DNA of 64,000 nucleotides from Pseudomonas versuta (GTDB lineage Bacteria; Pseudomonadota; Gammaproteobacteria; Pseudomonadales; Pseudomonadaceae), in NCBI RefSeq assembly GCF_001294575.1, contig NZ_CP012676.1, positions 1,116,001-1,180,000 on the forward strand. Reading direction: 5' to 3'. Positions within the stretch are counted from its first letter, which is position 1; each line of letters begins with the position of its first letter. Under the pieces are notes generated by a model, which had not been told where the DNA came from, ran no database searches, and saw only the letters and a list, made by a program, of their open reading frames with translations. The translations under genes and the position numbers were made by a program. Shown piece by piece: positions 1 through 64,000 of this stretch.

Positions 1-462
1 GGTCTTGCGCTTCATGATCGTGCCGAAAAACACGATGGCATAAGCGACCCAGACGATGGTGATCAGGATATCGATCGGCCACTCAAGCTCGGCGTATTCC
101 TTGGAGCTGGTGTAGCCCAGCGGCAGGCTGATGGCAGCCAGCAAAATCACCAGTTGCCAACCCCAAAAGGTAAACATGGCGATCTTCGGCGCGAACAGCG
201 TTGCCTGGCAGGTACGTTGTACCGAGTAAAAGGAGGATGCAAACAATGCACAACCGCCAAAGGCGAAGATCACCGCGTTGGTGTGCAAAGGGCGCAGGCG
301 CCCGAAACTGGTCCATGGCAAATTGAAGTTAAGTTCTGGCCAGACCAGCTGCGCGGCGAGAAATACGCCGAGCCCCATACCGACGATGCCCCAAACCACC
401 GTCATAATGGCAAATTGGCGGACCACCTTGTAGTTGTAGGCAGTACTTGTAGAAGTGTTCAT
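1..462 (-). CDS. ccoN: cbb3-type cytochrome c oxidase subunit I, N-terminal part
   Basis: This is the first 154 residues of the catalytic haem-copper subunit of cbb3 oxidase, the high-affinity terminal oxidase of the inner membrane that reduces O2 and pumps protons. The gene runs off the left edge without a stop. The protein opens [20 protein letters not shown] and shows three hydrophobic helices. The [12 protein letters not shown] segment near residue 60 carries the histidine that ligates low-spin haem in this family. The ATG at 462 is the only good start. An Anr-like box lies about 100 bp upstream inside the divergent hydrolase gene, fitting oxygen-limited expression. The family assignment is firm; which of the several Pseudomonas cbb3 isoforms it is cannot be decided here. 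Confidence 0.95.
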
Positions 463-535
463 GGTTCCCCATCCACGGTTCAGGCGAATACAAAGGCACG
501 CCTGGAGTTATAGGCAGACTAAAAGCGAGGCAAGC

Positions 536-1228
536 ATGGGCGTAGCAGGCAAGGCCGGTATTGACAGGGATCAATGGGCGCAATGCGTACAGGAGCAGGG
601 CTGGTTATGGAATCCGGCCTCGGACGAGGTGAAAAGCGCGCAACCGCAGACCTTGATCCTGGCCCATGGTGCGGGTGCTCCGATGGACAGTGCCTGGATG
701 ACCGGTATGGCTGAACGCCTTGCGGCACGAGGGGTGAACGTATTGCGCTTCGAGTTCCCGTACATGGCGCAACGCCGGCTCGATGGTGGCAAAAGGCCGC
801 CAAACCAACAGGCCAAATTGCTCGAATGTTGGCGCCAGGTGTATGCCGGGGTGCGACAGCATGTCGCCGGGCAAATTGCGATTGGCGGCAAGTCCATGGG
901 CGGGCGCATGGCCAGTCTGGTGGCTGATGAGTTGGGAGTTGATGCTCTGGTCTGTCTGGGCTACCCGTTTTACGCCTCCGGCAAACCGGAAAAACCGCGG
1001 GTGGCGCACTTGGCCGGGCTGCAGACAGCCACCCTGATCGTGCAGGGCGAACGCGATGCCCTGGGCAACCGGCAAGCCGTCGAGGCATACACGCTGGCGC
1101 CGGGCATTGAACTGCACTGGTTAGTGGCGGGGGATCACGATTTGAAGCCGCTCAAAGTATCGGGGTTTACCCATGAACAGCATCTGGACGCCGCTGCCGA
1201 CAAAATCGCGCAATGGCTCCCCCTGTAG
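536..1228 (+). CDS. alpha/beta-family hydrolase (KANL3/Tex30-like)
   Basis: A soluble alpha/beta hydrolase of 230 residues, the usual size for this small family; the substrate is unknown. The HGAGAPMDSAWM stretch near residue 43 is the oxyanion-loop region. GGKSMGGRMAS near residue 119 is the nucleophile elbow (G-x-S-x-G), and the late GDHDLKP supplies the likely catalytic His. I start at the ATG at 536, preceded by GCGAGG, rather than at the in-frame ATG at 455, which would overlap ccoN on the other strand and add 27 unlike residues. The stop codon TAG is formed by the first bases of a REPIN. It stands alone, divergent from ccoN. Confidence 0.8.
   Translation: MGVAGKAGIDRDQWAQCVQEQGWLWNPASDEVKSAQPQTLILAHGAGAPMDSAWMTGMAERLAARGVNVLRFEFPYMAQRRLDGGKRPPNQQAKLLECWRQVYAGVRQHVAGQIAIGGKSMGGRMASLVADELGVDALVCLGYPFYASGKPEKPRVAHLAGLQTATLIVQGERDALGNRQAVEAYTLAPGIELHWLVAGDHDLKPLKVSGFTHEQHLDAAADKIAQWLPL
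561..574 (-). promoter_or_regulatory. Anr/FNR box for ccoN
   Basis: TTGACAGGGATCAA fits the FNR/Anr palindrome TTGAY-N4-RTCAA. Its centre is about 105 bp from the ccoN ATG; if it acts from -41.5, transcription would begin near 526 and give a leader of about 64 nt. It lies inside the first codons of the divergent hydrolase gene. The motif is read directly; its role is inferred from the known Anr control of cbb3 oxidase in Pseudomonas. Confidence 0.65.
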
Positions 1229-1295
1229 GAGCGAGCTTGCTCGCGAGCTGTTCAATATGCCAGCGAAGAGCTCGCGAGCAAGCTCGCTCCTACAG
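1223..1295. repeat. REPIN (REP inverted pair, 'gtaggagcgagcttgctcgcgag' family)
   Basis: CTGTAGGAGCGAGCTTGCTC at the left is repeated in inverse orientation ending GCTCGCTCCTACAG at the right, with a short loop of about 20 bases. The two arms are nearly perfect. It sits between the convergent hydrolase and aer genes and supplies the hydrolase stop codon. Other members of the family are at 8322, 13428, 15451, 16300 and 30051. Confidence 0.9.
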
Positions 1296-1313
1296 GTAAA
1301 GGGGGGGCAGTGC

Positions 1314-2879
1314 TTAACGGTTGAACCGCTCCACCAGTGAATACTGGGTGTTTACGGTGCGGGTCAGTTCTTCGCTCAATAGCGCCGAATGCTGGGCCTG
1401 CTCTGAAGTCTGGTCCGCCAGGTCGGCAATGGTGCTGATGTTGCGGCTGATTTCTTCAGCCACTGCGCTTTGCTCTTCGGTGGCGGCCGCGATCTGGGTG
1501 GTCATGTCGGTGATATTGGCCACCGCTTCACTGATGCCCACCAGCGCCTTGTCCGCTTCCAGTACCCGGGCCACGCCTTCTTCAGCCTGACGATGCCCGG
1601 CATTCATGGTCTGTACGGCAGTGGCCGCCGTCTGCTGCAACTTGGCGATCAGGCCATGAATCTGTCCGGTCGACAGGCTGGTGCGTTGTGCCAGTTGACG
1701 CACTTCGTCAGCCACCACGGCAAAGCCCCGGCCCATCTCGCCGGCACGCGCGGCTTCGATGGCTGCGTTCAGGGCCAGCAGGTTGGTCTGGTCGGCAATG
1801 CCCTTGATCACGTCAACCACGCCGCCGATTTCATCGCTGTCTTTGGCCAGCTGAGTGACCGTTGCCCCGGTTTCACCGACCACGATGGACAAGCGTTCAA
1901 TCGCCTCGCGGGTTTCACCGGCGATGTCACGCCCGCGCCCTGTCAGGCGATTGGCCTCTTGAGTCGCGTCAGCCGTGCGCTGTACGTGGCTGGCCACTTC
2001 TTGCGTGGTGGCAGCCATCTGGTTAACGGCGGTGGCGACTTGTTCGGTTTCAACTCGCTGGCGCTCAAGCCCCTTAGAGCTGTTGTGTGCCAGTACATCG
2101 GCTTGACGGGCCTGCTCGCTTAAATGTTCGGCAGTGTCCTGCAGTCGGGTCAAACAGGTCTTCAGGCGCGCTTCCTGGCTCAGAATCGACATTTCCAGAC
2201 GCGCTTGCGGGCCACGGCTGTCGGTGTACATCTGGGCAATCAACGGGTCAGAGGTGGTTTGTTCGGCCAGGCGCAGCAAGCGCTTGATCCCGCGTTGTTG
2301 CCAGCCCAGGCCAAGCAACCCCAGCGGGATCGACAGCGCGGCCGCCAGGGCAAAGCCCCAGCTGGAGTTGAGCAGGGCGCCAATCATGAAACTCAGTTGG
2401 CTGACCAGAATGAAGGGCAGCCAGTCCTGCAGCACGGGGAGCCATTTATCGCGCTGTGGCACCGCCGACTTGCCGCGATTAAGGCGCGAATACAGAGCTT
2501 CGGCACGACGGATCTGTTCGCCGGTGGGCTTGACCCGGACCGACTCATAGCCCACCACTCGCTCATTCTCGAATACCGGGGTCACGTAAGCGTTGACCCA
2601 GTAATGGTCACCGTTGCGGCAACGGTTTTTCACAATGCCCATCCATGGCGCGCCTTTTTTCAAGGTGCTCCACATGTGTTCAAAGACGGGAGAAGGAACA
2701 TCCGGATGACGCACGAGGTTGTGCGGTGCGCGTATCAGCTCTTCACGCGAGAACCCGCTGATCTCGACAAAGGCATCGTTGCAATAGGTAATTACACCTT
2801 TGGCATCGGTGGTGGAAATCAACCGTTGTTGAGCGGGGAAAGTGCGTTCGCGTTGGGTGACGGGCTGGTTATTACGCAT
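1314..2879 (-). CDS. aer: PAS-domain methyl-accepting chemotaxis protein, aerotaxis receptor
   Basis: An energy/oxygen taxis receptor of 521 residues. The N-terminus [14 protein letters not shown] is characteristic of Pseudomonas Aer. A PAS domain (about residues 10-120, with [17 protein letters not shown]) would hold FAD. Two adjoining hydrophobic helices (about 155-195) anchor it in the inner membrane. The cytoplasmic signalling part contains the conserved hairpin tip with [16 protein letters not shown] near residue 370, which docks CheA/CheW. I start at the ATG at 2879 rather than an in-frame ATG 13 codons upstream, because homologues begin there. It is monocistronic, convergent with the hydrolase gene. 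Confidence 0.93.
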
Positions 2880-2946
2880 GTCGTATCTATCCGTAAGACT
2901 TTGACAGGCTGTCGGCACGCGCAGGGATTTGTTTAATTATTAATTC

Positions 2947-2979
2947 GGCTGCCGCAGGTGACCAGACACCCCGGCAGCC
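2947..2979 (-). terminator. possible stem-loop after the CPBP gene
   Basis: GGCTGCCG and CGGCAGCC form an 8-bp stem between the CPBP protease stop and the aer start. On the minus strand it is followed by an AT-rich stretch but not a clean T-run, so termination is only possible, not shown. Confidence 0.35.
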
Positions 2980-2987
2980 TTTGTGTA

Positions 2988-3779
2988 TCAGGGCGCCAGC
3001 ATCGGATAAGTGAAGAATACGAAGTGCAACAGGTTAAGCCCGAAGTGAGTGGCGATCGCCGCACTCAGGCCGCCGAAACGCCAGGCCAGGCCATAACCAA
3101 GGCCGGCAATACCCGACAGCAGTACCCAATGCCAGCCTGCGGCCATATGCGCCAGGCCGAACAATAGCGCAGCAATGACCAGTGCCAGTGTCTGGCCGTA
3201 GGGCAGCTGTTTAAACCAGCGACTCAAACTGCCCTGGATGTAGCCGCGAAACAGGGCTTCTTCGACCAGTGTTACCAGCAGTAAATTGTTCAGCACCCAG
3301 ATCCAGCCGTGTGCGGGCCATTTAGGGGCCCAGGTGATCATGCCCAGCAGCATCGCGCCGCCAAGCGCTGCAATTGCCACCAGTACCAGGGCCATCAACG
3401 TCGCGCCAAACGAGACTCGCCAGGAAAAGCGTGGCGCTATCCAGGGGCATACCAGTAATAGCCAGAAGCCAATCAGCGGCTTGTCCAGATTGAGGTACAA
3501 CGAGAAGGGCACGGCGTCCGGCGTCAGCCGTTCGGGGTTGATGGCGCGGCCATTATGGAAACCGGGTAGCCAGTGCAGCGCCAGTGCCAGGGCCAGCAAT
3601 ACAAACAGCGCGTGACCGGCATAGCGCAGCCATTGCTGGCGGTGCTGACGGGCTGCGAGCCCGGACAGAATCAGGGCAAACAACGCGATAAGAGCCTGGG
3701 CGCCCAATTGGCCGTAGCTCAGGGCAAGGCAGTAGCCGAGGGTAAGAAATGCCAGATAAGGCCATGGCAGAGCAATCAT
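2988..3779 (-). CDS. CPBP-family intramembrane glutamic protease
   Basis: An integral membrane protein of 263 residues with about eight hydrophobic segments and the three conserved motifs of the CPBP/Abi (Rce1-like) family. EEALFRGYIQG (EExxxR) comes first, then FGLAHM (FxxxH), then HFGLNL (HxxxN) near the C-terminus. In this family the glutamates and histidines form the catalytic site within the membrane. The substrate is not known. I chose the ATG at 3779, which starts directly with a hydrophobic helix; the upstream in-frame extension to 3902 runs through the terminator and is unlikely. It lies downstream of acnA on the same strand but is separated from it by a terminator. Confidence 0.88.
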   Translation of the reverse strand: MIALPWPYLAFLTLGYCLALSYGQLGAQALIALFALILSGLAARQHRQQWLRYAGHALFVLLALALALHWLPGFHNGRAINPERLTPDAVPFSLYLNLDKPLIGFWLLLVCPWIAPRFSWRVSFGATLMALVLVAIAALGGAMLLGMITWAPKWPAHGWIWVLNNLLLVTLVEEALFRGYIQGSLSRWFKQLPYGQTLALVIAALLFGLAHMAAGWHWVLLSGIAGLGYGLAWRFGGLSAAIATHFGLNLLHFVFFTYPMLAP

Positions 3780-3798
3780 GAAAATCCTTGGAATCGTT

Positions 3799-3829
3799 AA
3801 AAAAAACGCCCCGAATGCATGTCGGGGCG
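3799..3829 (-). terminator. rho-independent terminator of acnA
   Basis: CGCCCCGA and TCGGGGCG form a perfect stem around TGCAT, followed on the minus strand by eight T residues. It lies about 180 bp beyond the acnA stop and just before the CPBP gene. Confidence 0.85.
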
Positions 3830-3936
3830 CGTCAGTATAACAATACAGATGCAAAAGATTCTCAACGCAAATTCCGTGATCCGAGCCCGGCCCGGAACAC
3901 ACCGGGTGGATACGATCTCACTGACACCCCATCACC

Positions 3937-3998
3937 CGTAGGAGCGAGCTTGCCTCGCGAGCCTTTCAGCGCGCCCCGCAACAGCTCGATCCCACAGG
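3937..3998. repeat. degenerate REPIN
   Basis: The left arm CCGTAGGAGCGAGCTTGCCT matches the common REP core, but the right arm (CAACAGCTCGATCCCACAGG) is eroded, so the pair no longer folds well. It lies downstream of acnA. Confidence 0.6.
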
Positions 3999-4011
3999 TA
4001 TTCAGCCAGTT

Positions 4012-6753
4012 TCAGGAGGCAATCAACTGCCGCAATACATAGTGCAGAATCCCGCCCGCCTTGAAGTACTCGACCTCATTCAGGGTATCGATCCGGCACA
4101 GCACCTCGACTTTCTCCTGTTGACCATCCTCACGGGTGATGACCAGCGTCAGGTTCATCCTTGGTTGCAGTTCGGCACCGGTCAGCCCCAGGATATCCAG
4201 AGTCTCCTTGCCGGTGAGCTTCAGGTTCTTGCGGTTCTGATCCAGTTTGAATTGCAGCGGCAGCACGCCCATGCCCACCAGGTTCGAGCGATGGATGCGC
4301 TCAAAACTCTCGGCAATCACCGCTTTGACCCCCAGCAGGTTCGTGCCTTTGGCGGCCCAGTCACGGCTGGAGCCGGTGCCGTACTCCTGGCCGGCAATCA
4401 CCACCAGGGGAGTGCCCGATGCCTGATAGCGCATCGCTGCATCATAGATCGGCAGTTTTTCGCCACTCGGAATGTAGATCGTGTTGCCACCTTCTTCGCC
4501 GCCGAGCATCTCGTTGCGAATCCGGATGTTGGCAAACGTGCCGCGCATCATCACTTCGTGGTTACCGCGCCGCGAACCATAGGAGTTGAAGTCCCGTGGT
4601 TCGACGCCTTTCTCGCGCAGATAGCGCCCGGCCGGGCTGTCGACCTTGATATTGCCGGCAGGGGAAATGTGGTCTGTGGTCACCGAATCGCCGAGCAACG
4701 CCAGCACGCGCGCGCCCTTGACGTCCTTGATCACCGGTAACGGGCCACCAATGTCATCGAAGAAGGGTGGATGCTGGATGTAGGTCGAATCTTTCTGCCA
4801 GACATAAGTCGCCGCCTGTGGCACCTCGATGGCCTGCCATTGTTCGTCACCGGCAAATACCTCGGCGTACTCCTTGTGGAACATGGCGGTCGTCACCTGT
4901 GCTACGGCATCGGCGATTTCTTTCTGGCTGGGCCAGATATCGCGCAGGTACACCGGTTTGCTGTCTTTGCCGATGCCCAGCGGTTCAGTGCTGATATCAA
5001 TGCGCACGCTGCCGGCCAGGGCATAGGCCACAACCAGCGGCGGCGAAGCCAGCCAGTTGGTTTTCACCAGTGGGTGCACGCGCCCTTCAAAGTTGCGGTT
5101 GCCCGAGAGCACCGAAGCCACGGTCAGATCAGACTGGGTGATGGCTTTTTCAATCGGCTCGGGCAACGGCCCGGAGTTGCCGATGCACGTGGTGCAGCCG
5201 TAGCCGACCAGCGCAAAGCCCAGCTGGTCGAGGTACTGGGTCAGACCTGCGGCCTTGTAGTAGTCAGTCACCACCTTGGAGCCAGGGGCCAGCGACGTTT
5301 TCACCCACGGCTGGCTTTTCAGGCCTTTTTCGACCGCTTTTTTGGCCACCAGCCCGGCAGCCATCATCACACTCGGGTTGGAGGTGTTGGTACACGAGGT
5401 AATGGCCGCGATCACCACGGCACCGTTTTTCAGGCGATAAGTCTGCCCTTCAACGCTGTAGTCCACTTCACCGATCAGGTCGGCATTGCCCACGGCCACG
5501 CCACCGCCGCCTTCACTTTCAAGACGGCCTTCTTCTTTGTTGGTCGGTTTGAATTGCAGGCTCATGAAATCGTTAAATGCCTGCCCTACATTGGGCAGTG
5601 ACACCCGGTCTTGTGGGCGCTTGGGCCCGGCAAGGCTGGCTTCGACGCTGCCCATGTCGAGTTCCAGGGTTTCGCTGAAGACCGGTTCCTGGCCTGGCAT
5701 ACGCCACAGTCCCTGCTCTTTGCAGTAGGCCTCGACCAATTTGACCGCAGCCTCGGGCCGCCCGGACAAACGCAGATAATCCAGGGTGATCTGATCGACC
5801 GGGAAAAACCCGCAAGTGGCGCCATACTCCGGTGCCATGTTGGCAATGGTGGCGCGGTCAGCCAGTGGCAGATCCGCCAGGCCGTCGCCGAAAAACTCGA
5901 CGAACTTGCCGACAACGCCCTTGCTGCGCAGCATTTGCGTCACCGTCAGCACCAGGTCGGTGGCGGTGATGCCTTCTTTTAGTTTGCCGCTGAGTTTAAA
6001 ACCCACCACTTCCGGGATCAGCATCGACACTGGCTGGCCGAGCATCGCGGCTTCGGCTTCAATGCCGCCCACGCCCCAGCCCAGGACACCCAGGCCATTA
6101 ATCATGGTGGTGTGGGAGTCGGTACCGACCAGTGTGTCGGGGAACGCGTAAGTCCGGCCGTCTTCGTCCTTGGTCCAGACTGTCCGTCCCAGGTACTCCA
6201 GGTTTACCTGATGGCAAATCCCGGTACCGGGCGGCACGACGCTGAAGTTGTCAAAGGCATCCTGGCCCCAGCGCAGGAATGCATAACGTTCACCGTTGCG
6301 TTCCATCTCAATATCAACGTTTTGTTCAAAGGCGTCCGGGCTGGCGAATTTGTCGACCATTACCGAGTGGTCGATCACCAGGTCTACCGGGGACAGCGGA
6401 TTGATTCGTTGCGGATCGCCGCCGGCCTTGGCCATCGCCGCGCGCATGGCGGCCAGGTCGACCACGGCCGGCACGCCGGTAAAGTCCTGCATCAATACCC
6501 GGGCCGGGCGGTACTGGATTTCCCGGTCGCTGCGCCGTTCCTTGAGCCAGGCGGCCAGCGCCTTGAGGTCCGGCGCGGTGACGGTCTTGCCGTCTTCCCA
6601 GCGCAGCAGGTTTTCCAGCAATACTTTGAGCGACATGGGCAGCCGGCTTAAATCGCCCAGTGATCTGGCGGCAAGGGGCAAGCTGAAATAGTGATAAGTC
6701 TTGTCGTCGACTTTTAGTGTGGCGAGGGTGTTCAGGCTATCAAGGGAGGACAT
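4012..6753 (-). CDS. acnA: aconitate hydratase A
   Basis: Aconitase A interconverts citrate and isocitrate in the TCA cycle using a [4Fe-4S] cluster; at 913 residues it has the usual AcnA/IRP-like length. The three cluster cysteines are visible: [11 protein letters not shown] near residue 455 carries the first, and [12 protein letters not shown] near residue 525 the other two. The swivel-domain motif [14 protein letters not shown] lies near residue 790. The start at 6753 has an AGGAG sequence just upstream; an in-frame ATG eight codons earlier would place the ribosome-binding site inside the gene. A strong terminator follows at 3799. The gene is divergent from rlmM with a 215-bp intergenic region. 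Confidence 0.97.
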
Positions 6754-6968
6754 GAAATGACTCCTTTTGACCCGCACGGTACGGATCGTGTGGAACGAGC
6801 AGAGCTTCTAACGTAGCCCTGAATCATTGATCTGGCTAATAACTGGACTGTCTATAAGGGTTCAAGGTTCCGAACTCAGTTATCATGCTGGCCTTTTCGT
6901 GACAGTCCTTGCTCCAAATCAAGGATGCGCAGCCGGCCAATTCCCGCCTGCTGCCCAGGAGTAATTCA

Positions 6969-8045
6969 ATGAACACCGTTTTTATGCATTGCCGGCCCGG
7001 TTTTGAAGGCGAAGTCTGCTCCGAAATCGCCGAGCATGCTGCCCGCCTCAATGTCTCTGGTTATGCCAAGGCCAAGCCAAGCAGTGCCTGTGCCGAATTT
7101 GTCTGTACTCAAGAAGGCGGCGCCGAACGCCTGATGCGCGGCTTGCGTTTTGTCGAACTGATTTTCCCGCGTCAGTGGGCCCGGGGCGGTTTTATCGAAC
7201 TGCCGGAAACCGACCGGATCAGCGTCATTCTTCAGCACATGGCCGACTTTCCGGTCTGTGGCAGCCTGTGGCTGGAAATGGTCGACACCAATGACGGCAA
7301 AGAGCTGTCCAACTTCTGCAAGAAGTTCGATGCCCATTTGCGCAAGGCCCTGATCAAGGCCGGCAAGCTGGTAGAGGACGATGAGCTCAAGCCGCGGTTG
7401 CTGCTGACCGTTAAAAGTGGTCGCGAACTGTTCCTCGGCCTGGCCGAGTCGAACAACTGCGCCATGTGGCCAATGGGCATCCCGCGGTTGAAATTCCCCC
7501 GTGAGGCGCCGAGCCGTTCGACCCTCAAACTGGAAGAGGCGTGGCATCATTTTATCCCCCGTGACCAGTGGGATGAGCGCCTGCACAGTGACATGACCGG
7601 AGTTGACCTTGGCGCTGCGCCCGGTGGCTGGACCTGGCAGCTGGTCAATCGCGGCATGATCGTTACCGCCATCGACAACGGCCCGATGGCCGAAAGCCTG
7701 ATGGACACCGGTTTGGTGCAGCACTTGATGGCGGATGGTTTTACCTTCAAGCCCAAGCAGCCAGTGGACTGGATGGTCTGCGACATCGTGGAAAAGCCTG
7801 CCCGCAATGCGGCGATGCTTGAAGAGTGGATCGGCGAAGGTCACTGTCGCGAAGCGGTGGTCAACTTGAAATTGCCGATGAAACAGCGTTATGCCGAAGT
7901 GCGGCGCTTGCTTGATCGCATTGCTGACGGTTTCAAGGAGCGCGGTATCCAGGTCGAAATTGGCTGCAAGCAGCTGTACCACGACCGCGAAGAAGTGACC
8001 TGCCATTTGCGTCGACTGGACGTGAAAAAAACCAAATCCCGTTGA
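6969..8045 (+). CDS. rlmM: 23S rRNA 2'-O-ribose C2498 methyltransferase
   Basis: RlmM methylates the ribose of C2498 in the peptidyl-transferase loop of 23S rRNA before the subunit matures. The protein has 358 residues, normal for the family. The N-terminal [15 protein letters not shown] is typical. A THUMP-like region covers the first 100 residues or so, and the SAM site [11 protein letters not shown] lies near residue 215. The C-terminal FTSJ-type fold carries CDIVEKP and NLKLPMK, which give the Asp and Lys of the K-D-K-E set. I start at 6969; the in-frame extension to 6909 has no good ribosome-binding site. tusA follows after 14 bp, so the two are probably co-transcribed. Confidence 0.95.
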
Positions 8046-8059
8046 TTCAGGAGTTACTG

Positions 8060-8308
8060 ATGAGTTTTGCTGATTTGCCGGTTGACGGCACGCTGGACGC
8101 CACCGGGCTCAACTGCCCTGAGCCGGTGATGATGCTGCACCAGCACATTCGCGACCTGGCACCGGGCGGCTTGCTGAAGGTCATCGCCACGGACCCCTCG
8201 ACCCGGCGTGACATCCCCAAGTTCTGCGTGTTTCTGGACCATGAACTGGTGGGGCAGCAGGAAGAGGCGGGCACCTACCTGTACTGGATTCGCAAGAAGC
8301 AGGATTAA
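8060..8308 (+). CDS. tusA: sulfurtransferase TusA
   Basis: A small cytoplasmic sulfur carrier of 82 residues that accepts persulfide sulfur from IscS and hands it to the TusBCD relay for 2-thiouridine synthesis in tRNA. The conserved active-site motif NCPEPVMML is present near residue 20, with the acceptor cysteine. [10 protein letters not shown] and the C-terminal sheet are typical of the family. Start at 8060 follows CAGGAG with good spacing. It sits immediately after rlmM, so the pair encodes two RNA-modification functions. Confidence 0.94.
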
Positions 8309-8321
8309 ACAAGCCTAACCC

Positions 8322-8388
8322 CTGTAGGAGCGAGCTTGCTCGCGAGCCGTTCAATGCGAAGAGCTCGCGAGACAAGCTCGCTCCTGCG
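8322..8388. repeat. REPIN
   Basis: Left arm CTGTAGGAGCGAGCTTGCTC, right arm GACAAGCTCGCTCCTGCG, short loop. It lies between convergent tusA and the MATE gene; the right arm has one inserted A and a T-to-G change near its end. Confidence 0.85.
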
Positions 8389-8396
8389 GTGTGTGT

Positions 8397-9791
8397 TTAT
8401 GCCATGCGAATCCGTTTTTTGGCGCTGCGGGTCAGGCGTACGCTGAGCATCAGCGCTGCGCAGGTAAGCCCCACGATCAAGCCTTGCCACAGCCCGCTCG
8501 GACCATTGGCCGGGCCTAACCAGTCCGTCAGCCCCAGCGCGTAACCCACCGGCAAGCCAATTCCCCAATACGCAAACAGGGTCAGGATCATCGTCACCCG
8601 CGTGTCCTGGTAGCCGCGCAACGCGCCTGCGGCAGTCACTTGGATTACATCCGAGAACTGGTACAGGGCCGCAAACATCAGCAGCATGGTCGCCACTTCG
8701 ATCACCATCGGGTCGGCCGTGTAAACAGTGGCAATCTGCTGACGCAGCAACAGAATCAAACTGGCTGACATGCACGCCCATACGAGTGCCGTGCCCATGC
8801 CCACACCCGCAACAAAGCGTGCTTCGCGCGGTTGCTGGCGGCCCAGGGCCTGCCCCACGCGTACGGTAATTGCCATGCCCAGGGAGTAGGGGATCATAAA
8901 CACCAGCGAGCTGAAGTTCAGGGCGATTTGATGGCCTGCGACCACCGTTGCCCCGAGGCTGCCAATCAACAGCGCGATCACCGCAAAAATGCTCGACTCG
9001 GCAAATACCGCAATGCCGATCGGTAGCCCCACACTCAGCAAGCGCTTGATGATTGCCCACTGCGGCCATTCAAAATGGCTGTACACCCGGCTCGACTGGT
9101 AGATCGCACCGCGCCAGGTCCAGGCCACCATGCCCAGCGCCATGAACCACATCACAATGGCTGTCGCCCAGCCACAGCCCACGCCGCCCATGGCCGGGAC
9201 ACCCAAATGCCCATAAATGAATACGTAGTTGATCGGGATGTTGAGCGCCAGCGCACACAACCCCAGCACCATGCTTGGGCGCGTCCGGCCCAGGCCATCG
9301 CTGAAGTTGCGCAACACGCAATACAGTCCCACCGCCGGCATGCCGCTGGCGATCCCGTGCAAGTAGCCCATGCACGGCTCAATAAGGTCCGGGGCGACGT
9401 TCATCAGGTGCAGCAGCGGCTCTGCCGCCAGCAGGACAAATGCCGCGCACAGCCCGGTGATCAGCGCGAGCCACAGGGCCTGGCGCACGATCGGGCCGAT
9501 TTCCTGGTGACTGTTGGCGCCAAAGCGCTGGGCGACTTTGGGCGTGGTCGCCAGCAGGATCCCTGACATCAACAAAAACACCGGTATCCAGATGGAGTTG
9601 CCCAGTGCCACGGCCGCCAGGTCACGGGGCCCGACACGTCCCGCCATGACAGCATCGACAAAGCCCATGGCCGTGGTGGCGACCTGGGAGATGATGATTG
9701 GAAATGCCAGCCCCAATAGCGCACGCACTTCGGTGCGGACCCGTGCCGGACGGCTGACAGGGGTAGGGGGGGTATCAATGACAGAGTTCAC
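8397..9791 (-). CDS. MATE family efflux transporter (NorM-like)
   Basis: An inner-membrane multidrug/toxin extruder of 464 residues with twelve hydrophobic segments, matching MATE length. The N-terminal region has the conserved LAFPIIISQVATTAMGFVD pattern and MAGRVGPRDLAAVALGNS near residue 45, a NorM hallmark. Members exchange cationic drugs or flavins for Na+ or H+. The start is uncertain. I prefer the GTG at 9791 because homologous proteins begin about there (VNSVIDTPP), but no strong ribosome-binding site is seen; an ATG at 9857 would add 22 unlike residues. It is divergent from pdxB. Confidence 0.88.
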   Translation of the reverse strand: MNSVIDTPPTPVSRPARVRTEVRALLGLAFPIIISQVATTAMGFVDAVMAGRVGPRDLAAVALGNSIWIPVFLLMSGILLATTPKVAQRFGANSHQEIGPIVRQALWLALITGLCAAFVLLAAEPLLHLMNVAPDLIEPCMGYLHGIASGMPAVGLYCVLRNFSDGLGRTRPSMVLGLCALALNIPINYVFIYGHLGVPAMGGVGCGWATAIVMWFMALGMVAWTWRGAIYQSSRVYSHFEWPQWAIIKRLLSVGLPIGIAVFAESSIFAVIALLIGSLGATVVAGHQIALNFSSLVFMIPYSLGMAITVRVGQALGRQQPREARFVAGVGMGTALVWACMSASLILLLRQQIATVYTADPMVIEVATMLLMFAALYQFSDVIQVTAAGALRGYQDTRVTMILTLFAYWGIGLPVGYALGLTDWLGPANGPSGLWQGLIVGLTCAALMLSVRLTRSAKKRIRMA

Positions 9792-9955
9792 AAGCGTGCA
9801 TCCACAGTGTTTAAAGCGCAAAGCCGGCGATTGTACGCTTGCCCCCTGTGGGCGCAAAACCTTGAGTTGTACGGGCTTTGTAAGCGTATGCCACGGTCCG
9901 CTGGCTCATTCATTGTTACAACGCCTACACTGCCACTCCGCCAAAGGAGCCTGCC

Positions 9956-11098
9956 ATGTTGATTGTTGCTGACGAAAATATCCCGCTGATCGAAGAGTTC
10001 TTTGCCGGGTTCGGTGAAATACGCCGTTTGCCGGGGCGCCAGATCACGCGTGCAGATGTGCATGCTGCAGATGTGCTGCTGGTGCGTTCGGTGACCAAAG
10101 TCGATCGCGAGTTGCTTGAAGGCAGCGCGGTACGCTTTGTCGGGACCTGCACCATCGGCACCGATCATTTGGCTCTCGACTACTTTGAACAGGCGGGTAT
10201 TGAGTGGTCCAGTGCCCCGGGCTGCAACGCCCGTGGCGTGGTGGACTACGTGCTCGGCAGCTTGCTGACACTGGCCGAAATCGAAGGCGTCGACCTTGTT
10301 CAGCGTACCTACGGGGTGATCGGGGCGGGTGAAGTGGGCGGGCGTCTGGTCACGGTCCTGCGCGCATTGGGCCTCAAGGTGCTGGTCTGCGATCCGCCGC
10401 GTCAGGCCGCCGAGGGGGGCGACTACGTCAGCCTTGAACACATCATCGAGCACTGCGATGTGCTAAGCCTGCATACCCCGTTAGGCAAAACCGGCAGTTT
10501 CCCGACCTGGCATTTACTGGATCAGCAGCGTCTGGAGCAGCTCAGGCCGGGTACCTGGCTGATTAACGCCAGCCGCGGTCCGGTGGTCGATAACGTTGCA
10601 CTGCGAGAGGTGTTGAACCGGCGCGACGACCTGCAAGCCGTGCTCGATGTCTGGGAGCACGAGCCCGAGGTGGACCGGGAACTGGCTGACTTGTGCGTGC
10701 TGGCGACGCCTCACATTGCCGGTTATAGCCTTGAGGGCAAACAGCGGGGTACGGCGCAGATCTATCAGGCCCTGTGCGACTTCCTCGGGCAACCGGCGGT
10801 AGTGCGCCTGGCCGATTTGCTGCCGCCACCCTGGCTGGTGAAGGTCGAACTGAGTGCCAGTAGCGACCCGGGCTGGGCTTTGGCCATGCTGTGCCGTGGC
10901 GTATATGACCCGCGCCGGGACGATGCAGACTTTCGCCGCAGCCTGACCGGCAGCGTCCACGAACAGAAGCTGGCGTTCGACGGGTTACGCAAGCACTACC
11001 CCGTACGCCGTGAAATAGAAGGCCTGGCGGTGCATGTCGATGGCGACTCAGTGGCCTTGAAGCAATTGGTCAAGGCCCTGGGAGCGGTATTGGTTTAA
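9956..11098 (+). CDS. pdxB: erythronate-4-phosphate dehydrogenase
   Basis: PdxB oxidises 4-phosphoerythronate, the second step of DXP-dependent pyridoxal phosphate synthesis. The 380-residue protein starts [16 protein letters not shown], typical of PdxB. The NAD-binding Rossmann motif [13 protein letters not shown] is near residue 120. Catalytic residues of the 2-hydroxyacid dehydrogenase family appear as NASRGPVVD (Arg, near 205), the following Glu, and the late TPHIAGYS (His, near 255). The C-terminal third is the PdxB dimerisation domain. AAAGGAGCC provides an excellent ribosome-binding site for the ATG at 9956. It is monocistronic. Confidence 0.96.
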
Positions 11099-11112
11099 GC
11101 GGGCGGGCACAA

Positions 11113-11143
11113 AAAAACCGGCCTTACTGCGTAAGACCGGTCA
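11113..11143 (-). terminator. rho-independent terminator, minus strand
   Basis: CCGGTCTT and AAGGCCGG form a stem with a short ACGCAGT loop, followed by seven T on the minus strand. It would end the small gene at 11245-11421; the stem may also slow transcription from pdxB. Confidence 0.8.
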
Positions 11144-11162
11144 GTGTTCTGAGTGCTGGCAT

Positions 11163-11182
11163 GTGGGAGCGGGCTCGCCCGC
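11163..11182. repeat. short REP hairpin (gggagcgggctcgcccgc type)
   Basis: GTGGGAGCGGGCTCGCCCGC is a half-REP of a second sequence type, with GCGGG/CCCGC pairing. Related halves occur at 31153 and 54353. Confidence 0.55.
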
Positions 11183-11244
11183 TTTCCGGTTTTTCAAGCT
11201 AAACCCTGTCGTCTGCACCGCGGGCCAGCCTCGCTGCCTCAGCG

Positions 11245-11421
11245 TCAGTCCTTGATCACGGGCTTGACCAGACGCTGCTCCAGTTCGTGGCAGGCGTCCT
11301 GGATCATCTCTTCTGTGATCGAAATTTCCTGGCCATTTTCATCAATAATCGCGCAGCCCAATGATTGTTTGGGTTGCGTACGAATTACTGGAACCGCTTG
11401 GGCATTGTGTTGCAAATCCAT
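11245..11421 (-). CDS. conserved small protein of unknown function
   Basis: A 58-residue acidic, probably cytoplasmic protein (MDLQHNAQAVPVIRTQPKQS at its start). There is no membrane segment and one cysteine. It contains IDENGQEISITEEMIQDAC, which suggests a small beta-hairpin followed by a helix. I choose the ATG at 11421 because GAGGAGA lies at ideal spacing; the in-frame ATG five codons upstream would overlap that site. A terminator follows at 11113. It lies between pdxB and the ABC exporter. I believe similar short proteins are found in other Pseudomonas genomes, but I assign no function. Confidence 0.65.
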   Translation of the reverse strand: MDLQHNAQAVPVIRTQPKQSLGCAIIDENGQEISITEEMIQDACHELEQRLVKPVIKD

Positions 11422-11650
11422 GGCCTGTCTCCTCATCAGGGTGTATCGCTACTTTAGGTCCGTTTAATGACCAAGCTGTGACATGGCTTGGCGACGTACC
11501 CAGTCCAACAGAAATATCCTGAAACTTCCACCCTGATTTTAGAACGATAATGCCTATGGCTTGTTGTCTCAGGTCATATTCAAAACGATTGAGAAAGGTT
11601 TACCGCTGTAGGCCGGACTTCGTTGTAGGCTGTTTCACGCTTTCCTCTGG

Positions 11651-13431
11651 ATGCCTACCATGCTTTCTTCGCGTCAACGCCGGGCCATTCGTCTGGCTGC
11701 CCATTTTGTAGCACCGTATCGCTGGCAGGCGGTTGGCGCCTTGTTGGCCCTGATCGTTACCGCGGGTGTCACCCTGTCGATGGGACAGGGCATTCGTCTG
11801 CTGGTCGACAAAGGGTTCATGACCCAGTCCCCGCACCTGCTCAATCAGTCCATCGGTTATTTCCTGTTGCTGGTGCTGGCTTTGTCGGTGGGCACCTTCG
11901 TGCGTTTCTATCTGGTGTCCTGGATTGGCGAGCGGGTGGTTGCCGACATCCGGCGCCAGGTGTTCAACCACCTGATCGGTCTGCATCCGGGCTTTTATGA
12001 GAACAACCGCAGTTCGGAAATCCAGTCGCGGCTGACCACCGACACCACGTTGCTGCAATCGGTGATCGGTTCTTCGTTATCCCTGTTCTTGCGCAACAGC
12101 CTGATGGTGATCGGCGGGGTAGTACTGTTGTTTGTCACCAACCCCAAACTCACCAGCATCGTGGTGGTCGCCTTGCCCCTGGTACTGGTGCCGATCCTGT
12201 TTTTTGGCCGTCGCGTGCGCACTTTGTCGCGTCAGAGCCAGGATCGCATCGCCGATGTCGGCAGCTACGTCGCCGAAGCCCTGGGCCAGATCAAAACGGT
12301 CCAGGCTTACAACCACCAGCAGCAGGATCAACAACGCTTTGCCGGCACCGTCGAAAATGCGTTTGCCACCGCACGTAAACGTATCCTGCAGCGCTCGTGG
12401 CTGATTACTCTGGTGATCCTGCTGGTGCTGGGGGCTGTGGGTGTGATGCTGTGGGTCGGCGGCATGGACGTGATCGCGGGGCGCATTACCGGCGGCGAGT
12501 TGGCGGCATTCGTGTTTTACAGCCTCATCGTCGGCAGTGCCTTTGGCACGCTTAGTGAAGTTATCGGTGAGCTGCAACAGGCTGCGGGAGCGGCTGAGCG
12601 AATTGCCGAGCTGCTGCAATCCAAAAGTCTGATCATGGCGCCGAGCAGCGACTTGCTGGTATTGCCCCCGCGGGTGGCCGGTAACTTGCAGCTTGAGAAC
12701 CTGTACTTTTCCTATCCGTCACGGCCTGAAAGCTATGCGATCGAAGGGCTGAGCCTTACGATCCATGCGGGCGAAACCCTGGCCCTGGTCGGTCCGTCGG
12801 GTGCAGGCAAGTCGACGCTGTTCGATTTACTGTTGCGTTTTTACGATCCCCAGGCGGGCCAGATCCTGCTCGAAGGCCTGCCCATTACCCGGCTGGATCC
12901 GCACGATCTGCGCCGTTGCTTTGCACTGGTGGCGCAAACCCCGGCACTGTTTTTCGGCACGATTGAAGACAACATCCGCTATGGCAATGCACTGGCCAGT
13001 GACGCGCAAGTCGAAGCCGCAGCACGGATTGCCCATGCCCACGACTTCATTCAGCAAATGCCCGAGGGCTATAAAACCCATCTGGGGATGGCGGTCTGGG
13101 CTTGTCAGGCGGGCAGCGGCAACGGCTGGCCATTGCCCGGGCGCTGCTGGTGGATGCGCCGATTCTGCTGCTGGATGAGGCCACCAGCGCCCTTGATGCC
13201 CAAAGTGAGCACTTGATCCAGCAAGCCCTGCCCAGCCTGATGCAAGGCCGCACCACTCTGGTTATCGCCCACCGACTGGCCACTGTGCAAAATGCCGACC
13301 GGATAGCGGTGATGGATCAGGGCAAGCTGGTTGCGATTGGTACCCACGCGCAGCTGATCGCCAGCAACCCGCTGTATGCGCGGCTGGCGGCGCTGCAGTT
13401 CAATGTGGATATGGGCAGTACCAACCAGTAG
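11651..13431 (+). pseudogene. MsbA-like ABC exporter, frameshifted in its ATPase domain
   Basis: This would be a half-size ABC exporter with an N-terminal six-helix membrane domain (residues 1-320) and a C-terminal ATPase. Walker A GPSGAGKSTL is intact near residue 380. After YKTHLG, at a run of four G (13084-13087), the reading frame shifts by one. The ABC signature [16 protein letters not shown], Walker [13 protein letters not shown] and the H-loop AHRL continue in the next frame to a stop at 13429-13431. Restoring one G rebuilds an uninterrupted protein ([13 protein letters not shown]). As read, the product of the first frame (521 residues) would lack the signature and Walker B and be inactive. 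It could be a true mutation, a phase-variable tract or a sequencing error. Start may be 11651 or 11660. The substrate is unknown. Confidence 0.85.
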
Positions 13432-13487
13432 GAGCGAGCTTGCTCGCGAGCTCTTTAAACAGCTCGCGAGCAAGCTCGCTCCTACAG
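13428..13487. repeat. REPIN
   Basis: Left arm GTAGGAGCGAGCTTGCTCGC, right arm GCAAGCTCGCTCCTAC, loop about 12 bases. The TAG at its left end is the stop codon of the ABC exporter, as also happens at 1226. Confidence 0.9.
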
Positions 13488-13491
13488 ATTT

Positions 13492-13773
13492 TTAGCGGTA
13501 CTCACACAGGTAAGCGGTCTCGACCACAACCTTGAGCTGGAACTTGCTGTTGGCCGGTACGTTGAACTGGCTGCCGGTGACGAACGTCTGCCACTGCTCG
13601 CTGCCCGGCAGCTTGACGCTCAACTCACCCGATACCACGTGCATGATTTCGCGCTCGGCAGTACCGAACTCGTATTCACCCGGGGCCATGACGCCAATAG
13701 TGGCTTTACCTTCGGCTTGTGCGAAGGCAATCGACTTGACGGTACCGTCGAAGTATTCGTTGACTTTAAACAT
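13492..13773 (-). CDS. ppnP: pyrimidine/purine nucleoside phosphorylase
   Basis: A one-domain cupin of 93 residues (formerly DUF1255/YaiE), the exact family size. PpnP phosphorolyses several nucleosides to free base and ribose-1-phosphate in the cytoplasm. The opening [17 protein letters not shown] and the central [20 protein letters not shown] are family hallmarks. GAGGAA precedes the ATG at suitable distance. It is a single gene between a REPIN and the exonuclease gene on the same strand. Confidence 0.93.
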
Positions 13774-13852
13774 GGCGATTCCTCGGAATGGGCTAAAAAT
13801 GGCTGGCCAGTATGCAGAAGCCGTTTTATCCCGTCACGCCCTTTTATGGCGG

Positions 13853-14395
13853 CTAAACCTTGAGAATCAGCGGTAACAGCCGTGCCGTGTTACGGGCATC
13901 TTCGAGGGCGCGATGCTGTTGCCCGTTGAACTGCATGCCCGCCAGTTGCAGGGCACTGTTAAGGCCCGGCGCACGCCTTAGCTGGCGGGCCTGGGCAAAC
14001 TGTTGCTTGAGGTTCATGTGCGGCAAACGGGCCAGCGCGCTGTCGAGTTTTTTCTGCTGCCATTCCTGCTCCAGTTGCTGGCGGTCGTAGTCGCCCCAAC
14101 TGGCCCAGCCTTCAAGTTTGGGCAGGTGCTGGCCGAGCCAGCGCTCGAACTGTTGCCAAACCTGTACCATCGGAGCCCCTGCATCAATATTGGCCTGGGT
14201 AATACGGGTCAGTTGCCGGCAAAAAGGAGTCAGCAGCGGGCGTCGTTGCGGGCGAATGAAGCGCTGGAAATGATCCACCTCGCGTCCGGCGCGAGTCACC
14301 ACACTGGCGCCGATTTCGATGACTTCCATTTCCTCAATAGGCCAGCCGCCATCATCTGTCGTCGCTTCCAGGTCAATTACCAGCCAGTGAGGCAT
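13853..14395 (-). CDS. DEDDh-family 3'-5' exonuclease (ERI1/KapD-like)
   Basis: A 180-residue exonuclease domain with all acidic metal ligands visible. DLEATT near residue 8 gives the first Asp and Glu. WGDYDRQQL near residue 100 gives the second Asp. HRALEDARN near residue 160 gives the DEDDh His and final Asp. The family trims 3' ends of RNA or DNA; the natural substrate here is unknown. AAGGAAG provides the ribosome-binding site for the ATG at 14395. The size matches the stand-alone KapD/ERI1-type proteins rather than DnaQ or RNase T. Confidence 0.87.
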   Translation of the reverse strand: MPHWLVIDLEATTDDGGWPIEEMEVIEIGASVVTRAGREVDHFQRFIRPQRRPLLTPFCRQLTRITQANIDAGAPMVQVWQQFERWLGQHLPKLEGWASWGDYDRQQLEQEWQQKKLDSALARLPHMNLKQQFAQARQLRRAPGLNSALQLAGMQFNGQQHRALEDARNTARLLPLILKV

Positions 14396-14575
14396 GTGCA
14401 GCTTCCTTAAAACAGCATCGGCGTTGAGAGTGGAGCGTAGCTAAAGCAGCGCAAATTTGTAGTGGGCCAGTCAAGCCCTTGCTTGATAACCTCAGCACCC
14501 TTAAATTACGGGCACGCATGATCTCAGGTCATGCGCAGATCAATAAGTTCCAGTGATGGGCTACTCCAGAGGTGT

Positions 14576-15394
14576 ATGGCTTTGAAGTGTTTGCCAGTGT
14601 GGATGGTCCATTGCGCATTGTTATCCTTAAGTGCGCTTTTTCAGACGCCAGTCTGGGCTGTCCAGGAAGTCAGAGTGGGGGCGGCCCATTTTCCGCCCTA
14701 TACCGTGCGCCCGGAGATCGGTGTCGATACCGGCCTGTTGCCGCAGTTGCTCGATGCCCTGAACCAGCTGCAAGCCGACTATCACTTCGTCATTGTTCCG
14801 ACCTCTAACGCACGGCGCTATCGTGAGTTCGAGCAGGGGCGCATGGACATGGTGCTCTTCGAAAACCCCACCTGGGGCTGGAATACCATTGCCCATAACC
14901 CGGTAGACATGGGGCTTGAAGATGTCGAAGTGTTTGTCGCCAAGCACCAGCCTGGTCGCGGCCAAGCGTATTTTGACGACCTTGCCAATAAACGGCTGGC
15001 GCTCTTTAACGGCTATCACTACGCCTTTGCCGGCTTCAAGACCTCGCCCCAGTTCTTGAGCGCCACATTCAACGCCAGCCTGACTTACTCCCACGCCGCC
15101 AATTTACAGATGGTTCTACGCGGGCGGGCAGATATCGCGCTGATTACCCGCTCCCATCTCATCGACCTGCTGAATAAAAACCCGCAGATCGAGCCGATGG
15201 TCCTGGTGTCCGATCGTGTCGACTACATCTACCATCACTACGCCTTGCTGAGTCCGCAAGCGCCTATCCAGGGCCAGCAGCTTGCGAAGATGTTGCAGGC
15301 GCTTCGTGACAATGGCCAGTTCGCATCGATTTTTGCCCCTTACAAGATTGCCGCTGTACCCGCGCAGGTACCCGGCGCTCGACCGGTGCCTTAA
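14576..15394 (+). CDS. periplasmic substrate-binding protein (family 3-like)
   Basis: A secreted solute-binding protein of about 272 residues related to amino-acid binding proteins. It begins with a signal peptide ending QTPVWA, then VRVGAAHFPPYTVRP, which is the first strand and ligand loop of this fold. GRMDMVLFENP and GRADIALITR are typical second-lobe motifs. No permease or ATPase gene is adjacent, so it may be an orphan binding protein or a sensor subunit. I start at 14576, where CCAGAGG lies upstream and the signal peptide begins; an in-frame ATG at 14531 would put 15 polar residues before it. The ligand is unknown. Confidence 0.75.
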   Translation: MALKCLPVWMVHCALLSLSALFQTPVWAVQEVRVGAAHFPPYTVRPEIGVDTGLLPQLLDALNQLQADYHFVIVPTSNARRYREFEQGRMDMVLFENPTWGWNTIAHNPVDMGLEDVEVFVAKHQPGRGQAYFDDLANKRLALFNGYHYAFAGFKTSPQFLSATFNASLTYSHAANLQMVLRGRADIALITRSHLIDLLNKNPQIEPMVLVSDRVDYIYHHYALLSPQAPIQGQQLAKMLQALRDNGQFASIFAPYKIAAVPAQVPGARPVP

Positions 15395-15450
15395 ATTCTG
15401 GCCGGTGGTTCACGTCATATTGTCTGATGAAGTGTATTGGGCATCTGCAC

Positions 15451-15519
15451 AGCAGGAGCGAGCATGCCGTCATCGCGGATGCGGAATTAAAAAGCTCGCG
15501 AGCAAGCTCGCTCCTACAG
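15451..15519. repeat. imperfect REPIN
   Basis: The right arm AGCTCGCGAGCAAGCTCGCT with CCTACAGG is canonical; the left arm CAGGAGCGAGCATGCCGTCA is eroded after ten bases. It separates the binding-protein gene from convergent pvdS. Confidence 0.7.
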
Positions 15520-15537
15520 GGGGGGAGTGGGGGGCTG

Positions 15538-16086
15538 TCAGCGTCTTGCAAAGGTGTCGGGCTGGGTTCCCGACACTCTGCGGCAATGAACCAGCGCATC
15601 ACGAATCATGAAGTTCACCAGTGTCGGCGAGACACCCAATTGCTTGGCGATGTCCTTTTGCTGCACCCCGTGCAGACGGTACATTTCGAACGCATAGCGC
15701 GTGCGATTCGGCAGTTCGGTCAGCGCTACAGCGATGCGCTCAAGGGTCGAAAAGTTGATATGCGAGGTTTCCGGTGATGCGCCGTGAATGACCACATTCA
15801 AGCCTTCCTCTTCTGTGCCCGAATACTTCTGTTCGAGGGCCTGTTTGCGGTAATGGTCAATCGCCAGGTTGCGTACGATCTGAAACAAGTAACTCAGTTG
15901 CGCCTTGAATGAAGAAGTGATCTGCGGCGCTGACTGCAAGCGGAAGAAAGCATCCTGAACCACGTCTTCAGCCCTGGATCGGCAGCCGGTGATACGGGCT
16001 GCGATTTTGACCAGTGTCAGCCGATTATCTACAAAGGCTTGAAGTAAGGGTGAGTCGCACCTGCTTGTGGACACTTGTTCCGTCAT
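15538..16086 (-). CDS. pvdS: ECF sigma factor PvdS (pyoverdine sigma factor)
   Basis: A sigma-70 factor of the extracytoplasmic, iron-starvation type, 182 residues, very close to Pseudomonas PvdS. Region 2 reads VKIAARITGCRSRAEDVVQD and SYLFQIVRNLAIDHYRKQA. Region 4 reads LPNRTRYAFEMYRLHGVQQ, then KDIAKQLGVSPTLVNFMIRD, its DNA-binding helix-turn-helix. PvdS directs RNA polymerase to pyoverdine synthesis and related promoters. I start at the ATG at 16086 behind AGGTGA. A strong Fur box lies 77 bp upstream. Neither pvdL nor any other synthetase gene is next to it, unlike the arrangement recalled for P. syringae and many fluorescent strains. Confidence 0.92.
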   Translation of the reverse strand: MTEQVSTSRCDSPLLQAFVDNRLTLVKIAARITGCRSRAEDVVQDAFFRLQSAPQITSSFKAQLSYLFQIVRNLAIDHYRKQALEQKYSGTEEEGLNVVIHGASPETSHINFSTLERIAVALTELPNRTRYAFEMYRLHGVQQKDIAKQLGVSPTLVNFMIRDALVHCRRVSGTQPDTFARR

Positions 16087-16162
16087 GGAGATCACCTGCT
16101 GCAAATGAATGAGTGCAGCGGCTCGGGAGGCCGCGACACAGTTCGCAACAAACTAGGCTGAA

Positions 16163-16177
16163 TGATAATTATTGTCA
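16163..16177. promoter_or_regulatory. Fur box upstream of pvdS
   Basis: TGATAATTATTGTCA matches the 7-1-7 Fur palindrome TGATAAT-N-ATTATCA with a single mismatch. It lies in the pvdS promoter region, so pvdS should be shut off by iron-loaded Fur, as known in other Pseudomonas. Confidence 0.85.
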
Positions 16178-16299
16178 ATTGAGAAAGAGAATTAATGGCG
16201 CGGCTGGCAGCGGATTGAGACATCGCTCACATCGCTCGTAAATGCCTCTAAAACGCCACTATTGGCCGGACTAATGGTCTGAATCGGCACCGTACAAAC

Positions 16300-16357
16300 C
16301 TGTAGGAGCGAGCTTTCGCGCGAGCTGTTTGCTATTTCGCAAAGCTCGCTCCTACAG
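16300..16357. repeat. REPIN, shortened
   Basis: CTGTAGGAGCGAGCTTTCGC and AAGCTCGCTCCTACAG pair around a short loop. It lies just downstream of dsbG. Confidence 0.85.
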
Positions 16358-16368
16358 GCGTTCCGGGG

Positions 16369-17145
16369 TTATTTGGGACCGAGGATTTTTACCAGTTTGT
16401 CCGGCGAAGGTGCACCTTGCTGCTGCTGCAGGTTGCCTTGTTCGTCGAGGTAGAAAATCGCCGGGGTCGCTGACACATCGAGGTCGGTCATCAACTGTGC
16501 ATTGGCGTCCAGCTTGGCCTGGACGTCAGCCGGGATCTTGGTCAGCGGCTTGAGCTTGCTGGCTTTGCCGGCCTGCTCATGTTCGTGCAGGGCTTGCTGA
16601 GGGTCTTTGGCAGCCAGCAATGCGGCAGATTTTGCCGGGCTGTCTTCGCGGATGATGCCGACCATGATGTGGCGCAGTTGCACCTTGCCCGAATCAACCC
16701 ATGGCCGGGCCTGTTCCCAGAACATGTTGCAGTACGGGCAGTTCGGGTCGCTGAACAGGTAAACGATGCGCGGCGCATCTTTTTTGCCGTCGGCAATCCA
16801 GTTGCTCTTTTCCATATTGGCCCAGACCTGCTTGGCCATCGGCTCGTACACCAGCTTTTGCAGCGGTGCCAGGCTCAGGTCGTTGCCGTTGGCGTCATAC
16901 AAATTACCCACCAGTACGTTTTTGCCGTCAGGGGTCAGATACAGGGCCATGCCACGGTTCTGATACTGGGCGGCATAGCCATGCATGCCGCTGGGTGCGT
17001 CGAAACTGCCAATGATTTTTGCGCCCTTGGCTTCAATCTTCTTGATCGGAGCCGGCCATTCTTCAGCGTGCAGCAGGGGCGATTGCAGCAGGGCGGCGCC
17101 CAGCAGGGTGGTTACGCTCAGGTTTAGCAGTTTGCGGTTAAACAT
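16369..17145 (-). CDS. dsbG: thiol:disulfide interchange protein DsbG
   Basis: A periplasmic thioredoxin-fold protein of 258 residues with a signal peptide ending LLHA. The N-terminal DsbC/G-type dimerisation domain covers about residues 25-110. The active site FSDPNCPYCNMFW lies near residue 134, and the cis-proline loop appears as SATPAIFY near residue 227. DsbG keeps single periplasmic cysteines reduced, drawing electrons from DsbD. Its start overlaps the end of the upstream tlpA-like gene by 22 bp, and dsbD is two genes upstream, so reductant supply and client protein share an operon. AGGAAT precedes the ATG. This order corresponds to PA2476-PA2478 of P. aeruginosa as I recall it. Confidence 0.93.
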   Translation of the reverse strand: MFNRKLLNLSVTTLLGAALLQSPLLHAEEWPAPIKKIEAKGAKIIGSFDAPSGMHGYAAQYQNRGMALYLTPDGKNVLVGNLYDANGNDLSLAPLQKLVYEPMAKQVWANMEKSNWIADGKKDAPRIVYLFSDPNCPYCNMFWEQARPWVDSGKVQLRHIMVGIIREDSPAKSAALLAAKDPQQALHEHEQAGKASKLKPLTKIPADVQAKLDANAQLMTDLDVSATPAIFYLDEQGNLQQQQGAPSPDKLVKILGPK

Positions 17146-17996
17146 TTTTGCAGATTCCTAGCAGGGTCGGCCTGGTGGGCCGACATTGAATTGTTCTGAT
17201 CAAAGCTTTCCAGCGCGCGGGCCAGGCTGGCTTCTGACAGCTCGCCCAGGTGACTGCCCAGCAGGCGACCTTCAGGGCTGTAGAACAGGGTAGTCGGCAG
17301 GGCCATCGAGCCGACTTTTTGTGCCAGTTGGCCGCCGCTGTCGAACAGCACGTTGCTAAGGTTCAGACCCTGGGTCTCCAGGAAGGTGCTGACGCTCTGC
17401 ATGCTTTCGCCCTGATTAACGAACAGGAAGGTGATGTCCTGATGGTGATGCTGGGCGTTTTGCAGCACCGGCATTTCCCGCCGGCACGGCGGGCACCAGG
17501 TGGCCCACAGGTTGATCACCAGAGGGCCGCCCTGGTAGCTGCTCAATTGCACCGATTCGCCACTGGCATTGCGCAGCACGATTTCCGGCATGCGTGTTCC
17601 TTGCTCGTAGAGGCTGGACGAGAACGTGGCCAGCAGCCAGAACGCCAGGCCAGCGCCCAGCCCCCAGCCCAACGGGCGTCGCAGCCCCGGGCGACGCCAG
17701 CCCCAGATCAGCGCACCGACCACGACTGCCAGTAACCCCGGCCACAACACAAAACCACCGTCGCGCAGGTCGAGAATCTGCAGCAGGTCTTTCTGGAAGT
17801 AGCGCCAGTAGCTGATTACAAAGCCGATTCGGGCTACCAGCAAACCCAGCAAAAACAGGCTGAACAACGCTGACTCCGGGTTTTCGCCGCCGCGTTTGGC
17901 CACCCGCCACCCCACCAGCGTCGCCAGGGCGAGCGCCAGTATCAGCAGCAGGTGGTTGATGGCCAGGGCAAACGAACCAATGGTCAGGGTGAGCAT
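17124..17996 (-). CDS. membrane-anchored TlpA/redoxin-family thiol oxidoreductase
   Basis: A two-part protein of 290 residues. The first 120 residues hold four hydrophobic helices resembling the Lgt-like membrane domain. The rest is a periplasmic TlpA-type thioredoxin fold with active site WATWCPPCRREMPVL near residue 168 and a cis-proline in MALPTTLFY near residue 238. It probably passes electrons between DsbD and periplasmic partners such as DsbG. Its ATG directly follows the dsbD stop, and its end overlaps dsbG, so all three are translationally linked. It corresponds in position to PA2477. The exact client is unknown. Confidence 0.85.
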   Translation of the reverse strand: MLTLTIGSFALAINHLLLILALALATLVGWRVAKRGGENPESALFSLFLLGLLVARIGFVISYWRYFQKDLLQILDLRDGGFVLWPGLLAVVVGALIWGWRRPGLRRPLGWGLGAGLAFWLLATFSSSLYEQGTRMPEIVLRNASGESVQLSSYQGGPLVINLWATWCPPCRREMPVLQNAQHHHQDITFLFVNQGESMQSVSTFLETQGLNLSNVLFDSGGQLAQKVGSMALPTTLFYSPEGRLLGSHLGELSEASLARALESFDQNNSMSAHQADPARNLQKCLTANC

Positions 17997-19736
17997 TTAA
18001 AGGAGTTCCCGGGTGGCGTTCCAGTTATTCAAAAAGGTCTCGGCGTTGACTTCGCCGGTGATGCGTTGTGCGCGGCGCTCAACAGCGTCGGGACCGATCC
18101 AGATGAAACTGGGTGGCCCCGGCACTTGATAGCGGCCGAGCAATTCGCGGCTGGCGACATTATCGGCGGTCACGTCCAGACGCAACAGGCGCACACCTTG
18201 CAGGGCCTGCATCACCTGCGGTTTGGCAAACACCTGTTTCTCCATGACTTTGCATGACACACACCAGTCGGCGTAGTAATCCAGCAACACCCATTGCCCC
18301 TGCTCTTTGGCACTGGCCAGTTCGCGCTCCAGGCTGGCGGGGTCCTTGAGGGTGATAAAGGCATCATGGGCCGTGTTTGCGTTGCTGCTGGCGACTGTTT
18401 TGGCGGTATACACCTGTAACGGTTGCCACAGATCGGAGCCACCCCCGGCGGCTCCCACCAGCAACAGGCCGCCCCATAAACCCGCCAGCAGGCTCAACGG
18501 GTTGAACAGGGCCCTGGCGCGCAGGAACGTCTGCGCCTGTTGCCACAGGCTGCATGCCACCAGAATCAGCAGCACGCCCCACAGTCCGAGCCACAGGGAC
18601 TCGTCGAGCACCGGGCGGATCAGCAGCAGGGCAGTGCCCAGGAACAGGAAGCCGAACAGGCCTTTCATCAGGTTCATCCAGGCCCCGGGTTTGGGCAGGA
18701 AGCGACTGCCTACGGTGACCAGCAGCAATAGCGGCACCCCGATGCCGAGCCCCATGACAAACAGCACCAGGCCGCCTTGCACGGCATTGCCGCTTTGCGC
18801 GATGTACAGCAGGGCGCCTGCCAGCGGGGCGGTCATGCACGGGCCGACCAGCAAACCGGAGAGCGCGCCAAGAATGCCCGCGCCCAGCAGGCTGCCACCT
18901 TTGCGTCCGCGCCCGGCGTTTTCCAGCCGGTCACGCAGCGCTGCGGGCAGCTGCAATTCGAAGAAGCCAAACATGGGGAGCGACAACACGACAAACAGTG
19001 CGGCAAAACTGCCCAGCAACCAGGGCTGTTGCAGCAGTGCCTGCAAGTTGGCGCCCAGCAATGCGGCGAGTACGCCGAGCCCGGCATACACCAGCGCCAT
19101 GCTGATGACATAACTGCCCGCCACCGCAAAACCGCGTCCGGCGCTGGCACCGCTGCCCACTACCAGTCCGGCCAGAATCGGCAGCATCGGCAACGAGCAC
19201 GGGGTAAAGGCCAGTAGCAGGCCCAGGCCGAAAAACAGCAATAAACTCCAGCCCAGCGAACGCTGTTGCAAGCTGGCGGCCAGGGACTGGTCCTGAGCCT
19301 GGCCTTGCGCTGCGACCGGCGCAGTGCCGCCCAGATCCAGGGTCTGGCTTTGCGGCGGGTAGCACAGGCCGGCATCGGCACAGCCTTGCCAGCTGACTTT
19401 GACCTGGCCGCTGGCACCTGCCGGAATCAGCAATTCAACGCTGCCCCGATACACCTGGGTTTCGCCAAAAAACTCGTCACTGTGCTCCAGCCCTTGAGGC
19501 AACGCAGGCTTGTGTGCCTCGTCCAGGCCGTCAAACTTGAAGCGTTTCTGGTACAGGTAATAGGTATCGGCAATCTTCCAGTGCAGACGGGTTTCGCCGG
19601 ATTGCAGGGCTTCAGAGCTGAACTCGAAGGCTTTATTGGCAGGCAGAAAGTCGGGCTGTGCAAAAGGATCACCCGTGCCCTTGGCTTGAGCCAGGCCGGC
19701 GAAACACACCAGCAACAAAGTCATCAACAAACGCAT
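17997..19736 (-). CDS. dsbD: thiol:disulfide interchange protein DsbD
   Basis: The inner-membrane electron conduit from cytoplasmic thioredoxin to periplasmic DsbC/DsbG, 579 residues as usual. A signal peptide ends GLAQA. The N-terminal alpha domain has the cysteine pair in GCADAGLCYPP near residue 125. The central part has eight hydrophobic helices, with FTPCSLPMLP and VGPCMTAPLAGA holding the two membrane cysteines. The C-terminal gamma domain has DWCVSCKVME near residue 496. I use the ATG at 19736, preceded by AAGG, six codons inside the longest frame. It is divergent from a two-component system, an arrangement seen also at PA2478-PA2480. Confidence 0.94.
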   Translation of the reverse strand: MRLLMTLLLVCFAGLAQAKGTGDPFAQPDFLPANKAFEFSSEALQSGETRLHWKIADTYYLYQKRFKFDGLDEAHKPALPQGLEHSDEFFGETQVYRGSVELLIPAGASGQVKVSWQGCADAGLCYPPQSQTLDLGGTAPVAAQGQAQDQSLAASLQQRSLGWSLLLFFGLGLLLAFTPCSLPMLPILAGLVVGSGASAGRGFAVAGSYVISMALVYAGLGVLAALLGANLQALLQQPWLLGSFAALFVVLSLPMFGFFELQLPAALRDRLENAGRGRKGGSLLGAGILGALSGLLVGPCMTAPLAGALLYIAQSGNAVQGGLVLFVMGLGIGVPLLLLVTVGSRFLPKPGAWMNLMKGLFGFLFLGTALLLIRPVLDESLWLGLWGVLLILVACSLWQQAQTFLRARALFNPLSLLAGLWGGLLLVGAAGGGSDLWQPLQVYTAKTVASSNANTAHDAFITLKDPASLERELASAKEQGQWVLLDYYADWCVSCKVMEKQVFAKPQVMQALQGVRLLRLDVTADNVASRELLGRYQVPGPPSFIWIGPDAVERRAQRITGEVNAETFLNNWNATRELL

Positions 19737-19899
19737 CTTTAAAACCTTAAGCAATCACAAGTGGCGCTACAGTGCTGGCAACCCATTAACTGATCATTAA
19801 CCGCCGTACAGCCTGGTGACCCACCATTGGCTCTTTGGCGGCATAATCGGCCCTTAATCCCGGCGCTTTTTAATTGGCCACATTTACGTGGGTATCAGC

Positions 19900-20577
19900 A
19901 TGCATGTACTGGTTTGCGAAGACGACGAACTGATTGCCAGCGGCATTGTGGCAGGGCTCACGGCTCAAGGCCTGACGGTGGAACACGTCGGCACGGCCGC
20001 AGCGGCCAGGGCCATGCTCAAAGTGGCAGAGTTCGATGTGATGGTGCTCGATCTTGGCCTGCCGGATGAAGACGGCCTCAAGCTGCTGCAACAGTTGCGT
20101 CAGCAAGGCTTCGAGCTGCCGGTATTGGTGCTTACCGCGCGCGACTCGGTGACGGACCGGGTCGATGGCCTGCAAGCCGGAGCCGATGATTACCTGCTTA
20201 AACCCTTTGATCTGCGCGAGCTCGCAGCCCGTTTGCACACCCTGTTACGCCGGGTGGCCGGGCGCAGCGTCAATCTGATCGAGCATGGTCAGTTGAGCTA
20301 TGACCCCAGCAGCCGCGTGACCCTGCTTGCCGGTCAGCCGGTGGACCTTTCGCGTCGCGAGCAGGCGCTGTTGCAAGCCTTGCTGCACAACCGTGGCCGG
20401 GTCCTGTCCAGCGAGCAACTCAAGGACAGCATCTATGGCTTTGGCGACGAACTGGAGAGCAATGCCTTGAACGTGCATATCCATCACCTGCGCCGAAAGC
20501 TGGGCAATGGCATCGTTGAAACCGTTCGTGGTCTGGGCTATCGCCTGGGCCCGGCCGACGGTGTCGGGCAGCCATGA
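19900..20577 (+). CDS. OmpR-family response regulator
   Basis: A two-domain response regulator of 225 residues. The receiver domain has the acidic pair (CEDDE near residue 6), the phospho-acceptor Asp in VMVLDLGLPDEDG near residue 50 and the Lys in LLKPFD near residue 101. The C-terminal winged helix carries LSRREQALLQALL and ESNALNVHIHHLRRKLG, typical of OmpR/PhoB DNA-binding domains. It overlaps the sensor kinase by 4 bp and is divergent from dsbD-tlpA-dsbG, so the Dsb operon is a likely target. The ATG at 19900 is chosen over a GTG four codons upstream; neither has a strong ribosome-binding site. Confidence 0.9.
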   Translation: MHVLVCEDDELIASGIVAGLTAQGLTVEHVGTAAAARAMLKVAEFDVMVLDLGLPDEDGLKLLQQLRQQGFELPVLVLTARDSVTDRVDGLQAGADDYLLKPFDLRELAARLHTLLRRVAGRSVNLIEHGQLSYDPSSRVTLLAGQPVDLSRREQALLQALLHNRGRVLSSEQLKDSIYGFGDELESNALNVHIHHLRRKLGNGIVETVRGLGYRLGPADGVGQP

Positions 20578-21899
20578 TGAGCATGCGACTGCGTTTGAGC
20601 CTGACCATCGGCTCGGCGTTCGTGCTGGTCTGGGCCCTGGCCGCAGCCTGGATGCTCAGCGATCTGCGCCAGCAAATGATGTTCTCCCTTGATCAACGAC
20701 TGGTGGCTTCGGCGCGGATGGTGGCCGGGCTGCTGGAGCAGTTGCCGCAATTGCCGGTCAAGGGCGAGGGGACCCATTTCAGTGCCGAACAACTGACCAT
20801 CCCAGGCGGCATGGCCTGCCAGGTCAGTTCTTTGCGCGGCGAGATTCTGGCCCGCAGTCACAACAATCCGGACCAGCCGATGCAGTCCGCGGCGGCCGGT
20901 TTTCATGATCAGACCATCGATGGCGCCACCTGGCGCACCTTCACCCTGGATCGCGGCGATGTGCGGATCACCACCGCGGACCGCCAGGTTGAGCGCGAAG
21001 CGCTGAACCTCTCGGTATTGCTCGCGGCTTCGGTGCCGGTGGGCATGGCGTTGATGGTGTGCCTGCTGCTGTTGTGGCTGGGCATCGGCCAGGGGCTGGC
21101 GCCACTGCAGCGCATGCGTGCCGCCCTGATGCGGCGCGATGCCGATTCGCTGCAACCCTTGCAGATAGAACCGCTGCCCAGCGAACTGAAACCGCTGCTC
21201 GACTCCCAGAACCAGTTATTTGCACGCATCGCCAAAGCCATTGAGCGTGAGCGGCGCCTCACAGGTGATGCCGCCCATGAACTGCGCAGCCCCCTGACGG
21301 CGATCAAAACCCACCTGCAGGTGGCGCGCATGACCGATGGCGCCGCGCGTGAGCAGTCCCTGGCCCACGCTGAAACCGCGGCTGACCGCTTGCATCGCAC
21401 TCTCGAACAGTTGCTGTTGCTGGCGCGGGTGGAGGGCAGCCTGTCCTTCGATGACGGCGTGCAGTGTTCGGCCGAGCAAGTGGCACGGCTGGCGATCCAT
21501 GATGCGGCGAGTGGCGCGGCTGAGCGCATTGACCTGCAACTGCCTGAAGGGCTGCCGGGCACTGCACTGCAAGTGCCTTCGGTACTGGCGATTGCCGCAC
21601 TGCGCAATTTGCTGGATAACGCCCTGCGCCATACCCCGGCTGATACCCAGGTTGAATTGTCGCTGCGGGTTGAAGGCCCTTACGTGCATTTTGTGGTGCG
21701 CGACCACGGCCCGGGCATCCCGCCAGAAACCCTGCAGCACATGACCCAGCGCTTCTGGCGCAATGGCAACAGCAATGGCTGCGGCCTGGGCCTGGCCATC
21801 GTGCAAGCGATAGTCGAGCGTTGTGGCGGCGACCTGAGTTTTGATAGTCGGGCCGACGGTTTGCGGGTTGAACTGCGCATGCCATTGCAAACCGCGTGA
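20574..21899 (+). CDS. sensor histidine kinase
   Basis: The membrane sensor partner of the preceding regulator, 441 residues. One hydrophobic helix lies near residues 10-30, a periplasmic sensing loop of about 110 residues follows, and a second helix is near 155-175. The phospho-acceptor motif TGDAAHELRSPLTAIKTHLQ is near residue 235. The ATPase domain shows NLLDNALRHTP (N box), DHGPGIP (G1) and NGCGLGLAIV (G2). The signal is unknown; the divergent Dsb genes suggest periplasmic redox or metal stress. The ATGA overlap with the regulator implies coupled translation. Confidence 0.92.
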   Translation: MMSMRLRLSLTIGSAFVLVWALAAAWMLSDLRQQMMFSLDQRLVASARMVAGLLEQLPQLPVKGEGTHFSAEQLTIPGGMACQVSSLRGEILARSHNNPDQPMQSAAAGFHDQTIDGATWRTFTLDRGDVRITTADRQVEREALNLSVLLAASVPVGMALMVCLLLLWLGIGQGLAPLQRMRAALMRRDADSLQPLQIEPLPSELKPLLDSQNQLFARIAKAIERERRLTGDAAHELRSPLTAIKTHLQVARMTDGAAREQSLAHAETAADRLHRTLEQLLLLARVEGSLSFDDGVQCSAEQVARLAIHDAASGAAERIDLQLPEGLPGTALQVPSVLAIAALRNLLDNALRHTPADTQVELSLRVEGPYVHFVVRDHGPGIPPETLQHMTQRFWRNGNSNGCGLGLAIVQAIVERCGGDLSFDSRADGLRVELRMPLQTA

Positions 21900-21907
21900 C
21901 CTGTCTA

Positions 21908-21993
21908 TGGGAGCTGGCTTGCCACCGATACTGGCGCCTCGGACTATCTGAACGTGCCAGTTGACCCCATCGCTGGCAAGCCAGCTCCCACAC
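21908..21993. repeat. inverted repeat of a second REP type
   Basis: GGGAGCTGGCTTGCCA at the left pairs with TGGCAAGCCAGCTCCCA at the right across a loop of about 50 bases. It follows the kinase gene. Confidence 0.8.
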
Positions 21994-22163
21994 GGTAAGG
22001 GGCTGGCTTTTTTTCAACGGTTTTATTGATCTGAATCTTGTCGCTCAGCGATTTTTCTGGAACGATCCCCCCCTCCAATAAACACCCGCAACAGCGCTTT
22101 AACAGGGGCTTGTGCAGTATTTTCGGCGCTGCAAAAGCGTACTGTTTTCCCTTTTTCCTGGCC

Positions 22164-22182
22164 GATAAACGCCGTGTTTATC
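22164..22182. promoter_or_regulatory. palindrome upstream of cycA
   Basis: GATAAAC-GCCGT-GTTTATC is a perfect 7-bp inverted repeat with a 5-bp spacer, 48 bp before the cycA ATG. It could be a repressor operator or a small leader hairpin; the regulator is not identifiable here. Confidence 0.45.
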
Positions 22183-22229
22183 CGGTTTGCGGACCCCGTA
22201 AAAGACCAAGAACTCAAGGTAGAAAAATA

Positions 22230-23636
22230 ATGAAGGATTCAACGCTTGATCACCGACCTGACGGGGAAGAACCAGAGCTCAAACGCAGTCTGTCCAATCG
22301 TCACATTCAACTGATCGCCATTGGCGGAGCCATCGGTACGGGCCTGTTCATGGGCTCGGGCAAAACCATCAGCCTCGCCGGTCCCTCGATCATCTTTGTC
22401 TACATGATCATCGGTTTCATGCTGTTTTTCGTCATGCGCGCCATGGGCGAATTGCTTTTATCCAACCTCAATTACAAGTCTTTCATAGATTTTTCAGCTG
22501 ACCTGCTGGGCCCCAGAGCTGGCTACTTTACCGGCTGGACATACTGGTTTTGCTGGATCGTGACAGGCATTGCCGATGTCATCGCCATCTCCGGCTACAC
22601 CCAGTTCTGGTTCCCCGACATCCCCCTGTGGTTGCCTGCAATTGCTTGTGTGGCCTTACTGCTGTCGCTGAATCTGATCACGGTGAAAATGTTCGGTGAG
22701 CTGGAGTTCTGGTTCGCCATGATCAAGATCGTGGCTATTTGCGCGTTGGTCTGTACCGGCCTCTACATGGTGGTTACCGCTTTTCAGTCGCCGACCGGCA
22801 ACACGGCTTCGGTGGCCAACCTGTGGAATGACGGCGGCATGTTCCCCCATGGCTTGATGGGCTTCTTCGCCGGCTTTCAAATTGCTGTCTTTGCCTTTGT
22901 CGGCATTGAGCTGGTAGGTACAACCGCTGCCGAAACCAAGAACCCGGAACGCAATTTGCCACGGGCGATCAATTCAATCCCGCTGCGCATCATCATGTTT
23001 TATGTGTTCGCGTTGATTGCGATCCTGGCCGTTACTCCATGGCGCGATGTAGTCGCCAACAAAAGCCCCTTCGTCGAACTCTTCATGCTTGCCGGTCTGC
23101 CGGCTGCCGCAGGCATCATCAACTTTGTGGTACTGACCTCTGCGGCCTCATCGGCCAACAGCGGCGTGTTCTCCACCAGCCGGATGCTGTTCGGCCTGGC
23201 ACTGGAGGGCGAAGCCCCGCGCAAGTTCAAGATCCTTTCCCGGCGCGCAGTGCCCTCCAACGGCCTGATCTTTTCCTGCATCTGTCTGTTGGCGGGTGCG
23301 CTGGTGATTTATCTGGTGCCGAACCTGATGGATGCATTCACCCTGATCACCACTGTCTCGGCGACCCTGTTCATGTTTGTGTGGACGATGATCCTGCTGT
23401 CCTACCTGGCGTATCGCAAAAAAAGCGATCACCTGCACCAGGCATCGCACTACAAAATGCCGGGTGGCAAGGTCATGGTCTGGGTTTGCCTGACCTTCTT
23501 TGTCTTCATCCTGGTATTGCTTGCCCTGGAGGACGATACCCGTCAGGCGCTGTACCTGGTGCCGGTCTGGTTCGTGGTGCTGGGCCTGGCCTACCGTTCA
23601 GTACGCCGCAACAAGATGTTGGCCCACGACCGCTAA
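22230..23636 (+). CDS. cycA: amino acid permease, D-serine/D-alanine/glycine transporter type
   Basis: An inner-membrane APC-family proton symporter of 468 residues with twelve hydrophobic helices. SNRHIQLIAIGGAIGTGLFM near residue 25 is the conserved first helix of AAT-type permeases, and AETKNPERNLPRAINSIP lies in the loop after helix six. The sequence most resembles CycA, which imports glycine, D-alanine and D-serine, although other AAT members cannot be excluded. I start at 22230, following AAGGTAG; the longer frame back to 22038 adds 64 unlike residues. A palindrome lies in the leader. It is flanked by unrelated repeats on both sides. Confidence 0.85.
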   Translation: MKDSTLDHRPDGEEPELKRSLSNRHIQLIAIGGAIGTGLFMGSGKTISLAGPSIIFVYMIIGFMLFFVMRAMGELLLSNLNYKSFIDFSADLLGPRAGYFTGWTYWFCWIVTGIADVIAISGYTQFWFPDIPLWLPAIACVALLLSLNLITVKMFGELEFWFAMIKIVAICALVCTGLYMVVTAFQSPTGNTASVANLWNDGGMFPHGLMGFFAGFQIAVFAFVGIELVGTTAAETKNPERNLPRAINSIPLRIIMFYVFALIAILAVTPWRDVVANKSPFVELFMLAGLPAAAGIINFVVLTSAASSANSGVFSTSRMLFGLALEGEAPRKFKILSRRAVPSNGLIFSCICLLAGALVIYLVPNLMDAFTLITTVSATLFMFVWTMILLSYLAYRKKSDHLHQASHYKMPGGKVMVWVCLTFFVFILVLLALEDDTRQALYLVPVWFVVLGLAYRSVRRNKMLAHDR

Positions 23637-23639
23637 CGT

Positions 23640-23755
23640 GTAGTCGCTGACAAGGAACGAGGCTGCGATCGGGTGCGCAGCAGTCGTAAAAATGAGTGCT
23701 CAGGTTTTGCGGGCATTGCCCGATCGCAGCCTCGTTCCTCGACAGCGACTACAAG
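23640..23755. repeat. long inverted repeat (gtagtcgctga / aggctgcgatcggg type)
   Basis: TGTAGTCGCTGACAAGGAAC at the left is matched by GAACGAGGCTGCGATCGGG-type arms and their inverse CCCGATCGCAGCCTCGTTCC ending GCGACTACA at the right. The arms are over 30 bp with a loop near 45 bp. A decayed relative is at 48314. It lies between convergent cycA and fpvF and may also act as a bidirectional terminator. Confidence 0.8.
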
Positions 23756-23757
23756 GG

Positions 23758-24669
23758 TTACGTGGCCGTGGTCAGCACTTTCACAATCGCGTCGACAGTG
23801 CTTTGCAGTGCCGTCACCGGGTCGGCGCCATCGGCGCTGACTACCACCAGTTCGCTGCCGCCTTCAGTCACCGCTGCCTGCAACGCTGCGCACGGTGGGC
23901 GATGATCCAGCACCAAGGCTACGTCATTGTCCTTCAGGGTCTGGCTCAAGGCCTTTAGTGCCTGGGGCGTCCATGGCTCATCGCCTTTGTGCTGTACCTC
24001 GACCCGCTCCAGGTTCAGGCCGCCGGTCAAGTAATCCAGTCGGTCCGACAAGCTCACCACCGTCAGGTTGTCAGCCCCGGCCAGCCTGGCCTCGCTGTCA
24101 GCACTGAGTTTGAGCAGTCGCTGCTTGAGGTTGGCAAGGTTGGCTTCAATCTGCGTTTTGGCGGACGGTGCCAGGCGCACCAGGTCCGCCGCAATCACGT
24201 CAGCCATGCGCCCCATATTGTTACTGGCCAGCCAGGGCTGGCTGTTCAGCCCGTCGGGGTGATTGCCCGGCTGCAGCGCGATGCCCGGCAAGCTGCCGTC
24301 CACCGGGCGCGCGGCGTCGACTTCGACGATACGGATATTGCTGCGCCGCGCCATCGGGTAGAGCGGGTCGTCGCGCCACACCGAGCGCAGACCGATCACT
24401 GCATCGGCATTGACCGCCAGCTGCTGCAGGGCCGGTGCGCCGCGACCACTGAAGTAAGCACTTTGCCGACTGCCGGGCAGATTGGCTGCGGCGGCCCGCT
24501 CCAGGGTGACGTTGCTGTCTTTGACCAGCAACTGGCCCAGGCCGTAAGTAATCGGCAGGCTGGCGAGGATTCGCAGCGGTGCACCGCCAGCCGTGTCGGC
24601 CGCCTGCAGCAGGGTGCTGAGCAGGCCGGCGATGGCCAGTGCCAGAGTCAGTTTGCGTAGAGTAAACAT
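23758..24669 (-). CDS. fpvF: FpvF-type periplasmic binding protein
   Basis: A secreted ZnuA-like cluster A-1 binding protein of 303 residues with a signal peptide ending LLQAA. It is the last gene of the eight-gene set and follows fpvE directly. In P. aeruginosa FpvC and FpvF together bind ferripyoverdine in the periplasm while iron is released. Compared with metal-binding relatives it lacks the usual first metal histidine: the segment NLPGSRQSAYFSGRGAPAL stands where an (N/D)PH-type motif normally lies. This fits binding of the siderophore or partner rather than free metal. The gene order makes the assignment strong even though sequence alone is less specific. Confidence 0.85.
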   Translation of the reverse strand: MFTLRKLTLALAIAGLLSTLLQAADTAGGAPLRILASLPITYGLGQLLVKDSNVTLERAAAANLPGSRQSAYFSGRGAPALQQLAVNADAVIGLRSVWRDDPLYPMARRSNIRIVEVDAARPVDGSLPGIALQPGNHPDGLNSQPWLASNNMGRMADVIAADLVRLAPSAKTQIEANLANLKQRLLKLSADSEARLAGADNLTVVSLSDRLDYLTGGLNLERVEVQHKGDEPWTPQALKALSQTLKDNDVALVLDHRPPCAALQAAVTEGGSELVVVSADGADPVTALQSTVDAIVKVLTTAT

Positions 24670-25569
24670 TTATCCAATATTCCCTTTCAGGCTGGGTACC
24701 ACGCCACGGGCGATGGCTGCGAGGGCGAAAGCGATACCGGCCACCAGAATGATTGCCGCGCCGGACGGAATGGGCAGGTCGAACACGATAGGCAGCAAGA
24801 TTCCGCACAAGGTGCTGACCGTTGCGATCAATACCGAAATCCAGAAAAAGCCTTTGAGCGACTGGCTGAGCAAGCGTGCCGCCGCCGCCGGAATCACCAG
24901 CAGGGCGCCCACCAGAATGGCTCCGATCACCTTGACCGCCGCTACGGTAATCAGGGTCACCAGAATCACGAACAGGTAGTCCAGGGTCTTGACCGCGACC
25001 CCGCGCACGGCAGCCAGTTGCGGGTTGAAGCTGGCGAGCATGATGCGGTTGTACAGCGGCAGACTCAGGCCAAGCACCAGTGTGCCGACGATCGCCAGTA
25101 CCAGCAGGTCGTTTCCGTTGACCGTCAATACTGAGCCGAACAGTACGTTTTCAAGGATGTGCACGTTGATCTTGCCCGCCAGAATCAGCAGCAGGCTGGC
25201 GCCCAGTGCCAGCGACACGGACAGGAACACGCCGATCAGGGTGTCCGGGGCCAGGCCCGTTCGGTTGCGCAGGTAATTGAGTGAAATGCCGAACAACAGG
25301 CAATAGCCGAACAGGCTGCCATAAGGGCCGGTGTAGGGTTCGCCGAGCAAAATGCCGATGGCCACGCCCGTCAGCGCGGCATGCCCGACGGCTTCGGAGA
25401 AAAAGGCGAAACGCTTGACCACCACCAGGGTGCCCAGGCCGCCCAGCACAGGGCCGATCAATAACCCGGCAAGCACCGCGTTGACCACAAAGCCATAAGC
25501 CAGGATTTCCGGCAGGTAGCCGGCCGAGGCCCAGCCCTGGACCATCAGACGGAACGCTTCATAGCTCAT
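24670..25569 (-). CDS. fpvE: FpvE, ABC-3-type metal transporter permease
   Basis: An inner-membrane permease of 299 residues with eight or nine hydrophobic helices, in the ABC-3 (ZnuB/MntB) family. KRFAFFSEAVGHAALTGVAI near residue 53 is the conserved cytoplasmic coupling region of this family. It should form the transmembrane part of FpvCDE, which takes up iron freed from pyoverdine in the periplasm. The start codon overlaps the end of fpvD by one base and fpvF begins one base after its stop, so translation is tightly coupled. Confidence 0.9.
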   Translation of the reverse strand: MSYEAFRLMVQGWASAGYLPEILAYGFVVNAVLAGLLIGPVLGGLGTLVVVKRFAFFSEAVGHAALTGVAIGILLGEPYTGPYGSLFGYCLLFGISLNYLRNRTGLAPDTLIGVFLSVSLALGASLLLILAGKINVHILENVLFGSVLTVNGNDLLVLAIVGTLVLGLSLPLYNRIMLASFNPQLAAVRGVAVKTLDYLFVILVTLITVAAVKVIGAILVGALLVIPAAAARLLSQSLKGFFWISVLIATVSTLCGILLPIVFDLPIPSGAAIILVAGIAFALAAIARGVVPSLKGNIG

Positions 25570-26321
25570 CAGGCAACACTCCCGCGAGTCTTGGGATGGG
25601 TCGAAAACAGATTCAGCAACCGCTCCGGGCTGAGGGTCTGCTCTGGCGGGCCGTCGAACAGCACCTGGCGATTGAGCCCGGTGACGCGTTCGGCCAGGCG
25701 CTTGACGGCGGCCAGGTCGTGCTCGATCCAGACCACTGTCACTGCGTTCGCGTGCCAGTGCGCCAGCAAGCGTTCAAATACCTGGGCCCCGGCTTCATCC
25801 AGCGCCGACATCGGCTCATCCAGAACCAGCAATTGCGCAGCCGGAATCAAGCCCTGGGCCAGCAACACGCGCTGGCGCTCACCGCCCGACAACGCGCCCA
25901 TGCGCCGCTTGCGCTTGTCCTGCATGCCCACCCGTTCCAGCGCCTCGCCAATGGCCGGGGCGACCTTGCGCGACAGCCCCATAAAGGCCGGCCGGCGCTG
26001 GCACATGGCTGCCATAAAGTCGTCGACGGTCATCGGCAGGCCGCGATCAAACTCCAGGGCCTGGGGCACGTAGCCGATCACCCCCGGCTCTGCGGGCCAG
26101 TTCAGGCACAGACGACCCTGATGCGGCATTTGCCCCAGCAGGGTTTTGATCAGCGAGCTTTTGCCGCCGCCGTTGGGGCCGACCAGTGCATGCACACTGC
26201 CGGGGCGAATGCTGAAACTGACGTGGTCGAGAATCAGGGTGCGACCCAGGGTCAGGGACACCTGATCAAACTCGACTCCGGGCCCCGTGGCCGTAACGCT
26301 CAGGTGTTCAGCGGCGCTCAT
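25569..26321 (-). CDS. fpvD: FpvD, ABC transporter ATPase
   Basis: The ATP-binding subunit of the FpvCDE transporter, 250 residues. Walker A is GPNGGGKSSLIKTLLG near residue 49, the Q-loop is GYVPQ, the signature LSGGERQRVLLAQ lies near residue 145, Walker B is LLVLDEPMSALD, and the H-loop His is in VVWIEHDL. It overlaps the upstream fpvC by four bases (ATGA) and runs into fpvE. The family (ZnuC/MntA-like) normally carries divalent metals; the operon context points to iron from ferripyoverdine. Confidence 0.92.
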   Translation of the reverse strand: MSAAEHLSVTATGPGVEFDQVSLTLGRTLILDHVSFSIRPGSVHALVGPNGGGKSSLIKTLLGQMPHQGRLCLNWPAEPGVIGYVPQALEFDRGLPMTVDDFMAAMCQRRPAFMGLSRKVAPAIGEALERVGMQDKRKRRMGALSGGERQRVLLAQGLIPAAQLLVLDEPMSALDEAGAQVFERLLAHWHANAVTVVWIEHDLAAVKRLAERVTGLNRQVLFDGPPEQTLSPERLLNLFSTHPKTRGSVA

Positions 26322-27256
26322 GCTCCGGCCTCCTGAATGGCCCTGACCACGGTGTCGAGGTTGCCGGTCATTTCTTTTTCATACTTGTCGGCGCTGTAGT
26401 CACCATAGGAAATGTGCGACAGCGGGTACAGCTTGACCCCGGACTCGCGTTGAATGGTGTCGACATAGCTCGAGGGGAAATCCATCTCGGAGAAGATCAC
26501 TTTCACATCCAGTTCCCGCAGTTGATCGATGGTTTTCTTCAACTGGCTGGGGCTTGGCTCGATGCCATGCGCCGGCTCCACCACGGCGGTGACTTCGAGG
26601 CCGAACTCGCGCAGCAGGTAGTCATAGGCGGCGTGTACCGTGGCCACCCGCAAGTCCGCGTTGGGCGCCTCGGTCAGCTTGGCCAGCGCGGCAGCGCGCA
26701 TCTGGCGCAGGCGTTTGCCGTAGGCGCGGGCATTGGCGGTGTAGGTTTTGGCGTTGACCGGGTCGAGCTTGCCCAGTTCACGGGCGATGTTATTGACCTG
26801 GGCAATAGAGGCGCTGATCGAGAGGAAAGTATGGGGGTTGACCACCTTGCCCGCACCCCGGGCGGCATTGCCGGTAGCTGCCAGCAGCGGCACGTTCTGA
26901 TTGGCTTCGATGACCGCGATCTGCGGCTTCTCGCTGGCTTCAATCATGCGGTCGGCAAAGTCATCATGGCCCACGCCATTGAGCACTATTACATCCAGCG
27001 TGCCGATGCGCTTGATGTCTTCGGCGCGGGGCTCATAGGCATGGGGATTGAAACCGGCCGGGATCAGCGGCACCACTTCGGCCTTGTCGCCGACGATATT
27101 GGCCACGTAGCTGTAATAAGGGTGCAGGGTGATGCCGATACGCAGCGGCTTGGCCAGTGGAGCAGGAGCGTCGGCCCAAGCCAGAGGAGCAAGGCAAAAC
27201 GCCAACAGGCCGGCGAGCAGCAGGCCGCGGCGGCGCAAAACAGATGAAGTGGACAT
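26318..27256 (-). CDS. fpvC: FpvC, metal-binding periplasmic protein
   Basis: A ZnuA/MntC-type solute-binding protein of 312 residues. A signal peptide ends APLAWA. Candidate metal ligands are the His residues in NPHAYEP near residue 77 and HTFLS near residue 147, plus a His in TVHAAYDYL and an acidic residue in ISYGDYSA-type segments late in the chain. In P. aeruginosa FpvC receives the iron stripped from pyoverdine. I start at 27256, where the signal peptide begins; the longer frame back to 27409 overlaps fpvK and is rejected. A 26-bp gap separates it from fpvK. Confidence 0.92.
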   Translation of the reverse strand: MSTSSVLRRRGLLLAGLLAFCLAPLAWADAPAPLAKPLRIGITLHPYYSYVANIVGDKAEVVPLIPAGFNPHAYEPRAEDIKRIGTLDVIVLNGVGHDDFADRMIEASEKPQIAVIEANQNVPLLAATGNAARGAGKVVNPHTFLSISASIAQVNNIARELGKLDPVNAKTYTANARAYGKRLRQMRAAALAKLTEAPNADLRVATVHAAYDYLLREFGLEVTAVVEPAHGIEPSPSQLKKTIDQLRELDVKVIFSEMDFPSSYVDTIQRESGVKLYPLSHISYGDYSADKYEKEMTGNLDTVVRAIQEAGA

Positions 27257-27282
27257 GTCGAGCCTCAGGTAAAACGGTGGGT

Positions 27283-27837
27283 TCAATGCCGATGCTGGCG
27301 AGTAACCCCGGCATCGAATTGCGCGATCACTTGCTGCCACCCGTTCTGATTGAGCGCAGCATCGCTGAAGTCGGCCGGGGCGCTGGGGCCGGGGTTGCGG
27401 TTGAGCCACACATCCGGCTGCGCGCCGATACGCATCAGGAACGAGCCCGCCACCTCAGGGGCCGCGCTGATGCCCAGATAGGCCTGGCCCCCCAGCAATT
27501 GCCAGGCGTGGCTGCCACGGCTGACGGAGCTGGCATCGATGGCAAAAGGTGCAAAGCCTTCGTCGGCCAGGTGCGCGGGCAGGGGCAAGGCGCCGGACTC
27601 TTCTTTGAGCAGCAGGATCTCGTCCAGCGTCACTCGCAGGTCGGCGTAGAGGCCTTGTTCGGCGGCGTTCAGATCGCGCCGTGCATCCAGCTGATGGGCG
27701 GCCACTGAAGTCATTTCCTGTGACTCATGACGCCAGGCCACCACGGATCCGGCGACGGCCAGAATCAGCAGGCACAACAGCAACACGTACAGCGTTTCAT
27801 GCCCGGCACCGGCGGGGCGTACGACTTGAGTGGTCAT
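27283..27837 (-). CDS. fpvK: FpvK, DUF6162 membrane-anchored protein
   Basis: A protein of 184 residues with one N-terminal hydrophobic helix (residues 16-34) followed by a periplasmic domain of unknown fold. It matches FpvK by size, topology and position: fourth gene of the fpvGHJKCDEF set. FpvK is part of the inner-membrane complex that helps FpvG reduce ferripyoverdine in P. aeruginosa; its own chemistry is not known. The C-terminus is rich in Asn/Gln and ends with His residues. It overlaps fpvJ by four bases. Confidence 0.82.
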   Translation of the reverse strand: MTTQVVRPAGAGHETLYVLLLCLLILAVAGSVVAWRHESQEMTSVAAHQLDARRDLNAAEQGLYADLRVTLDEILLLKEESGALPLPAHLADEGFAPFAIDASSVSRGSHAWQLLGGQAYLGISAAPEVAGSFLMRIGAQPDVWLNRNPGPSAPADFSDAALNQNGWQQVIAQFDAGVTRQHRH

Positions 27838-28169
27838 GGGGCCTCGATGTCGGCTTGATCGATTTCAACGATGTGACCGGGGCCGGCGTCGAACAGCACG
27901 TAAAATTCGGCATCAGGGCGCTTGAAGGTCATGCTTGAGTCCGCCCCCAGCTTGCCCGGTACCAGGATGGTTTCGTCGTAGCCGATCACGTCCAGGGTGA
28001 CCCCCGGGGCGCCGCTGCCATCGGAAAACCCGCCGGTACAGCGGATTTGCCCGTCTTTGACGCTCTTGCACTCGCACATCGGGTTGTGGGCCAGGGCCTG
28101 ACCGCTCAGGCCCAGTAACGCCATCAACCCTGCGGCCATGACCGGATGTTTAAACAGTCGCGAATTCAT
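27834..28169 (-). CDS. fpvJ: FpvJ, small periplasmic protein
   Basis: A 111-residue secreted protein with a signal peptide ending GQALA. The mature start HNPMCECKSVKDGQIRCTGG has three cysteines and a histidine in a short span, which could bind metal or form disulfides. The rest is a beta-rich domain (TLDVIGYDETILVPG). Position and size identify it as FpvJ, a helper of the FpvG reductase in the pyoverdine system. Start and stop overlap fpvH and fpvK by four bases each. Confidence 0.82.
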   Translation of the reverse strand: MNSRLFKHPVMAAGLMALLGLSGQALAHNPMCECKSVKDGQIRCTGGFSDGSGAPGVTLDVIGYDETILVPGKLGADSSMTFKRPDAEFYVLFDAGPGHIVEIDQADIEAP

Positions 28170-28708
28170 TGTTTAGCACCTCGTTGGGCCAGCCAGGCCA
28201 CGGTGGCCGGTGAAGCCTGACTCAGGGGAATGGACGCCTGATGCATCGAGCCGTCCCACCCTTCAAGGGTGATCCACAGGTCGGCGTCGGCTTTGGTGCG
28301 CTCGGGGATCGGCAGCGTGGCGCCCATGCGATACGGCGTACCGAAAAAAATCACCCCGGCGGCCCGCAGGCTGCGTGGCTTGCCAATGCGCAGGTAAGCG
28401 GCCTTGACCTGATCGATGGAGCTGTCGCTCAGCGCCGCGTTGAAGCTCTTCATGTAGCCTGCCGGGCCATCCGGTCGCGGGCCTTCGTTGCGCAGTTCAG
28501 CCAGTTGCAGGCTCCACGGCCCGACCTGCACCGTGCCCACGTCGCGCTCGCCCAGCCCGCTGTCACCGCGAAACAGCGACGCATCGGCAAAGTACTTGGG
28601 CATAAATCCCAGCGGCACCAACAGCAGCAGGATGTTTATGTGAAAGCGCCATTTGTGCCACAGCCGGCTCAGGGTGGAAGGGGGCTGTGCAGTCACTGCC
28701 TTGCTCAT
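28166..28708 (-). CDS. fpvH: FpvH, membrane-anchored protein
   Basis: A 180-residue protein with a single N-terminal hydrophobic helix (about residues 22-40) and a periplasmic domain. It is the second gene of the fpv set, between the PepSY reductase fpvG and fpvJ, with four-base overlaps on both sides. In P. aeruginosa FpvH, FpvJ and FpvK support FpvG in removing iron from pyoverdine. No catalytic motif is visible. The assignment rests mainly on gene order. Confidence 0.82.
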   Translation of the reverse strand: MSKAVTAQPPSTLSRLWHKWRFHINILLLLVPLGFMPKYFADASLFRGDSGLGERDVGTVQVGPWSLQLAELRNEGPRPDGPAGYMKSFNAALSDSSIDQVKAAYLRIGKPRSLRAAGVIFFGTPYRMGATLPIPERTKADADLWITLEGWDGSMHQASIPLSQASPATVAWLAQRGAKQ

Positions 28709-29913
28709 GCATTGGCCTCTGCAGGTTGTTTTTTACGAGGGCTGGTGGCCAGGCTTGCTGCCGGGCGCGCGGATTTATGGCTGCGTTTAAGGGCGTTGGC
28801 GGTGGCCAGTGCGGTACGTTTGGTCCAGATCAGCAGGCCGCTCAACACCATCATGCTCAGGACCAGGCCGAAGAAGAACCAGATCAGCTTGACCCACAGG
28901 CCGCCGAAGTCGCCGGTGTGCAGCGGGCGCATCGACTCGGTCACCAGCTCCAGGCCGGAGCGGTCGGCGATCATCCGCGAGCCTTCAATCGCGCCGTTGT
29001 ACGGGTTGATTTCGGCGGTCTGGAACAGCAGCGGGTACCAGCCCGGGCCGCCCACTTCGATGTGGCCGTAGGCATTGCCGGGCAGGCTGACAAAGCTGGC
29101 TTCGAGGCCGGGAATCTTCTGGGCGGCAATCTTCACTGCCTGGTCGAGGCTGATCTGCGGCGCGGGCTGACCGTTGGCCATGATCGGCACATCCTGGCGC
29201 GCCACTACCGGCGGGATGCCTTCTGTGGAGATTGAAATCTGGTTATCAAACATAAAGGCCTGAATCAGAAACCACAGGCCGGTGATGGAAATCACCGCAA
29301 TAAACCAGATCGACCAGATGCCGCACAGGCGATGGAAGTCGCCCCAGAAAATCCGCGCCCCGTGCTTGAGGCGCAGGTTGGGTTTGAAAAAGCCTTTCCA
29401 GAATTTCTTATAGACCACCAGCCCGGTCACCAGCGACGCCAGCAGTGGCAAGCCCAGGAATGACACCAGATACCAGCCCCAGCTGTAGCCATTGGTAAAC
29501 GGCACCAGCCACCAGCCGTGCAAGGCGCGGGTGAATTGCTTGAAGTTAAAGCTCGGGCTTTCACCCTGTATCGCCCCGGTGTACGGGTTGATATAGAGCG
29601 AAGGCGAGCGCCCGTCGGGGTAAACCACATCGGCGACCAGCGCAAAATGCGACTCGTCGGGGCGGCTGATCGACTGCACTGCCAGTTTGGGTTCGGCTGT
29701 GTGAATCGCGCTGAGCACCTGCTCATAAGTGAGCAGCGGCGCGTCATCCGACGGTTGGGTGGCGCGGGCTTGAGGGGTGGCCAGCCACACAATCTCCTGG
29801 CTGACCACGGCCAGGGTTCCGGTGACACAGACAATCAGCACAAAAAACCAGATGGGCAGCGTTAGCCAACTGTGGACCAGGAACCAGAGCTTTGAACGGG
29901 ACTTTTTGGACAT
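28705..29913 (-). CDS. fpvG: FpvG, PepSY-domain inner-membrane ferripyoverdine reductase
   Basis: A 402-residue PepSY-associated membrane protein with four main hydrophobic segments (about 12-35, 140-165, 195-220 and 340-365) and two periplasmic PepSY-like regions. Histidines next to helices (LVHSWLTLP, ALHGWWLVPF, FHRLCGIWS) are candidate haem or metal ligands, as in related siderophore reductases. FpvG reduces Fe(III)-pyoverdine in the periplasm so that FpvCDE can import the iron and the siderophore can be recycled. I start at 29913 (MSKKSRSK), four codons inside the frame. It is the first gene of the operon; an imperfect palindrome at 29958 lies in its promoter region. Confidence 0.9.
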   Translation of the reverse strand: MSKKSRSKLWFLVHSWLTLPIWFFVLIVCVTGTLAVVSQEIVWLATPQARATQPSDDAPLLTYEQVLSAIHTAEPKLAVQSISRPDESHFALVADVVYPDGRSPSLYINPYTGAIQGESPSFNFKQFTRALHGWWLVPFTNGYSWGWYLVSFLGLPLLASLVTGLVVYKKFWKGFFKPNLRLKHGARIFWGDFHRLCGIWSIWFIAVISITGLWFLIQAFMFDNQISISTEGIPPVVARQDVPIMANGQPAPQISLDQAVKIAAQKIPGLEASFVSLPGNAYGHIEVGGPGWYPLLFQTAEINPYNGAIEGSRMIADRSGLELVTESMRPLHTGDFGGLWVKLIWFFFGLVLSMMVLSGLLIWTKRTALATANALKRSHKSARPAASLATSPRKKQPAEANA

Positions 29914-29957
29914 GGGGAACGGCAAACTCGCGGCTGAGCGGGTGTGTAATCGCCATT

Positions 29958-29975
29958 GAGAAGCGATTGCTTATC
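29958..29975. promoter_or_regulatory. imperfect palindrome upstream of fpvG
   Basis: GAGAAGCGATTGCTTATC pairs GA(G)AAGC with GCTT(A)TC. It is a weak Fur-box-like site 45 bp from the fpvG start. I saw no PvdS-type TAAAT-N16-CGT promoter here. Confidence 0.3.
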
Positions 29976-30050
29976 CATGTAGGACGGATGAGATGCGCAA
30001 TACCCGAAGCCGGAGTTGTAATAAAATATTTCTGTGGTTTGTCCCCTCTT

Positions 30051-30122
30051 CTGTAGGCGCGAGTTTGCTCGCGAGCTTTTCAAATGCCACTAAAGAGCTC
30101 GCGAGCCAGCTCGCTCCTGCAG
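30051..30122. repeat. REPIN
   Basis: CTGTAGGCGCGAGTTTGCTC at the left and GCCAGCTCGCTCCTGCAGG at the right; both arms differ slightly from the consensus core. It lies between the fpv promoter and the flavoreductase gene. Confidence 0.85.
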
Positions 30123-30134
30123 GTATTTGGGGGG

Positions 30135-31079
30135 TTAATCCAGGGAGCGTCCGAGTTTCCAGTAACCCATCAAGGTCAGGGCCTTGCGATCCAGCCCGCA
30201 TTCATTAATGAAAAACCGCCGGATCGTCATCACGGCTGCCGATTCACCGGCGACCCAGGCATAAAACTCGCTCTGTTTGGCGCTGGCCCGTTCCCACAGG
30301 AGCTGGCGGGTCAGATCGGGCTCTTCGAGTTCGCCCGCGGGTTGTGTTCTGATCAGCGGCAGGCTCGCGAGCTCGCGGGCGGCCAGGGTCATGCCGTCGC
30401 CGTGCTGCTTGCCCAGGCTGGCGCGGGGCAGCCAGTGAACTTTGGCACTATGGCCACAGACCAGGGGTAGGCAGTCCGATTCCTCGGGGACTTCGATAAA
30501 GGCTTGCACCCTGGGCGGGTCCGGGTGCAGGGCGAGTTGTTCGAGAATTGCGGCAATGGCCGGCAGGGCGGTTTCGTCGCCGATCAACAGCACCTGGCGC
30601 ACGCCGTCTGGTGGCAGCCACTCATAGCCGCCCGGGTCGGCGTCAAACGCAGCATCGGGGGCCACGATTTGCAGGCGGTCGCCCGGTTTGGCGTGGGCGG
30701 CCCAGCGCGACGCGGGGCCGCTTTCACCGTGCAGCACAAAGTCGATGTCCAGCTCGCAGGTTTGTGGGCGCAGATTGCGAATGGTGTAGGTGCGCATGGG
30801 TACTGCGAGGTCGGGACTCAAGTTGCGCCGTGCTGCTTGCCAGTCGCCTTGCTTGGGCAGATTGGGGGCAGTGCCATTGGCTGCGGGGAAGAACAGTTTG
30901 ACTCGCTGATCCGGCCCCAGTGTGCGCATCAACCCTACGTCACTGCCGCTGAACACAAAGCGCATCAGTGACGGGCTCAAGGCAATGCTGTGCTTGAGCC
31001 GGATATCGAACAGCTGGTAACCGGCCGGTTTACTGGGTTGTTTGCCCAGGGCTTGCACCAGCGTGGTGGCGACGGACAT
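30135..31079 (-). CDS. siderophore-interacting protein (ViuB/FAD-binding ferric reductase)
   Basis: A cytoplasmic flavoreductase of 314 residues of the SIP family, which releases iron from internalised ferric siderophores. The N-terminal barrel has MRTYTIRNLR near residue 106 (the RxYT FAD-binding motif) and a GPASRWA stretch near 130. The C-terminal half has LLIGDETALPAIAAIL near residue 175 and YAWVAGESAAV near 275, the pyridine-nucleotide side. I start at 31079 behind AGGTGC. It lies next to the fpv operon on the same strand but upstream of it, so it is a separate unit with a matching theme. Confidence 0.88.
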   Translation of the reverse strand: MSVATTLVQALGKQPSKPAGYQLFDIRLKHSIALSPSLMRFVFSGSDVGLMRTLGPDQRVKLFFPAANGTAPNLPKQGDWQAARRNLSPDLAVPMRTYTIRNLRPQTCELDIDFVLHGESGPASRWAAHAKPGDRLQIVAPDAAFDADPGGYEWLPPDGVRQVLLIGDETALPAIAAILEQLALHPDPPRVQAFIEVPEESDCLPLVCGHSAKVHWLPRASLGKQHGDGMTLAARELASLPLIRTQPAGELEEPDLTRQLLWERASAKQSEFYAWVAGESAAVMTIRRFFINECGLDRKALTLMGYWKLGRSLD

Positions 31080-31152
31080 GGCAGCACCTAAATAAGCAGG
31101 AGTCATTAGATAGAACGACGCGTGCTGCGCTTAATTTACAGGCTGTTGCCTG

Positions 31153-31174
31153 CATCGCGGGCAAGCCCGCGATG
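31153..31174. repeat. short REP hairpin
   Basis: CATCGCGGGCAAGCCCGCGA with TG completes a perfect self-complementary 22-mer (9-bp stem). It lies between mntH and the flavoreductase gene, both on the minus strand, and may end mntH transcription. Confidence 0.6.
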
Positions 31175-31185
31175 AGGAGGGCTGT

Positions 31186-32511
31186 TCAAGCCCCGAAGGT
31201 GAGTTGTGCGATCAGCCAGATGTTGGCGCAACTGATCACGGCAAACAGGAACCAGGCCAGCAGTCGTGTCGGCAGGCGGTTGGCGAACGGGCCCATGAGT
31301 TTGCGGTCGCCGGTCATGCGGATCAGCGGGTACAGGGCAAAGGGCAATTGCAGGCTGAGCACCACTTGGCTGAGGATCAGCAGCTTGCCCACCGCATCGT
31401 CTCCCATTAGCCAGACTCCTAGAAACGCCGGGATCAGTGCCAGACCGCGGGTGATCAGACGGCGCTGCCAGCAGGGGATCCGCAAGTCCAGATACCCTTC
31501 CATGATGACCTGGCCGGCGATGGTGCCGGTGAAGGTCGAACTTTGCCCGGAGGCCAGCAACGCCACGCCGAACAGGACGCTGGCCATGGCGCCGCCCACC
31601 AGTGGGTCGAGCATGCGGTAGGCGTCCTGGATCTCCACCACATCGCTGTGGCCGGTTTGGTGAAAGGCCGCTGCGGCCAGGATCAGAATGGCGGCGTTGA
31701 CCAGCAGTGCCAGGGCCAGTGAGCCGATGGTGTCGATGCGCGACAGGCGTACGGCGTCCAGTTTGCTGGCGTAATCGGTGCCCGTCAGGCGTGTCTGCAC
31801 GATGGAGCTGTGCAGGTACAGGTTGTGCGGCATGACGGTGGCGCCAATGATGCCTATCGCAATGTATAGCGGCGCTGCCTCACTGATGGCTGACAGGGAC
31901 GGTTTGAAACCTTCGAAAACATCCGGCCAGTAAGGCTTGATCAGCACCAGTTCGACAAAAAAGCACACGCCAATGGTCATCACCAGTACCAGCATGATGG
32001 CTTCCAGGCGGCGGAAGCCTTTGCCTTGCAGGGCCAGGATCAACAGAGTGTCGAAGGCGGTGAGGGCGATGCCGAAGGTCATCGAGCAGCCCAGCAGCAA
32101 GTGGAAGGCCAGCGCACAGCCGAGCACTTCGGCCAGGTCGGTGGCGATGATCGAGATTTCTGCCAGTACCCATTGTGTCCGTGCCGAACGCTTGCTGTAG
32201 CGTTCGCGGCACAGTTGGGCCAGGTCGCGGCCGGTGGCGATGCCCAGTCGCGAGCACAGGCATTGCACGGCCATGCCCGCAAGGCTGGCAAGCAACACCA
32301 CGAACAGCAAGTTGTAGCCGTAACGCGAGCCGGCCTCGATGGCGGTGGCCCAGTTGCCCGGGTCCATGTAGCCGATGCTGATCAACAGCCCGGGGCCGGC
32401 GAAGCGCAGCACGCGCTTCCAGAACGGTGCACTGGCGTCGACGGGGACAGTGCCGCTGACTTCGGGAGGGCAGAAGGGCGCAGTGGCGATTTTCGGCAGG
32501 CTGAATTTCAA
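31186..32511 (-). CDS. mntH: Nramp-family Mn2+/H+ symporter
   Basis: An inner-membrane Nramp transporter of 441 residues with eleven hydrophobic helices. The metal-site motif of helix 1 is present in GYMDPGNWATAIEAGSRYGY near residue 48 (DPGN). The helix 6 motif is in GATVMPHNLYLHSS near residue 222 (MPH). Both are diagnostic for Mn2+/Fe2+ selective Nramp proteins. It begins 21 bp after the 2-hydroxyacid dehydrogenase gene, so the two are probably co-transcribed. No clear MntR or Fur box is visible in the short gap. Confidence 0.93.
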   Translation of the reverse strand: MKFSLPKIATAPFCPPEVSGTVPVDASAPFWKRVLRFAGPGLLISIGYMDPGNWATAIEAGSRYGYNLLFVVLLASLAGMAVQCLCSRLGIATGRDLAQLCRERYSKRSARTQWVLAEISIIATDLAEVLGCALAFHLLLGCSMTFGIALTAFDTLLILALQGKGFRRLEAIMLVLVMTIGVCFFVELVLIKPYWPDVFEGFKPSLSAISEAAPLYIAIGIIGATVMPHNLYLHSSIVQTRLTGTDYASKLDAVRLSRIDTIGSLALALLVNAAILILAAAAFHQTGHSDVVEIQDAYRMLDPLVGGAMASVLFGVALLASGQSSTFTGTIAGQVIMEGYLDLRIPCWQRRLITRGLALIPAFLGVWLMGDDAVGKLLILSQVVLSLQLPFALYPLIRMTGDRKLMGPFANRLPTRLLAWFLFAVISCANIWLIAQLTFGA

Positions 32512-32532
32512 GCGCGGGATCCGTTGTCAGGG

Positions 32533-33483
32533 TTAAAGAGAAGCGGGCAAGCTCACCGGGGTCAGGACCGGTTGCCCGGAAAAATAGGCCACCAGATTGT
32601 TCACCACCATTTGCACGGTGCCTTGGGCGGCTTCTGGCGATTGACCGCCCATGTGCGGGGTCATTACCACGTTGCCGAGGGTTTTGAGCGCATCCGGAAC
32701 CTGGGGTTCGTGATCGAATACATCCAGCCCGGCGCCGGCGATCCGGCCACTGGCGAGCGCTGCGATCAGGGCGTCAGTGTCTATGACGCTGCCGCGCGAG
32801 ATATTGATCACGTAGCCATGTGGCCCCAGGGCATCGAGTACCGGGCCGTTGACCAGATGCCGGGTGCTGCCGCCGCCCGGGGTGGCCACGATCAGGAAGT
32901 CCACGGCGCCGGCCAGTTCGGTGGCGCTGGCACACCAGGTGTGGGTTGTGCCGGGCAGGGGTTGGCGGTTGTGGTAACTGATGCTCATGTCGAAGCCGTT
33001 GGCGGCGCGTTTGGCGATGGCCTGCCCAACGGCACCCAGGCCCAGGATGCCCATGCGTTTGCCGGCCAGGGACGGCAGGCGCAGCTTGTTCCATTCGCCG
33101 CGACGGATACCGGCATCGGCCTGGGGAATGCCACGCACCAGTGACAGCAGGAGCGCCATGGCGTGGTCGGCCACAGACGAGGCATTGGCCCCGGCGCCGT
33201 TGGTTACGGTGATCCCGCGGTTGCTGGCGGCCTGCAAGTCCACTTGCTCATAGCCTGCGCCGATCACGCAGATGATCTTGAGCAAGGGCAGGGCGGCCAT
33301 CTCTTCGCCAGTCAAACCCAGGGGGCCGCGGGTTAATACCGCATCGATTCGCTGGCCGTGGCTGGCAATCGCTTCGGCACGGCTGGCGGCCGTGGGGGCC
33401 AGGATCAGCACAAAACCTTCGCGCTCGAGCAATGGCAGGTAATCGTTAACCGTTTCAACCAGCACCAGCACAACACGTGACAT
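32533..33483 (-). CDS. D-2-hydroxyacid dehydrogenase, NAD(P)-binding
   Basis: A 316-residue dehydrogenase of the GhrB/glyoxylate-hydroxypyruvate reductase type. The Rossmann motif GILGLGAVGQAIAKR is near residue 148. Catalytic Arg is in ISRGSVIDT near 235, Glu in FDHEPQVP near 260, and His in MTPHMGGQS near 283. Substrates of close relatives are glyoxylate, hydroxypyruvate or 2-ketogluconate; which applies here is not visible. I start at 33483; the 25-codon extension upstream has no sign of being coding. It precedes mntH by 21 bp, and a palindrome at 33551 lies upstream. Confidence 0.88.
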   Translation of the reverse strand: MSRVVLVLVETVNDYLPLLEREGFVLILAPTAASRAEAIASHGQRIDAVLTRGPLGLTGEEMAALPLLKIICVIGAGYEQVDLQAASNRGITVTNGAGANASSVADHAMALLLSLVRGIPQADAGIRRGEWNKLRLPSLAGKRMGILGLGAVGQAIAKRAANGFDMSISYHNRQPLPGTTHTWCASATELAGAVDFLIVATPGGGSTRHLVNGPVLDALGPHGYVINISRGSVIDTDALIAALASGRIAGAGLDVFDHEPQVPDALKTLGNVVMTPHMGGQSPEAAQGTVQMVVNNLVAYFSGQPVLTPVSLPASL

Positions 33484-33550
33484 AGACGTCTCCAGCCCAG
33501 GGGGGATCGGGAATGGGCCGAGATTAGCACCCCTGCTGGATGTTTTTCCC

Positions 33551-33567
33551 TGTATCAATTCGATACA
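33551..33567. promoter_or_regulatory. palindromic operator candidate
   Basis: TGTATCAATTCGATACA is TGTATC-N5-GATACA, a perfect 6-bp inverted repeat. It lies 68 bp upstream of the dehydrogenase start and 120 bp upstream of gltX. The shape resembles GntR-family operators; the regulator is not in the window. Confidence 0.45.
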
Positions 33568-33686
33568 AAGGCTCTATTGACGCTTTTTTCAGCCCTGCGG
33601 GATCACTGGTCGGTCCTGTGCTGGAGCCAAGCACGGTCGGCCTGTTACCATTCGCCCTTTGTTTTATCTCCACTTCGAGACCGCCC

Positions 33687-35168
33687 ATGACCACCGTTCG
33701 CACGCGCATCGCGCCATCGCCTACCGGCGACCCCCACGTCGGCACCGCTTACATCGCTTTGTTCAACTACTGCTTTGCCAAGCAGCATGGCGGCGAGTTC
33801 ATCCTGCGGATCGAAGACACCGACCAGTTGCGCTCGACCCGCGAGTCCGAGCAACAGATCTACGACGCCTTGCGCTGGCTGGGTATCACCTGGAGCGAAG
33901 GCCCGGACGTGGGTGGCCCGCACGGTCCTTACCGGCAGAGCGAGCGCAGCGAGATTTACCAGAAGTACACCCAGCAACTGGTCGATATGGGCCATGCTTT
34001 TCCATGTTTCTGCACCAGCGAAGAACTGGACCAGATGCGCGCCGAGCAAATGGCCAAGGGTGAAACCCCGCGCTACGACGGTCGTGCGTTACTGTTGTCC
34101 AAAGAAGAAGTTGCCCGTCGCCTGGCTGCCGGCGAGCCGCATGTTATCCGCATGAAAGTGCCTACTGAAGGTGTGTGCGTTGTTCCGGATCTGCTGCGCG
34201 GTGATGTCGAGATCCCGTGGGATCGCATGGACATGCAGGTACTGATGAAGACCGACGGTTTGCCGACGTACTTCCTGGCGAACGTGGTCGACGATCACCT
34301 GATGGGCATCACCCACGTATTGCGCGGTGAGGAATGGCTGCCATCGGCTCCCAAGCTGATCCTGCTGTACGAGTACTTTGGCTGGGAGCAACCGCAGCTG
34401 TGCTACATGCCGCTGCTGCGCAACCCGGACAAGAGCAAGCTGTCCAAGCGCAAGAACCCGACTTCGGTGACGTTCTACGAGCGCATGGGCTTCATGCCTG
34501 AAGCAATGCTCAACTATCTGGGCCGTATGGGCTGGTCGATGCCGGACGAGCGCGAGAAGTTCTCGTTGCAGGAAATGGTTGATAACTTCGATCTGTCCCG
34601 CGTTTCGCTGGGCGGGCCGATCTTTGATGTCGAGAAGCTGTCCTGGCTCAACGGTCAGTGGTTGCGTGATCTGCCTTTGGAAGAGTTCGCCAGCCGCGTT
34701 CAGCAGTGGGCGTTGAATCCTGAGTACATGATGAAGATCGCGCCGCTGGTTCAGGGCCGTGTCGAAACCTTTAGCCAGATCGCCCCATTGGCCGGCTTCT
34801 TCTTCGCCGGTGGTTTGCAGCTGGATGCCAAGCTGTTTGAGCACAAGAAACTGTCCAACGAACAGGTGCGCCAATTGATGCAGCTGATTCTGTGGAAGCT
34901 CGAAAGCCTGCGTCAGTGGGAGAAGGACCCGATCACTGCCTGTATCCAGACGGTGGTTGAGTCCCTGGGGCTGAAACTGCGCGATGCGATGCCGCTGATG
35001 TTTGCTTCGATCACGGGCCAGGCCAGCTCTGTGTCGGTGCTCGATGCCATGGAAATTCTGGGCCCGGACCTGACTCGCTTCCGTCTGCGTCAGGCGCTGG
35101 ACCTGCTGGGTGGTGTGTCGAAGAAAGAAAACAAAGAGTGGGAAAAGCTGTTTAACGCGATTGGCTGA
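33687..35168 (+). CDS. gltX: glutamyl-tRNA synthetase
   Basis: A class I aminoacyl-tRNA synthetase of 493 residues that charges tRNA-Glu. The HIGH-type signature is [13 protein letters not shown] near residue 10. [16 protein letters not shown] follows near residue 45, and the KMSKS loop reads KSKLSKRKN near residue 250. The C-terminal anticodon-binding helical domain is complete. I start at 33687 ([12 protein letters not shown]), the family start; the frame extends upstream to 33540 without homology. Two tRNA-Ala/tRNA-Glu pairs follow on the same strand with their own promoter, so enzyme and substrate tRNA are neighbours. Confidence 0.97.
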
Positions 35169-35185
35169 TCCAGACTGATACTCCC

Positions 35186-35315
35186 GTAGCAGCTGCCGAA
35201 GGCTGCGTCCGGCGACTTGGTTGTCGTAATGTCAGAACCATCGGTTTTTGTATGAAACCGTATGTTCAGCAATTACGTTCGCTTCGCAATCGGACGCATC
35301 CTGTGGCAGCTGCTA
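35186..35315. repeat. large inverted repeat (gtagcagctgccgaaggctgcg type)
   Basis: GTAGCAGCTGCCGAAGGCTG with CGTCCGGCGA at the left is answered by CGGACGCATCCTGTGGCAGC with TGCTA at the right, loop about 75 bases. This is a REP pair of a type different from the other repeats in the window. It lies between gltX and the tRNA promoter. Confidence 0.7.
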
Positions 35316-35410
35316 GGGGGGGTGCGCCAACAAGACCCCGTGTTTTCGGGGGCAGAAGGGTAAGTGGTTGTTCTCACGGCAAATTTTTTTAAAAAAGTTT
35401 GAAAATAAGT

Positions 35411-35439
35411 TTGACAGCCTACCCATCCAGTCTTAATAT
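35411..35439 (+). promoter_or_regulatory. sigma-70 promoter of the tRNA operon
   Basis: TTGACA at 35411, a 17-bp spacer and TAATAT at 35434 are close to consensus. A GC-rich discriminator (GCGCCCC) follows directly, as in stringently controlled stable-RNA promoters. An A/T-rich UP-element-like stretch (AAATTTTTTTAAAAAAG) lies upstream at about 35381-35397. Confidence 0.85.
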
Positions 35440-35478
35440 GCGCCCCGTCCACACAGCAACACGTAACAGTGACTGTCT

Positions 35479-35554
35479 GGGGCTATAGCTCAGCTGGGAG
35501 AGCGCCTGCATGGCATGCAGGAGGTCAACGGTTCGATCCCGTTTAGCTCCACCA
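35479..35554 (+). tRNA. tRNA-Ala(GGC), copy 1
   Basis: A complete 76-nt cloverleaf with encoded CCA. The anticodon stem CCTGC/GCAGG encloses ATGGCAT, giving anticodon GGC. It is the first gene of a four-tRNA operon and is identical to copy 2. Confidence 0.97.
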
Positions 35555-35631
35555 AATTTACAGTTCAATGCCTGGCCACACCGGCATTGAATCGATCAGC
35601 ACTCAGCGCTGGTCAGTGTTAGAAGGTTTGT

Positions 35632-35707
35632 GTCCCCTTCGTCTAGTGGCCTAGGACACCGCCCTTTCACGGCGGTAACAGGGGTTCGAGTCCCCTAGGG
35701 GACGCCA
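35632..35707 (+). tRNA. tRNA-Glu(TTC), copy 1
   Basis: A complete 76-nt cloverleaf with encoded CCA. Anticodon stem CCGCC/GGCGG around CTTTCAC gives TTC. It follows a 77-nt spacer that can form two hairpins. Confidence 0.97.
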
Positions 35708-35757
35708 GTTTTACAGAAGCATCACGCAAGTGTTGCTCCGCCGCCAGGCGATAAATC

Positions 35758-35833
35758 GGGGCTATAGCTCAGCTGGGAGAGCGCCTGCATGGCATGCAGG
35801 AGGTCAACGGTTCGATCCCGTTTAGCTCCACCA
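35758..35833 (+). tRNA. tRNA-Ala(GGC), copy 2
   Basis: Identical in all 76 positions to copy 1, following a 50-nt spacer after tRNA-Glu copy 1. Confidence 0.97.
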
Positions 35834-35910
35834 ATTTACAGTTCAAGGTCTGGCCACACGGTCCTTGAATCGATCATTGCTCAGCAGTGATCACTGTTAG
35901 AAGGGTTTGT

Positions 35911-35986
35911 GTCCCCTTCGTCTAGTGGCCTAGGACACCGCCCTTTCACGGCGGTAACAGGGGTTCGAGTCCCCTAGGGGACGCCA
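35911..35986 (+). tRNA. tRNA-Glu(TTC), copy 2
   Basis: Identical to copy 1. The Ala-Glu spacer before it resembles the first spacer but differs by paired changes in its hairpin stems. Confidence 0.97.
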
Positions 35987-36011
35987 CGATTACCCGCTCT
36001 GCGGGATTTAT

Positions 36012-36045
36012 AAGGGTCATTCGGTTATTGAATGGCCCTTTTGTT
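36012..36045 (+). terminator. rho-independent terminator of the tRNA operon
   Basis: AAGGGTCATTC pairs with GAATGGCCCTT (one G-T pair), loop GGTTATT, followed by TTGTTT. Confidence 0.85.
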
Positions 36046-36159
36046 TGCCTGCGATTTGGCAAACCTCCGATCTTTTCCCTTTGCCTGTATCCACCCGCGC
36101 CTTTGCACAGACCGGGTGCGTTACACTGCGGCCTTCATTCGAGTTCGGGGAGGCAAGGC

Positions 36160-36594
36160 ATGAGTTGGGATTTGGCAACGCCATTCATCATTGATCTGCA
36201 GGTGCAGGCCGAAGACATTGACGGGTTTGGTCATGCCAATAACGCGGCTTATGTGGTGTGGCTTGAGCGTTGTGCCTGGCGGCATTCGCAGCGCCTCGGG
36301 CTGGACCTGACGGCCTATCGCCGCCTCGATCGGGCCATGGCTGTGGCTCGCCATGAAATCGATTATCTGGCCAGTGCCTATGAAGGTGATGAGCTGCAAC
36401 TGGCGACCTGGATTGTTGATTGTGACAAGCGCCTGCGCATGACCCGGCACTTTCAGCTGGTACGCCCCTGTGATGGCGTGACGTTGCTGCGTGCGCAAAC
36501 CACCTTTGTCTGCATCGAATTGTCTACTGGCAAGGCCAAGCGCCTGCCGCCCGAGTTCCTGGAAGGTTATGGCCCGGCTGTCGTAACGGCCTGA
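36160..36594 (+). CDS. acyl-CoA thioesterase, 4HBT hotdog family
   Basis: A single hotdog domain of 144 residues (YbgC/4-hydroxybenzoyl-CoA thioesterase type). The active-site region is DIDGFGHANNAAYVVWLERC near residue 18: Asp, His, Asn and the following helix. The family hydrolyses acyl-CoA or acyl-ACP thioesters in the cytoplasm; the acyl group is not known. I start at 36160, seven bases after GGGGAGGC; the longer frame to 36028 runs over the tRNA terminator. The gene precedes dusC by 73 bp. Confidence 0.85.
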   Translation: MSWDLATPFIIDLQVQAEDIDGFGHANNAAYVVWLERCAWRHSQRLGLDLTAYRRLDRAMAVARHEIDYLASAYEGDELQLATWIVDCDKRLRMTRHFQLVRPCDGVTLLRAQTTFVCIELSTGKAKRLPPEFLEGYGPAVVTA

Positions 36595-36667
36595 CCAGGG
36601 TGCCTGCCTGATACCGGTTGGCCCCGGAACCCCGTAAACTGCCGCACGTTTTTTATGAGAGTCACCC

Positions 36668-37627
36668 ATGCAAATTGCTTTGGCGCCGATGGAGGGGTTG
36701 GTCGACAACATCCTGCGTGATGTTCTGACCCGCACCGGCGGTATTGATTGGTGCGTGACCGAATTTATTCGGGTCACCGAACGTGTATTGCCAGAGGCGT
36801 ACTTCCACAAGTTCGCCCCTGAACTCCAGCATGGCGCCAAAACCCGTGCCGGTGTGCCGTTGCGCGTGCAGTTGCTGGGCTCTGATCCGGCCTGCCTGGC
36901 GGATAACGCGGCATTGGCCTGTGAGCTGGGCTCAGGGGTGATTGACCTCAATTTTGGTTGCCCGGCCAAAACCGTGAACAAGTCCCGGGGCGGGGCTGTG
37001 TTGCTCAAAGAGCCCGAATTGCTGCATGCGATCTTGTTGCAGGTGCGGCGCACCGTGCCGGCGCATATCCCGGTTACGGCCAAGATGCGGCTGGGTTTTG
37101 ACACGCCCGACAGTGCCAATGAGTGTGCGATTGCCCTTGCCGAAGGGGGCGCCAGCCAGATCGTGGTGCATGCCCGGACCAAGATGGACGGCTACAAGCC
37201 GCCTGCGCACTGGGAATACATCGCCCAGGTGCAAGACGCGGTCAAGGTGCCGGTGTTTGCCAATGGCGATATCTGGTCGGTTGAAGACTGGCGCCGTTGC
37301 CGCGAAATCAGTGGGGCTGAAGACATCATGCTCGGTCGCGGGCTGGTGTCGCGTCCTGACCTAGCCCGGCAGATTGCCGCTGCAAAAGCCGGTGAAGAAG
37401 TGGTCGAAATGACCTGGGCCGACCTGCAGCCCATGATCCGCGACTTTTGGGCCCAGGCCGAAGCTCAACTGACCCCGCGTTCGGCCCCGGGACGGCTCAA
37501 GCAATGGCTGGCCATGCTGACCCGCAACTACCCTGAAGCCATGGTGCTGTTCAATGCCATGCGCCGCGAAACCGATTGTGAAAAGGTCAGGCATCTGGTC
37601 AATAACCCGCCTTCGGACGCCGCCTGA
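36668..37627 (+). CDS. dusC: tRNA-dihydrouridine(16) synthase
   Basis: DusC reduces uridine 16 in the D-loop of tRNA using FMN and NADPH. The 319-residue protein starts [20 protein letters not shown], the FMN-binding start of the TIM barrel. The catalytic cysteine lies in [20 protein letters not shown] near residue 98. [20 protein letters not shown] near residue 165 is specific for the DusC type. The C-terminal helical domain recognises tRNA. ATGAGAGTCACC precedes the start, with AGAG as the likely ribosome-binding site. Confidence 0.94.
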
Positions 37628-37655
37628 AACGGGCAAAAAAAATTCAAAAAAAACT

Positions 37656-37684
37656 CTTGAAATGCGTTTGACGGTCCCTATCTA
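37656..37684 (+). promoter_or_regulatory. RpoH (sigma-32) promoter of ibpA
   Basis: CTTGAAA at 37656, a 13-bp spacer and CCCTATCTA at 37676 fit the heat-shock consensus (TTGAAA-N13/14-CCCCATNTA). Confidence 0.8.
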
Positions 37685-37689
37685 TGGGG

Positions 37690-37751
37690 TACGCGATGCC
37701 GAAACCGGGTCGCGTAAAAAATCTCGCTGAAATCAGGAGGATGAAATTATG
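37690..37751 (+). promoter_or_regulatory. ROSE-type RNA thermometer in the ibpA leader
   Basis: Stem 1 pairs TACGCG (37690) with CGCGTA (37711). Stem 2 pairs CTCGCT (37723-37728) with AGGAG (37735-37739) across GAAATC, leaving the G of the TCGCT motif bulged. This UYGCU/Shine-Dalgarno pairing with an unpaired G is the signature of ROSE elements, which melt on heating to free the ribosome-binding site. The ATG at 37749 follows eight bases after AGGAGG. Confidence 0.8.
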
Positions 37752-38201
37752 AGCACTGCACTTTCCATGGCGCCACTGTTCCGTAATTCTGTCGGCTTTG
37801 ACCGTTTTAGTGATTTGTTTGAAACCGCATTACGCAATGATTCCAGTGGCGGGTACCCACCTTACAACGTTGAAAAACGTGGTGAAGACAGCTATCGCAT
37901 CGTGGTGGCAACGGCGGGGTTCCAGCAAGATGATCTGGACCTGCAAGTGGAGAAAGGCGTGCTGACCGTGAGCGGCAGCAAACGTGAAAGCACCAGCGAA
38001 GAGGGCGTTACCTTCTTGCATCAGGGCATCGCACAAAGGGCATTCAAGTTGTCCTTCCGTCTCGATGACCATATCGAGATCAAGGGCGCAAACTTGAACA
38101 ACGGTTTGCTCAGCATCGACCTGCAGCGGGTCGTGCCCGAAGAGGCGAAAGCCAAACGCATCCCTATCAATGGGGATCAGCAGGCAGCTCTGAACAACTG
38201 A
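37749..38201 (+). CDS. ibpA: small heat-shock protein, Hsp20 family
   Basis: A holdase chaperone of 150 residues that binds unfolding proteins and hands them to DnaK/ClpB. The alpha-crystallin domain covers about residues 35-125. YPPYNVEKRGEDSYRIVVAT marks its start, and LEI-like pairing is seen in DDHIEIKGANLNNGLLSIDL with the conserved GxLxxxL-type NGLLSIDL motif. A C-terminal KAKRIPIN carries the I-x-I anchor. Expression is predicted to be doubly heat-controlled by an RpoH promoter and a ROSE thermometer immediately upstream, and it ends at a strong terminator. Confidence 0.95.
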   Translation: MSTALSMAPLFRNSVGFDRFSDLFETALRNDSSGGYPPYNVEKRGEDSYRIVVATAGFQQDDLDLQVEKGVLTVSGSKRESTSEEGVTFLHQGIAQRAFKLSFRLDDHIEIKGANLNNGLLSIDLQRVVPEEAKAKRIPINGDQQAALNN

Positions 38202-38218
38202 TCCGAGCATGCGCCAGC

Positions 38219-38249
38219 AAAGAACCCCGTCTTTAAGGCGGGGTTCTTT
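38219..38249. terminator. rho-independent terminator of ibpA
   Basis: AAAGAACCCCG and CGGGGTTCTTT form an 11-bp stem around TCTTTAAGG, followed by TGTTTT. The stem can also work on the other strand. Confidence 0.92.
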
Positions 38250-38302
38250 GTTTTGGATAGACGCACATGGCGTGCCAGGCAGGCAGCCTTGAAGAGCAGT
38301 AC

Positions 38303-38350
38303 GCAGGCACTTGTTCCGACTCTCTCCCCGGGGCAGGTGCCTGCTTTTTT
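38303..38350 (+). terminator. orphan terminator, possible 3' end of a small RNA
   Basis: GCAGGCACTTG pairs with CAGGTGCCTGC over 11 bp (one G-U), loop of 20 bases rich in C and T, followed by six T. No gene lies between this and the ibpA terminator 54 bp upstream, so it is not a simple gene terminator. It may end a short non-coding RNA or a read-through transcript. Confidence 0.6.
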
Positions 38351-38497
38351 ACCGGGCGAGCGGGATCAATACAGGTCTGAACAATGCGGCGGTATCGCAA
38401 GTTTGCGGCTCGATGCCAATCGGGCCCTGTACTTGCGTCAGTAAGCATTGAATAAAGCCGGAGCCAGGCCCGGGGTTGCGGGCCTGGTTGTCACGGA

Positions 38498-39436
38498 TTA
38501 CTTTGCGGCCTGATTCGCGTTGCCCTGGTAGTGCTTGAGGTTTTTCTCGGCTTTGTAACGCAGGGCCACATCAGGAACGCTGCCGCTTTTACCGGTTTCT
38601 ACCCAGTTGCGAATACGGCCGGCATCGGCAAAGTGAGTGTATTTGCCGAAGGCGTCCAGAATCACCAGCGAAACCGGGCGATTACCCATTTCCGTGACCA
38701 GTACCAGACAGTGTCCGGCCTGATTGGTGAAGCCGGTTTTGGTCAGCTTGATATTCCATTTGTCTTTATTGACCAGGTGATCGGTGTTGTGAAAACCCAG
38801 GGTGTAGTTGGGTTTGCGGAACGCCACGGTCTTTTCTTTGGTGGTGCTCAACTGAGTCAGCATCGGGTAGTGCCGTGCCGCGGCCAGCAACTTGCTCAAG
38901 TCGCGTGCAGTGGATACGTTACGAACCGACAGGCCGGTCGGCTCGACGTAATGGGTGCTCATCATGCCCAGGCTTTTGGCCTTGGCATTCATCGCTGCGA
39001 TAAACGCCACATAACCGCCCGGATAGTGGTGCGCCAGGCTGGCGGCGGCACGGTTTTCCGAAGACATCAGGGTGATCAGCATCATTTCATGACGCGACAG
39101 CTCGCTACCGAGCTTGACCCGGGAGAACACGCCCTTCATTTCCGGGGTGTCGCTGATATTGACCGAGATGTACTCATCCATCGACTGCTTGGCATCGAGT
39201 ACGACCATGGCCGTCATCAGCTTGCTGACCGACGCGATGGGGACGATGACATCGGGGTTGCTGGAATAAATGACCTTGTTGGTCTGCAAATCGACCAGCA
39301 TCGCGCTGCCTGACGCGATGTGCAGTTGTGAAGTATCCCGTGGAGCCGAAGTGCCCTCGGTCGCTGCGGCGATCGAAGGGGCGGCGGTGCCTGTAAGAAC
39401 TAAAAATAGGCTCAGAATCGAAAGATGAATTTTCAC
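38498..39436 (-). CDS. pbpG: D-alanyl-D-alanine endopeptidase, penicillin-binding protein 7
   Basis: A periplasmic low-molecular-weight penicillin-binding protein of 312 residues that cuts D-Ala-meso-DAP cross-links in peptidoglycan. The serine-protease motifs are SVSKLM (SxxK, near residue 70), SSEN (SxN, near 127) and KTGF (KTG, near 230). A signal peptide ends PSIAAA. I prefer the GTG at 39436 because the signal peptide begins there ([16 protein letters not shown]); an ATG at 39490 would add 18 polar residues. The ribosome-binding site is weak for both, so the start is tentative. Confidence 0.9.
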
Positions 39437-39764
39437 GCAGAATGACTCAAGGATGGTTGGGGAGTGCTGATCTGTAACGCTGTTATACACGTATCGTTAC
39501 ATTTCGTGAGTATGGATCAATAATCGTTGAAATGCCTGATTTCGCAGGGGCTTGGCGCATGTATTTCAGGTAAATCGTTATTCGCGGACTTTGCCCCGCG
39601 CTGTTGGCTGCCGATCGCGTCGGTTGTCGCGGGCGAGGGTAGCAGCCCCAAGCTGTGCGCTGGCTGAACGTGAATGGGTCCGGGCGGCCCTTGGCACGCT
39701 TGAGGCACTTAAGAGGCCGGCAATTGTGTAAAATGCCGGCCCTTGAAATTGACCGGCCGGCCCG

Positions 39765-40706
39765 ATGACTCCTGAAGCGTTAAGCACCCTGCACCTGCAC
39801 TTATTGACTGCCCTGGAGGCTGCGCCCGCGGAAACCCGGCGCTTGTTCCATGGGCGCGGGCGGTGCTGGCCGGGGCTTGAGCAGTTGACGGTCGACTGGC
39901 TGCAGGGTGTAGTGCTGGTTTCGTTGTTCAAAGAGCCTGAGCTGGCGCAGCTTGAAGCTTTGAAGCAACTGCTGCTGAGCCTCTCGCAATCGCCGGTGTG
40001 GCAAGCCAGCGGGGCGCACACGCTGGTTCTGCAGCACCGCTACACGCTCAACAGCGACACTGAGTGGCTGGCAGGTGAGGCGATTGACGAGTGGACGCTG
40101 ACCGAAGGTGGCCTGCGCTACCGCGTTGATCTGGGCCGCAAGCAGAACAACGGCCTGTTCCTGGATATGCGCTACGGCCGCGACTGGGTGCGGGCCAACG
40201 CGCAGGGCAAGCGGGTCCTGAATCTGTTTGCCTACACCTGCGGCTTCTCGGTCGCCGCCATCGAAGGCGGCGCACAGCATGTGGTCAACCTCGATATGTC
40301 CCGTGCGGCATTGAGTCGTGGCCGAGACAATCACCGCCTCAATCAACACGACATGAGCAAGGTCAGCTTCCTTGGGCACGAGCTGTTCAAGTCCTGGGGC
40401 AAGGTAAAAAGCATGGGGCCGTATGATCTGGTGATCATCGATCCGCCTTCCTTTCAGAAAGGCAGTTTTTTGCTGACCAAGGATTACCAGCGTGTGGTTC
40501 GGCGCCTGCCCGAGTTGCTCAGTGAAAACGCCATGGTGCTGGCGTGCATGAACGATCCGGCATTTGGCTCTGATTTCCTGATTGACGGCGTAACCCTTGA
40601 TGCACCGGGTTTGCGTTTCGTGCAGCGACTGGACAACCCGCCCGAATTTCCTGATGCCGATGCTGAATGCGGTTTGAAAGCGCTGCTGTTCAAGCAAGGC
40701 GTTTGA
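39765..40706 (+). CDS. class I SAM-dependent methyltransferase, RlmI/RlmK-like
   Basis: A 313-residue methyltransferase whose C-terminal two thirds is a Rossmann SAM-binding domain. GRKQNNGLFLDMRYGRDWVR near residue 125 and VLNLFAYTCGFSVAA near residue 148 (motif I) are typical of the RlmI/RlmK (COG1092) group. The catalytic-type motif IIDPPSFQKG follows near residue 225. Relatives methylate C or G in 23S rRNA; this shorter form lacks a PUA domain, so its RNA target is uncertain. It is monocistronic, convergent with dps, with a shared terminator region. Confidence 0.82.
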   Translation: MTPEALSTLHLHLLTALEAAPAETRRLFHGRGRCWPGLEQLTVDWLQGVVLVSLFKEPELAQLEALKQLLLSLSQSPVWQASGAHTLVLQHRYTLNSDTEWLAGEAIDEWTLTEGGLRYRVDLGRKQNNGLFLDMRYGRDWVRANAQGKRVLNLFAYTCGFSVAAIEGGAQHVVNLDMSRAALSRGRDNHRLNQHDMSKVSFLGHELFKSWGKVKSMGPYDLVIIDPPSFQKGSFLLTKDYQRVVRRLPELLSENAMVLACMNDPAFGSDFLIDGVTLDAPGLRFVQRLDNPPEFPDADAECGLKALLFKQGV

Positions 40707-40710
40707 CCGG

Positions 40711-40741
40711 CAAAAAAAAGCCCGCGGGGGAGGGTGCGGGC
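40711..40741 (-). terminator. rho-independent terminator of dps
   Basis: GCCCGC and GCGGGC form the stem; on the minus strand eight T follow. It serves dps and may block read-through from the methyltransferase gene. Confidence 0.85.
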
Positions 40742-40831
40742 GAAGGGTTCATTGAATGAGCAGGGCGAATATACAGCTCGCTGCCAGCAAAGAATGTGAA
40801 ACAAATTTCATCGTATGGGGCGGCTGCAGGC

Positions 40832-41350
40832 TTACTTGGTGCGCGACGATTCAAACAGGAACCACACGCGGCGCTCGGCTTCGTCGATCCAGTTTTCCAG
40901 CAGGCTGGTGGTCGCCACATCCCCGAGTTCCGAGCACATATCGTGGGTTTCACGCATGTAGGCAGCCAGCTGGATGTTGTCTTCGCGCAACTCGGCCAGC
41001 ATGTCGCTCGGGGTTACGAAGTCGGCGTCGTTATCCAGCAGGCGCTGGAGTTTTTTGATGTGGCCTACCGAACGAATAGTGGTGCGCCCCAGCTTGCGTA
41101 CGCGTTCGGCAATGGCGTCGGTGGTGGCAAAAATCTGATCGGATTGCTCGTCCAGCAGCAGGTGGAAATCACGGAAGTGCGGGCCTGACATGTGCCAATG
41201 GAAGTTTTTGGTCTTCATGTAAATGGCAAAGGTGTCAGCCAGCAGGGCATTCACTTCTGCCGCAATGTTGATGCAGGCTTCTTCGCTCAGCGCCGAAGGT
41301 GTCCGTAGATCGGCCTTTCTGCTTTCCTTGGCGGATTTCAGGTCTTTCAT
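40832..41350 (-). CDS. dps: Dps-family DNA starvation/ferritin-like protein
   Basis: A mini-ferritin of 172 residues that forms a 12-mer, binds DNA and oxidises Fe(II) with H2O2. The ferroxidase ligands lie in KNFHWHMSGPHFRDFHLLLD near residue 48 (His and Asp) and EQSDQIFATTDAIAERVRKL near residue 68 (Glu and Asp). A lysine-rich N-terminus (MKDLKSAKESRKADLR) may bind DNA. AGGAACC precedes the ATG. A strong terminator follows. No OxyR site was looked for in detail in the 240-bp upstream region, which shows nothing else recognisable. Confidence 0.92.
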   Translation of the reverse strand: MKDLKSAKESRKADLRTPSALSEEACINIAAEVNALLADTFAIYMKTKNFHWHMSGPHFRDFHLLLDEQSDQIFATTDAIAERVRKLGRTTIRSVGHIKKLQRLLDNDADFVTPSDMLAELREDNIQLAAYMRETHDMCSELGDVATTSLLENWIDEAERRVWFLFESSRTK

Positions 41351-41589
41351 GATGGTTCCTCGTGGTGGCTGTGAATAGGTTCTGACGCATGTCGAGGGGC
41401 GCTGTCTATGCCGCCTGGCTCTTGCTTATGCCGGCTGACTTAAGACCAGGATCAGTCTTTCGTCAAACCCGGCGGACCGCGCCGTACAGATGTCTACAGG
41501 TTGCGACCGGCGAAAGAGCAAGATTGTTCAATACATTCAAAGCCCATGCTGCGACCCTTTGACGCTGCCCACTGCCAGGATCATTTTTG

Positions 41590-42285
41590 ATGTCTACGAC
41601 CCTTCCGCGCATCGCATTTACACGCGGTGCGATTGCTTGTCTTCCATTGACACTGGCGTGCGCGCCCTGGGGGTTGCTGGCGGGTTCAACGGCAATTGAT
41701 GCTCAACTGACCCCGCTGCAAAGTCAGGGCCTGTCGGTGTTTGTTTTCGCCGGCGCAGCCCAGTTGGTAGCCATTGGCATGATCAAGGGGGGCGCCAGCG
41801 TACTTTCAATCCTGCTGACGACCTTGCTCCTGACCTCACAACATGTGTTGTACGCGATGCACTTGCGCCCGATGGTCTCGCCTCTGCCGGTCAGGTGGCG
41901 GTTGGGGCTCGGCTTTCTGTTGACTGACGAGTTCTTTGCGCTGGTCAGTCCTTATGATCAAAAGACGTTCAGCCGCTGGTATGCATTAGGTGTCGGGCTG
42001 TGCATGTACCTGGGCTGGAACCTGTTTACCCTGCTGGGAATAGTCCTGGGCAAAAGCATTCCCGGGCTGGATAAGCTAGGGCTTGAATTCTCGATTGCGG
42101 CTACTTTTATCGCGCTGATCACACCGGTAGTGCGCAATGTGCCTACGGTTGTTTGCGTGGCGGTCTCACTGCTGAGCGTGATGCTGTTCAGCCACTGGCA
42201 GTGGGAGTCGGCGATTGTATTGGCGGGACTGGCGGGCATGACTGCAGGTTATCTGTGCAAGCGGCTGGGGGAGTACTTCGCATGA
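41590..42285 (+). CDS. azlC: AzlC-family branched-chain amino acid exporter, large subunit
   Basis: An inner-membrane protein of 231 residues with about six hydrophobic helices, in the AzlC/YgaZ family that exports valine and other branched amino acids. The first helices read LPLTLACAPWGLLAGSTAID, and the FVFAGAAQLVAIGMIKGGAS stretch near residue 50 is conserved in the family. TSQHVLYAMHLRP near residue 80 follows. The ATG at 41590 has an AGGA about ten bases upstream. It overlaps azlD by four bases, the normal two-gene arrangement. Confidence 0.9.
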   Translation: MSTTLPRIAFTRGAIACLPLTLACAPWGLLAGSTAIDAQLTPLQSQGLSVFVFAGAAQLVAIGMIKGGASVLSILLTTLLLTSQHVLYAMHLRPMVSPLPVRWRLGLGFLLTDEFFALVSPYDQKTFSRWYALGVGLCMYLGWNLFTLLGIVLGKSIPGLDKLGLEFSIAATFIALITPVVRNVPTVVCVAVSLLSVMLFSHWQWESAIVLAGLAGMTAGYLCKRLGEYFA

Positions 42286-42593
42286 TTTGGCTGATTATCG
42301 GGGGGATGACGCTGATCCTGTTTTTCAACCGTTACCTGTTTCTGGAGCCGCGCTTGCCGATTCGCCTGAATCGAAGGGTAAAGGAGTTTTTGGGGTTTGC
42401 GGTGCCGGGGATGCTGACCGCCATTTGTGGGCCGATCATTTTTGTCAAAGATCACCGCCTCGATTTGAGTGCGGATAATCCCTACCTGCTGGCCGGCCTG
42501 TGTGCGATAGGGCTGATGATCTGGAGCCGCAACGTTTTGATCAGTGTCGCGTCAAGTGTGGGGCTGTTTTATCTGTTTCGTTGGTGGCTTTGA
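42282..42593 (+). CDS. azlD: AzlD-family exporter, small subunit
   Basis: A 103-residue membrane protein with four hydrophobic helices, the AzlD/YgaH partner of AzlC. The loop PRLPIRLNRRVKEFLGFAVP near residue 22 is characteristic. It starts at the ATG overlapping the azlC stop (ATGA), indicating translational coupling. Its 3' end overlaps an opposing small gene by about 50 bp. Confidence 0.88.
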   Translation: MIWLIIGGMTLILFFNRYLFLEPRLPIRLNRRVKEFLGFAVPGMLTAICGPIIFVKDHRLDLSADNPYLLAGLCAIGLMIWSRNVLISVASSVGLFYLFRWWL

Positions 42594-42735
42594 TCTGGGC
42601 TGCCGCTCGCGAGGTGAAGGGGCCGCTGACGGCAACGCCGTCATTGACCACGTACCAGCAGGCTAAGAAGCCGTCGGCCCGAAGCGGGGCAGGCACTGCG
42701 CTACCAATAACAGACATGACTTGAATTCTGGACAT
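42541..42735 (-). CDS. small protein of unknown function
   Basis: A possible 64-residue protein (MSRIQVMSVIGSAVPAPLRA at its start) with ADGFLACWYVVNDGVAVSGP in the middle, which looks like a beta-hairpin. AGAGGTC stands at suitable distance before the ATG. The last 17 codons overlap azlD on the other strand. The composition looks like a real short protein rather than an antisense shadow, but I do not recognise a family. Confidence 0.5.
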   Translation of the reverse strand: MSRIQVMSVIGSAVPAPLRADGFLACWYVVNDGVAVSGPFTSRAAAQIKATNETDKTAPHLTRH

Positions 42736-42836
42736 AAAGACCTCTGCGCAAACAATGTCGCTAGCTTAAGGTCTATGCTGGCACGCAAATAATCATTGCG
42801 CTTGATAGTCGCCATTGATGCCAGTGAGGTCAGGGG

Positions 42837-43031
42837 TCAATCAACCACTTGGTCAAGCATCTGCATGACTTGCTGGTCGCTCATGAGCCCTTCGCTTACA
42901 AGGTGCTGGGCCAGCAGCGACATGAGCTTCGCGGTGCGGTGGCCTTCGAGCTGCTTGAGCTCGGTCAGCGTGTTATAGACCTTGCTAGAGGTGCACAGGC
43001 CTGCGGTGCGGTGCGGGTTTTGTGTTGGCAT
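42837..43031 (-). CDS. small protein of unknown function
   Basis: A 64-residue, mostly helical and probably cytoplasmic protein. After a polar start (MPTQNPHRTAGLC) it has TLTELKQLEGHRTAKLMSLL and an acidic C-terminal helix SDQQVMQMLDQVVD. AAGGA lies about ten bases before the ATG. It sits in a cluster of short minus-strand genes between azlCD and a repeat-rich surface protein. No family recognised. Confidence 0.5.
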   Translation of the reverse strand: MPTQNPHRTAGLCTSSKVYNTLTELKQLEGHRTAKLMSLLAQHLVSEGLMSDQQVMQMLDQVVD

Positions 43032-43197
43032 TCAGGTCGTCCTTGTTTTTATAAACTGTTCTTGGTTGCTGCCAGGGTGCAGCGGGCTGGGCTCCATCGT
43101 GCTGCAGTTCGCAGCTTGAGGGTGTCTCACCCGCGACACTCATGACATCTAACCAGACCTGCCGGCAGCTCTACAAGCCTGCCGGTGAATGCGCTGC

Positions 43198-43548
43198 TTA
43201 CCAGCGCGGCGGGCCGTAGTAGCCGCGGGGCGGGCCGTAATACACCGGATGCGGGCGACCATAGTAGCCCTGGTAGTAGACCGGTTGTGGCGCCGGGACG
43301 TAGACCGGCTGTGGCTGGTAATAGACCGGCGGGGCCTGGACATACACCGGCTGCGGCTGAGCGTAGACCGGTTGTTGTACATACACAGGGCGCGATTGCT
43401 GGGCAGCCATGACCGAGCCTACGACAGTCGCACCGACCACTGCACCGACAACGGCTGAACCGGCATCCCAACCGCCATGGGCGCTGGCTTGGCCTGCGAC
43501 GGCCAAAGCGCCGATCAGCAAAGCAACTTTGGGGATGGTACGCATCAT
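43198..43548 (-). CDS. secreted Pro/Tyr/Val-rich repeat protein
   Basis: A 116-residue protein with a signal peptide ending GQASA, then a short Gly/Ala/Val stretch (SAVVGAVVGATVVGSVMAAQ) that may be a glycine-zipper membrane segment. The C-terminal half is low complexity: repeated PVYV/PVYY units alternate with Gln, then G-Y-Y-G-x-P repeats up to the end. AGAGGAAT precedes the ATG pair at 43548. It resembles small exported proteins often annotated YXWGXW or glycine-zipper proteins in Pseudomonas; function unknown. Confidence 0.75.
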   Translation of the reverse strand: MMRTIPKVALLIGALAVAGQASAHGGWDAGSAVVGAVVGATVVGSVMAAQQSRPVYVQQPVYAQPQPVYVQAPPVYYQPQPVYVPAPQPVYYQGYYGRPHPVYYGPPRGYYGPPRW

Positions 43549-43778
43549 GACGATTCCTCTGGTTTCAGTCCCGACTTTTGGCCAACGGGCCACATCAATA
43601 CTGCGGGGATAACACTAAGACAGCCTTTTTTGAAAAAACTGCGGAGCGCTTCGGTAAATTTTGTGTAAGGTTTGCCCGGCGCTGAGACGTTTCAGCCCGG
43701 GCAGCAGCAATATGATCCAACAAAATTACCCACGCGGCTTGCGCCGTTGATCTGAAAGCAATCTGCAAGGAGATGAGC

Positions 43779-44597
43779 ATGCAAATGAATCCGGATAAAG
43801 ACACCCGACTGTGCATATCGCTGTCGGGCCGACCGGGGAACTTCGGACTGCGTTTTCATAATCATCTGTACGAACAGCTGGGCCTGAACTTTTACTACAA
43901 GGCATTCAGCAGCAAGGATCTTGCAGGGGCGGTGACCGGTATCCGGGCCCTGGGCATTCGCGGTTGTGGCGTGTCCATGCCCTTCAAGGAGGCCTGCATT
44001 GCGCTGGTCGATGAGCTGGATGCTTCGGCGCAAGCCATTGCCTCGATCAATACCATCGTCAACACCGATGGCCACCTGAAGGCTTACAACACCGACTACA
44101 TCGCCATCGCGCAGTTGCTGCGCAACCATAAGGTGGCGCAGGAAACCACGTTCGCCCTGCGCGGTAGCGGCGGTATGGCCAAAGCGGTGGCCTCGGCCTT
44201 GCGTGATGGCGGTTATCGCAATGGCCTGATCGTGGCCCGCAATGAAGCCACGGGCGCGGGGCTGGCCAAAAACCTGGGTTATGCCTGGCAGCCGGAGCTG
44301 GGGGCGAGCAGGCCGCAAATGTTGATCAACACCACGCCCGTGGGCATGACCGGTGGCGCCGAGGCGAATGATCTGGCATTTGAAGAGGATGCGATTGCGC
44401 AGGCAGAAATCGTCTTCGATGTGGTGGCCATTCCGGCTGAAACGCCATTGATCGTAAGCGGTCGCGCTCAGGGCAAGCGCGTCATCACCGGCCTTGAAGT
44501 CATTGCGATTCAGGCGCTGGAGCAGTTTGTGCTGTACACCGGCGTGCGGCCGACACCTGAGCAATTCAAGGCCGCCGTAGCCTTTGCGCGCAGCTGA
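43779..44597 (+). CDS. shikimate 5-dehydrogenase-family oxidoreductase
   Basis: A 272-residue AroE-like NAD(P)-dependent dehydrogenase, distinct from the housekeeping AroE. SLSGRPGNFGLRFHNHLYEQ near residue 12 replaces the usual IGxPxxHSxSP shikimate-binding segment. The catalytic lysine is in GVSMPFKEACIALVDE near residue 65. INTIVNTDGHLKAYNTDY near residue 85 is the second conserved block, and LRGSGGMAKAVASAL the nucleotide loop. The AGGAG at 43769 serves the ATG at 43779 best; an ATG six bases earlier lies too close. Substrate could be shikimate or quinate-like; not determinable here. Confidence 0.85.
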   Translation: MQMNPDKDTRLCISLSGRPGNFGLRFHNHLYEQLGLNFYYKAFSSKDLAGAVTGIRALGIRGCGVSMPFKEACIALVDELDASAQAIASINTIVNTDGHLKAYNTDYIAIAQLLRNHKVAQETTFALRGSGGMAKAVASALRDGGYRNGLIVARNEATGAGLAKNLGYAWQPELGASRPQMLINTTPVGMTGGAEANDLAFEEDAIAQAEIVFDVVAIPAETPLIVSGRAQGKRVITGLEVIAIQALEQFVLYTGVRPTPEQFKAAVAFARS

Positions 44598-44636
44598 GTG
44601 AGAAGTCGGGCGAGTCACCTCGCCCGAATTACCTGG

Positions 44637-45308
44637 TTATTCCAGCTCCGCCAGACGAGCTTCGAGCGCCGCTATTCTCGCCTCGAGGGCTTCAAAGCGC
44701 TCCAGTGATACGCCGGAGCCGCTGCTGCGTTCGGCCGATTGCTGACGGGCCGAGATGATTGTTTCGATATCGGCCGGGTCGCCCAGTGAATGCATGTAGC
44801 GGTCTTCGCGCTGGCCGGACTGGCGCGGCACCAGCAGCGCCAGATCACGGGCGATCAGACGCTCCAGCTGGTGCTGCACTTGCTCGGTGTCTTCAAAATC
44901 GTGCATGCGCCCGCTGCGGGTCAGCAGCTCATTGAGGGTCTGCGGGCCGCGCAAAAACAGTAACCCCAGCAGAATCACCTGGGCCGGAACCAGTTCCAGT
45001 TCCTTGTCGACCTTGTGTTCCCAGCGATCGGCACGGCTGCCCATCACCAGGCGGGTAAAGCCGCGACCTTCCAGTGCGCGCAGGCTTTGGCCAACCTGAC
45101 CCTGGGTCAGGTTCATGACCGGCTCGCGACTGGTTTTCTGATTGCAGGCCAGCACCAGCGCATTAAGGGTCAATGGATAGGTTTCAGGATGGGTTGCCTG
45201 TTTCTCGATCAGGGAGCCGAGAATGCGGATCTCGATGCTGTTGAGACGAGGCCCGGTATCAGATTCGATCTGCGGGTTTTCTGGGGACTGACTCGCTGGG
45301 GCTTCCAT
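44637..45308 (-). CDS. YceH-family protein (DUF480)
   Basis: A 223-residue protein made of two winged-helix-like repeats, the YceH/DUF480 family. [20 protein letters not shown] near residue 23 and [20 protein letters not shown] near residue 45 are strongly conserved family blocks. SRADRWEHK follows near residue 92. The C-terminal 25 residues form a short coiled coil ([19 protein letters not shown]). Members are soluble and likely bind nucleic acid, but no precise role is known. It is a single gene. Confidence 0.9.
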
Positions 45309-45420
45309 TTCTGTTCTCCATTTTTAGCCAGCGGCCATTGTGGAGTTTTTTGCGCCTTAGAGCGACTGTCTTGATTGGCCCGCTGGCGCCGCCTTGGGCG
45401 GTACCTGCGGGGGTGACCGG

Positions 45421-46737
45421 CTAGCGGTTGACCAGTTTGGCCGGCAGTGCAATCACCAGCAGGCTGCTCATCAGCAGGCAGCCGGCAAAGAACCACAGCG
45501 CTCCGGCACCGCTGCCGGTGACGTCGACGGCAATGCCCATCAACGAATTGCTCACCAGCCCGGCGATATTGGCCAGCGAACAGGCCAGGGCGAACCCGGT
45601 CGCGGCCGCCCGGCCCTTGAGAAAGGTCGCCGGTAAACTGAAAAATACCGGCACGGCCCCGATGATGGTGGCCGAAGCAATGGCAAACAGCAAAACCGTG
45701 GCAAACACGTTGTGGCTAAAAAAAGTGGTGACGGCCATGGCTGCTGCACCCATCAGAAAAGGCACGATGATATGCCAGCGCCGTTCGCGGCGACGGTCCG
45801 AACTTGCGCCAATCAGCAGCATCCCAACCAGCGCGGCGGCACTGGGCAGGGCGGTCAGCACGCCGATATGGAAGTTGTCGGCTACCCCGGCGTTACGAAT
45901 GAAAGTCGGCATCCAGAACGCCATGGCATAGGCACTGAGCAGGATGGAAAAGTCGATCCCGCCGAGCATCCAGACCTTGAGGTTGAAGAAACCGTCACGA
46001 AAGCTGTGCTTGCTGTGTTTACCCTCGACCTCATCCAGGCGCAGCTCACCTTCGAGCAAGACTTTTTCTTCAGGGGTCAGCCATTTGGCTTTGTGAGGGT
46101 TATCAGGCAGTACCCAGAACGTCAGGATGCCAAGCAGGACGCTGGGTACCGCCTCAACGATAAACAGCCATTGCCAGCCGCGCAGGCCGGCGGCGTTGTC
46201 GAACGCGCCCATGATCCAGCCCGACAGCGGACCGCCGATAACACTGGAAAGCGGCATGCCGATCATGAACAGGGCAATGATGCGCCCGCGCCGGTAGGTC
46301 GGAAACCAGGTGGTCAGGTAGTACAAGACTCCCGGCAGAAAGCCGGCTTCGGCGGCGCCCAGCAGCAAGCGTACAAAGTAGAACTGGGTCGGGGTAGTGA
46401 CCAGCATGGTGCAGGCCGACAGCAGGCCCCAGGTGATCATGATCCGGGCAATCCAGACCTTGGCCCCGACTTTCTCCAAGACCAGGTTGCTCGGCACCTC
46501 GAACAGGATATAACCGACGAAAAACAGGCCCGCCCCCAGGCCAAATGCAGTCTCGCTGAAGTGCAGGTCCTGGAGCATTTGCAGCTTGGCGAACCCAATG
46601 TTGATGCGGTCCAGATAGGACGCCAGATAACAGAAGCAAAGGAAGGGGATCAGCTTCCAGGTGATCTTGTGATAGAGCGCCTTGATGCGCTCTGCGACAG
46701 GAGTCGCAAGGCTTGTTCCAGCATTTGCAGAGGGCAT
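45421..46737 (-). CDS. MFS transporter, anion:cation symporter (ACS) family
   Basis: A 438-residue major facilitator with twelve hydrophobic helices, resembling tartrate/phthalate/glucarate transporters. CFCYLASYLDRINIGFAKLQ near residue 33 holds the D-R-x-N-I-G-x-A motif typical of this family. FFVGYILFEVPSNLVLEKVG near residue 70 and GMPLSSVIGGPLSGWIMG near residue 165 are also standard. The substrate is probably an organic acid. I start at 46737, where CAGGAGAC gives a good ribosome-binding site; the 44-codon upstream extension is rejected. It is divergent from the xdhC remnant. Confidence 0.87.
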   Translation of the reverse strand: MPSANAGTSLATPVAERIKALYHKITWKLIPFLCFCYLASYLDRINIGFAKLQMLQDLHFSETAFGLGAGLFFVGYILFEVPSNLVLEKVGAKVWIARIMITWGLLSACTMLVTTPTQFYFVRLLLGAAEAGFLPGVLYYLTTWFPTYRRGRIIALFMIGMPLSSVIGGPLSGWIMGAFDNAAGLRGWQWLFIVEAVPSVLLGILTFWVLPDNPHKAKWLTPEEKVLLEGELRLDEVEGKHSKHSFRDGFFNLKVWMLGGIDFSILLSAYAMAFWMPTFIRNAGVADNFHIGVLTALPSAAALVGMLLIGASSDRRRERRWHIIVPFLMGAAAMAVTTFFSHNVFATVLLFAIASATIIGAVPVFFSLPATFLKGRAAATGFALACSLANIAGLVSNSLMGIAVDVTGSGAGALWFFAGCLLMSSLLVIALPAKLVNR

Positions 46738-46861
46738 GGGTGTCTCCTGGCGGTGACGAGTGTTTGTTTTTGTGTAGCCGCGATCAGTGCTTTGCCAGGC
46801 TCCAAAAGCGGTTTCCACAGGCAGTGTCAGAAGACTGGGCCGGCCCTGCTCGATGATATGA

Positions 46862-47209
46862 GTGCGCAAAGGCGGGCGGACACCAGCATATCGACTTTGG
46901 CGTCTGACAGCTCAATGGCGCATGCACCCGGTTCTTCCTGCCCCGGCTTATGTCGGGCAACTGGGCCCCACAGAGCGCACGGAGCGGCTGCTTGAGCAAA
47001 GCGATGGCGGGGCCGCTGCATCACGCGGTGAACTGCGCTATGCCGCGGGGCTGGATCTGGGCGGCGATACCCCGCAAAGTGTCGCTCTTGCCATCGTCGG
47101 TGAAATCACCGCAGCATTTGGCGCTGTCAGCGCGCACACCGGAGGCAAGAGATGCCCGTCGATATGGAACAGACTGAGGTCGTGGCGGTGGTACTTGCTG
47201 CGGGGCTGA
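46862..47209 (+). pseudogene. C-terminal remnant of an XdhC-family gene
   Basis: The frame encodes LPAPAYVGQLGPTERTERLL and then GLDLGGDTPQSVALAIVGEI, the two conserved C-terminal blocks of XdhC/CoxI proteins that insert or protect molybdenum cofactor. No N-terminal two thirds of XdhC exists upstream: the promoter of the divergent MFS gene begins there. The 3' end overruns the start of the nucleotidyltransferase gene by 58 bp. A MocA-type gene normally sits beside xdhC, so this looks like a once intact pair that lost its 5' end. Whether any peptide is made is doubtful. Confidence 0.6.
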
Positions 47210-48306
47210 GCCGGCGCATGGGGCCCGACAACAAGTTGCTGCTGCCGTTGGCCGAGCAGCCGATGGTCAGGCATGTGGTACAGGCCGCGCTCGCCTCGCG
47301 CTGCGCCAAAGTGCTGGTGGTCATCGGGCATGAGGCCGCTGATGTTCGCCGGGCCCTGTCCGGGCTGGCGGTCGAATATGTGCTTAACCAGGATTTTATG
47401 GAAGGCATCGGCTCGTCGGTGCGTGTCGGCGCCAGAGCCCTCAGTGACCGGCAGGCGGTGATTATTTGTCTGGGGGACATGCCCGGCGTCACGTCCGGGG
47501 TCATTGATCAGTTGATTGATGCCATGCAGGCGAACCCCGGTGTCGTGGGGTTTCAGGCCAGTTACAAGGGCAAGCGCGGCAACCCGGTGCTGTGGACACC
47601 CGAGTGTTTGCCCGGGCTTAGAGCCTGTGCCGGTGACGAAGGTGCGCGCCCGCTTTTGCGCCGGTATCGCGAGCGCGTCATGGCCGTAGAAACCGCCAGT
47701 CAATGGGTGAGGGTTGATCTTGATACACCCGAAGACTACTGGCGTGTCTATAATCGCCGCACATCCAATTCCCGCCCACAGACTGTCGAGACTTTCATGA
47801 CTATCTCTCTGTACGCCGCTTCCGTTCCCGTGTTCAAACAAATGCTCAACGCCCTGAGCGGTGTTCTGGCCAAGGCCGAGGCTCATGCGACGGCCAAGAA
47901 CATCGATCCAAGTGTTTTCCTGCAAGCGCGTCTGGCGCCGGACATGTTCCCGCTGGTACGCCAGGTGCAAATCGCGGTTGATTTTGCCAAGGGTGTTTCG
48001 GGCCGTCTGGCTGAAATCGAACTGCCGAAGTACGACGACAGCGAAGTGACCTTTGCTGACCTGCAAGCGCTGATCAGCAAAGTGCTGGCGTTTGTCGACG
48101 GCATCAAGCCTGAGCAAATCGACGGCAAGGAAGGCATCGAAATCATCACCCGTCAGGGCACCCCGAAAGAAAAACGCTTCACCGGCCAGGCTTACCTGCT
48201 GACCTACGGCCTGCCTCAGTTCTTCTTCCACGTGACCACTGCTTACGCGATCCTGCGTCACAATGGCGTTGAAGTGGGCAAGCGCGACTACATGGGCGCG
48301 TTCTGA
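47152..48306 (+). CDS. MocA-type nucleotidyltransferase joined in frame to a DUF1993 protein
   Basis: One open frame of 384 residues contains two normally separate proteins. Residues 1 to about 205 are a nucleotidyltransferase: VVLAAGLSRRMGPDNKLLLP near residue 12 is the NTP-binding loop, and LGDMPGV the metal site, as in MocA (cytidylyltransferase for molybdenum cofactor). From residue 216 (MTISLYAASVPVFKQMLNAL) onward the sequence is a complete DUF1993 protein of 169 residues, which usually starts exactly there. No stop separates them. A TATAAT box at 47749 could give the second part its own transcript, beginning at the ATG at 47797. Start at 47152 follows GGAGG. So this may be a true fusion or two overlapping expression units. 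Confidence 0.75.
   Translation: MPVDMEQTEVVAVVLAAGLSRRMGPDNKLLLPLAEQPMVRHVVQAALASRCAKVLVVIGHEAADVRRALSGLAVEYVLNQDFMEGIGSSVRVGARALSDRQAVIICLGDMPGVTSGVIDQLIDAMQANPGVVGFQASYKGKRGNPVLWTPECLPGLRACAGDEGARPLLRRYRERVMAVETASQWVRVDLDTPEDYWRVYNRRTSNSRPQTVETFMTISLYAASVPVFKQMLNALSGVLAKAEAHATAKNIDPSVFLQARLAPDMFPLVRQVQIAVDFAKGVSGRLAEIELPKYDDSEVTFADLQALISKVLAFVDGIKPEQIDGKEGIEIITRQGTPKEKRFTGQAYLLTYGLPQFFFHVTTAYAILRHNGVEVGKRDYMGAF
47749..47754 (+). promoter_or_regulatory. -10 box inside the nucleotidyltransferase gene
   Basis: A perfect TATAAT stands 42 bp before the ATG at 47797 of the DUF1993 part. No good -35 hexamer lies 16-18 bp upstream (TTGATA is 23 bp away), so the promoter call is tentative. Confidence 0.4.
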
Positions 48307-48313
48307 TCGCAAT

Positions 48314-48378
48314 ACAGTAGTCGCTGAAGAGGCTGCGATCGGGCAACCCCCGAACCGCGATACCTCGCCAGCGCTTAC
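48314..48378. repeat. degenerate inverted repeat related to the one at 23640
   Basis: CAGTAGTCGCTGAAGAGGCT and GCGATCGGG repeat the left arm at 23640 with a deletion; the right arm (CGCGATACCTCGCCAGCGCT) is eroded. It lies between the convergent DUF1993 and sstT genes. Confidence 0.55.
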
Positions 48379-48391
48379 AACACCGGCGCCG

Positions 48392-49615
48392 TCAAGACGC
48401 CGGTTCTTCCTTGGCCATGCAGGCCGCAGCAGTAAACAGTACGTCGGTGGACGAGTTCAGCGCGGTTTCGGCGGAGTCCTGCAGGATGCCGATAATGAAG
48501 CCCACGGCCACCACTTGCATCGCAATCTCGCTCGGGATGCCGAACAGGCTGCACGCCAGCGGGATCAGCAACAGCGAACCTCCCGCTACCCCCGATGCCC
48601 CACAGGCACAAATGGCTGCCACTACACTCAGCAAAATCGCGGTCGGAATGTCGACTTCAATGCCCAGGGTATGCACGGCGGCCAGGCTCAATACCGTAAT
48701 GGTGATTGCGGCGCCCGCCATATTGATGGTCGCGCCCAGCGGGATCGACACCGAGTAGGTGTCTTCATGGAGCCCCAGGCGCTCGCTCAGTGCCATGTTC
48801 ACGGGGATGTTGGCCGCCGAGCTGCGGGTGAAAAACGCGGTTATCCCGCTTTCACGCAAGCACAGAAACACCAGCGGGTACGGATTGCGGCGCAGTTTCC
48901 AGAACACGATCAACGGGTTCATGACCAGTGCCACAAACAGCATGCTGCCAATCAGTACGGCGAGCAGGTGCAGGTAGCCCAGCAGGGCACCGAAACCTGA
49001 GGTGGCGAGAGTCGAAGCCACCAGGCCGAAAATCCCCAACGGCGCAAAGCGGATGACTACGCGCACGATCAGGGTGACGCCATTGGACAGGTCGCTGAGC
49101 ACGGTGCGGGTAGTATCGCCGGCATGGCGAATGGCAACGCCCATGCCGATGGCCCACGCCAGAATGCCGATAAAATTGGCGTTCATCAGTGCGCTGACGG
49201 GGTTGTCGACCACGCTCAACAGCAGGCTTTGCATGACTTCGCTGATCCCGCCCGGGGCTGCAATGGCGATATTTTCCGTTACCAGCACCAGGTTCGAGGG
49301 GAACATCATGCTGGCAATGACGGCCACGACGGCGGCGGCAAAGGTGCCGAACAGGTAGAGCACCAGGATCGGGCGGATATGGGTTTCTTGCCCGTGCTTG
49401 TGGTTGGCAATGGAAGCCATGACCAGAACAAACACCAGGATCGGGGCCACGGCTTTCAAGGCGCTGACGAACACCTTGCCGATAAAGGCCACCGAAAGTG
49501 CAGCAGCAGGCGCAAGCCAGGCCAGCAAAATACCGGCAATCAGGCCAATCACAATCTGTGTGACCAGGCTGGTGCGTTTGAGCTTTTGCAGCAGGGAAGG
49601 TGGAGCGTCAGTCAT
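48392..49615 (-). CDS. sstT: serine/threonine:Na+ symporter SstT
   Basis: An inner-membrane DAACS-family transporter of 407 residues that takes up L-serine and L-threonine with Na+. There are eight or nine hydrophobic segments plus two hairpins. [20 protein letters not shown] near residue 270 is the serine-rich hairpin 1, [20 protein letters not shown] near residue 305 is helix 7 with the Na+ site, and [20 protein letters not shown] near residue 345 is hairpin 2. I start at 49615 ([10 protein letters not shown]), with an AGAAAC/ACC leader but no strong ribosome-binding site; the ATG 19 codons upstream is less likely. Confidence 0.93.
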
Positions 49616-49982
49616 AAGGGTTTCTCTAGTTGTTTTGGACCGTGCACTGAGCAACAGCGGGACGATCTGCAACGAGCGGGCAGGCAGATCGATGACGGTC
49701 GGCGGGTTAAAACGTGTTGAGTAAAGCAGAGTCGGCAGCCTAGGTGAGTCAAGCGTGCCAAGTGGGTCTGTCCGGCCAGATTCATGGCGGGGGCGGACTT
49801 TAGCATAGTGCCGGGGGCGCTTCGCGGTTCAGGGGCAATCTGCCACACCCGTGGGGGGATCTTCTCTGGGGTGGCGTGCCCCCGGGGGCGGTCGTTCTGC
49901 TACTATCGCCCATCCTCATCCTTGTTCAAATCAGCGGACCTGTTTCGGTTATCGCTGGCGTTGCTGTTTCTGGAGTCATTTC
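49616..49982. other. intergenic region between divergent sstT and an MFS gene
   Basis: About 370 bp without a convincing gene. It must hold two divergent promoters; I see no clear palindrome, riboswitch or repeat in it. Confidence 0.5.
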
Positions 49983-51140
49983 ATGTTGTTGCCCATCCTG
50001 CTGCTGTCTGCGGCCGGCTTTACCGTGCTTACCACCGAGTTCATCATTGTCGGCCTGCTGCCCTCGATTGCCCGTGATCTAGAGGTCAGCGTGCCCCAGG
50101 CCGGTTTGCTGGTGACATTGTTCGCTTTTACAGTGGCGGCCCTGGGGCCGTTTTTGACTGCATACTTTGCGCGTTTCAAACGCAAGCCTCTGTTTATTAC
50201 GATCTTGTTGATGTTTGCCTTCGCCAATACCCTCGCGGCGCTGGCGCCCAATATTTGGGTGATGGGCTTTGCCCGTTTGTTGCCGGCATTGGGCTTGCCG
50301 GTGTTTTGGGCCTTGGCCAGCGAAACGGCGGTAGACATCGTAGGGCCGGAGTACGCCGGGCGGGCGATTGCCAAAATCGGTTTCGGGATTGTCTGTGCGA
50401 CTGTATTCGGGATTCCGGTCGGAACCTTGATCTCCGATGCCTGGGGCTGGCGCAGTGCATTCGCCATTCTAGCGGTGGTTGCACTGGCCAAGGCCTTGTT
50501 GCTGTGGGTTTATTTGCCGGCGACGCACGTGGCCAGGGCCAGCGTTACCCTGCGCTCGCAATTGAGCCTGTTGCGCAGCCCGCTGATGATTGGCCATATC
50601 GTGCTGTCAGTGCTGGTATTCAGCGGCATGTTCACGGCCTACACCTATCTGGCCGACATCCTGGAACGACTGGCGGGCTTTGATGGCACCCTGGTTGGCT
50701 GGTGCCTGATGGGCTTTGGCGCAGTCGGCCTGATCGGTAACTCACTGGGCGGGCGCATGGTGGATCGCCATCCGCTGATCGCGTCGATTGTGTTCAGCGC
50801 CTTTATGATCGGCGCCATGGTGGCGTTGATACCGAGTATTCATTCCTCGCTGGCGCTGGCGGCAGCAATGGCCATTTGGGGGATTAGCCAGTCGGCGCTG
50901 TTTCTGGTCAGTCATGTCCGGCTGATGAAAGCGGCGCCCCATGCTCCGGCTTTTGCCGCGTCATTGAATATTGCCGGGGGCAACCTGGGGATCGGTCTGG
51001 GCGCGATGGTCGGCGGCCAGGTAATCGACACCTACGGCCTGGGCAGCCTGGGCTTTGCTGCTGCCGGTTTTATCCTGCTCTCGATTTTGCTGGCGCTGAT
51101 GTTGATGACGGCAAAACCGCGTGCCGCGGCCAGCGCTTAG
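49983..51140 (+). CDS. MFS transporter, DHA1/AraJ-like
   Basis: A 385-residue major facilitator with twelve helices of the drug:H+ antiporter 1 type. LLSAAGFTVLTTEFIIVGLL near residue 7 is the first helix with the TxEF motif typical of AraJ/PbuE/NepI-like exporters. LLPALGLPVFWALASETAVD near residue 98 and a DAWGWRSAFA motif near residue 152 follow. The substrate is unknown; relatives export nucleosides, arabinose or drugs. GGAG nine bases upstream supports the ATG at 49983; the 44-codon extension to 49851 is not protein-like. It converges with nhaR, overlapping its stop by four bases. Confidence 0.85.
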   Translation: MLLPILLLSAAGFTVLTTEFIIVGLLPSIARDLEVSVPQAGLLVTLFAFTVAALGPFLTAYFARFKRKPLFITILLMFAFANTLAALAPNIWVMGFARLLPALGLPVFWALASETAVDIVGPEYAGRAIAKIGFGIVCATVFGIPVGTLISDAWGWRSAFAILAVVALAKALLLWVYLPATHVARASVTLRSQLSLLRSPLMIGHIVLSVLVFSGMFTAYTYLADILERLAGFDGTLVGWCLMGFGAVGLIGNSLGGRMVDRHPLIASIVFSAFMIGAMVALIPSIHSSLALAAAMAIWGISQSALFLVSHVRLMKAAPHAPAFAASLNIAGGNLGIGLGAMVGGQVIDTYGLGSLGFAAAGFILLSILLALMLMTAKPRAAASA

Positions 51141-52042
51141 TCGTTGGCAGGGGTGAACAACTCGCGTCGGGCACCCTCGGTAATTGCAACAATGCCGGGG
51201 TGTTGGCTCTTGCGTTCAACGGTGATGGCGTAAAACGATTCGGTGACCGCCTCGGTCTGGCCGATCAGCTCAACGTCGAACTGACGCATGACTTCCTGGG
51301 CGATCACGCTGGGGGCGATAAATACGCCGATGCCGGACTGGCCAAACGCTTGCATCAAAGCGCTGTCATCAAACTCACCGACGATTCGCGGCTGGATTTT
51401 CTGTTCTGCCAGCCAGCGCAGCAAACGACTGCGGATCACGGTTTCAGGGCCGGGGATCAGCAGCGGGGCGCCGTGCAGGCAGTGCGGGAAGTTTTCGGCG
51501 TAGTCCCTGGCCAGGGTTGAGGTGGCAAAAAAACTGATGCCGCATTCCCCCAGTTTTTGGCTCAGGCCTTTGATGTCGAGGTGGGAGGGCATTGGGCTGT
51601 CGGAAATCACCAGGTCCAGGCGTTGAATGGCCAGATCCGCCAGTAGCCGGTCGAGCTTGTCTTCACGGCAAGTAATACGAATCGGCTGGTCCAGCTCCAT
51701 GGTGGGAGCGATCAGGCGATAAACAATCGATTTGGGCACCACATCCGCCACACCCACCCTGAACAGGATCTGCTGCTCTTTGGGAGCCATGCGCAGCATG
51801 CTTTCCAGTTCGTTGCCGAGCTGGAAAATTTGCTCGGCATAGGGCAGGACCTGGCGCCCGGTCTCTGTCAGTTCCAGCTGACGGCCGACCCGGCGAAATA
51901 GCGGCAAGCCGTAGGTATCTTCCAGCAGGCTGATTTGCCCGCTGATGGTTTGTGGGGTGAGGTTCAGTTGCTCGCAGGCGCGCACAATGCTGCCGGTTTT
52001 GGCGACGACCCAGAAGTAATGCAGTTGGCGATAGTTGAGCAT
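51137..52042 (-). CDS. nhaR: LysR-family regulator NhaR
   Basis: A LysR-type regulator of 301 residues. The N-terminal helix-turn-helix reads LNYRQLHYFWVVAKTGSIVR and ACEQLNLTPQTISGQISLLE, which is characteristic of NhaR, activator of the Na+/H+ antiporter gene nhaA and of other cell-surface genes. The effector domain spans residues 90-290. No nhaA gene is next to it. A palindrome at 52050 immediately upstream of the start is a plausible autoregulatory site. It is divergent from a small lipoprotein gene. Confidence 0.85.
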   Translation of the reverse strand: MLNYRQLHYFWVVAKTGSIVRACEQLNLTPQTISGQISLLEDTYGLPLFRRVGRQLELTETGRQVLPYAEQIFQLGNELESMLRMAPKEQQILFRVGVADVVPKSIVYRLIAPTMELDQPIRITCREDKLDRLLADLAIQRLDLVISDSPMPSHLDIKGLSQKLGECGISFFATSTLARDYAENFPHCLHGAPLLIPGPETVIRSRLLRWLAEQKIQPRIVGEFDDSALMQAFGQSGIGVFIAPSVIAQEVMRQFDVELIGQTEAVTESFYAITVERKSQHPGIVAITEGARRELFTPAND

Positions 52043-52049
52043 GAGTCCA

Positions 52050-52072
52050 ATACTTCGTAAAAACCGAAGTAT
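52050..52072. promoter_or_regulatory. palindrome upstream of nhaR
   Basis: ATACTTCG and CGAAGTAT form a perfect 8-bp inverted repeat around TAAAAAC, 7 bp before the nhaR start. A related half, ACTGAAGTGTAT, lies at about 52096. It may be the operator of NhaR shared with the divergent lipoprotein gene. Confidence 0.5.
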
Positions 52073-52173
52073 AGCGCTTTAAAATACGAATTTTACTGAA
52101 GTGTATATCTCTCTAGAATCCCGCGTTATTCGCGAGCCACACACATGGCCGCCGTTATCGAGAGGAAAGCGAG

Positions 52174-52413
52174 ATGAACATTAAGAAAGCAGGTGCGCTG
52201 GCACTGGTAGCCGCTGGCCTGTTGCTGCTGGGCGGTTGTGATCAGGCCGAAAAAGCGGCGCAGCAAATGCTGAGTAAAACCGCTGAAACAGCCAAGCAGG
52301 CGATTGATGACACCCACAAGGCGGCGGAACAGGCGCTGAGCGAAGCCACCGGCGGTCAGGTTGAAAAAGATCAGCCCGAGCAACAACACAAAGAGTCGTC
52401 CCAAGCGATTTAA
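52174..52413 (+). CDS. small outer-membrane or inner-membrane lipoprotein
   Basis: A 79-residue lipoprotein. The signal peptide has the lipobox LLLLGGCDQ, so the mature protein starts with a lipid-modified Cys at residue 22. The rest is alanine/lysine-rich and predicted helical (AEKAAQQMLSKTAETAKQAI), ending with Gln/Glu-rich residues, like Lpp- or entericidin-like coiled proteins. GAGAGG precedes the ATG. It lies 30 bp upstream of terC, so they may be co-transcribed, and is divergent from nhaR. Confidence 0.8.
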   Translation: MNIKKAGALALVAAGLLLLGGCDQAEKAAQQMLSKTAETAKQAIDDTHKAAEQALSEATGGQVEKDQPEQQHKESSQAI

Positions 52414-52443
52414 CCCGTTCTAAACCAGAGTCAGAACACACTT

Positions 52444-53199
52444 ATGGAATATCTTTTACAACTGGCTGCCAGCCCCGCAGCTTGGGTCGCGCTGGCCACG
52501 TTGATCGTGATGGAAATCGTGCTGGGCATCGATAACCTGATCTTTATCTCGATTTTGACCAACAAATTGCCTGAGGCTTATCGCACCAAGGCGCGCCGTA
52601 TCGGGATCGGCATGGCATTGATTCTGCGTTTGGGCCTGCTCGGCACTATCGCTTATATCGTGCAACTGACCACGCCCGTGTTTGAAGTGCTGGGCCAGGC
52701 CTTCTCGTGGAAAGACATGATTCTGATTGCCGGTGGCCTGTTCCTGGTGTGGAAGGCGACCAGTGAAATCCACCACAGCATGAGCCCTGAGGTCGAGGAT
52801 AAAACCGCGGGCGTGTCGTCCAGAGTGGCGCTGGGCTTTGCAGCTGCTATCGGGCAAATCTTGATGCTGGACCTGGTGTTTTCCATCGACAGCATTATTA
52901 CTGCGGTGGGCATGACCGAGCACTTGCCGATCATGGTGGTGGCGGTCGTGGTGGCGGTGCTGGTGATGTTGCTGGCTTCGGAGCCGCTGGCCAAGTTCAT
53001 CAATGAAAACCCGACCGTAGTGATGCTGGCCCTGGCGTTCCTGATCATGATCGGTATGACCTTGATCGCAGAAGGCTTTGGTGCTCATGTACCCAAGGGC
53101 TATGTCTATGCCGCGATGGCGTTCTCCGCCACGGTGGAAACCCTTAACATTGTGGCGCGCCGGGTCCGGGATAAGCGCCAGGCTGCTTTGCTGAAGTAA
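52444..53199 (+). CDS. TerC-family membrane protein
   Basis: A 251-residue integral membrane protein with seven helices. The conserved acidic motifs are in [20 protein letters not shown] near residue 22 and [17 protein letters not shown] near residue 138 (two GIDN/SIDS-type motifs, the presumed metal sites). TerC proteins such as Alx and YoaE export or handle Mn2+ and other metals, sometimes loading secreted enzymes. MntH elsewhere in the window imports Mn2+, but nothing links the two directly. A strong terminator follows. Confidence 0.9.
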
Positions 53200-53215
53200 T
53201 CGCAAGCTGCAACGT

Positions 53216-53254
53216 AAAGGCCGTCCACCCTGTTTGGGGGGGACGGCCTTTTTT
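53216..53254 (+). terminator. rho-independent terminator of terC
   Basis: AAAGGCCGTCC and GGACGGCCTTT form an 11-bp stem, followed by TTTT. Confidence 0.92.
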
Positions 53255-53264
53255 GGTGCCGGGA

Positions 53265-53432
53265 TTAGTGGGCGTTGACAGCGCCAGCCACTGGTTTTTC
53301 AGGCGGGGTTTGCGGCTTGGGCTGTACTTGCGGGTGGTGATGGCGGCTGATGCGCATCAGTCCCCAAAGCATCGCGGCGGCAACGGCCAGCCAGCCGGTA
53401 ATCAGCAGAAAAATGGTCCATGTAGGGCTCAT
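53265..53432 (-). CDS. small single-helix membrane protein
   Basis: A 55-residue protein with one hydrophobic helix near the N-terminus (TIFLLITGWLAVAAAMLWGL) followed by a basic and proline-rich tail with several His residues (RISRHHHPQVQPKPQTPPEK). AAAGGAGG at ideal spacing marks the ATG at 53432. No family recognised; such short membrane proteins often accompany larger complexes. Confidence 0.65.
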   Translation of the reverse strand: MSPTWTIFLLITGWLAVAAAMLWGLMRISRHHHPQVQPKPQTPPEKPVAGAVNAH

Positions 53433-53656
53433 CAGTGCCTCCTTTGCCCACAATGGGCACAAACACACACTAAGCAACTGACAGTCTAGCGCGGGTAGTG
53501 TTGCAGTCTATTGACCAAAGGTCGTGCTGGACCAACTCATTTGTTCTATCCGCACAGCCAGGCTGTGGCTTAAGGCTATACCTTCGCCCAATCGCGTCCT
53601 ATGATCGATGGCCACGTCGGGCCTCAAGGTCTGGCGCCCATTCAAAGCGAGGGAAT

Positions 53657-54337
53657 ATGCAGGGAGTGACGGGATTGAAATCAGTACGGCTGTGGCTGCT
53701 GTCGGTGTTTGCGCTGGCAATGGTGGGGTGCGCCAGTGTCGAGCCGCCCGAGCTTCGCCACCTGCCGGAAAGGGTCGAGCTCAATGGCGTGCCCTTTTTT
53801 CGCGGCAACGCCAATCAGAGCGGTCCGCAGGTGCTGGCCAGCATGCTTGGCCAGCAACGCATCAGAATCACCCCGGGGCTGTTGGTCAAACCGTTGAAAC
53901 TGCCGGGTGCCGAAGCATCGCTGCAAGACAATATGGAGCAACTGGCGGCGCAGTACGGGTTGATGGTGTACCCGTTGGACACATCCCTTGCGGCGTTATT
54001 GACCCAGGTGGCGGCGGGGTATCCGGTGATGCTGCGTTTCAGCGACGGTACCGTCTGGTCCGAACCACGCTATGCCATGCTAGTGGGGTATAACCGCACC
54101 AAGCGCACCGTGTTGTTGCGTGCGGGTATGGAGCGCCGGCGGCTGATGGACTTCAACAAGTTTGAGTCGGCCTGGAAAGATGCGGGGGGCTGGGCGGTGT
54201 TGATTTTGTCACCCGAGCAACTGCCGGCCAACGTCGACAAGGCGCGCTGGTTGAAAGCGGCCAACGACCTCTCCCGCTCGGGTCAGGAGCAGGCTGGAGC
54301 GAGGGCCATCAAGGCCCTGCAGAACCCGGGCAAATAA
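53657..54337 (+). CDS. lipoprotein, possible C39-like peptidase fold
   Basis: A 226-residue lipoprotein with lipobox LAMVGCAS at residue 22. After VELNGVPFFRGNANQSGPQV the domain resembles papain-like C39 double-glycine peptidases in spacing (GPQVLASML helix, then GYPVMLRF and YAMLVGYN). The catalytic Cys and His are not evident: NQSGPQ stands where (D/N)CGP is usual, and YAMLVGY where HxxVV is usual. It may be a non-catalytic relative. GAGGGA precedes the ATG. The frame is open upstream to 53498 but without coding character. Confidence 0.65.
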   Translation: MQGVTGLKSVRLWLLSVFALAMVGCASVEPPELRHLPERVELNGVPFFRGNANQSGPQVLASMLGQQRIRITPGLLVKPLKLPGAEASLQDNMEQLAAQYGLMVYPLDTSLAALLTQVAAGYPVMLRFSDGTVWSEPRYAMLVGYNRTKRTVLLRAGMERRRLMDFNKFESAWKDAGGWAVLILSPEQLPANVDKARWLKAANDLSRSGQEQAGARAIKALQNPGK

Positions 54338-54352
54338 CCGGCAGCATCCATC

Positions 54353-54431
54353 TTGTGGGAGACGGGCTTGCCCGCGATGACCTCAACGGGGTCCATCAGC
54401 GTTGTCTGCATTGCCGGCCAGCCAGCTCCCC
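54353..54431. repeat. imperfect REP pair
   Basis: TTGTGGGAGACGGGCTTGCC with CGCGATG on the left and GCCGGCCAGCCAGCTCCCCC on the right; the arms are related to the second REP type (see 21908) but degenerate. Confidence 0.5.
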
Positions 54432-54448
54432 CGGTTGCCAAAGGTAAA

Positions 54449-55732
54449 TTAAAAGCCGTATTTATCACGCAGGCTGTAATACCACGCACCCAGGGCAGTC
54501 AGCGGCGTGCGCAGCAGTTGCCCGCCCGGGAAAGGGTAGTGGGGCAGATCGGCGAAGGCATCAAAGCGTTCGGCCTGGCCGCGCAGGGCTTCGGCCAGCA
54601 CCTTGCCGGCCAGATGGGTGTAGGTCACCCCGTGACCGCTGCAACCTTGCGAGTAATAGATGTTGTCACCGATACGCCCGACCTGAGGCAGGCGGGACAG
54701 TGTCAGCAGGAAGTTGCCGGTCCATGCGTAATCAATCTTCACATCTTTGAGTTGCGGGAAGGCTTTCAGCATTTTCGGGCGGATGATCGCCTCGATATTG
54801 GCCGGGTCGCGGGCGCCATATACCACGCCACCGCCGAAGATCAGGCGCTTGTCGCCCGTCAGTCGATAGTAATCGAGCAGGTAGTTACAGTCTTCGACGC
54901 AATAGTCTTGTGGCAGAAGGGTCTTGGCCAGCTCCTCACTCAAGGGCTCGGTAGTGATCACCTGGGTGCCGCATGGCATCGACTTGGCTGCCAGCTCGGG
55001 TACCAAATTACCTAAATATGCGTTGCCTGCGACGATGATGAATTTGGCGCGGACCTTGCCTTGTGGCGTGTGCACCACCGGGTTGGCGCCGCGTTCAATG
55101 CGGATGGCGGGAGACTGCTCGTAGATCGTACCGCCCAATGACTCAACGGCTGCGGCTTCGCCGAGCGCTAGGTTGAGGGGGTGAATATGACCGCCACTCA
55201 TGTCCAGTAATCCGCCCAGATACTGATCGCAGGCAACCACTTCACGAATCCGGCGCTGATCCAGCAGCTCCAGTTGCGTATTGCCATAGCGTTCCCAGAG
55301 TTTCTTCTGGGCTTGCAGGTGACCCATCTGCTTGGCGGTGATGGCTGCAAACACACCGCCGTCTTTCAGGTCGCACTGTATTTGGTACCTGGCTACCCGG
55401 TCGCGGATGATCTTGCTGCCTTCAAATGCCATTTGCCCTAACAGCTGCGCTTGCTTAGCCCCCACCGTGCGCTCGATGACATCAATGTCGCGGCTATAAC
55501 TATTAACAATCTGCCCGCCATTGCGACCTGACGCGCCGAAACCCACCTTTGCGGCCTCCAGTACCGTGACCTTGAACCCGCTCTCCAGCAAAAACAGCGC
55601 GCTCGACAGTCCGGTATAGCCGGCGCCGATCACGCAGACGTCTGTCTCAATGTCATCCTGCAGGGCGGGGCGTTCGGGAGCCGGGTTGGCAGAAGCTGCA
55701 TAGTAAGACTGGGGGTAGGGGGTGTTCGACAT
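54449..55732 (-). CDS. FAD-dependent oxidoreductase, gamma-glutamylputrescine oxidase type
   Basis: A 427-residue D-amino-acid-oxidase-fold flavoenzyme of the PuuB/OrdL group. The FAD-binding motif CVIGAGYTGLSSALFLLESG is near residue 33, and the second block VGFGASGRNGGQIVNSY near residue 63 is characteristic of PuuB-like enzymes. GCSGHGVTYTHLAGK near residue 370 closes the flavin site. These enzymes oxidise gamma-glutamyl polyamines or related amines. No polyamine genes adjoin it. I start at 55732; the 87-codon extension upstream is antisense to tRNA-Val and spurious. Confidence 0.85.
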   Translation of the reverse strand: MSNTPYPQSYYAASANPAPERPALQDDIETDVCVIGAGYTGLSSALFLLESGFKVTVLEAAKVGFGASGRNGGQIVNSYSRDIDVIERTVGAKQAQLLGQMAFEGSKIIRDRVARYQIQCDLKDGGVFAAITAKQMGHLQAQKKLWERYGNTQLELLDQRRIREVVACDQYLGGLLDMSGGHIHPLNLALGEAAAVESLGGTIYEQSPAIRIERGANPVVHTPQGKVRAKFIIVAGNAYLGNLVPELAAKSMPCGTQVITTEPLSEELAKTLLPQDYCVEDCNYLLDYYRLTGDKRLIFGGGVVYGARDPANIEAIIRPKMLKAFPQLKDVKIDYAWTGNFLLTLSRLPQVGRIGDNIYYSQGCSGHGVTYTHLAGKVLAEALRGQAERFDAFADLPHYPFPGGQLLRTPLTALGAWYYSLRDKYGF

Positions 55733-55874
55733 TCTGCAGCCTCTGTTTAATATATTTGACGAGTAGGGCGATGCTACCTGAGTTGAAATCCACCGGCTAG
55801 CCACCTGCCGAACAGGTTTTTTGCAGCTCATACAAATAATTCGACTATTCATAGAGTTAGCTGCAAAAAAGGTG

Positions 55875-55902
55875 TTGACACCCCTCCGCAAATCTATAGA
55901 AT
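55875..55902 (+). promoter_or_regulatory. promoter of tRNA-Val
   Basis: TTGACA at 55875 and TAGAAT at 55897 with a 16-bp spacer, followed by a GC-rich discriminator (GCGACCCC). Confidence 0.75.
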
Positions 55903-55915
55903 GCGACCCCACAGC

Positions 55916-55992
55916 AGGCACGTAGCTCAGTTGGTTAGAGCACCACCTTGACATGGTGGGGGTCGTTGGTTCGAGTCCAATCGCGCCTACCA
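55916..55992 (+). tRNA. tRNA-Val(GAC)
   Basis: A 77-nt cloverleaf with encoded CCA. Anticodon stem CCACC/GGTGG encloses TTGACAT, giving GAC. The acceptor stem AGGCACG/CGCGCCT has an A-C mismatch at its fifth pair; other Pseudomonas copies as I recall have G-C there. It may serve as integration site for the accessory DNA to its right. Confidence 0.93.
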
Positions 55993-56020
55993 AACAAAAT
56001 CCGCTCTGCTGGGCGGTCTA

Positions 56021-56052
56021 GAAGGGCTCACCGAAAGGTGGGCCCTTTTTTG
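56021..56052 (+). terminator. rho-independent terminator after tRNA-Val
   Basis: AAGGGCTCACC pairs with GGTGGGCCCTT around GAAA, followed by a T-run. Confidence 0.85.
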
Positions 56053-56405
56053 TTGTCTGCGATTTGCAAAACCCCCACCTCAGAACGCCAAATCAGCGCC
56101 TGGACATATTCCTGCGGGAATTTCTACTGCCACAACCTCTCGTAGCGCCTTGCCCGTCTTGATCTGCAACCCATGGACTCCTGAGGGCGACGCCCTACAA
56201 CACGCAACTCACCAGCCAATGGCCCTGGTTAACCACGCTGAGATTCCTGATGGAAGGGCGGCATGCCTACGCCCCAGGCGTCCTTGAAACGATAACCGGG
56301 TGGGTTCATGCAAGAGCAGGCGGGACTGAGGCTCGCTAGCAGGCAGATGCGCTTGTCCTATTGCTTTGCTTCATAGAGCCAGCGGGTGAGCCCTGTGCAG
56401 GAGTG
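56053..56405. other. non-coding or decayed DNA next to tRNA-Val
   Basis: About 350 bp with short frames only. A minus-strand stretch can be read as LQIKTGKALREVVAVEIPAG but I cannot name a family. No repeat of the tRNA 3' end was found. It looks like degraded sequence at an island boundary. Confidence 0.4.
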
Positions 56406-56860
56406 TCAAAGGTGTTGATCCTCGATTTGCCGTTTAAAGGCTGCGAGCGCATTAAAAATTAATGGCCCTGTCATCGGGGCGGTGGCAATGCTCTCGGCGC
56501 TCAAGCGGCTTGCGCGTGACTCGCCCTGGGCGATGCGTTGAACAGCGCGACGGGTTTGCCAGGGAACTCGTCACTGCTCACGAGCCAGTCGAGCATGTTT
56601 TTGAATGAACCGGGAATACCTCGAGCGTACTCGGGGCATGAAAACAATAGCCCGTGCGCCTGCCCGATAATTGAGCATAACTGTGCCACTGCCTCGGGGG
56701 GATTCTCGAGCAGATCCGGGTTGAAGTGAGGCAACCCATCAATCCCGGCGTAATGCATGACCACTACGTCTGCGGGGCATAGGCGCTCAGCCGCACGCAG
56801 CAAAATCGAGTTGGAGGAGGCCTGACGCAGACTTCCCGAGACCGCAAGTAAACGCACCAT
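56406..56860 (-). pseudogene. NADPH-dependent FMN reductase, frameshifted and shortened
   Basis: The first 120 residues (VRLLAVSGSLRQASSNSILL, then LLFSCPEYARGIPGSFKNML) are a clear FMN-reductase-family N-terminus with the flavin loop GSLRxxSxN. The frame stops at 56501 after SPRASHAQAA, where intact relatives continue about 60 residues. A plausible C-terminal tail (AESIATAPMTGPLIFNALAA) continues in another frame to a stop at 56406, but a middle segment is missing. So the gene has both a frameshift and a deletion. Start at 56860 (MVRLLAVSG). Confidence 0.7.
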
Positions 56861-56999
56861 TTCCACACCCCTGGCGATTCGTAAGTGGATGAATTTTCGC
56901 ACGCGCTGAGCTTCATGCTCCATTGTAAAAGGTCAGGTACGCAGTCGGCTAATATCTTCCAGGCATCGGCACTCGCAAAGGTAATGATGATGCGCTGTA

Positions 57000-57803
57000 T
57001 TACTGGTGGAGTCTGGACGCCGACACCTTTTGTTCTACGACATAGCGACTGGGCACTTCACCCAGTACACGCTTGAATACAGTTGCGAATGCACTCGAGC
57101 TGCTATACCCCAACTCTATTGCGACTTGCGTAACTGACTGGCCGTTTCCAAGTCGAACAACAGCGGCAAGGAGACAGGCTTGTTGCCTCCATTCGATATA
57201 GCTGATGCCGGCTTGCAGTCGAAAGTGGCGGGTAAAGGTGCGGCGGCTCATTGCGGTGCGATGCGCCATGTCGTCGATGCCGATCTCCAATGAAGGGTTG
57301 GCCAGGAAGTCGCGGCACACTCGAGCAAGACGCGGGTCAATCGGCAATGGCGCATTGAGCGATAGCGCAGGCATCCCGGCAATTTCGTGCAGCAACAAAC
57401 CCATCAGGTAGCCATCGCGTCCATTTTTGTCATAGCGCGCGGGTATATCGATGGCCTTCTCCAGCAATTGCCGCAGCAGCGGCGATACATCGAATACCTG
57501 GCAATGAGTCGGCAGCCCCAGGCGCTGTGCAGCCTGTTTGCGGATGTAGGTATTGAGCATCGTGACCGGGCCGCGCATTTGCATGGCGTGCGGTCGCCCG
57601 GGCGGCACCCAAATGCCGCGCAGAGGTGGAACGACCCAGTTGCCTTCATCGGTGAATATCGTGATGACACCGCGTGCGGCATAGGCGAATTGTCCTCGCT
57701 GATGGCTGTGCGACGGGAACAGCTCACCGTCTGCATAGTCGGTTGCGCTCACGACAGCATCGCGCGGTATGTTTTGGTAGGGATCCAGCGTTGTTGTGTG
57801 CAT
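57000..57803 (-). CDS. AraC-family transcriptional regulator
   Basis: A 267-residue regulator. The N-terminal cupin domain (HSHQRGQFAYAARGVITIFT near residue 32, PPLRGIWVPPGRPHAMQMRG near residue 58) would bind a small ligand. The C-terminal double helix-turn-helix includes AHRTAMSRRTFTRHFRLQAG near residue 180 and VTQVAIELGYSSSSAFATVF near residue 228. It is divergent from the EamA exporter gene with a 116-bp gap, so it probably controls that exporter. Proteins of this shape often sit next to DMT or MFS exporters in Pseudomonas. Confidence 0.9.
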   Translation of the reverse strand: MHTTTLDPYQNIPRDAVVSATDYADGELFPSHSHQRGQFAYAARGVITIFTDEGNWVVPPLRGIWVPPGRPHAMQMRGPVTMLNTYIRKQAAQRLGLPTHCQVFDVSPLLRQLLEKAIDIPARYDKNGRDGYLMGLLLHEIAGMPALSLNAPLPIDPRLARVCRDFLANPSLEIGIDDMAHRTAMSRRTFTRHFRLQAGISYIEWRQQACLLAAVVRLGNGQSVTQVAIELGYSSSSAFATVFKRVLGEVPSRYVVEQKVSASRLHQ

Positions 57804-57919
57804 GGCCTGATTTTAATGATATTTGGCCTGCGCCTGAAAGCGGGCCATTGCAGTTTCTTGCATATTCCCGCGGGTGCAGAGCATTCAAAACACACCATTA
57901 AGGGACATACACCCCAACC

Positions 57920-58801
57920 ATGCAGAAAAAACACGTGTTGCTTGCCGTCTTGGTGACGGCCGTTTGGGGATTGAACTTCCCCATTACAAAGCTCGGTCTT
58001 GCCGATACGGACCCCCTGCTGTTGACTGCGATTCGCTTCACGCTGGCCGCCTTGCCCTGGGTGTTTTTCGTGAAGCGTCCGCACGTTGCCTTGCGCTGGG
58101 TTGCAGCCTATGGATTGATCTTCGGGGTAGCGATGTGGGCCTTGATCAACATGGGTATCGCATTGGGTGTGCCGCCCGGCAGTGCCTCGCTGCTCATCCA
58201 GTTCAGCGCATTCTTCACCCTCGGCTGGGGTGTGCTGTTGTTCCGTGAAAGCCTGTCAATGCCACAGTTTTTCGGCATTGTGCTGGCTGCAGCAGGGCTG
58301 ATTGGCATTCTGTTGGACAGCCCGGGTGAGGCCACCATGACCGGTTTTGCATTAGTGCTCTTTAGCGCTGTGGCCTGGAGCATTGGTAATGTCGTGATCA
58401 AGGTATCGAAGGTGCAGCAGATTTTCGCCTTCGTGGTGTGGGCCAGCCTGTTTCCACCGATTCCGCTGTTTCTGATGACTTTGCTGTGGCATGGCCCGGC
58501 TCCCTTTATAGCATTGCCTGCGCATTTGAATGCGGTTACGACATTGTCACTCGCCTTCCAGGTCTACGGCGCCACGCTTTTCTGCTACTGGGGGTGGAAC
58601 CTGCTATTGCGTGAGTACCCTGCCTCGCGGGTAGCGCCGCTGTCGTTGCTGATTCCCGTGTTTGGCATCGTCAGCTCCATTCTCATCCTCGGCCAACGCC
58701 CCAGCGCCTCAGGTTGGGTCTCCATTGCATTGATTTTGTTTGCGCTTGCCGTGGGCTCAAGGCCGGGACCTGCAATGCTGGTACGCCATCGTGGCCTCTG
58801 A
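57920..58801 (+). CDS. EamA-family DMT exporter, YdeD-like
   Basis: A 293-residue drug/metabolite transporter with ten hydrophobic helices in two EamA repeats. The start reads MQKKHVLLAVLVTAVWGLNF, then a conserved LLLTAIRFTLAALPWVFFVK, resembling E. coli EamA, an exporter of O-acetylserine and cysteine. YPASRVAPLSLLIPVFGIVS near residue 232 is the matching end of the second repeat. The substrate here is not proven. TTAAGGGAC precedes the ATG. It is divergent from the AraC-type regulator. Confidence 0.85.
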   Translation: MQKKHVLLAVLVTAVWGLNFPITKLGLADTDPLLLTAIRFTLAALPWVFFVKRPHVALRWVAAYGLIFGVAMWALINMGIALGVPPGSASLLIQFSAFFTLGWGVLLFRESLSMPQFFGIVLAAAGLIGILLDSPGEATMTGFALVLFSAVAWSIGNVVIKVSKVQQIFAFVVWASLFPPIPLFLMTLLWHGPAPFIALPAHLNAVTTLSLAFQVYGATLFCYWGWNLLLREYPASRVAPLSLLIPVFGIVSSILILGQRPSASGWVSIALILFALAVGSRPGPAMLVRHRGL

Positions 58802-58919
58802 CACGCAATACGTGCGACGAAGTTGATAGGGTACGATCGCAGCAAACCGGTGGCAGGGGAAGGCACGAGTGACTGTGTCACTCGTGCTTTGCTGCAGCTT
58901 TTCAATATTCAGCCTCAGT

Positions 58920-59285
58920 TCAATCGATCGCCTTGCTAACCGCTGCGCCAATCAGTACGAACGGCGCCAGCACCACCATGAACACTGTCATCCAGGCTCC
59001 CGTGTAGGCATCGTCGACCTTCTTTCCCAATCCTGATGTGGGGGCAGCGGGCTCCTTGCTTTTGGACACGCTCAGGGCATAACGATAGTGTCCGGGCTGG
59101 TCACCTTGGCGGATGCGGCATGCTTCGTAACTGAGGCTGATAGAGCGTCCTGTCCATGACTTCATCCATTGAGTGTTTGGGTCGCCGATAATCAGGCGCA
59201 GAGTATCTGAGGTCGCTGCCATCAAGGTCATGCGCCAATTGTGGGTCATGTCGCAACTTGCCAGCGACAGGTAACGGCCGGGCAT
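58920..59285 (-). CDS. small membrane-anchored protein of unknown function
   Basis: A 121-residue protein whose last 25 residues form one hydrophobic helix (WMTVFMVVLAPFVLIGAAVS). The N-terminal 90 residues look like a small beta domain (RLIIGDPNTQWMKSWTGRSI). GGTGAG stands five bases before the ATG at 59285; a longer version from the ATG at 59333 is possible but lacks a ribosome-binding site. No signal peptide is evident, so the domain probably faces the cytoplasm. No family recognised. Confidence 0.55.
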   Translation of the reverse strand: MPGRYLSLASCDMTHNWRMTLMAATSDTLRLIIGDPNTQWMKSWTGRSISLSYEACRIRQGDQPGHYRYALSVSKSKEPAAPTSGLGKKVDDAYTGAWMTVFMVVLAPFVLIGAAVSKAID

Positions 59286-59397
59286 CGTTCTCACCGAAAA
59301 AAGCAAGACTGGATGTATCCACTGATTCACCATGGCGTGGCAGAAATGGAAGACTTTGTTGGCCCGGTTACTCGTCGCTCAAGGAGAGCTCCTTAAT

Positions 59398-59733
59398 ATG
59401 CAGATACGCAAACTCACCCATGACGACCTGCCCCGCGCAAGCGCCATGTGCCTGGACGCATTCATGCTGGCAGTTGCCCCCTCACTGTCGGCGCAAGGTG
59501 TAGATACCTTCGTCAAGGTGGTAGCGGCGCAGGCGTTTGCCGAACGTATGGAAGGCGATAACCTGATGCTGGTTTGTGTTTCGGACGGGCTGATTGAGCT
59601 CAAGCAAGGGTGTCACGTGGCGATGCTGTTCGTCGCCCCGGGATGGGTCGGACTTCCCGGGCCCGGAATGCAGATCCTCGGTTCGAAGACCAGGCTGGAT
59701 TCCGTCGGCGAGGGTTTAACGCTGTCGTTGTGA
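59398..59733 (+). pseudogene. GNAT-family N-acetyltransferase, broken after the first half
   Basis: The start MQIRKLTHDDLPRASAMCLD and the strand HVAMLFVAP are typical of GNAT enzymes, which transfer acetyl from acetyl-CoA. In intact members the acetyl-CoA loop (R/Q-x-x-G-x-G/A) follows directly after FVAP; here GWVGLPGPGMQILGSK follows and the sequence loses resemblance until the stop. The frame is therefore probably shifted near 59640. A few residues also seem missing before LIELKQG. Unlikely to be active. AAGGAGAG precedes the start. Confidence 0.6.
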
Positions 59734-59805
59734 GCAACCCATCAACTGCTCAAGGTCGCGCGCACGCTGGCGGGCCTTGAACAAGCCGACGGGATCAGCC
59801 CGGTG

Positions 59806-61020
59806 TTACCCCTTTGTCAGATCAACCAGCGGCGTCTGCCGCACCTCAGTCTCCCGCCCGCCCTGAATCTCGCCCACCTGCTTCAAGGCCTTATCCACGG
59901 CCGCCTTATCCGCCAACAAGCTGTAGCTGATACGGAACTGCTTGTGTTCTTTCGGACCAATTGTCGGTACCAGATTCAGTGGCCGCTGATAACGACGGTT
60001 GTAGGAAAAACTGGTCCCCGGCTCCAGCCCCGTGACATAGCCCTGGCCTTGGGTATCGGTGTTTTTCCACAGGGAAAACACCGGCAGTGTCTGGGTGTTG
60101 AAACCAACCGAAACCCCCAGGCTGCCGGCCTTGTTGTGCAACACGGTCAACGTATCGCCCTTGGCATCGGCATACGGCACCACGTTGTAAACCGTTTCAT
60201 CGTAGTCCTTGGTCGGCGCGCGGTAGGTTTGCCAGTCGGCCAGTTCGTCCTTGGCCTTGTCGTTGAACGGCGACACCTGTTTGACCGGCGCGGCAAAACG
60301 GGCGCCCTGCTCCAGGAACGGGGTGCTGAAGTTACTGTGATACAGCGCCTGGTATTCCTTCGGATAGTCGCCGTTGTTGGTCAGGGTGTCGTTGAGGGCG
60401 AACACTACACTGCCGGGTTCGGTAACCAGTTCGGTCGCGACGGAGAAGTCGACCTTCTTGAACGCCTGCTCTTTCAGTTCGCCCCGCAGGGTGATGGCGT
60501 ACGGGGGTTTTTCATCGATGTGCAGGGTGACTTTGTTCGCGGGAATATTGGCGGCCCGACCGTGCAGGGTCAGCAGTTCGCCGTTGTCGACACCGGGGTG
60601 CCCGACCCATTCGTATCCGCAGCGGGCGACCAGCTCATTGAAACCTTCCAGCCAGCCCAGACCACCGCGGCCATTAAGTTCGATGAAAGACGGATTGACC
60701 ACTTCCTTGACCGGCGAGTCCCAGCCCAGGCGCACATTACCGACCGAGGCCTGCAAGACGTTCATTCCGCGAGTCGGCACCACCGAGAGTTTCATCGTAC
60801 CGTTATCGATTTCGACGATGCTGACACCCTCCTGCCGACCGCCGTGCAGGGTGCGCTGGGTGACGCTGAAGGGTTTGTCGGTTTTTACGCCGAGTTGCTC
60901 GCTGGTGATCTGCCAGTTCCGGGCGGGATTGTCGGTGTCGAGCAGGACGTAATCCCAGGCCATGGCGTGGGAGGCAGCGGACAGGGCGCTGAGGGCAACA
61001 AAGAGTTTGAGCGGGGTCAT
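59806..61020 (-). CDS. DUF4432 / aldose 1-epimerase-family periplasmic protein
   Basis: A 404-residue exported protein with a signal peptide ending ASHAMA. The rest is a beta-sandwich of the galactose-mutarotase superfamily (DUF4432 group). Conserved pieces are VVPTRGMNVLQASVGN near residue 80, NELVARCGYEWVGHPGVDNG near residue 128 with TLHGRAANIP, and YHSNFSTPFLE near residue 226. These carry the His and Glu positions of mutarotases. The sugar is unknown; export to the periplasm is unusual for metabolic epimerases and suggests action on external sugars. The gene stands alone. Confidence 0.85.
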   Translation of the reverse strand: MTPLKLFVALSALSAASHAMAWDYVLLDTDNPARNWQITSEQLGVKTDKPFSVTQRTLHGGRQEGVSIVEIDNGTMKLSVVPTRGMNVLQASVGNVRLGWDSPVKEVVNPSFIELNGRGGLGWLEGFNELVARCGYEWVGHPGVDNGELLTLHGRAANIPANKVTLHIDEKPPYAITLRGELKEQAFKKVDFSVATELVTEPGSVVFALNDTLTNNGDYPKEYQALYHSNFSTPFLEQGARFAAPVKQVSPFNDKAKDELADWQTYRAPTKDYDETVYNVVPYADAKGDTLTVLHNKAGSLGVSVGFNTQTLPVFSLWKNTDTQGQGYVTGLEPGTSFSYNRRYQRPLNLVPTIGPKEHKQFRISYSLLADKAAVDKALKQVGEIQGGRETEVRQTPLVDLTKG

Positions 61021-61143
61021 GGCAGCAGCCTTTCTTGGAGTTGTGCCTTTTTATAAACTTGAAGAAACGTTTCAGCAAGCTAAAAAAGCGAGGCAAATCC
61101 GGTATATACCCGGATCATTTCGAACAACCCGGGTATCCGCTTT

Positions 61144-61290
61144 CTAACCGTTTAGGGTGAAGGCGGCGTTTTGCGTCACAATTTTCAGCAGAAAGTCCAT
61201 GACTGCCCGTACTTGCGGCGACGGGCGCAGGTCCCGATGAACAGCCATCCAGATCTCTCGCGACAACTGTTCACCCTCGTATGCGACGAC
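61144..61290 (-). pseudogene. C-terminal fragment of a LysR-type regulator
   Basis: EGEQLSREIWMAVHRDLRPS followed by PQVRAVMDFLLKIVTQ is the usual end of a LysR effector domain (lWLxxHxDLRxxPxVRAxxDF). Nothing LysR-like is found upstream of about 61290, where an opposed MarR fragment begins. It is therefore a 3' remnant. Confidence 0.65.
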
Positions 61291-61293
61291 AGT

Positions 61294-61422
61294 CAGCAGG
61301 TCACTCAGCATGAGGTCGCAAGCTTTACCGGTATGGATCGCATGCACATATCGCAAATCGTTGCTCGCCTGGAAAAAGAGGGCCTTCTGGAAATCCGGCT
61401 TGCAGGGGAGCACTTCAGTTGA
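61294..61422 (+). pseudogene. internal fragment of a MarR-type regulator
   Basis: QQVTQHEVASFTGMDRMHIS with QIVARLEKEGLLEIR matches the DNA-recognition helix and following turn of MarR regulators (TQxxLAxxTGMDxxxxSxxVxxLEKxGLI). The wing and the N-terminal dimer helices are missing. It abuts the antisense LysR fragment with almost no gap. Confidence 0.6.
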
Positions 61423-61465
61423 CGAGGCAGGGGCTCTAACCTCCTGCGGGCCGTTTTCAGTAACG

Positions 61466-61800
61466 GCTCTGCTAGCGGGTCAAGGCGCCCTCAAGTTTGC
61501 GGCCGGCAACTCGGCAACCCTTGAGCAGTATTTTCGTGACGGGTTTGCTCTCGGCTGCCCTGAACCCCAAACCGGGTTTTCGTTGATCCGCTACGCGGAT
61601 CAGTGACCACTCAAATGTTCGTCTACGGCGCCAGGTTTGCTTTACTGACCGCGCTCGGGTTCTCCTTGATGGGCGTATTTTCCACTGCAATGACCCAATG
61701 GTTACGTCCTGGTCCCCGGCTTGTTAACGGCCTGAATGTGGGGGCAGGGCTTACATTCGTTGCTTCAGGTGTATCCATAGCGGCGCTGAATCAGAAATAA
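61466..61800 (+). pseudogene. LysE/RhtB-family exporter, fragmentary and frameshifted
   Basis: One frame (to 61606) has EQYFRDGFALGCPEPQTGFS, matching the FxxGFLxxxxNPKxxLFF block in the middle of LysE proteins. A second frame (61603-61800) has FALLTALGFSLMGVFSTAMT and then a G-L-N-V-G-A-G-L stretch, matching the last two helices of the family. The N-terminal half and the part between the frames are missing. The gene is dead; its end is normal. Confidence 0.55.
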
Positions 61801-61809
61801 GGACGTGCG

Positions 61810-62061
61810 ATGTCATTTTCACTGGAAGAAAGAACCGCTCTGTTAGCACTCAAGGGCGTGGGGCCAACTGTTATTACCCGGCTTGAGCAGATGGGCATCG
61901 ACTCACTGACAGAACTTGGCCAGGCGAGTGTTTCTGACATTCTGGCCCAGGCATCGGCGGCACTGGGATCGACCTGCTGGAAAAATAGCCCTCAAGCGCG
62001 AACAGCCATTACTGCGGCTGTAGAGCTTGCAAGGACCTCAACAGAAAGCAACTTGGCGTAA
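61810..62061 (+). CDS. helix-hairpin-helix protein (Cdd1-like)
   Basis: An 83-residue protein with one helix-hairpin-helix motif: LLALKGVGPTVITRLEQMGI near residue 11 is a typical GVGxxxxxxL non-specific DNA-binding turn. A second helical part contains GSTCWKNSPQARTAITAAVE, which is conserved in the small family often annotated Cdd1 or 'pathogenicity locus'. It is probably a DNA-binding protein of unknown task. The ATG follows the LysE remnant by 9 bp with GGACGTGCG as a weak ribosome-binding site. It is intact while its left neighbours are broken. Confidence 0.75.
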   Translation: MSFSLEERTALLALKGVGPTVITRLEQMGIDSLTELGQASVSDILAQASAALGSTCWKNSPQARTAITAAVELARTSTESNLA

Positions 62062-62626
62062 CAGGCAAGGGGTTTTGTCAGTGGCATGTTGAACCAACAG
62101 GCCGGCCGGGGAATTGAAGGCAAGTGTTCCCCGGTTTCCACCTCTACCGTCTTAGGTTTTCTCTTTATCTGTAAAGGAATGGTGTTGCCAAAATCTGGTC
62201 ATGCCCTGTTAAACCCTGCGCATGATCTTTTTAAAATCTGCCGAAGACTGAGCCTCGAATCGATTTGCTTGTACCGCCCGGAGCTGGCGGCTTTACGCTT
62301 GAGTGGGGCCTTTAGTCGTGCAGACGATTGTTTAGCCCCTTGTGCCTGCATGGGGTTTACCCAATGTCGGCCACAGGTTTGTAGTTGATGCTCTGACAGT
62401 TTCGCCGCATTGCTCCGGTCCGGCCTCTAAAGCATCCTTTTACTATTGATGTTATGGCGTTACGGGCAGGTACCCAAATGGACCAGAATGATAAGTTACA
62501 TCGCCAACCCAAGTTCAAACTTAACCCGCCACGATTAAGTGTTTCGAACCTGGCCATCCAGCGACGGTGCGTGAATAACGAGATTCAGGTGGCCTCATAG
62601 GCACCTTGTCTCAGGAGTAATTCATA
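62062..62626. other. 565-bp gap before the holin gene
   Basis: No convincing gene. The longest frame (62086-62388) has no protein-like features. I looked for PrtN-type P boxes (ATTG-N2/3-GT repeats) as found before pyocin genes and did not see a clear array. The last 60 bp must contain the holin leader with TCAGGAG. Confidence 0.45.
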
Positions 62627-62977
62627 ATGAATGAGTCGTTGCTAAAGGAGCTGGTAGAGCTAAGTCCTGAACTTGGAGGGTGTGCGATGTCAGCGATCGA
62701 TATCGAAGTCATGATTGGCGCTTCTCTTGGGGCGTGGCTGATTATGAGCAGTAAAAGGAACGCTGGTATTTCGCAGCGTGTCACAACGTTTTTTTTGTCC
62801 GCCGGCGCCGGTTATCTGTTTGCACCCATGGCCATGCAGATAGCACCTGTGTTTACGGCAGGAGGCGCGGCATTTGGTTGCGCCCTGATTGTGGTTCCTA
62901 TCAGTATCAAAGTGCATGTATGGATCAAGCAAGCGGACCTCCCTGAGTTAATCAAGCGGCTGCGGGGGGGGCGGTAA
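62627..62977 (+). CDS. putative phage holin, three transmembrane segments
   Basis: A 116-residue protein with three hydrophobic stretches (about residues 29-42, 51-72 and 78-94) and a charged C-terminus (LPELIKRLRGGR). Length and topology fit the putative holins that open the inner membrane for endolysin in prophages and tailocins. Two starts are possible. The ATG at 62627 follows AGGAG at nine bases. The ATG at 62687 follows GGAGGG at six bases and removes 20 mainly acidic residues. Dual starts are common in holins, where the longer form is the inhibitor. The neighbouring XRE repressor supports a phage origin. Confidence 0.6.
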   Translation: MNESLLKELVELSPELGGCAMSAIDIEVMIGASLGAWLIMSSKRNAGISQRVTTFFLSAGAGYLFAPMAMQIAPVFTAGGAAFGCALIVVPISIKVHVWIKQADLPELIKRLRGGR

Positions 62978-62980
62978 ACC

Positions 62981-63121
62981 ATGTTGTTTATCAGTCGCGA
63001 GGCCCGTTGCTCTTTTTGCCGGCAAAACTTAACGATTCAACTACCAGGCGTCGACAGGTCTGCACCAGGAATGCCGCGGTGGCAGGTAGACATCTGTATT
63101 AATCATTGTGGATGCAGTTAG
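62981..63121 (+). CDS. tiny Cys-rich protein, possible zinc-binding
   Basis: A 46-residue frame that starts four bases after the holin stop. It has a CSFC pair near residue 10 and a C-x4-C-x-C group at the end (ICINHCGCS), a spacing that could form a zinc ribbon. The G-rich stretch GGGGGGGCGG just upstream could act as a ribosome-binding site. Its last 23 bases overlap the end of the opposed XRE gene. It is too short to judge by composition alone; no family recognised. Confidence 0.35.
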   Translation: MLFISREARCSFCRQNLTIQLPGVDRSAPGMPRWQVDICINHCGCS

Positions 63122-63509
63122 ACAGTAGAAGGGTTATATCTTTAATACGTTGTTCCATTTCGCGCAGGCGTTTACGTTCCAGGATAGTGTTCTTTATATG
63201 CAGCCGATCATCATCGTTTACAGAGCGGAACAGTGTAATTAGCGAGTCCTCTGCAGGACTTAAGCGCGGAACCACCACCGTGTTCTCTTGCGGGTGATTA
63301 CGTCGTACTGGTCCTTGCCCGGTGAGTAACCAGTCAATCGATACTCCCAAATGAGACGCTAAGGATATCAACGCATCGGAGCGTGGATCACGTGCGCCAT
63401 TGACCCAGTTTTGTAGTGAGCTATAGGGGATTTCACAAAGCGTCGCCGCATCCTTTAGCGACAGGTTACTCAACTCGATAGCTAATCTAATTCTATTTTC
63501 AATACCCAT
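63099..63509 (-). CDS. XRE-family phage-type repressor
   Basis: A 136-residue protein with an N-terminal helix-turn-helix: LSNLSLKDAATLCEIPYSSL, then QNWVNGARDPRSDALISLAS, near residues 12-55. The first conserved residues of cI/XRE domains and the IDWLLTGQGP motif near residue 62 are present. There is no LexA-type peptidase domain; instead a helical tail (LFRSVNDDDRLHIKNTILER) follows, like anti-repressor-controlled or dimerising regulators. AGGAGG at ideal spacing marks the ATG at 63509. A repeated operator-like motif lies about 80 bp upstream. Confidence 0.82.
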   Translation of the reverse strand: MGIENRIRLAIELSNLSLKDAATLCEIPYSSLQNWVNGARDPRSDALISLASHLGVSIDWLLTGQGPVRRNHPQENTVVVPRLSPAEDSLITLFRSVNDDDRLHIKNTILERKRLREMEQRIKDITLLLSNCIHND

Positions 63510-63589
63510 TTGGGCCTCCTTCCTTGACATAATCTCAATTGGGCATGTAGCTTTGATACCATTAAGGACTACACGGCATTTAGCAAGCA

Positions 63590-63635
63590 TAAGCGCTGTA
63601 TAAGCACTATCGCTGAGACGGTTGATCAGTGCTTA
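63590..63635. promoter_or_regulatory. repeated operator motif upstream of the XRE gene
   Basis: TAAGCGCTG (63590) and TAAGCACTA (63601) are direct repeats spaced 11 bp, one helical turn; CAGTGCTTA (63627) is the inverse copy. Such a set is typical for cooperative binding by a phage-type repressor. Confidence 0.5.
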
Positions 63636-63671
63636 GATAACAAGGATAGCAGGGACGCTATAAGCAGAGGT

Positions 63672-63872
63672 TTAATAGTCTATGAGCATTAATCTGAAGA
63701 GTTGCACTGGGCGAAATAAAGTAGCCTTTGCTTTGTGCGGGTTTGAATCGGTCGGAATTACAATAAGAATATTCTTAAAAAATACTGAGAGTAAGGCAAT
63801 GATATCTGCAGGCGTTGAATGGATGGGTGCAGATGGGTAACTGTTATTTTCGGGTTTCTTGCGCTGTGTCAT
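63672..63872 (-). CDS. small protein of unknown function
   Basis: A possible 66-residue basic protein (MTQRKKPENNSYPSAPIHST at its start) with one moderately hydrophobic helix in the middle (IIALLSVFFKNILIVIP). Its ATG overlaps the stop of an upstream partial gene (ATGA), which argues that it is real and co-translated. The base composition is richer in A/T than the core genes, suggesting acquired DNA. No family recognised. Confidence 0.4.
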   Translation of the reverse strand: MTQRKKPENNSYPSAPIHSTPADIIALLSVFFKNILIVIPTDSNPHKAKATLFRPVQLFRLMLIDY

Positions 63873-64000
63873 AAGCCAGTGATGATGCCTGGCATTAAAT
63901 AGCTATTTAGCGGTATTGACGAGTCTCTCCTGTAGATTGAAAGGCAGTTCTGGAAGTTAAATTCAGGGCCCTCTTCGTCAATCGGAAGGTCGTGCGCGAC
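63869..64000 (-). CDS. C-terminal end of an unknown protein entering from the right edge
   Basis: An open frame without stop from the window edge to TGA at 63869, giving 43 residues (VAHDLPIDEEGPEFNFQNCL and then SIYRRDSSIPLNSYLMPG). The composition is protein-like and acidic in its first part. It overlaps the next minus-strand gene by ATGA. Family not recognised; more sequence to the right is needed to name it. Confidence 0.4.
   Translation of the reverse strand, partial: VAHDLPIDEEGPEFNFQNCLSIYRRDSSIPLNSYLMPGIITGL

Follow-up and report, generated by a model that had tools for sequence, protein, structure and literature searches.

The closest described counterparts of the locus examined here are the structural pyoverdine non-producers of Butaite et al. 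(2017, PMC5583256), reported there to be devoid of the synthesis machinery while possessing pvdS and a receptor, and the lactuchelin producers (PMC12904278, published in 2026), among them Pseudomonas lactucae, P. versuta and P. paraversuta. According to the latter report, lactuchelin contains seven amino acids and is specified by a cluster with five NRPSs, P. versuta and P. paraversuta both lack pyoverdine, and a pvdS insertion in P. lactucae (represented by one insertion barcode) abolished siderophore production, from which PvdS is held to be required for production in that species. The P. versuta locus is mostly a fresh case of this already known phenomenon. Relative to the published account of the structural non-producers, it is distinguished by four gaps that were mapped on a collinear relative, by the tracking of the Fpv operon and by the presence of a replacement siderophore cluster; relative to the main text of the lactuchelin report, in which the words “promoter,” “motif,” and “consensus” do not occur, the new elements are the remnant pvd locus and the IS boxes that precede ltc genes.

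The window, i.e., the whole 64,000-nucleotide stretch of P. versuta DNA that was analyzed, harbors pvdS with its Fur box and a complete fpvGHJKCDEF operon, between which lie dsbG-tlpA-dsbD, a two-component system and a permease (Table 1). This gene content and order agree with the original prediction, as does the absence of any pyoverdine synthesis gene between or beside pvdS and the operon (positions 15538 to 29925), and the fpv genes occur in precisely the published order (PMC6954188). The Fur box, situated approximately 70 bases ahead of pvdS, represents the sole match in the window scoring at least 14/19. With its synthesis genes missing and pvdS present, the genome is that of a structural non-producer.

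Table 1. Retained genes, regulatory sites and sites of gene loss at the pvdS-fpv locus (window coordinates)
Feature	Position	Strand	Remarks
Orphan IS box, TAAAT-N16-CGT	15392-15415	plus	G208 counterpart precedes PvdY-like acetylase gene, absent here
Site of lost PvdY-like acetyltransferase gene	15428-15540		~1.1 kb in G208; alignment blocks; Acetyltransf_8
pvdS	15538-16086	minus	Iron-starvation ECF sigma factor, intact; NF005448, 289.6 bits (cut-off 190)
Fur box 5' of pvdS	16158-16176	plus	14/19 to consensus of PMC2235872
Site of lost pvdG-pvdL	16276-16364		~14 kb in G208; REP-like palindrome at 16303-16354
dsbG	16369-17145	minus	
tlpA-like gene	17124-17996	minus	
dsbD	17997-19754	minus	
Response regulator of two-component system	19888-20577	plus	
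Histidine kinase of two-component system	20574-21899	plus	
Amino-acid permease	22038-23636	plus	cycA in the original prediction; top model D-serine/D-alanine/glycine transporter
Site of lost pvdH	23637-23757		Loci L039 and L042 have pvdH here, flanked by fpvF and cycA
fpvGHJKCDEF operon (ferripyoverdine iron release and recycling)	23758-29925	minus	Complete
fpvF	23758-24669	minus	ZnuA family
fpvE	24670-25569	minus	
fpvD	25569-26321	minus	
fpvC	26318-27409	minus	ZnuA family
fpvK	27283-27837	minus	DUF6162
fpvJ	27834-28169	minus	Name from position
fpvH	28166-28708	minus	No Pfam match; name from position
fpvG	28705-29925	minus	PepSY_TM
SIP, siderophore-interacting FAD reductase	30135-31106	minus	
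IS box 5' of SIP	31115-31138	minus	In 13/13 fragi-group SIP loci examined
Site of two lost NRPS genes and esterase	31119-32542		~24 kb in G208; mntH in place here

Comparison with relatives assigned the missing genes to defined sites, thus replacing an ill-defined gap with a map of which pyoverdine genes departed, from where, and which genes remained. Genome G208, a relative that possesses pyoverdine genes, shares with P. versuta the order pvdS, dsbG-tlpA-dsbD, regulator and kinase genes, fpv operon, SIP, and its synthesis genes fill all four gaps of the P. versuta locus: a PvdY-like acetylase gene before pvdS, pvdG-pvdL between pvdS and dsbG, pvdH beside fpvF, and two NRPS genes past SIP. Apart from these genes, G208 differs from P. 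versuta in that 7.6 kb of inserted DNA separates fpvG from SIP and that cycA and mntH are absent from their P. versuta positions. The suggestion that this interval carries pvdG, pvdL and pvdH in other strains proved correct. In G208, the stretch from pvdS to fpvF contains a pvdG-like thioesterase gene, pvdL and pvdH; in P. cerasi (locus L070), which shares the fpv operon, PvdH lies beyond fpvF and is followed directly by PvdL, neither dsb genes nor a two-component system intervening. Across a larger set, pvdH was found in 63 of 80 fpvF loci, some of the remaining 17 being incomplete. The palindrome within the pvdG-pvdL gap suggests a deletion mediated by repeats. REP-like sites also occur at other places in the window.

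The original prediction had left open whether the biosynthetic block had been lost or resides elsewhere in the genome, and the evidence shows that it was lost. The 5.15-Mb genome, closed in one contig and scored 100% complete, yielded no match to a true PvdL piece at 1e-130 and no PvdH orthologue, the best match exhibiting 35% identity versus 73 to 100% for true orthologues. Scattering of pyoverdine genes is not without precedent, being reported across seven regions of SBW25 (PMC2235872), and one 4104-aa NRPS of P. versuta exceeds the cut-off of model NF004282 (4213 versus 4090 bits), which true PvdL also matches. This score, however, is a sum across four stretches of a protein that lacks an acyl ligase and shares 40% identity with PvdL of G208, compared with 77% for a true PvdL, that of P. 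cerasi; since a non-PvdL protein passes the cut-off, NF004282 is not PvdL specific. Among the other NRPSs of the same cluster, two scored 1098 and 2715 bits with this model and a 1365-aa ORF scored 918, with no score listed for a 1046-aa ORF. The cluster, at 2.38 to 2.41 Mb, was accordingly ruled out as a pyoverdine cluster. All 12 condensation-domain matches in the genome fall within it, a second NRPS cluster being absent by this search, and a relocated pyoverdine block is considered extremely improbable, a plasmid absent from the assembly being the one place left for it.

This sole NRPS cluster, approximately 1.25 Mb from the pvdS locus, matches the composition of the lactuchelin cluster. 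Its NRPSs are encoded by five ORFs, the first with an acyl-AMP ligase-T-C-TauD arrangement, after which come another seven adenylation domains and, at the end, a TE domain. Also present are a cyclic-peptide exporter (ltcA), a thioesterase (ltcB), a hydroxylase (ltcC), an ornithine hydroxylase (ltcI), an acetyltransferase (ltcJ), a stand-alone TauD, FhuF, an FhuB/C/D-type transporter, FecR and a TonB receptor, the ltc letters being assigned from the gene list in PMC12904278 by description rather than from P. lactucae sequence. The first NRPS is 94% identical to that of P. paraversuta, and 14 of 16 proteins are collinear in all four lactuchelin genomes; the FecR and receptor genes were matched in two of the four, within the stretches compared. 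The ornithine hydroxylase scores 368 bits with PF13434, three other, weaker matches reaching 52, 32 and 21 to 23 bits.

Putative PvdS-type promoters, recognized by the IS-box consensus TAAAT-N16-CGT (PMC2235872), occur in all four lactuchelin genomes, as strict matches ahead of ltcI and ltcJ and with one mismatch ahead of ltcA and ltcB, while ltcC, ltcD, fhuB, fhuC and the receptor gene have no upstream box with up to one mismatch in the lactuchelin genomes examined. In P. versuta itself, 14 upstream regions were scanned: two contain a strict box, where 0.03 would be expected (0 of 2000 shuffles), and five contain a box with up to one mismatch, where 0.78 would be expected (1 of 2000 shuffles). 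This shuffle test was run after boxes had already been observed. The ltcI box lies within the 3' end of the ltcH coding sequence, and coding constraint may thus explain part of its conservation. One lactuchelin genome, G412, carries these boxes but only a PvdS relative of 62% identity, alongside FecR and an FpvA-like receptor, and true pvdS is therefore not retained in every lactuchelin genome. The 64-kb window contains four IS boxes against approximately 1.7 expected by chance from base composition; at this locus, no strict box precedes fpvG.

Based on these sequence comparisons, it is proposed that PvdS has probably been kept as an iron-starvation sigma factor in a siderophore switch to lactuchelin, with Fpv serving foreign pyoverdines. 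The pyoverdine locus would represent a remnant from which the embedded synthesis genes were cleanly lost, in a lineage that exchanged pyoverdine for lactuchelin, a lipopeptide siderophore that P. versuta is predicted to produce. PvdS, still behind its Fur box, would drive the lactuchelin genes via the boxes at ltcA, ltcB, ltcI and ltcJ, in addition to the SIP reductase gene beside fpvG, and would have been retained because of these functions, while the Fpv operon would strip iron in the periplasm from the pyoverdines of neighbors. We are evenly divided on the broader proposition that PvdS, rather than being specifically a pyoverdine regulator, is a general iron-starvation sigma factor with exchangeable cargo, whereby the lactuchelin operons were placed directly on PvdS promoters and the uptake side (the SIP box and Fpv) was left unchanged. 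If this were true, pvdS would have outlasted at least four losses because its regulon is wider than pyoverdine, and the fact that pyoverdine and lactuchelin exclude each other would amount to a swap within one regulon.

The same end state, in which synthesis is lost and pvdS and fpv are kept, was by parsimony reached at least four times. The closest named relatives of the strain belong to the P. fragi group, P. paraversuta among them, in keeping with the earlier guess of a non-fluorescent food-spoilage pseudomonad. P. fragi, which we take to belong to the same species group as P. versuta, was reportedly described by Champomier-Verges in 1996 as non-siderophore-producing; it has the same remnant locus, but its genome (G011) lacks the lactuchelin cluster. 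All six fragi-group non-producers examined retain pvdS and fpv, and four of them (P. fragi, P. bubulae, NKUCC02 and P. endophytica) are without the lactuchelin cluster, meaning that lactuchelin cannot account for pvdS retention there. Two genomes were left out of the non-producer count, G096 because it resembles a non-producer by PvdH yet has a full-length PvdL frame, and G128 because of a 4305-aa acyl-ligase NRPS; a 57% match to the PvdL piece within a 3186-aa frame of G017 was counted as another NRPS. Other PvdS-type promoters offer a candidate reason for the presence of PvdS in non-fluorescent pseudomonads, namely, that of SIP in the fragi group and those of lactuchelin in one branch.

The retention of pvdS and fpv in all six of these non-producers, four of them without the lactuchelin cluster, together with a SIP IS box in all five non-producers whose SIP locus was examined and the published precedent of non-producers with pvdS and a receptor (PMC5583256), is also what would be expected if the strain had no siderophore of its own and kept PvdS and Fpv solely to obtain iron from the pyoverdines of its neighbors. 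The search for fpvA did recover FpvA-like receptors (L030 and L029), whose sequences match FpvA best among solved structures (at 630.8 and 671 bits, respectively), followed by FauA (522.8 and 524.5 bits), and use of foreign pyoverdines is plausible. As the whole story, such dependence is nevertheless unlikely, since the genome encodes a lactuchelin-type cluster bearing IS boxes, which makes reliance on the siderophores of others unnecessary; of the earlier suggestion that synthesis was lost and that the strain may use pyoverdines made by others, the loss is supported, and dependence on others is not supported as the complete account. Receptor number was rejected as a sign of cheating, as the ranges of fragi-group non-producers (five in P. 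versuta, seven to nine in others) and producers (one to ten) overlap. A pyoverdine-negative strain with pvdS and receptors is not necessarily a siderophore cheat and nothing else, and to call the P. versuta genome one on those grounds alone is probably wrong. A somewhat less doubtful possibility, albeit still a tentative one, is that Fpv was kept for iron release from other hydroxamate siderophores, perhaps lactuchelin, rather than from pyoverdine: the FpvG reductase family is reported to serve other siderophores too (PMC10866019), FhuE and FauA are among the FpvA relatives, and PvdS is also missing from 10 of the 14 FpvG-positive genomes of the genus sample without PvdH and PvdL, such that Fpv occurs apart from other signs of a pyoverdine system. 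The lactuchelin cluster, however, has its own FhuBCD and FhuF and does not, therefore, require Fpv, and FpvF of P. aeruginosa is reported to bind pyoverdine (PMC6954188).

That the remaining genes at the P. versuta locus are merely decaying is very unlikely, despite the loss of the synthesis genes and the orphaned IS box at 15392. Every reading frame is intact, and pvdS, with dN/dS of 0.008 to 0.052 in six non-producer pairs, is under purifying selection; the comparison with producer pairs covers fpvG, fpvC and fpvF, the pvdS figures being from non-producer pairs only. Values for fpvG and fpvF are low and close to the producer-pair range, while fpvC, although likewise low, reaches 0.114 in one non-producer pair versus at most 0.069 in producer pairs, a difference in the direction expected of a relic. 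The SIP IS box, for its part, is conserved although its spacer varies.

Profile searches confirmed the original prediction as to genes and positions, pvdS and the complete fpv block lying in one interval, and the only Fur box of its quality within the 64 kb (14/19) is located at 16158-16176.

Features of the pvdS-fpv interval (window positions)
Feature	Position	Strand	Basis or placement
pvdS	15538-16086	minus	profile search
dsbG-tlpA-dsbD, two-component system, amino-acid permease	between pvdS and fpv block		profile search
fpvFEDCKJHG block, complete	23758-29925	minus	profile search
SIP (siderophore-interacting FAD reductase)	30135-31106		beyond fpv block
mntH	31186-32511		after SIP

The gene adjoining pvdS (14531-15394) resembles that of a periplasmic solute-binding protein, its homologue in G208, a collinear relative with pyoverdine synthesis genes, matching Phosphonate-bd. 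Such a gene lies near pvdS in 10 of 12 annotated pvdS loci, from a producer and non-producers, the two exceptions being a contig which stops short of the gene and genus-sample genome G128, which lacks it there.

The genome searched is a single contig of 5,149,788 bases, scored as 100% complete, in which the window takes up bases 1116001-1180000. All 12 condensation-domain matches in the whole genome fall within positions 2,381,656 to 2,408,762, and the best ornithine-hydroxylase match (368 bits) lies inside the same nonribosomal peptide synthetase (NRPS) cluster at 2.38 Mb, three others being weak (at most 52 bits). A true PvdH, used as query against the genome, found a best match of just 35% identity, and a 500-residue piece of PvdL found no match at 1e-130. 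The 4104-aa NRPS of the cluster was considered as a candidate PvdL, being over the cut-off of NF004282 (4213 versus 4090 bits), a model which true PvdL matches, and was rejected. Its score is a sum over four stretches, it is without an acyl ligase, and its identity to PvdL of G208 is 40%, compared with 77% for PvdL of P. cerasi, which scores in one stretch (2587 residues, 5322 bits) and adjoins PvdH. The confinement of the condensation domains to one cluster, these negative searches, and the dissimilarity of the 4104-aa protein to PvdL together indicate that pyoverdine synthetases are absent from the genome. At the level of sequence, this confirms the loss of the biosynthetic block and contradicts the alternative originally put beside it, that the synthesis genes stand elsewhere in the genome.

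Where the lost genes stood is apparent from relatives. Among named genomes, FpvF is closest to that of P. paraversuta (91%), whose locus has an identical gene order, followed by strain NKUCC02_KPG, P. endophytica, P. helleri, P. psychrophila, and P. saxonica and, further down, by P. weihenstephanensis, P. bubulae, P. fragi, and P. lundensis, species which we take to be the P. fragi group. P. helleri and strain 7P_10.2 each have a PvdH gene on the far side of fpvF and, upstream of SIP, a large ORF which in 7P_10.2 is NRPS-like. Of 80 fetched loci, 63 contain pvdH, and some of the remaining 17 stop short. The locus of the one-contig genome G208 (FpvG 90% identical) is collinear with the window, and its extra genes fill four gaps: the first holds a PvdY-like acetylase, the second a pvdG-like thioesterase and pvdL, the third pvdH, and the fourth two large NRPS genes and an esterase. 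The original expectation of pvdG/pvdL/pvdH in this interval was correct. DNA alignment blocks between the two stop 4 to 132 bases from the missing genes; the one exception is the flank of pvdH facing fpvF, at which G208 is 1.2 kb longer. G208 differs further in that cycA and mntH are absent from the places which they take up in the window, and in that 7.6 kb of extra DNA separates fpvG from SIP; a VgrG-like type VI secretion gene (judged by eye) and its neighbors are inserted between these two (L136-L137, G208:C1:1732766-1740234). The P. fragi and P. bubulae loci (L150, 20560-21612; L151, 1164784-1165827; genome coordinates) hold an additional ORF of ~350 aa between the response regulator gene and dsbD.

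In a genus sample of 199 genomes, PvdH (E up to 1e-200) was counted in 138 and FpvG (E up to 1e-80) in 152, with both in 136, FpvG alone in 16, PvdH alone in 2, and neither in 45. Two FpvG-alone genomes, one with a full PvdL and one with an unclear NRPS, were left out; among the remaining 14, the window's genome included, PvdS (E up to 1e-40) is kept in 4 and missing in 10 (G017, G059, G079, G092, G141, G158, G159, G175, G188, and G212). Retention of FpvG in these ten hints at a role of Fpv beyond pyoverdine. Six named fragi-group genomes, including the window's, are without PvdH and PvdL, and all six have PvdS. In a 12-gene tree, P. endophytica was nested among producers with a support of 99-100, and producers of another clade enclosed P. 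frederiksbergensis AS1 and G054 (98-100); on the question of one shared loss for the window's genome and P. fragi, support was just 51-58. By parsimony, at least four losses of synthesis genes would have occurred, each leaving pvdS near dsbG without pvdL. Such a stripped locus is of a kind already in print, of which this is a well-mapped further example: the available portions of three reports describe structural non-producers which retain pvdS and a receptor (PMC5583256), 264 non-producing strains (13.7%) (PMC11734721), and five strains without synthetases, one a P. frederiksbergensis (PMC11366639).

The 2.38-Mb cluster comprises five NRPS genes (1490, 1046, 2576, 4104, and 1365 aa), with acyl-AMP ligase-T-C-TauD first, seven more adenylation domains, and a thioesterase last. 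These are neighbored by genes for a stand-alone TauD, FecR, a TonB receptor, and a cyclic-peptide exporter, and the cluster further includes an ornithine hydroxylase, an acetyltransferase, a thioesterase, FhuF, and an FhuB/C/D-type transporter. Its composition is that of the lactuchelin cluster as set out in the accessible text of PMC12904278 (five NRPSs, seven amino acids), where the carriers, among them P. versuta and P. paraversuta, are without a pyoverdine cluster, an exclusion restated in the corresponding part of a later paper (PMC13037486), and where siderophore production in P. lactucae ceased upon insertion into pvdS. P. paraversuta has the first NRPS at 94% identity; this protein was not found in P. 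fragi, P. bubulae, NKUCC02, or P. endophytica, and occurs at ≥88% identity in 4 of 398 genus genomes. Cluster proteins are in order for 16/16 in the window's genome and P. paraversuta and 14/16 in genus-sample genomes G319 and G412, FecR and the receptor having no match within the stretches fetched from the latter two. The ltcB-ltcA gap measures 818 bases in the window's genome, ~1.8 kb in P. paraversuta, 220 in G319, and 435 in G412; repeated palindromic REP-like copies, recognized by eye, fill it in the window's genome (L011, G000:C1:2412750-2413430).

PvdS-type promoter motifs (IS boxes; TAAAT-N16-CGT in the part of PMC2235872 available) stand upstream of ltcI and ltcJ (strict) and of ltcA and ltcB (one mismatch) in all four lactuchelin genomes, with differing spacers, and none with at most one mismatch precedes ltcC, ltcD, fhuB, fhuC, or the receptor gene. 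Of 14 upstream regions in the window's genome, 2 have a strict box, against 0.03 expected (0/2000 shuffles), and 5 have a box if up to one mismatch is allowed, against 0.78 expected (1/2000 shuffles), the shuffle test having been run after the boxes had been noticed; conservation of the fifth, at fhuD, does not extend to G319 and G412. A strict box also precedes SIP in all 13 fragi-group loci with SIP, five being non-producers (five other loci compared hold no SIP); it lies so near the start assumed for SIP that the gene may in fact begin further inside. The dN/dS of pvdS in non-producers (0.008-0.052, six pairs) points to purifying selection, and fpvG and fpvF resemble producer pairs, fpvC being higher in one pair, though these pairwise values also cover time before the synthesis genes were lost. 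Putative PvdS-type promoters on replacement siderophore genes may thus offer a new lead as to why PvdS is kept; no report of IS boxes on ltc genes was found in the accessible passages of papers on lactuchelin or PvdS and lipopeptide siderophores.

In G412, the PvdS relative is just 62% identical and belongs to a receptor-signaling set, and another sigma factor may therefore use that genome's boxes; it is the sole relative (L174, G412:C137:16430-16975; L170-L171) and lies beside FecR and an FpvA-like receptor, while the ltc boxes are conserved. Four fragi-group genomes keep pvdS without the lactuchelin cluster, which means that SIP and Fpv must be valuable in their own right, most simply for the use of foreign pyoverdines. 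Of the suggestion that the strain may use pyoverdines made by others, the loss of synthesis is confirmed, but with its own lactuchelin-type cluster present, cheating alone is not supported for this strain. FpvA-like receptors are present in the window's genome, but related receptors take other hydroxamates. One such receptor gene (L030, 2350-6576; G000:C1 ~1289350-1293576), preceded by ORFs which by eye look like a sigma factor and FecR, encodes a product 86 to 88% identical in six fragi-group genomes and at most 47% in P. paraversuta.
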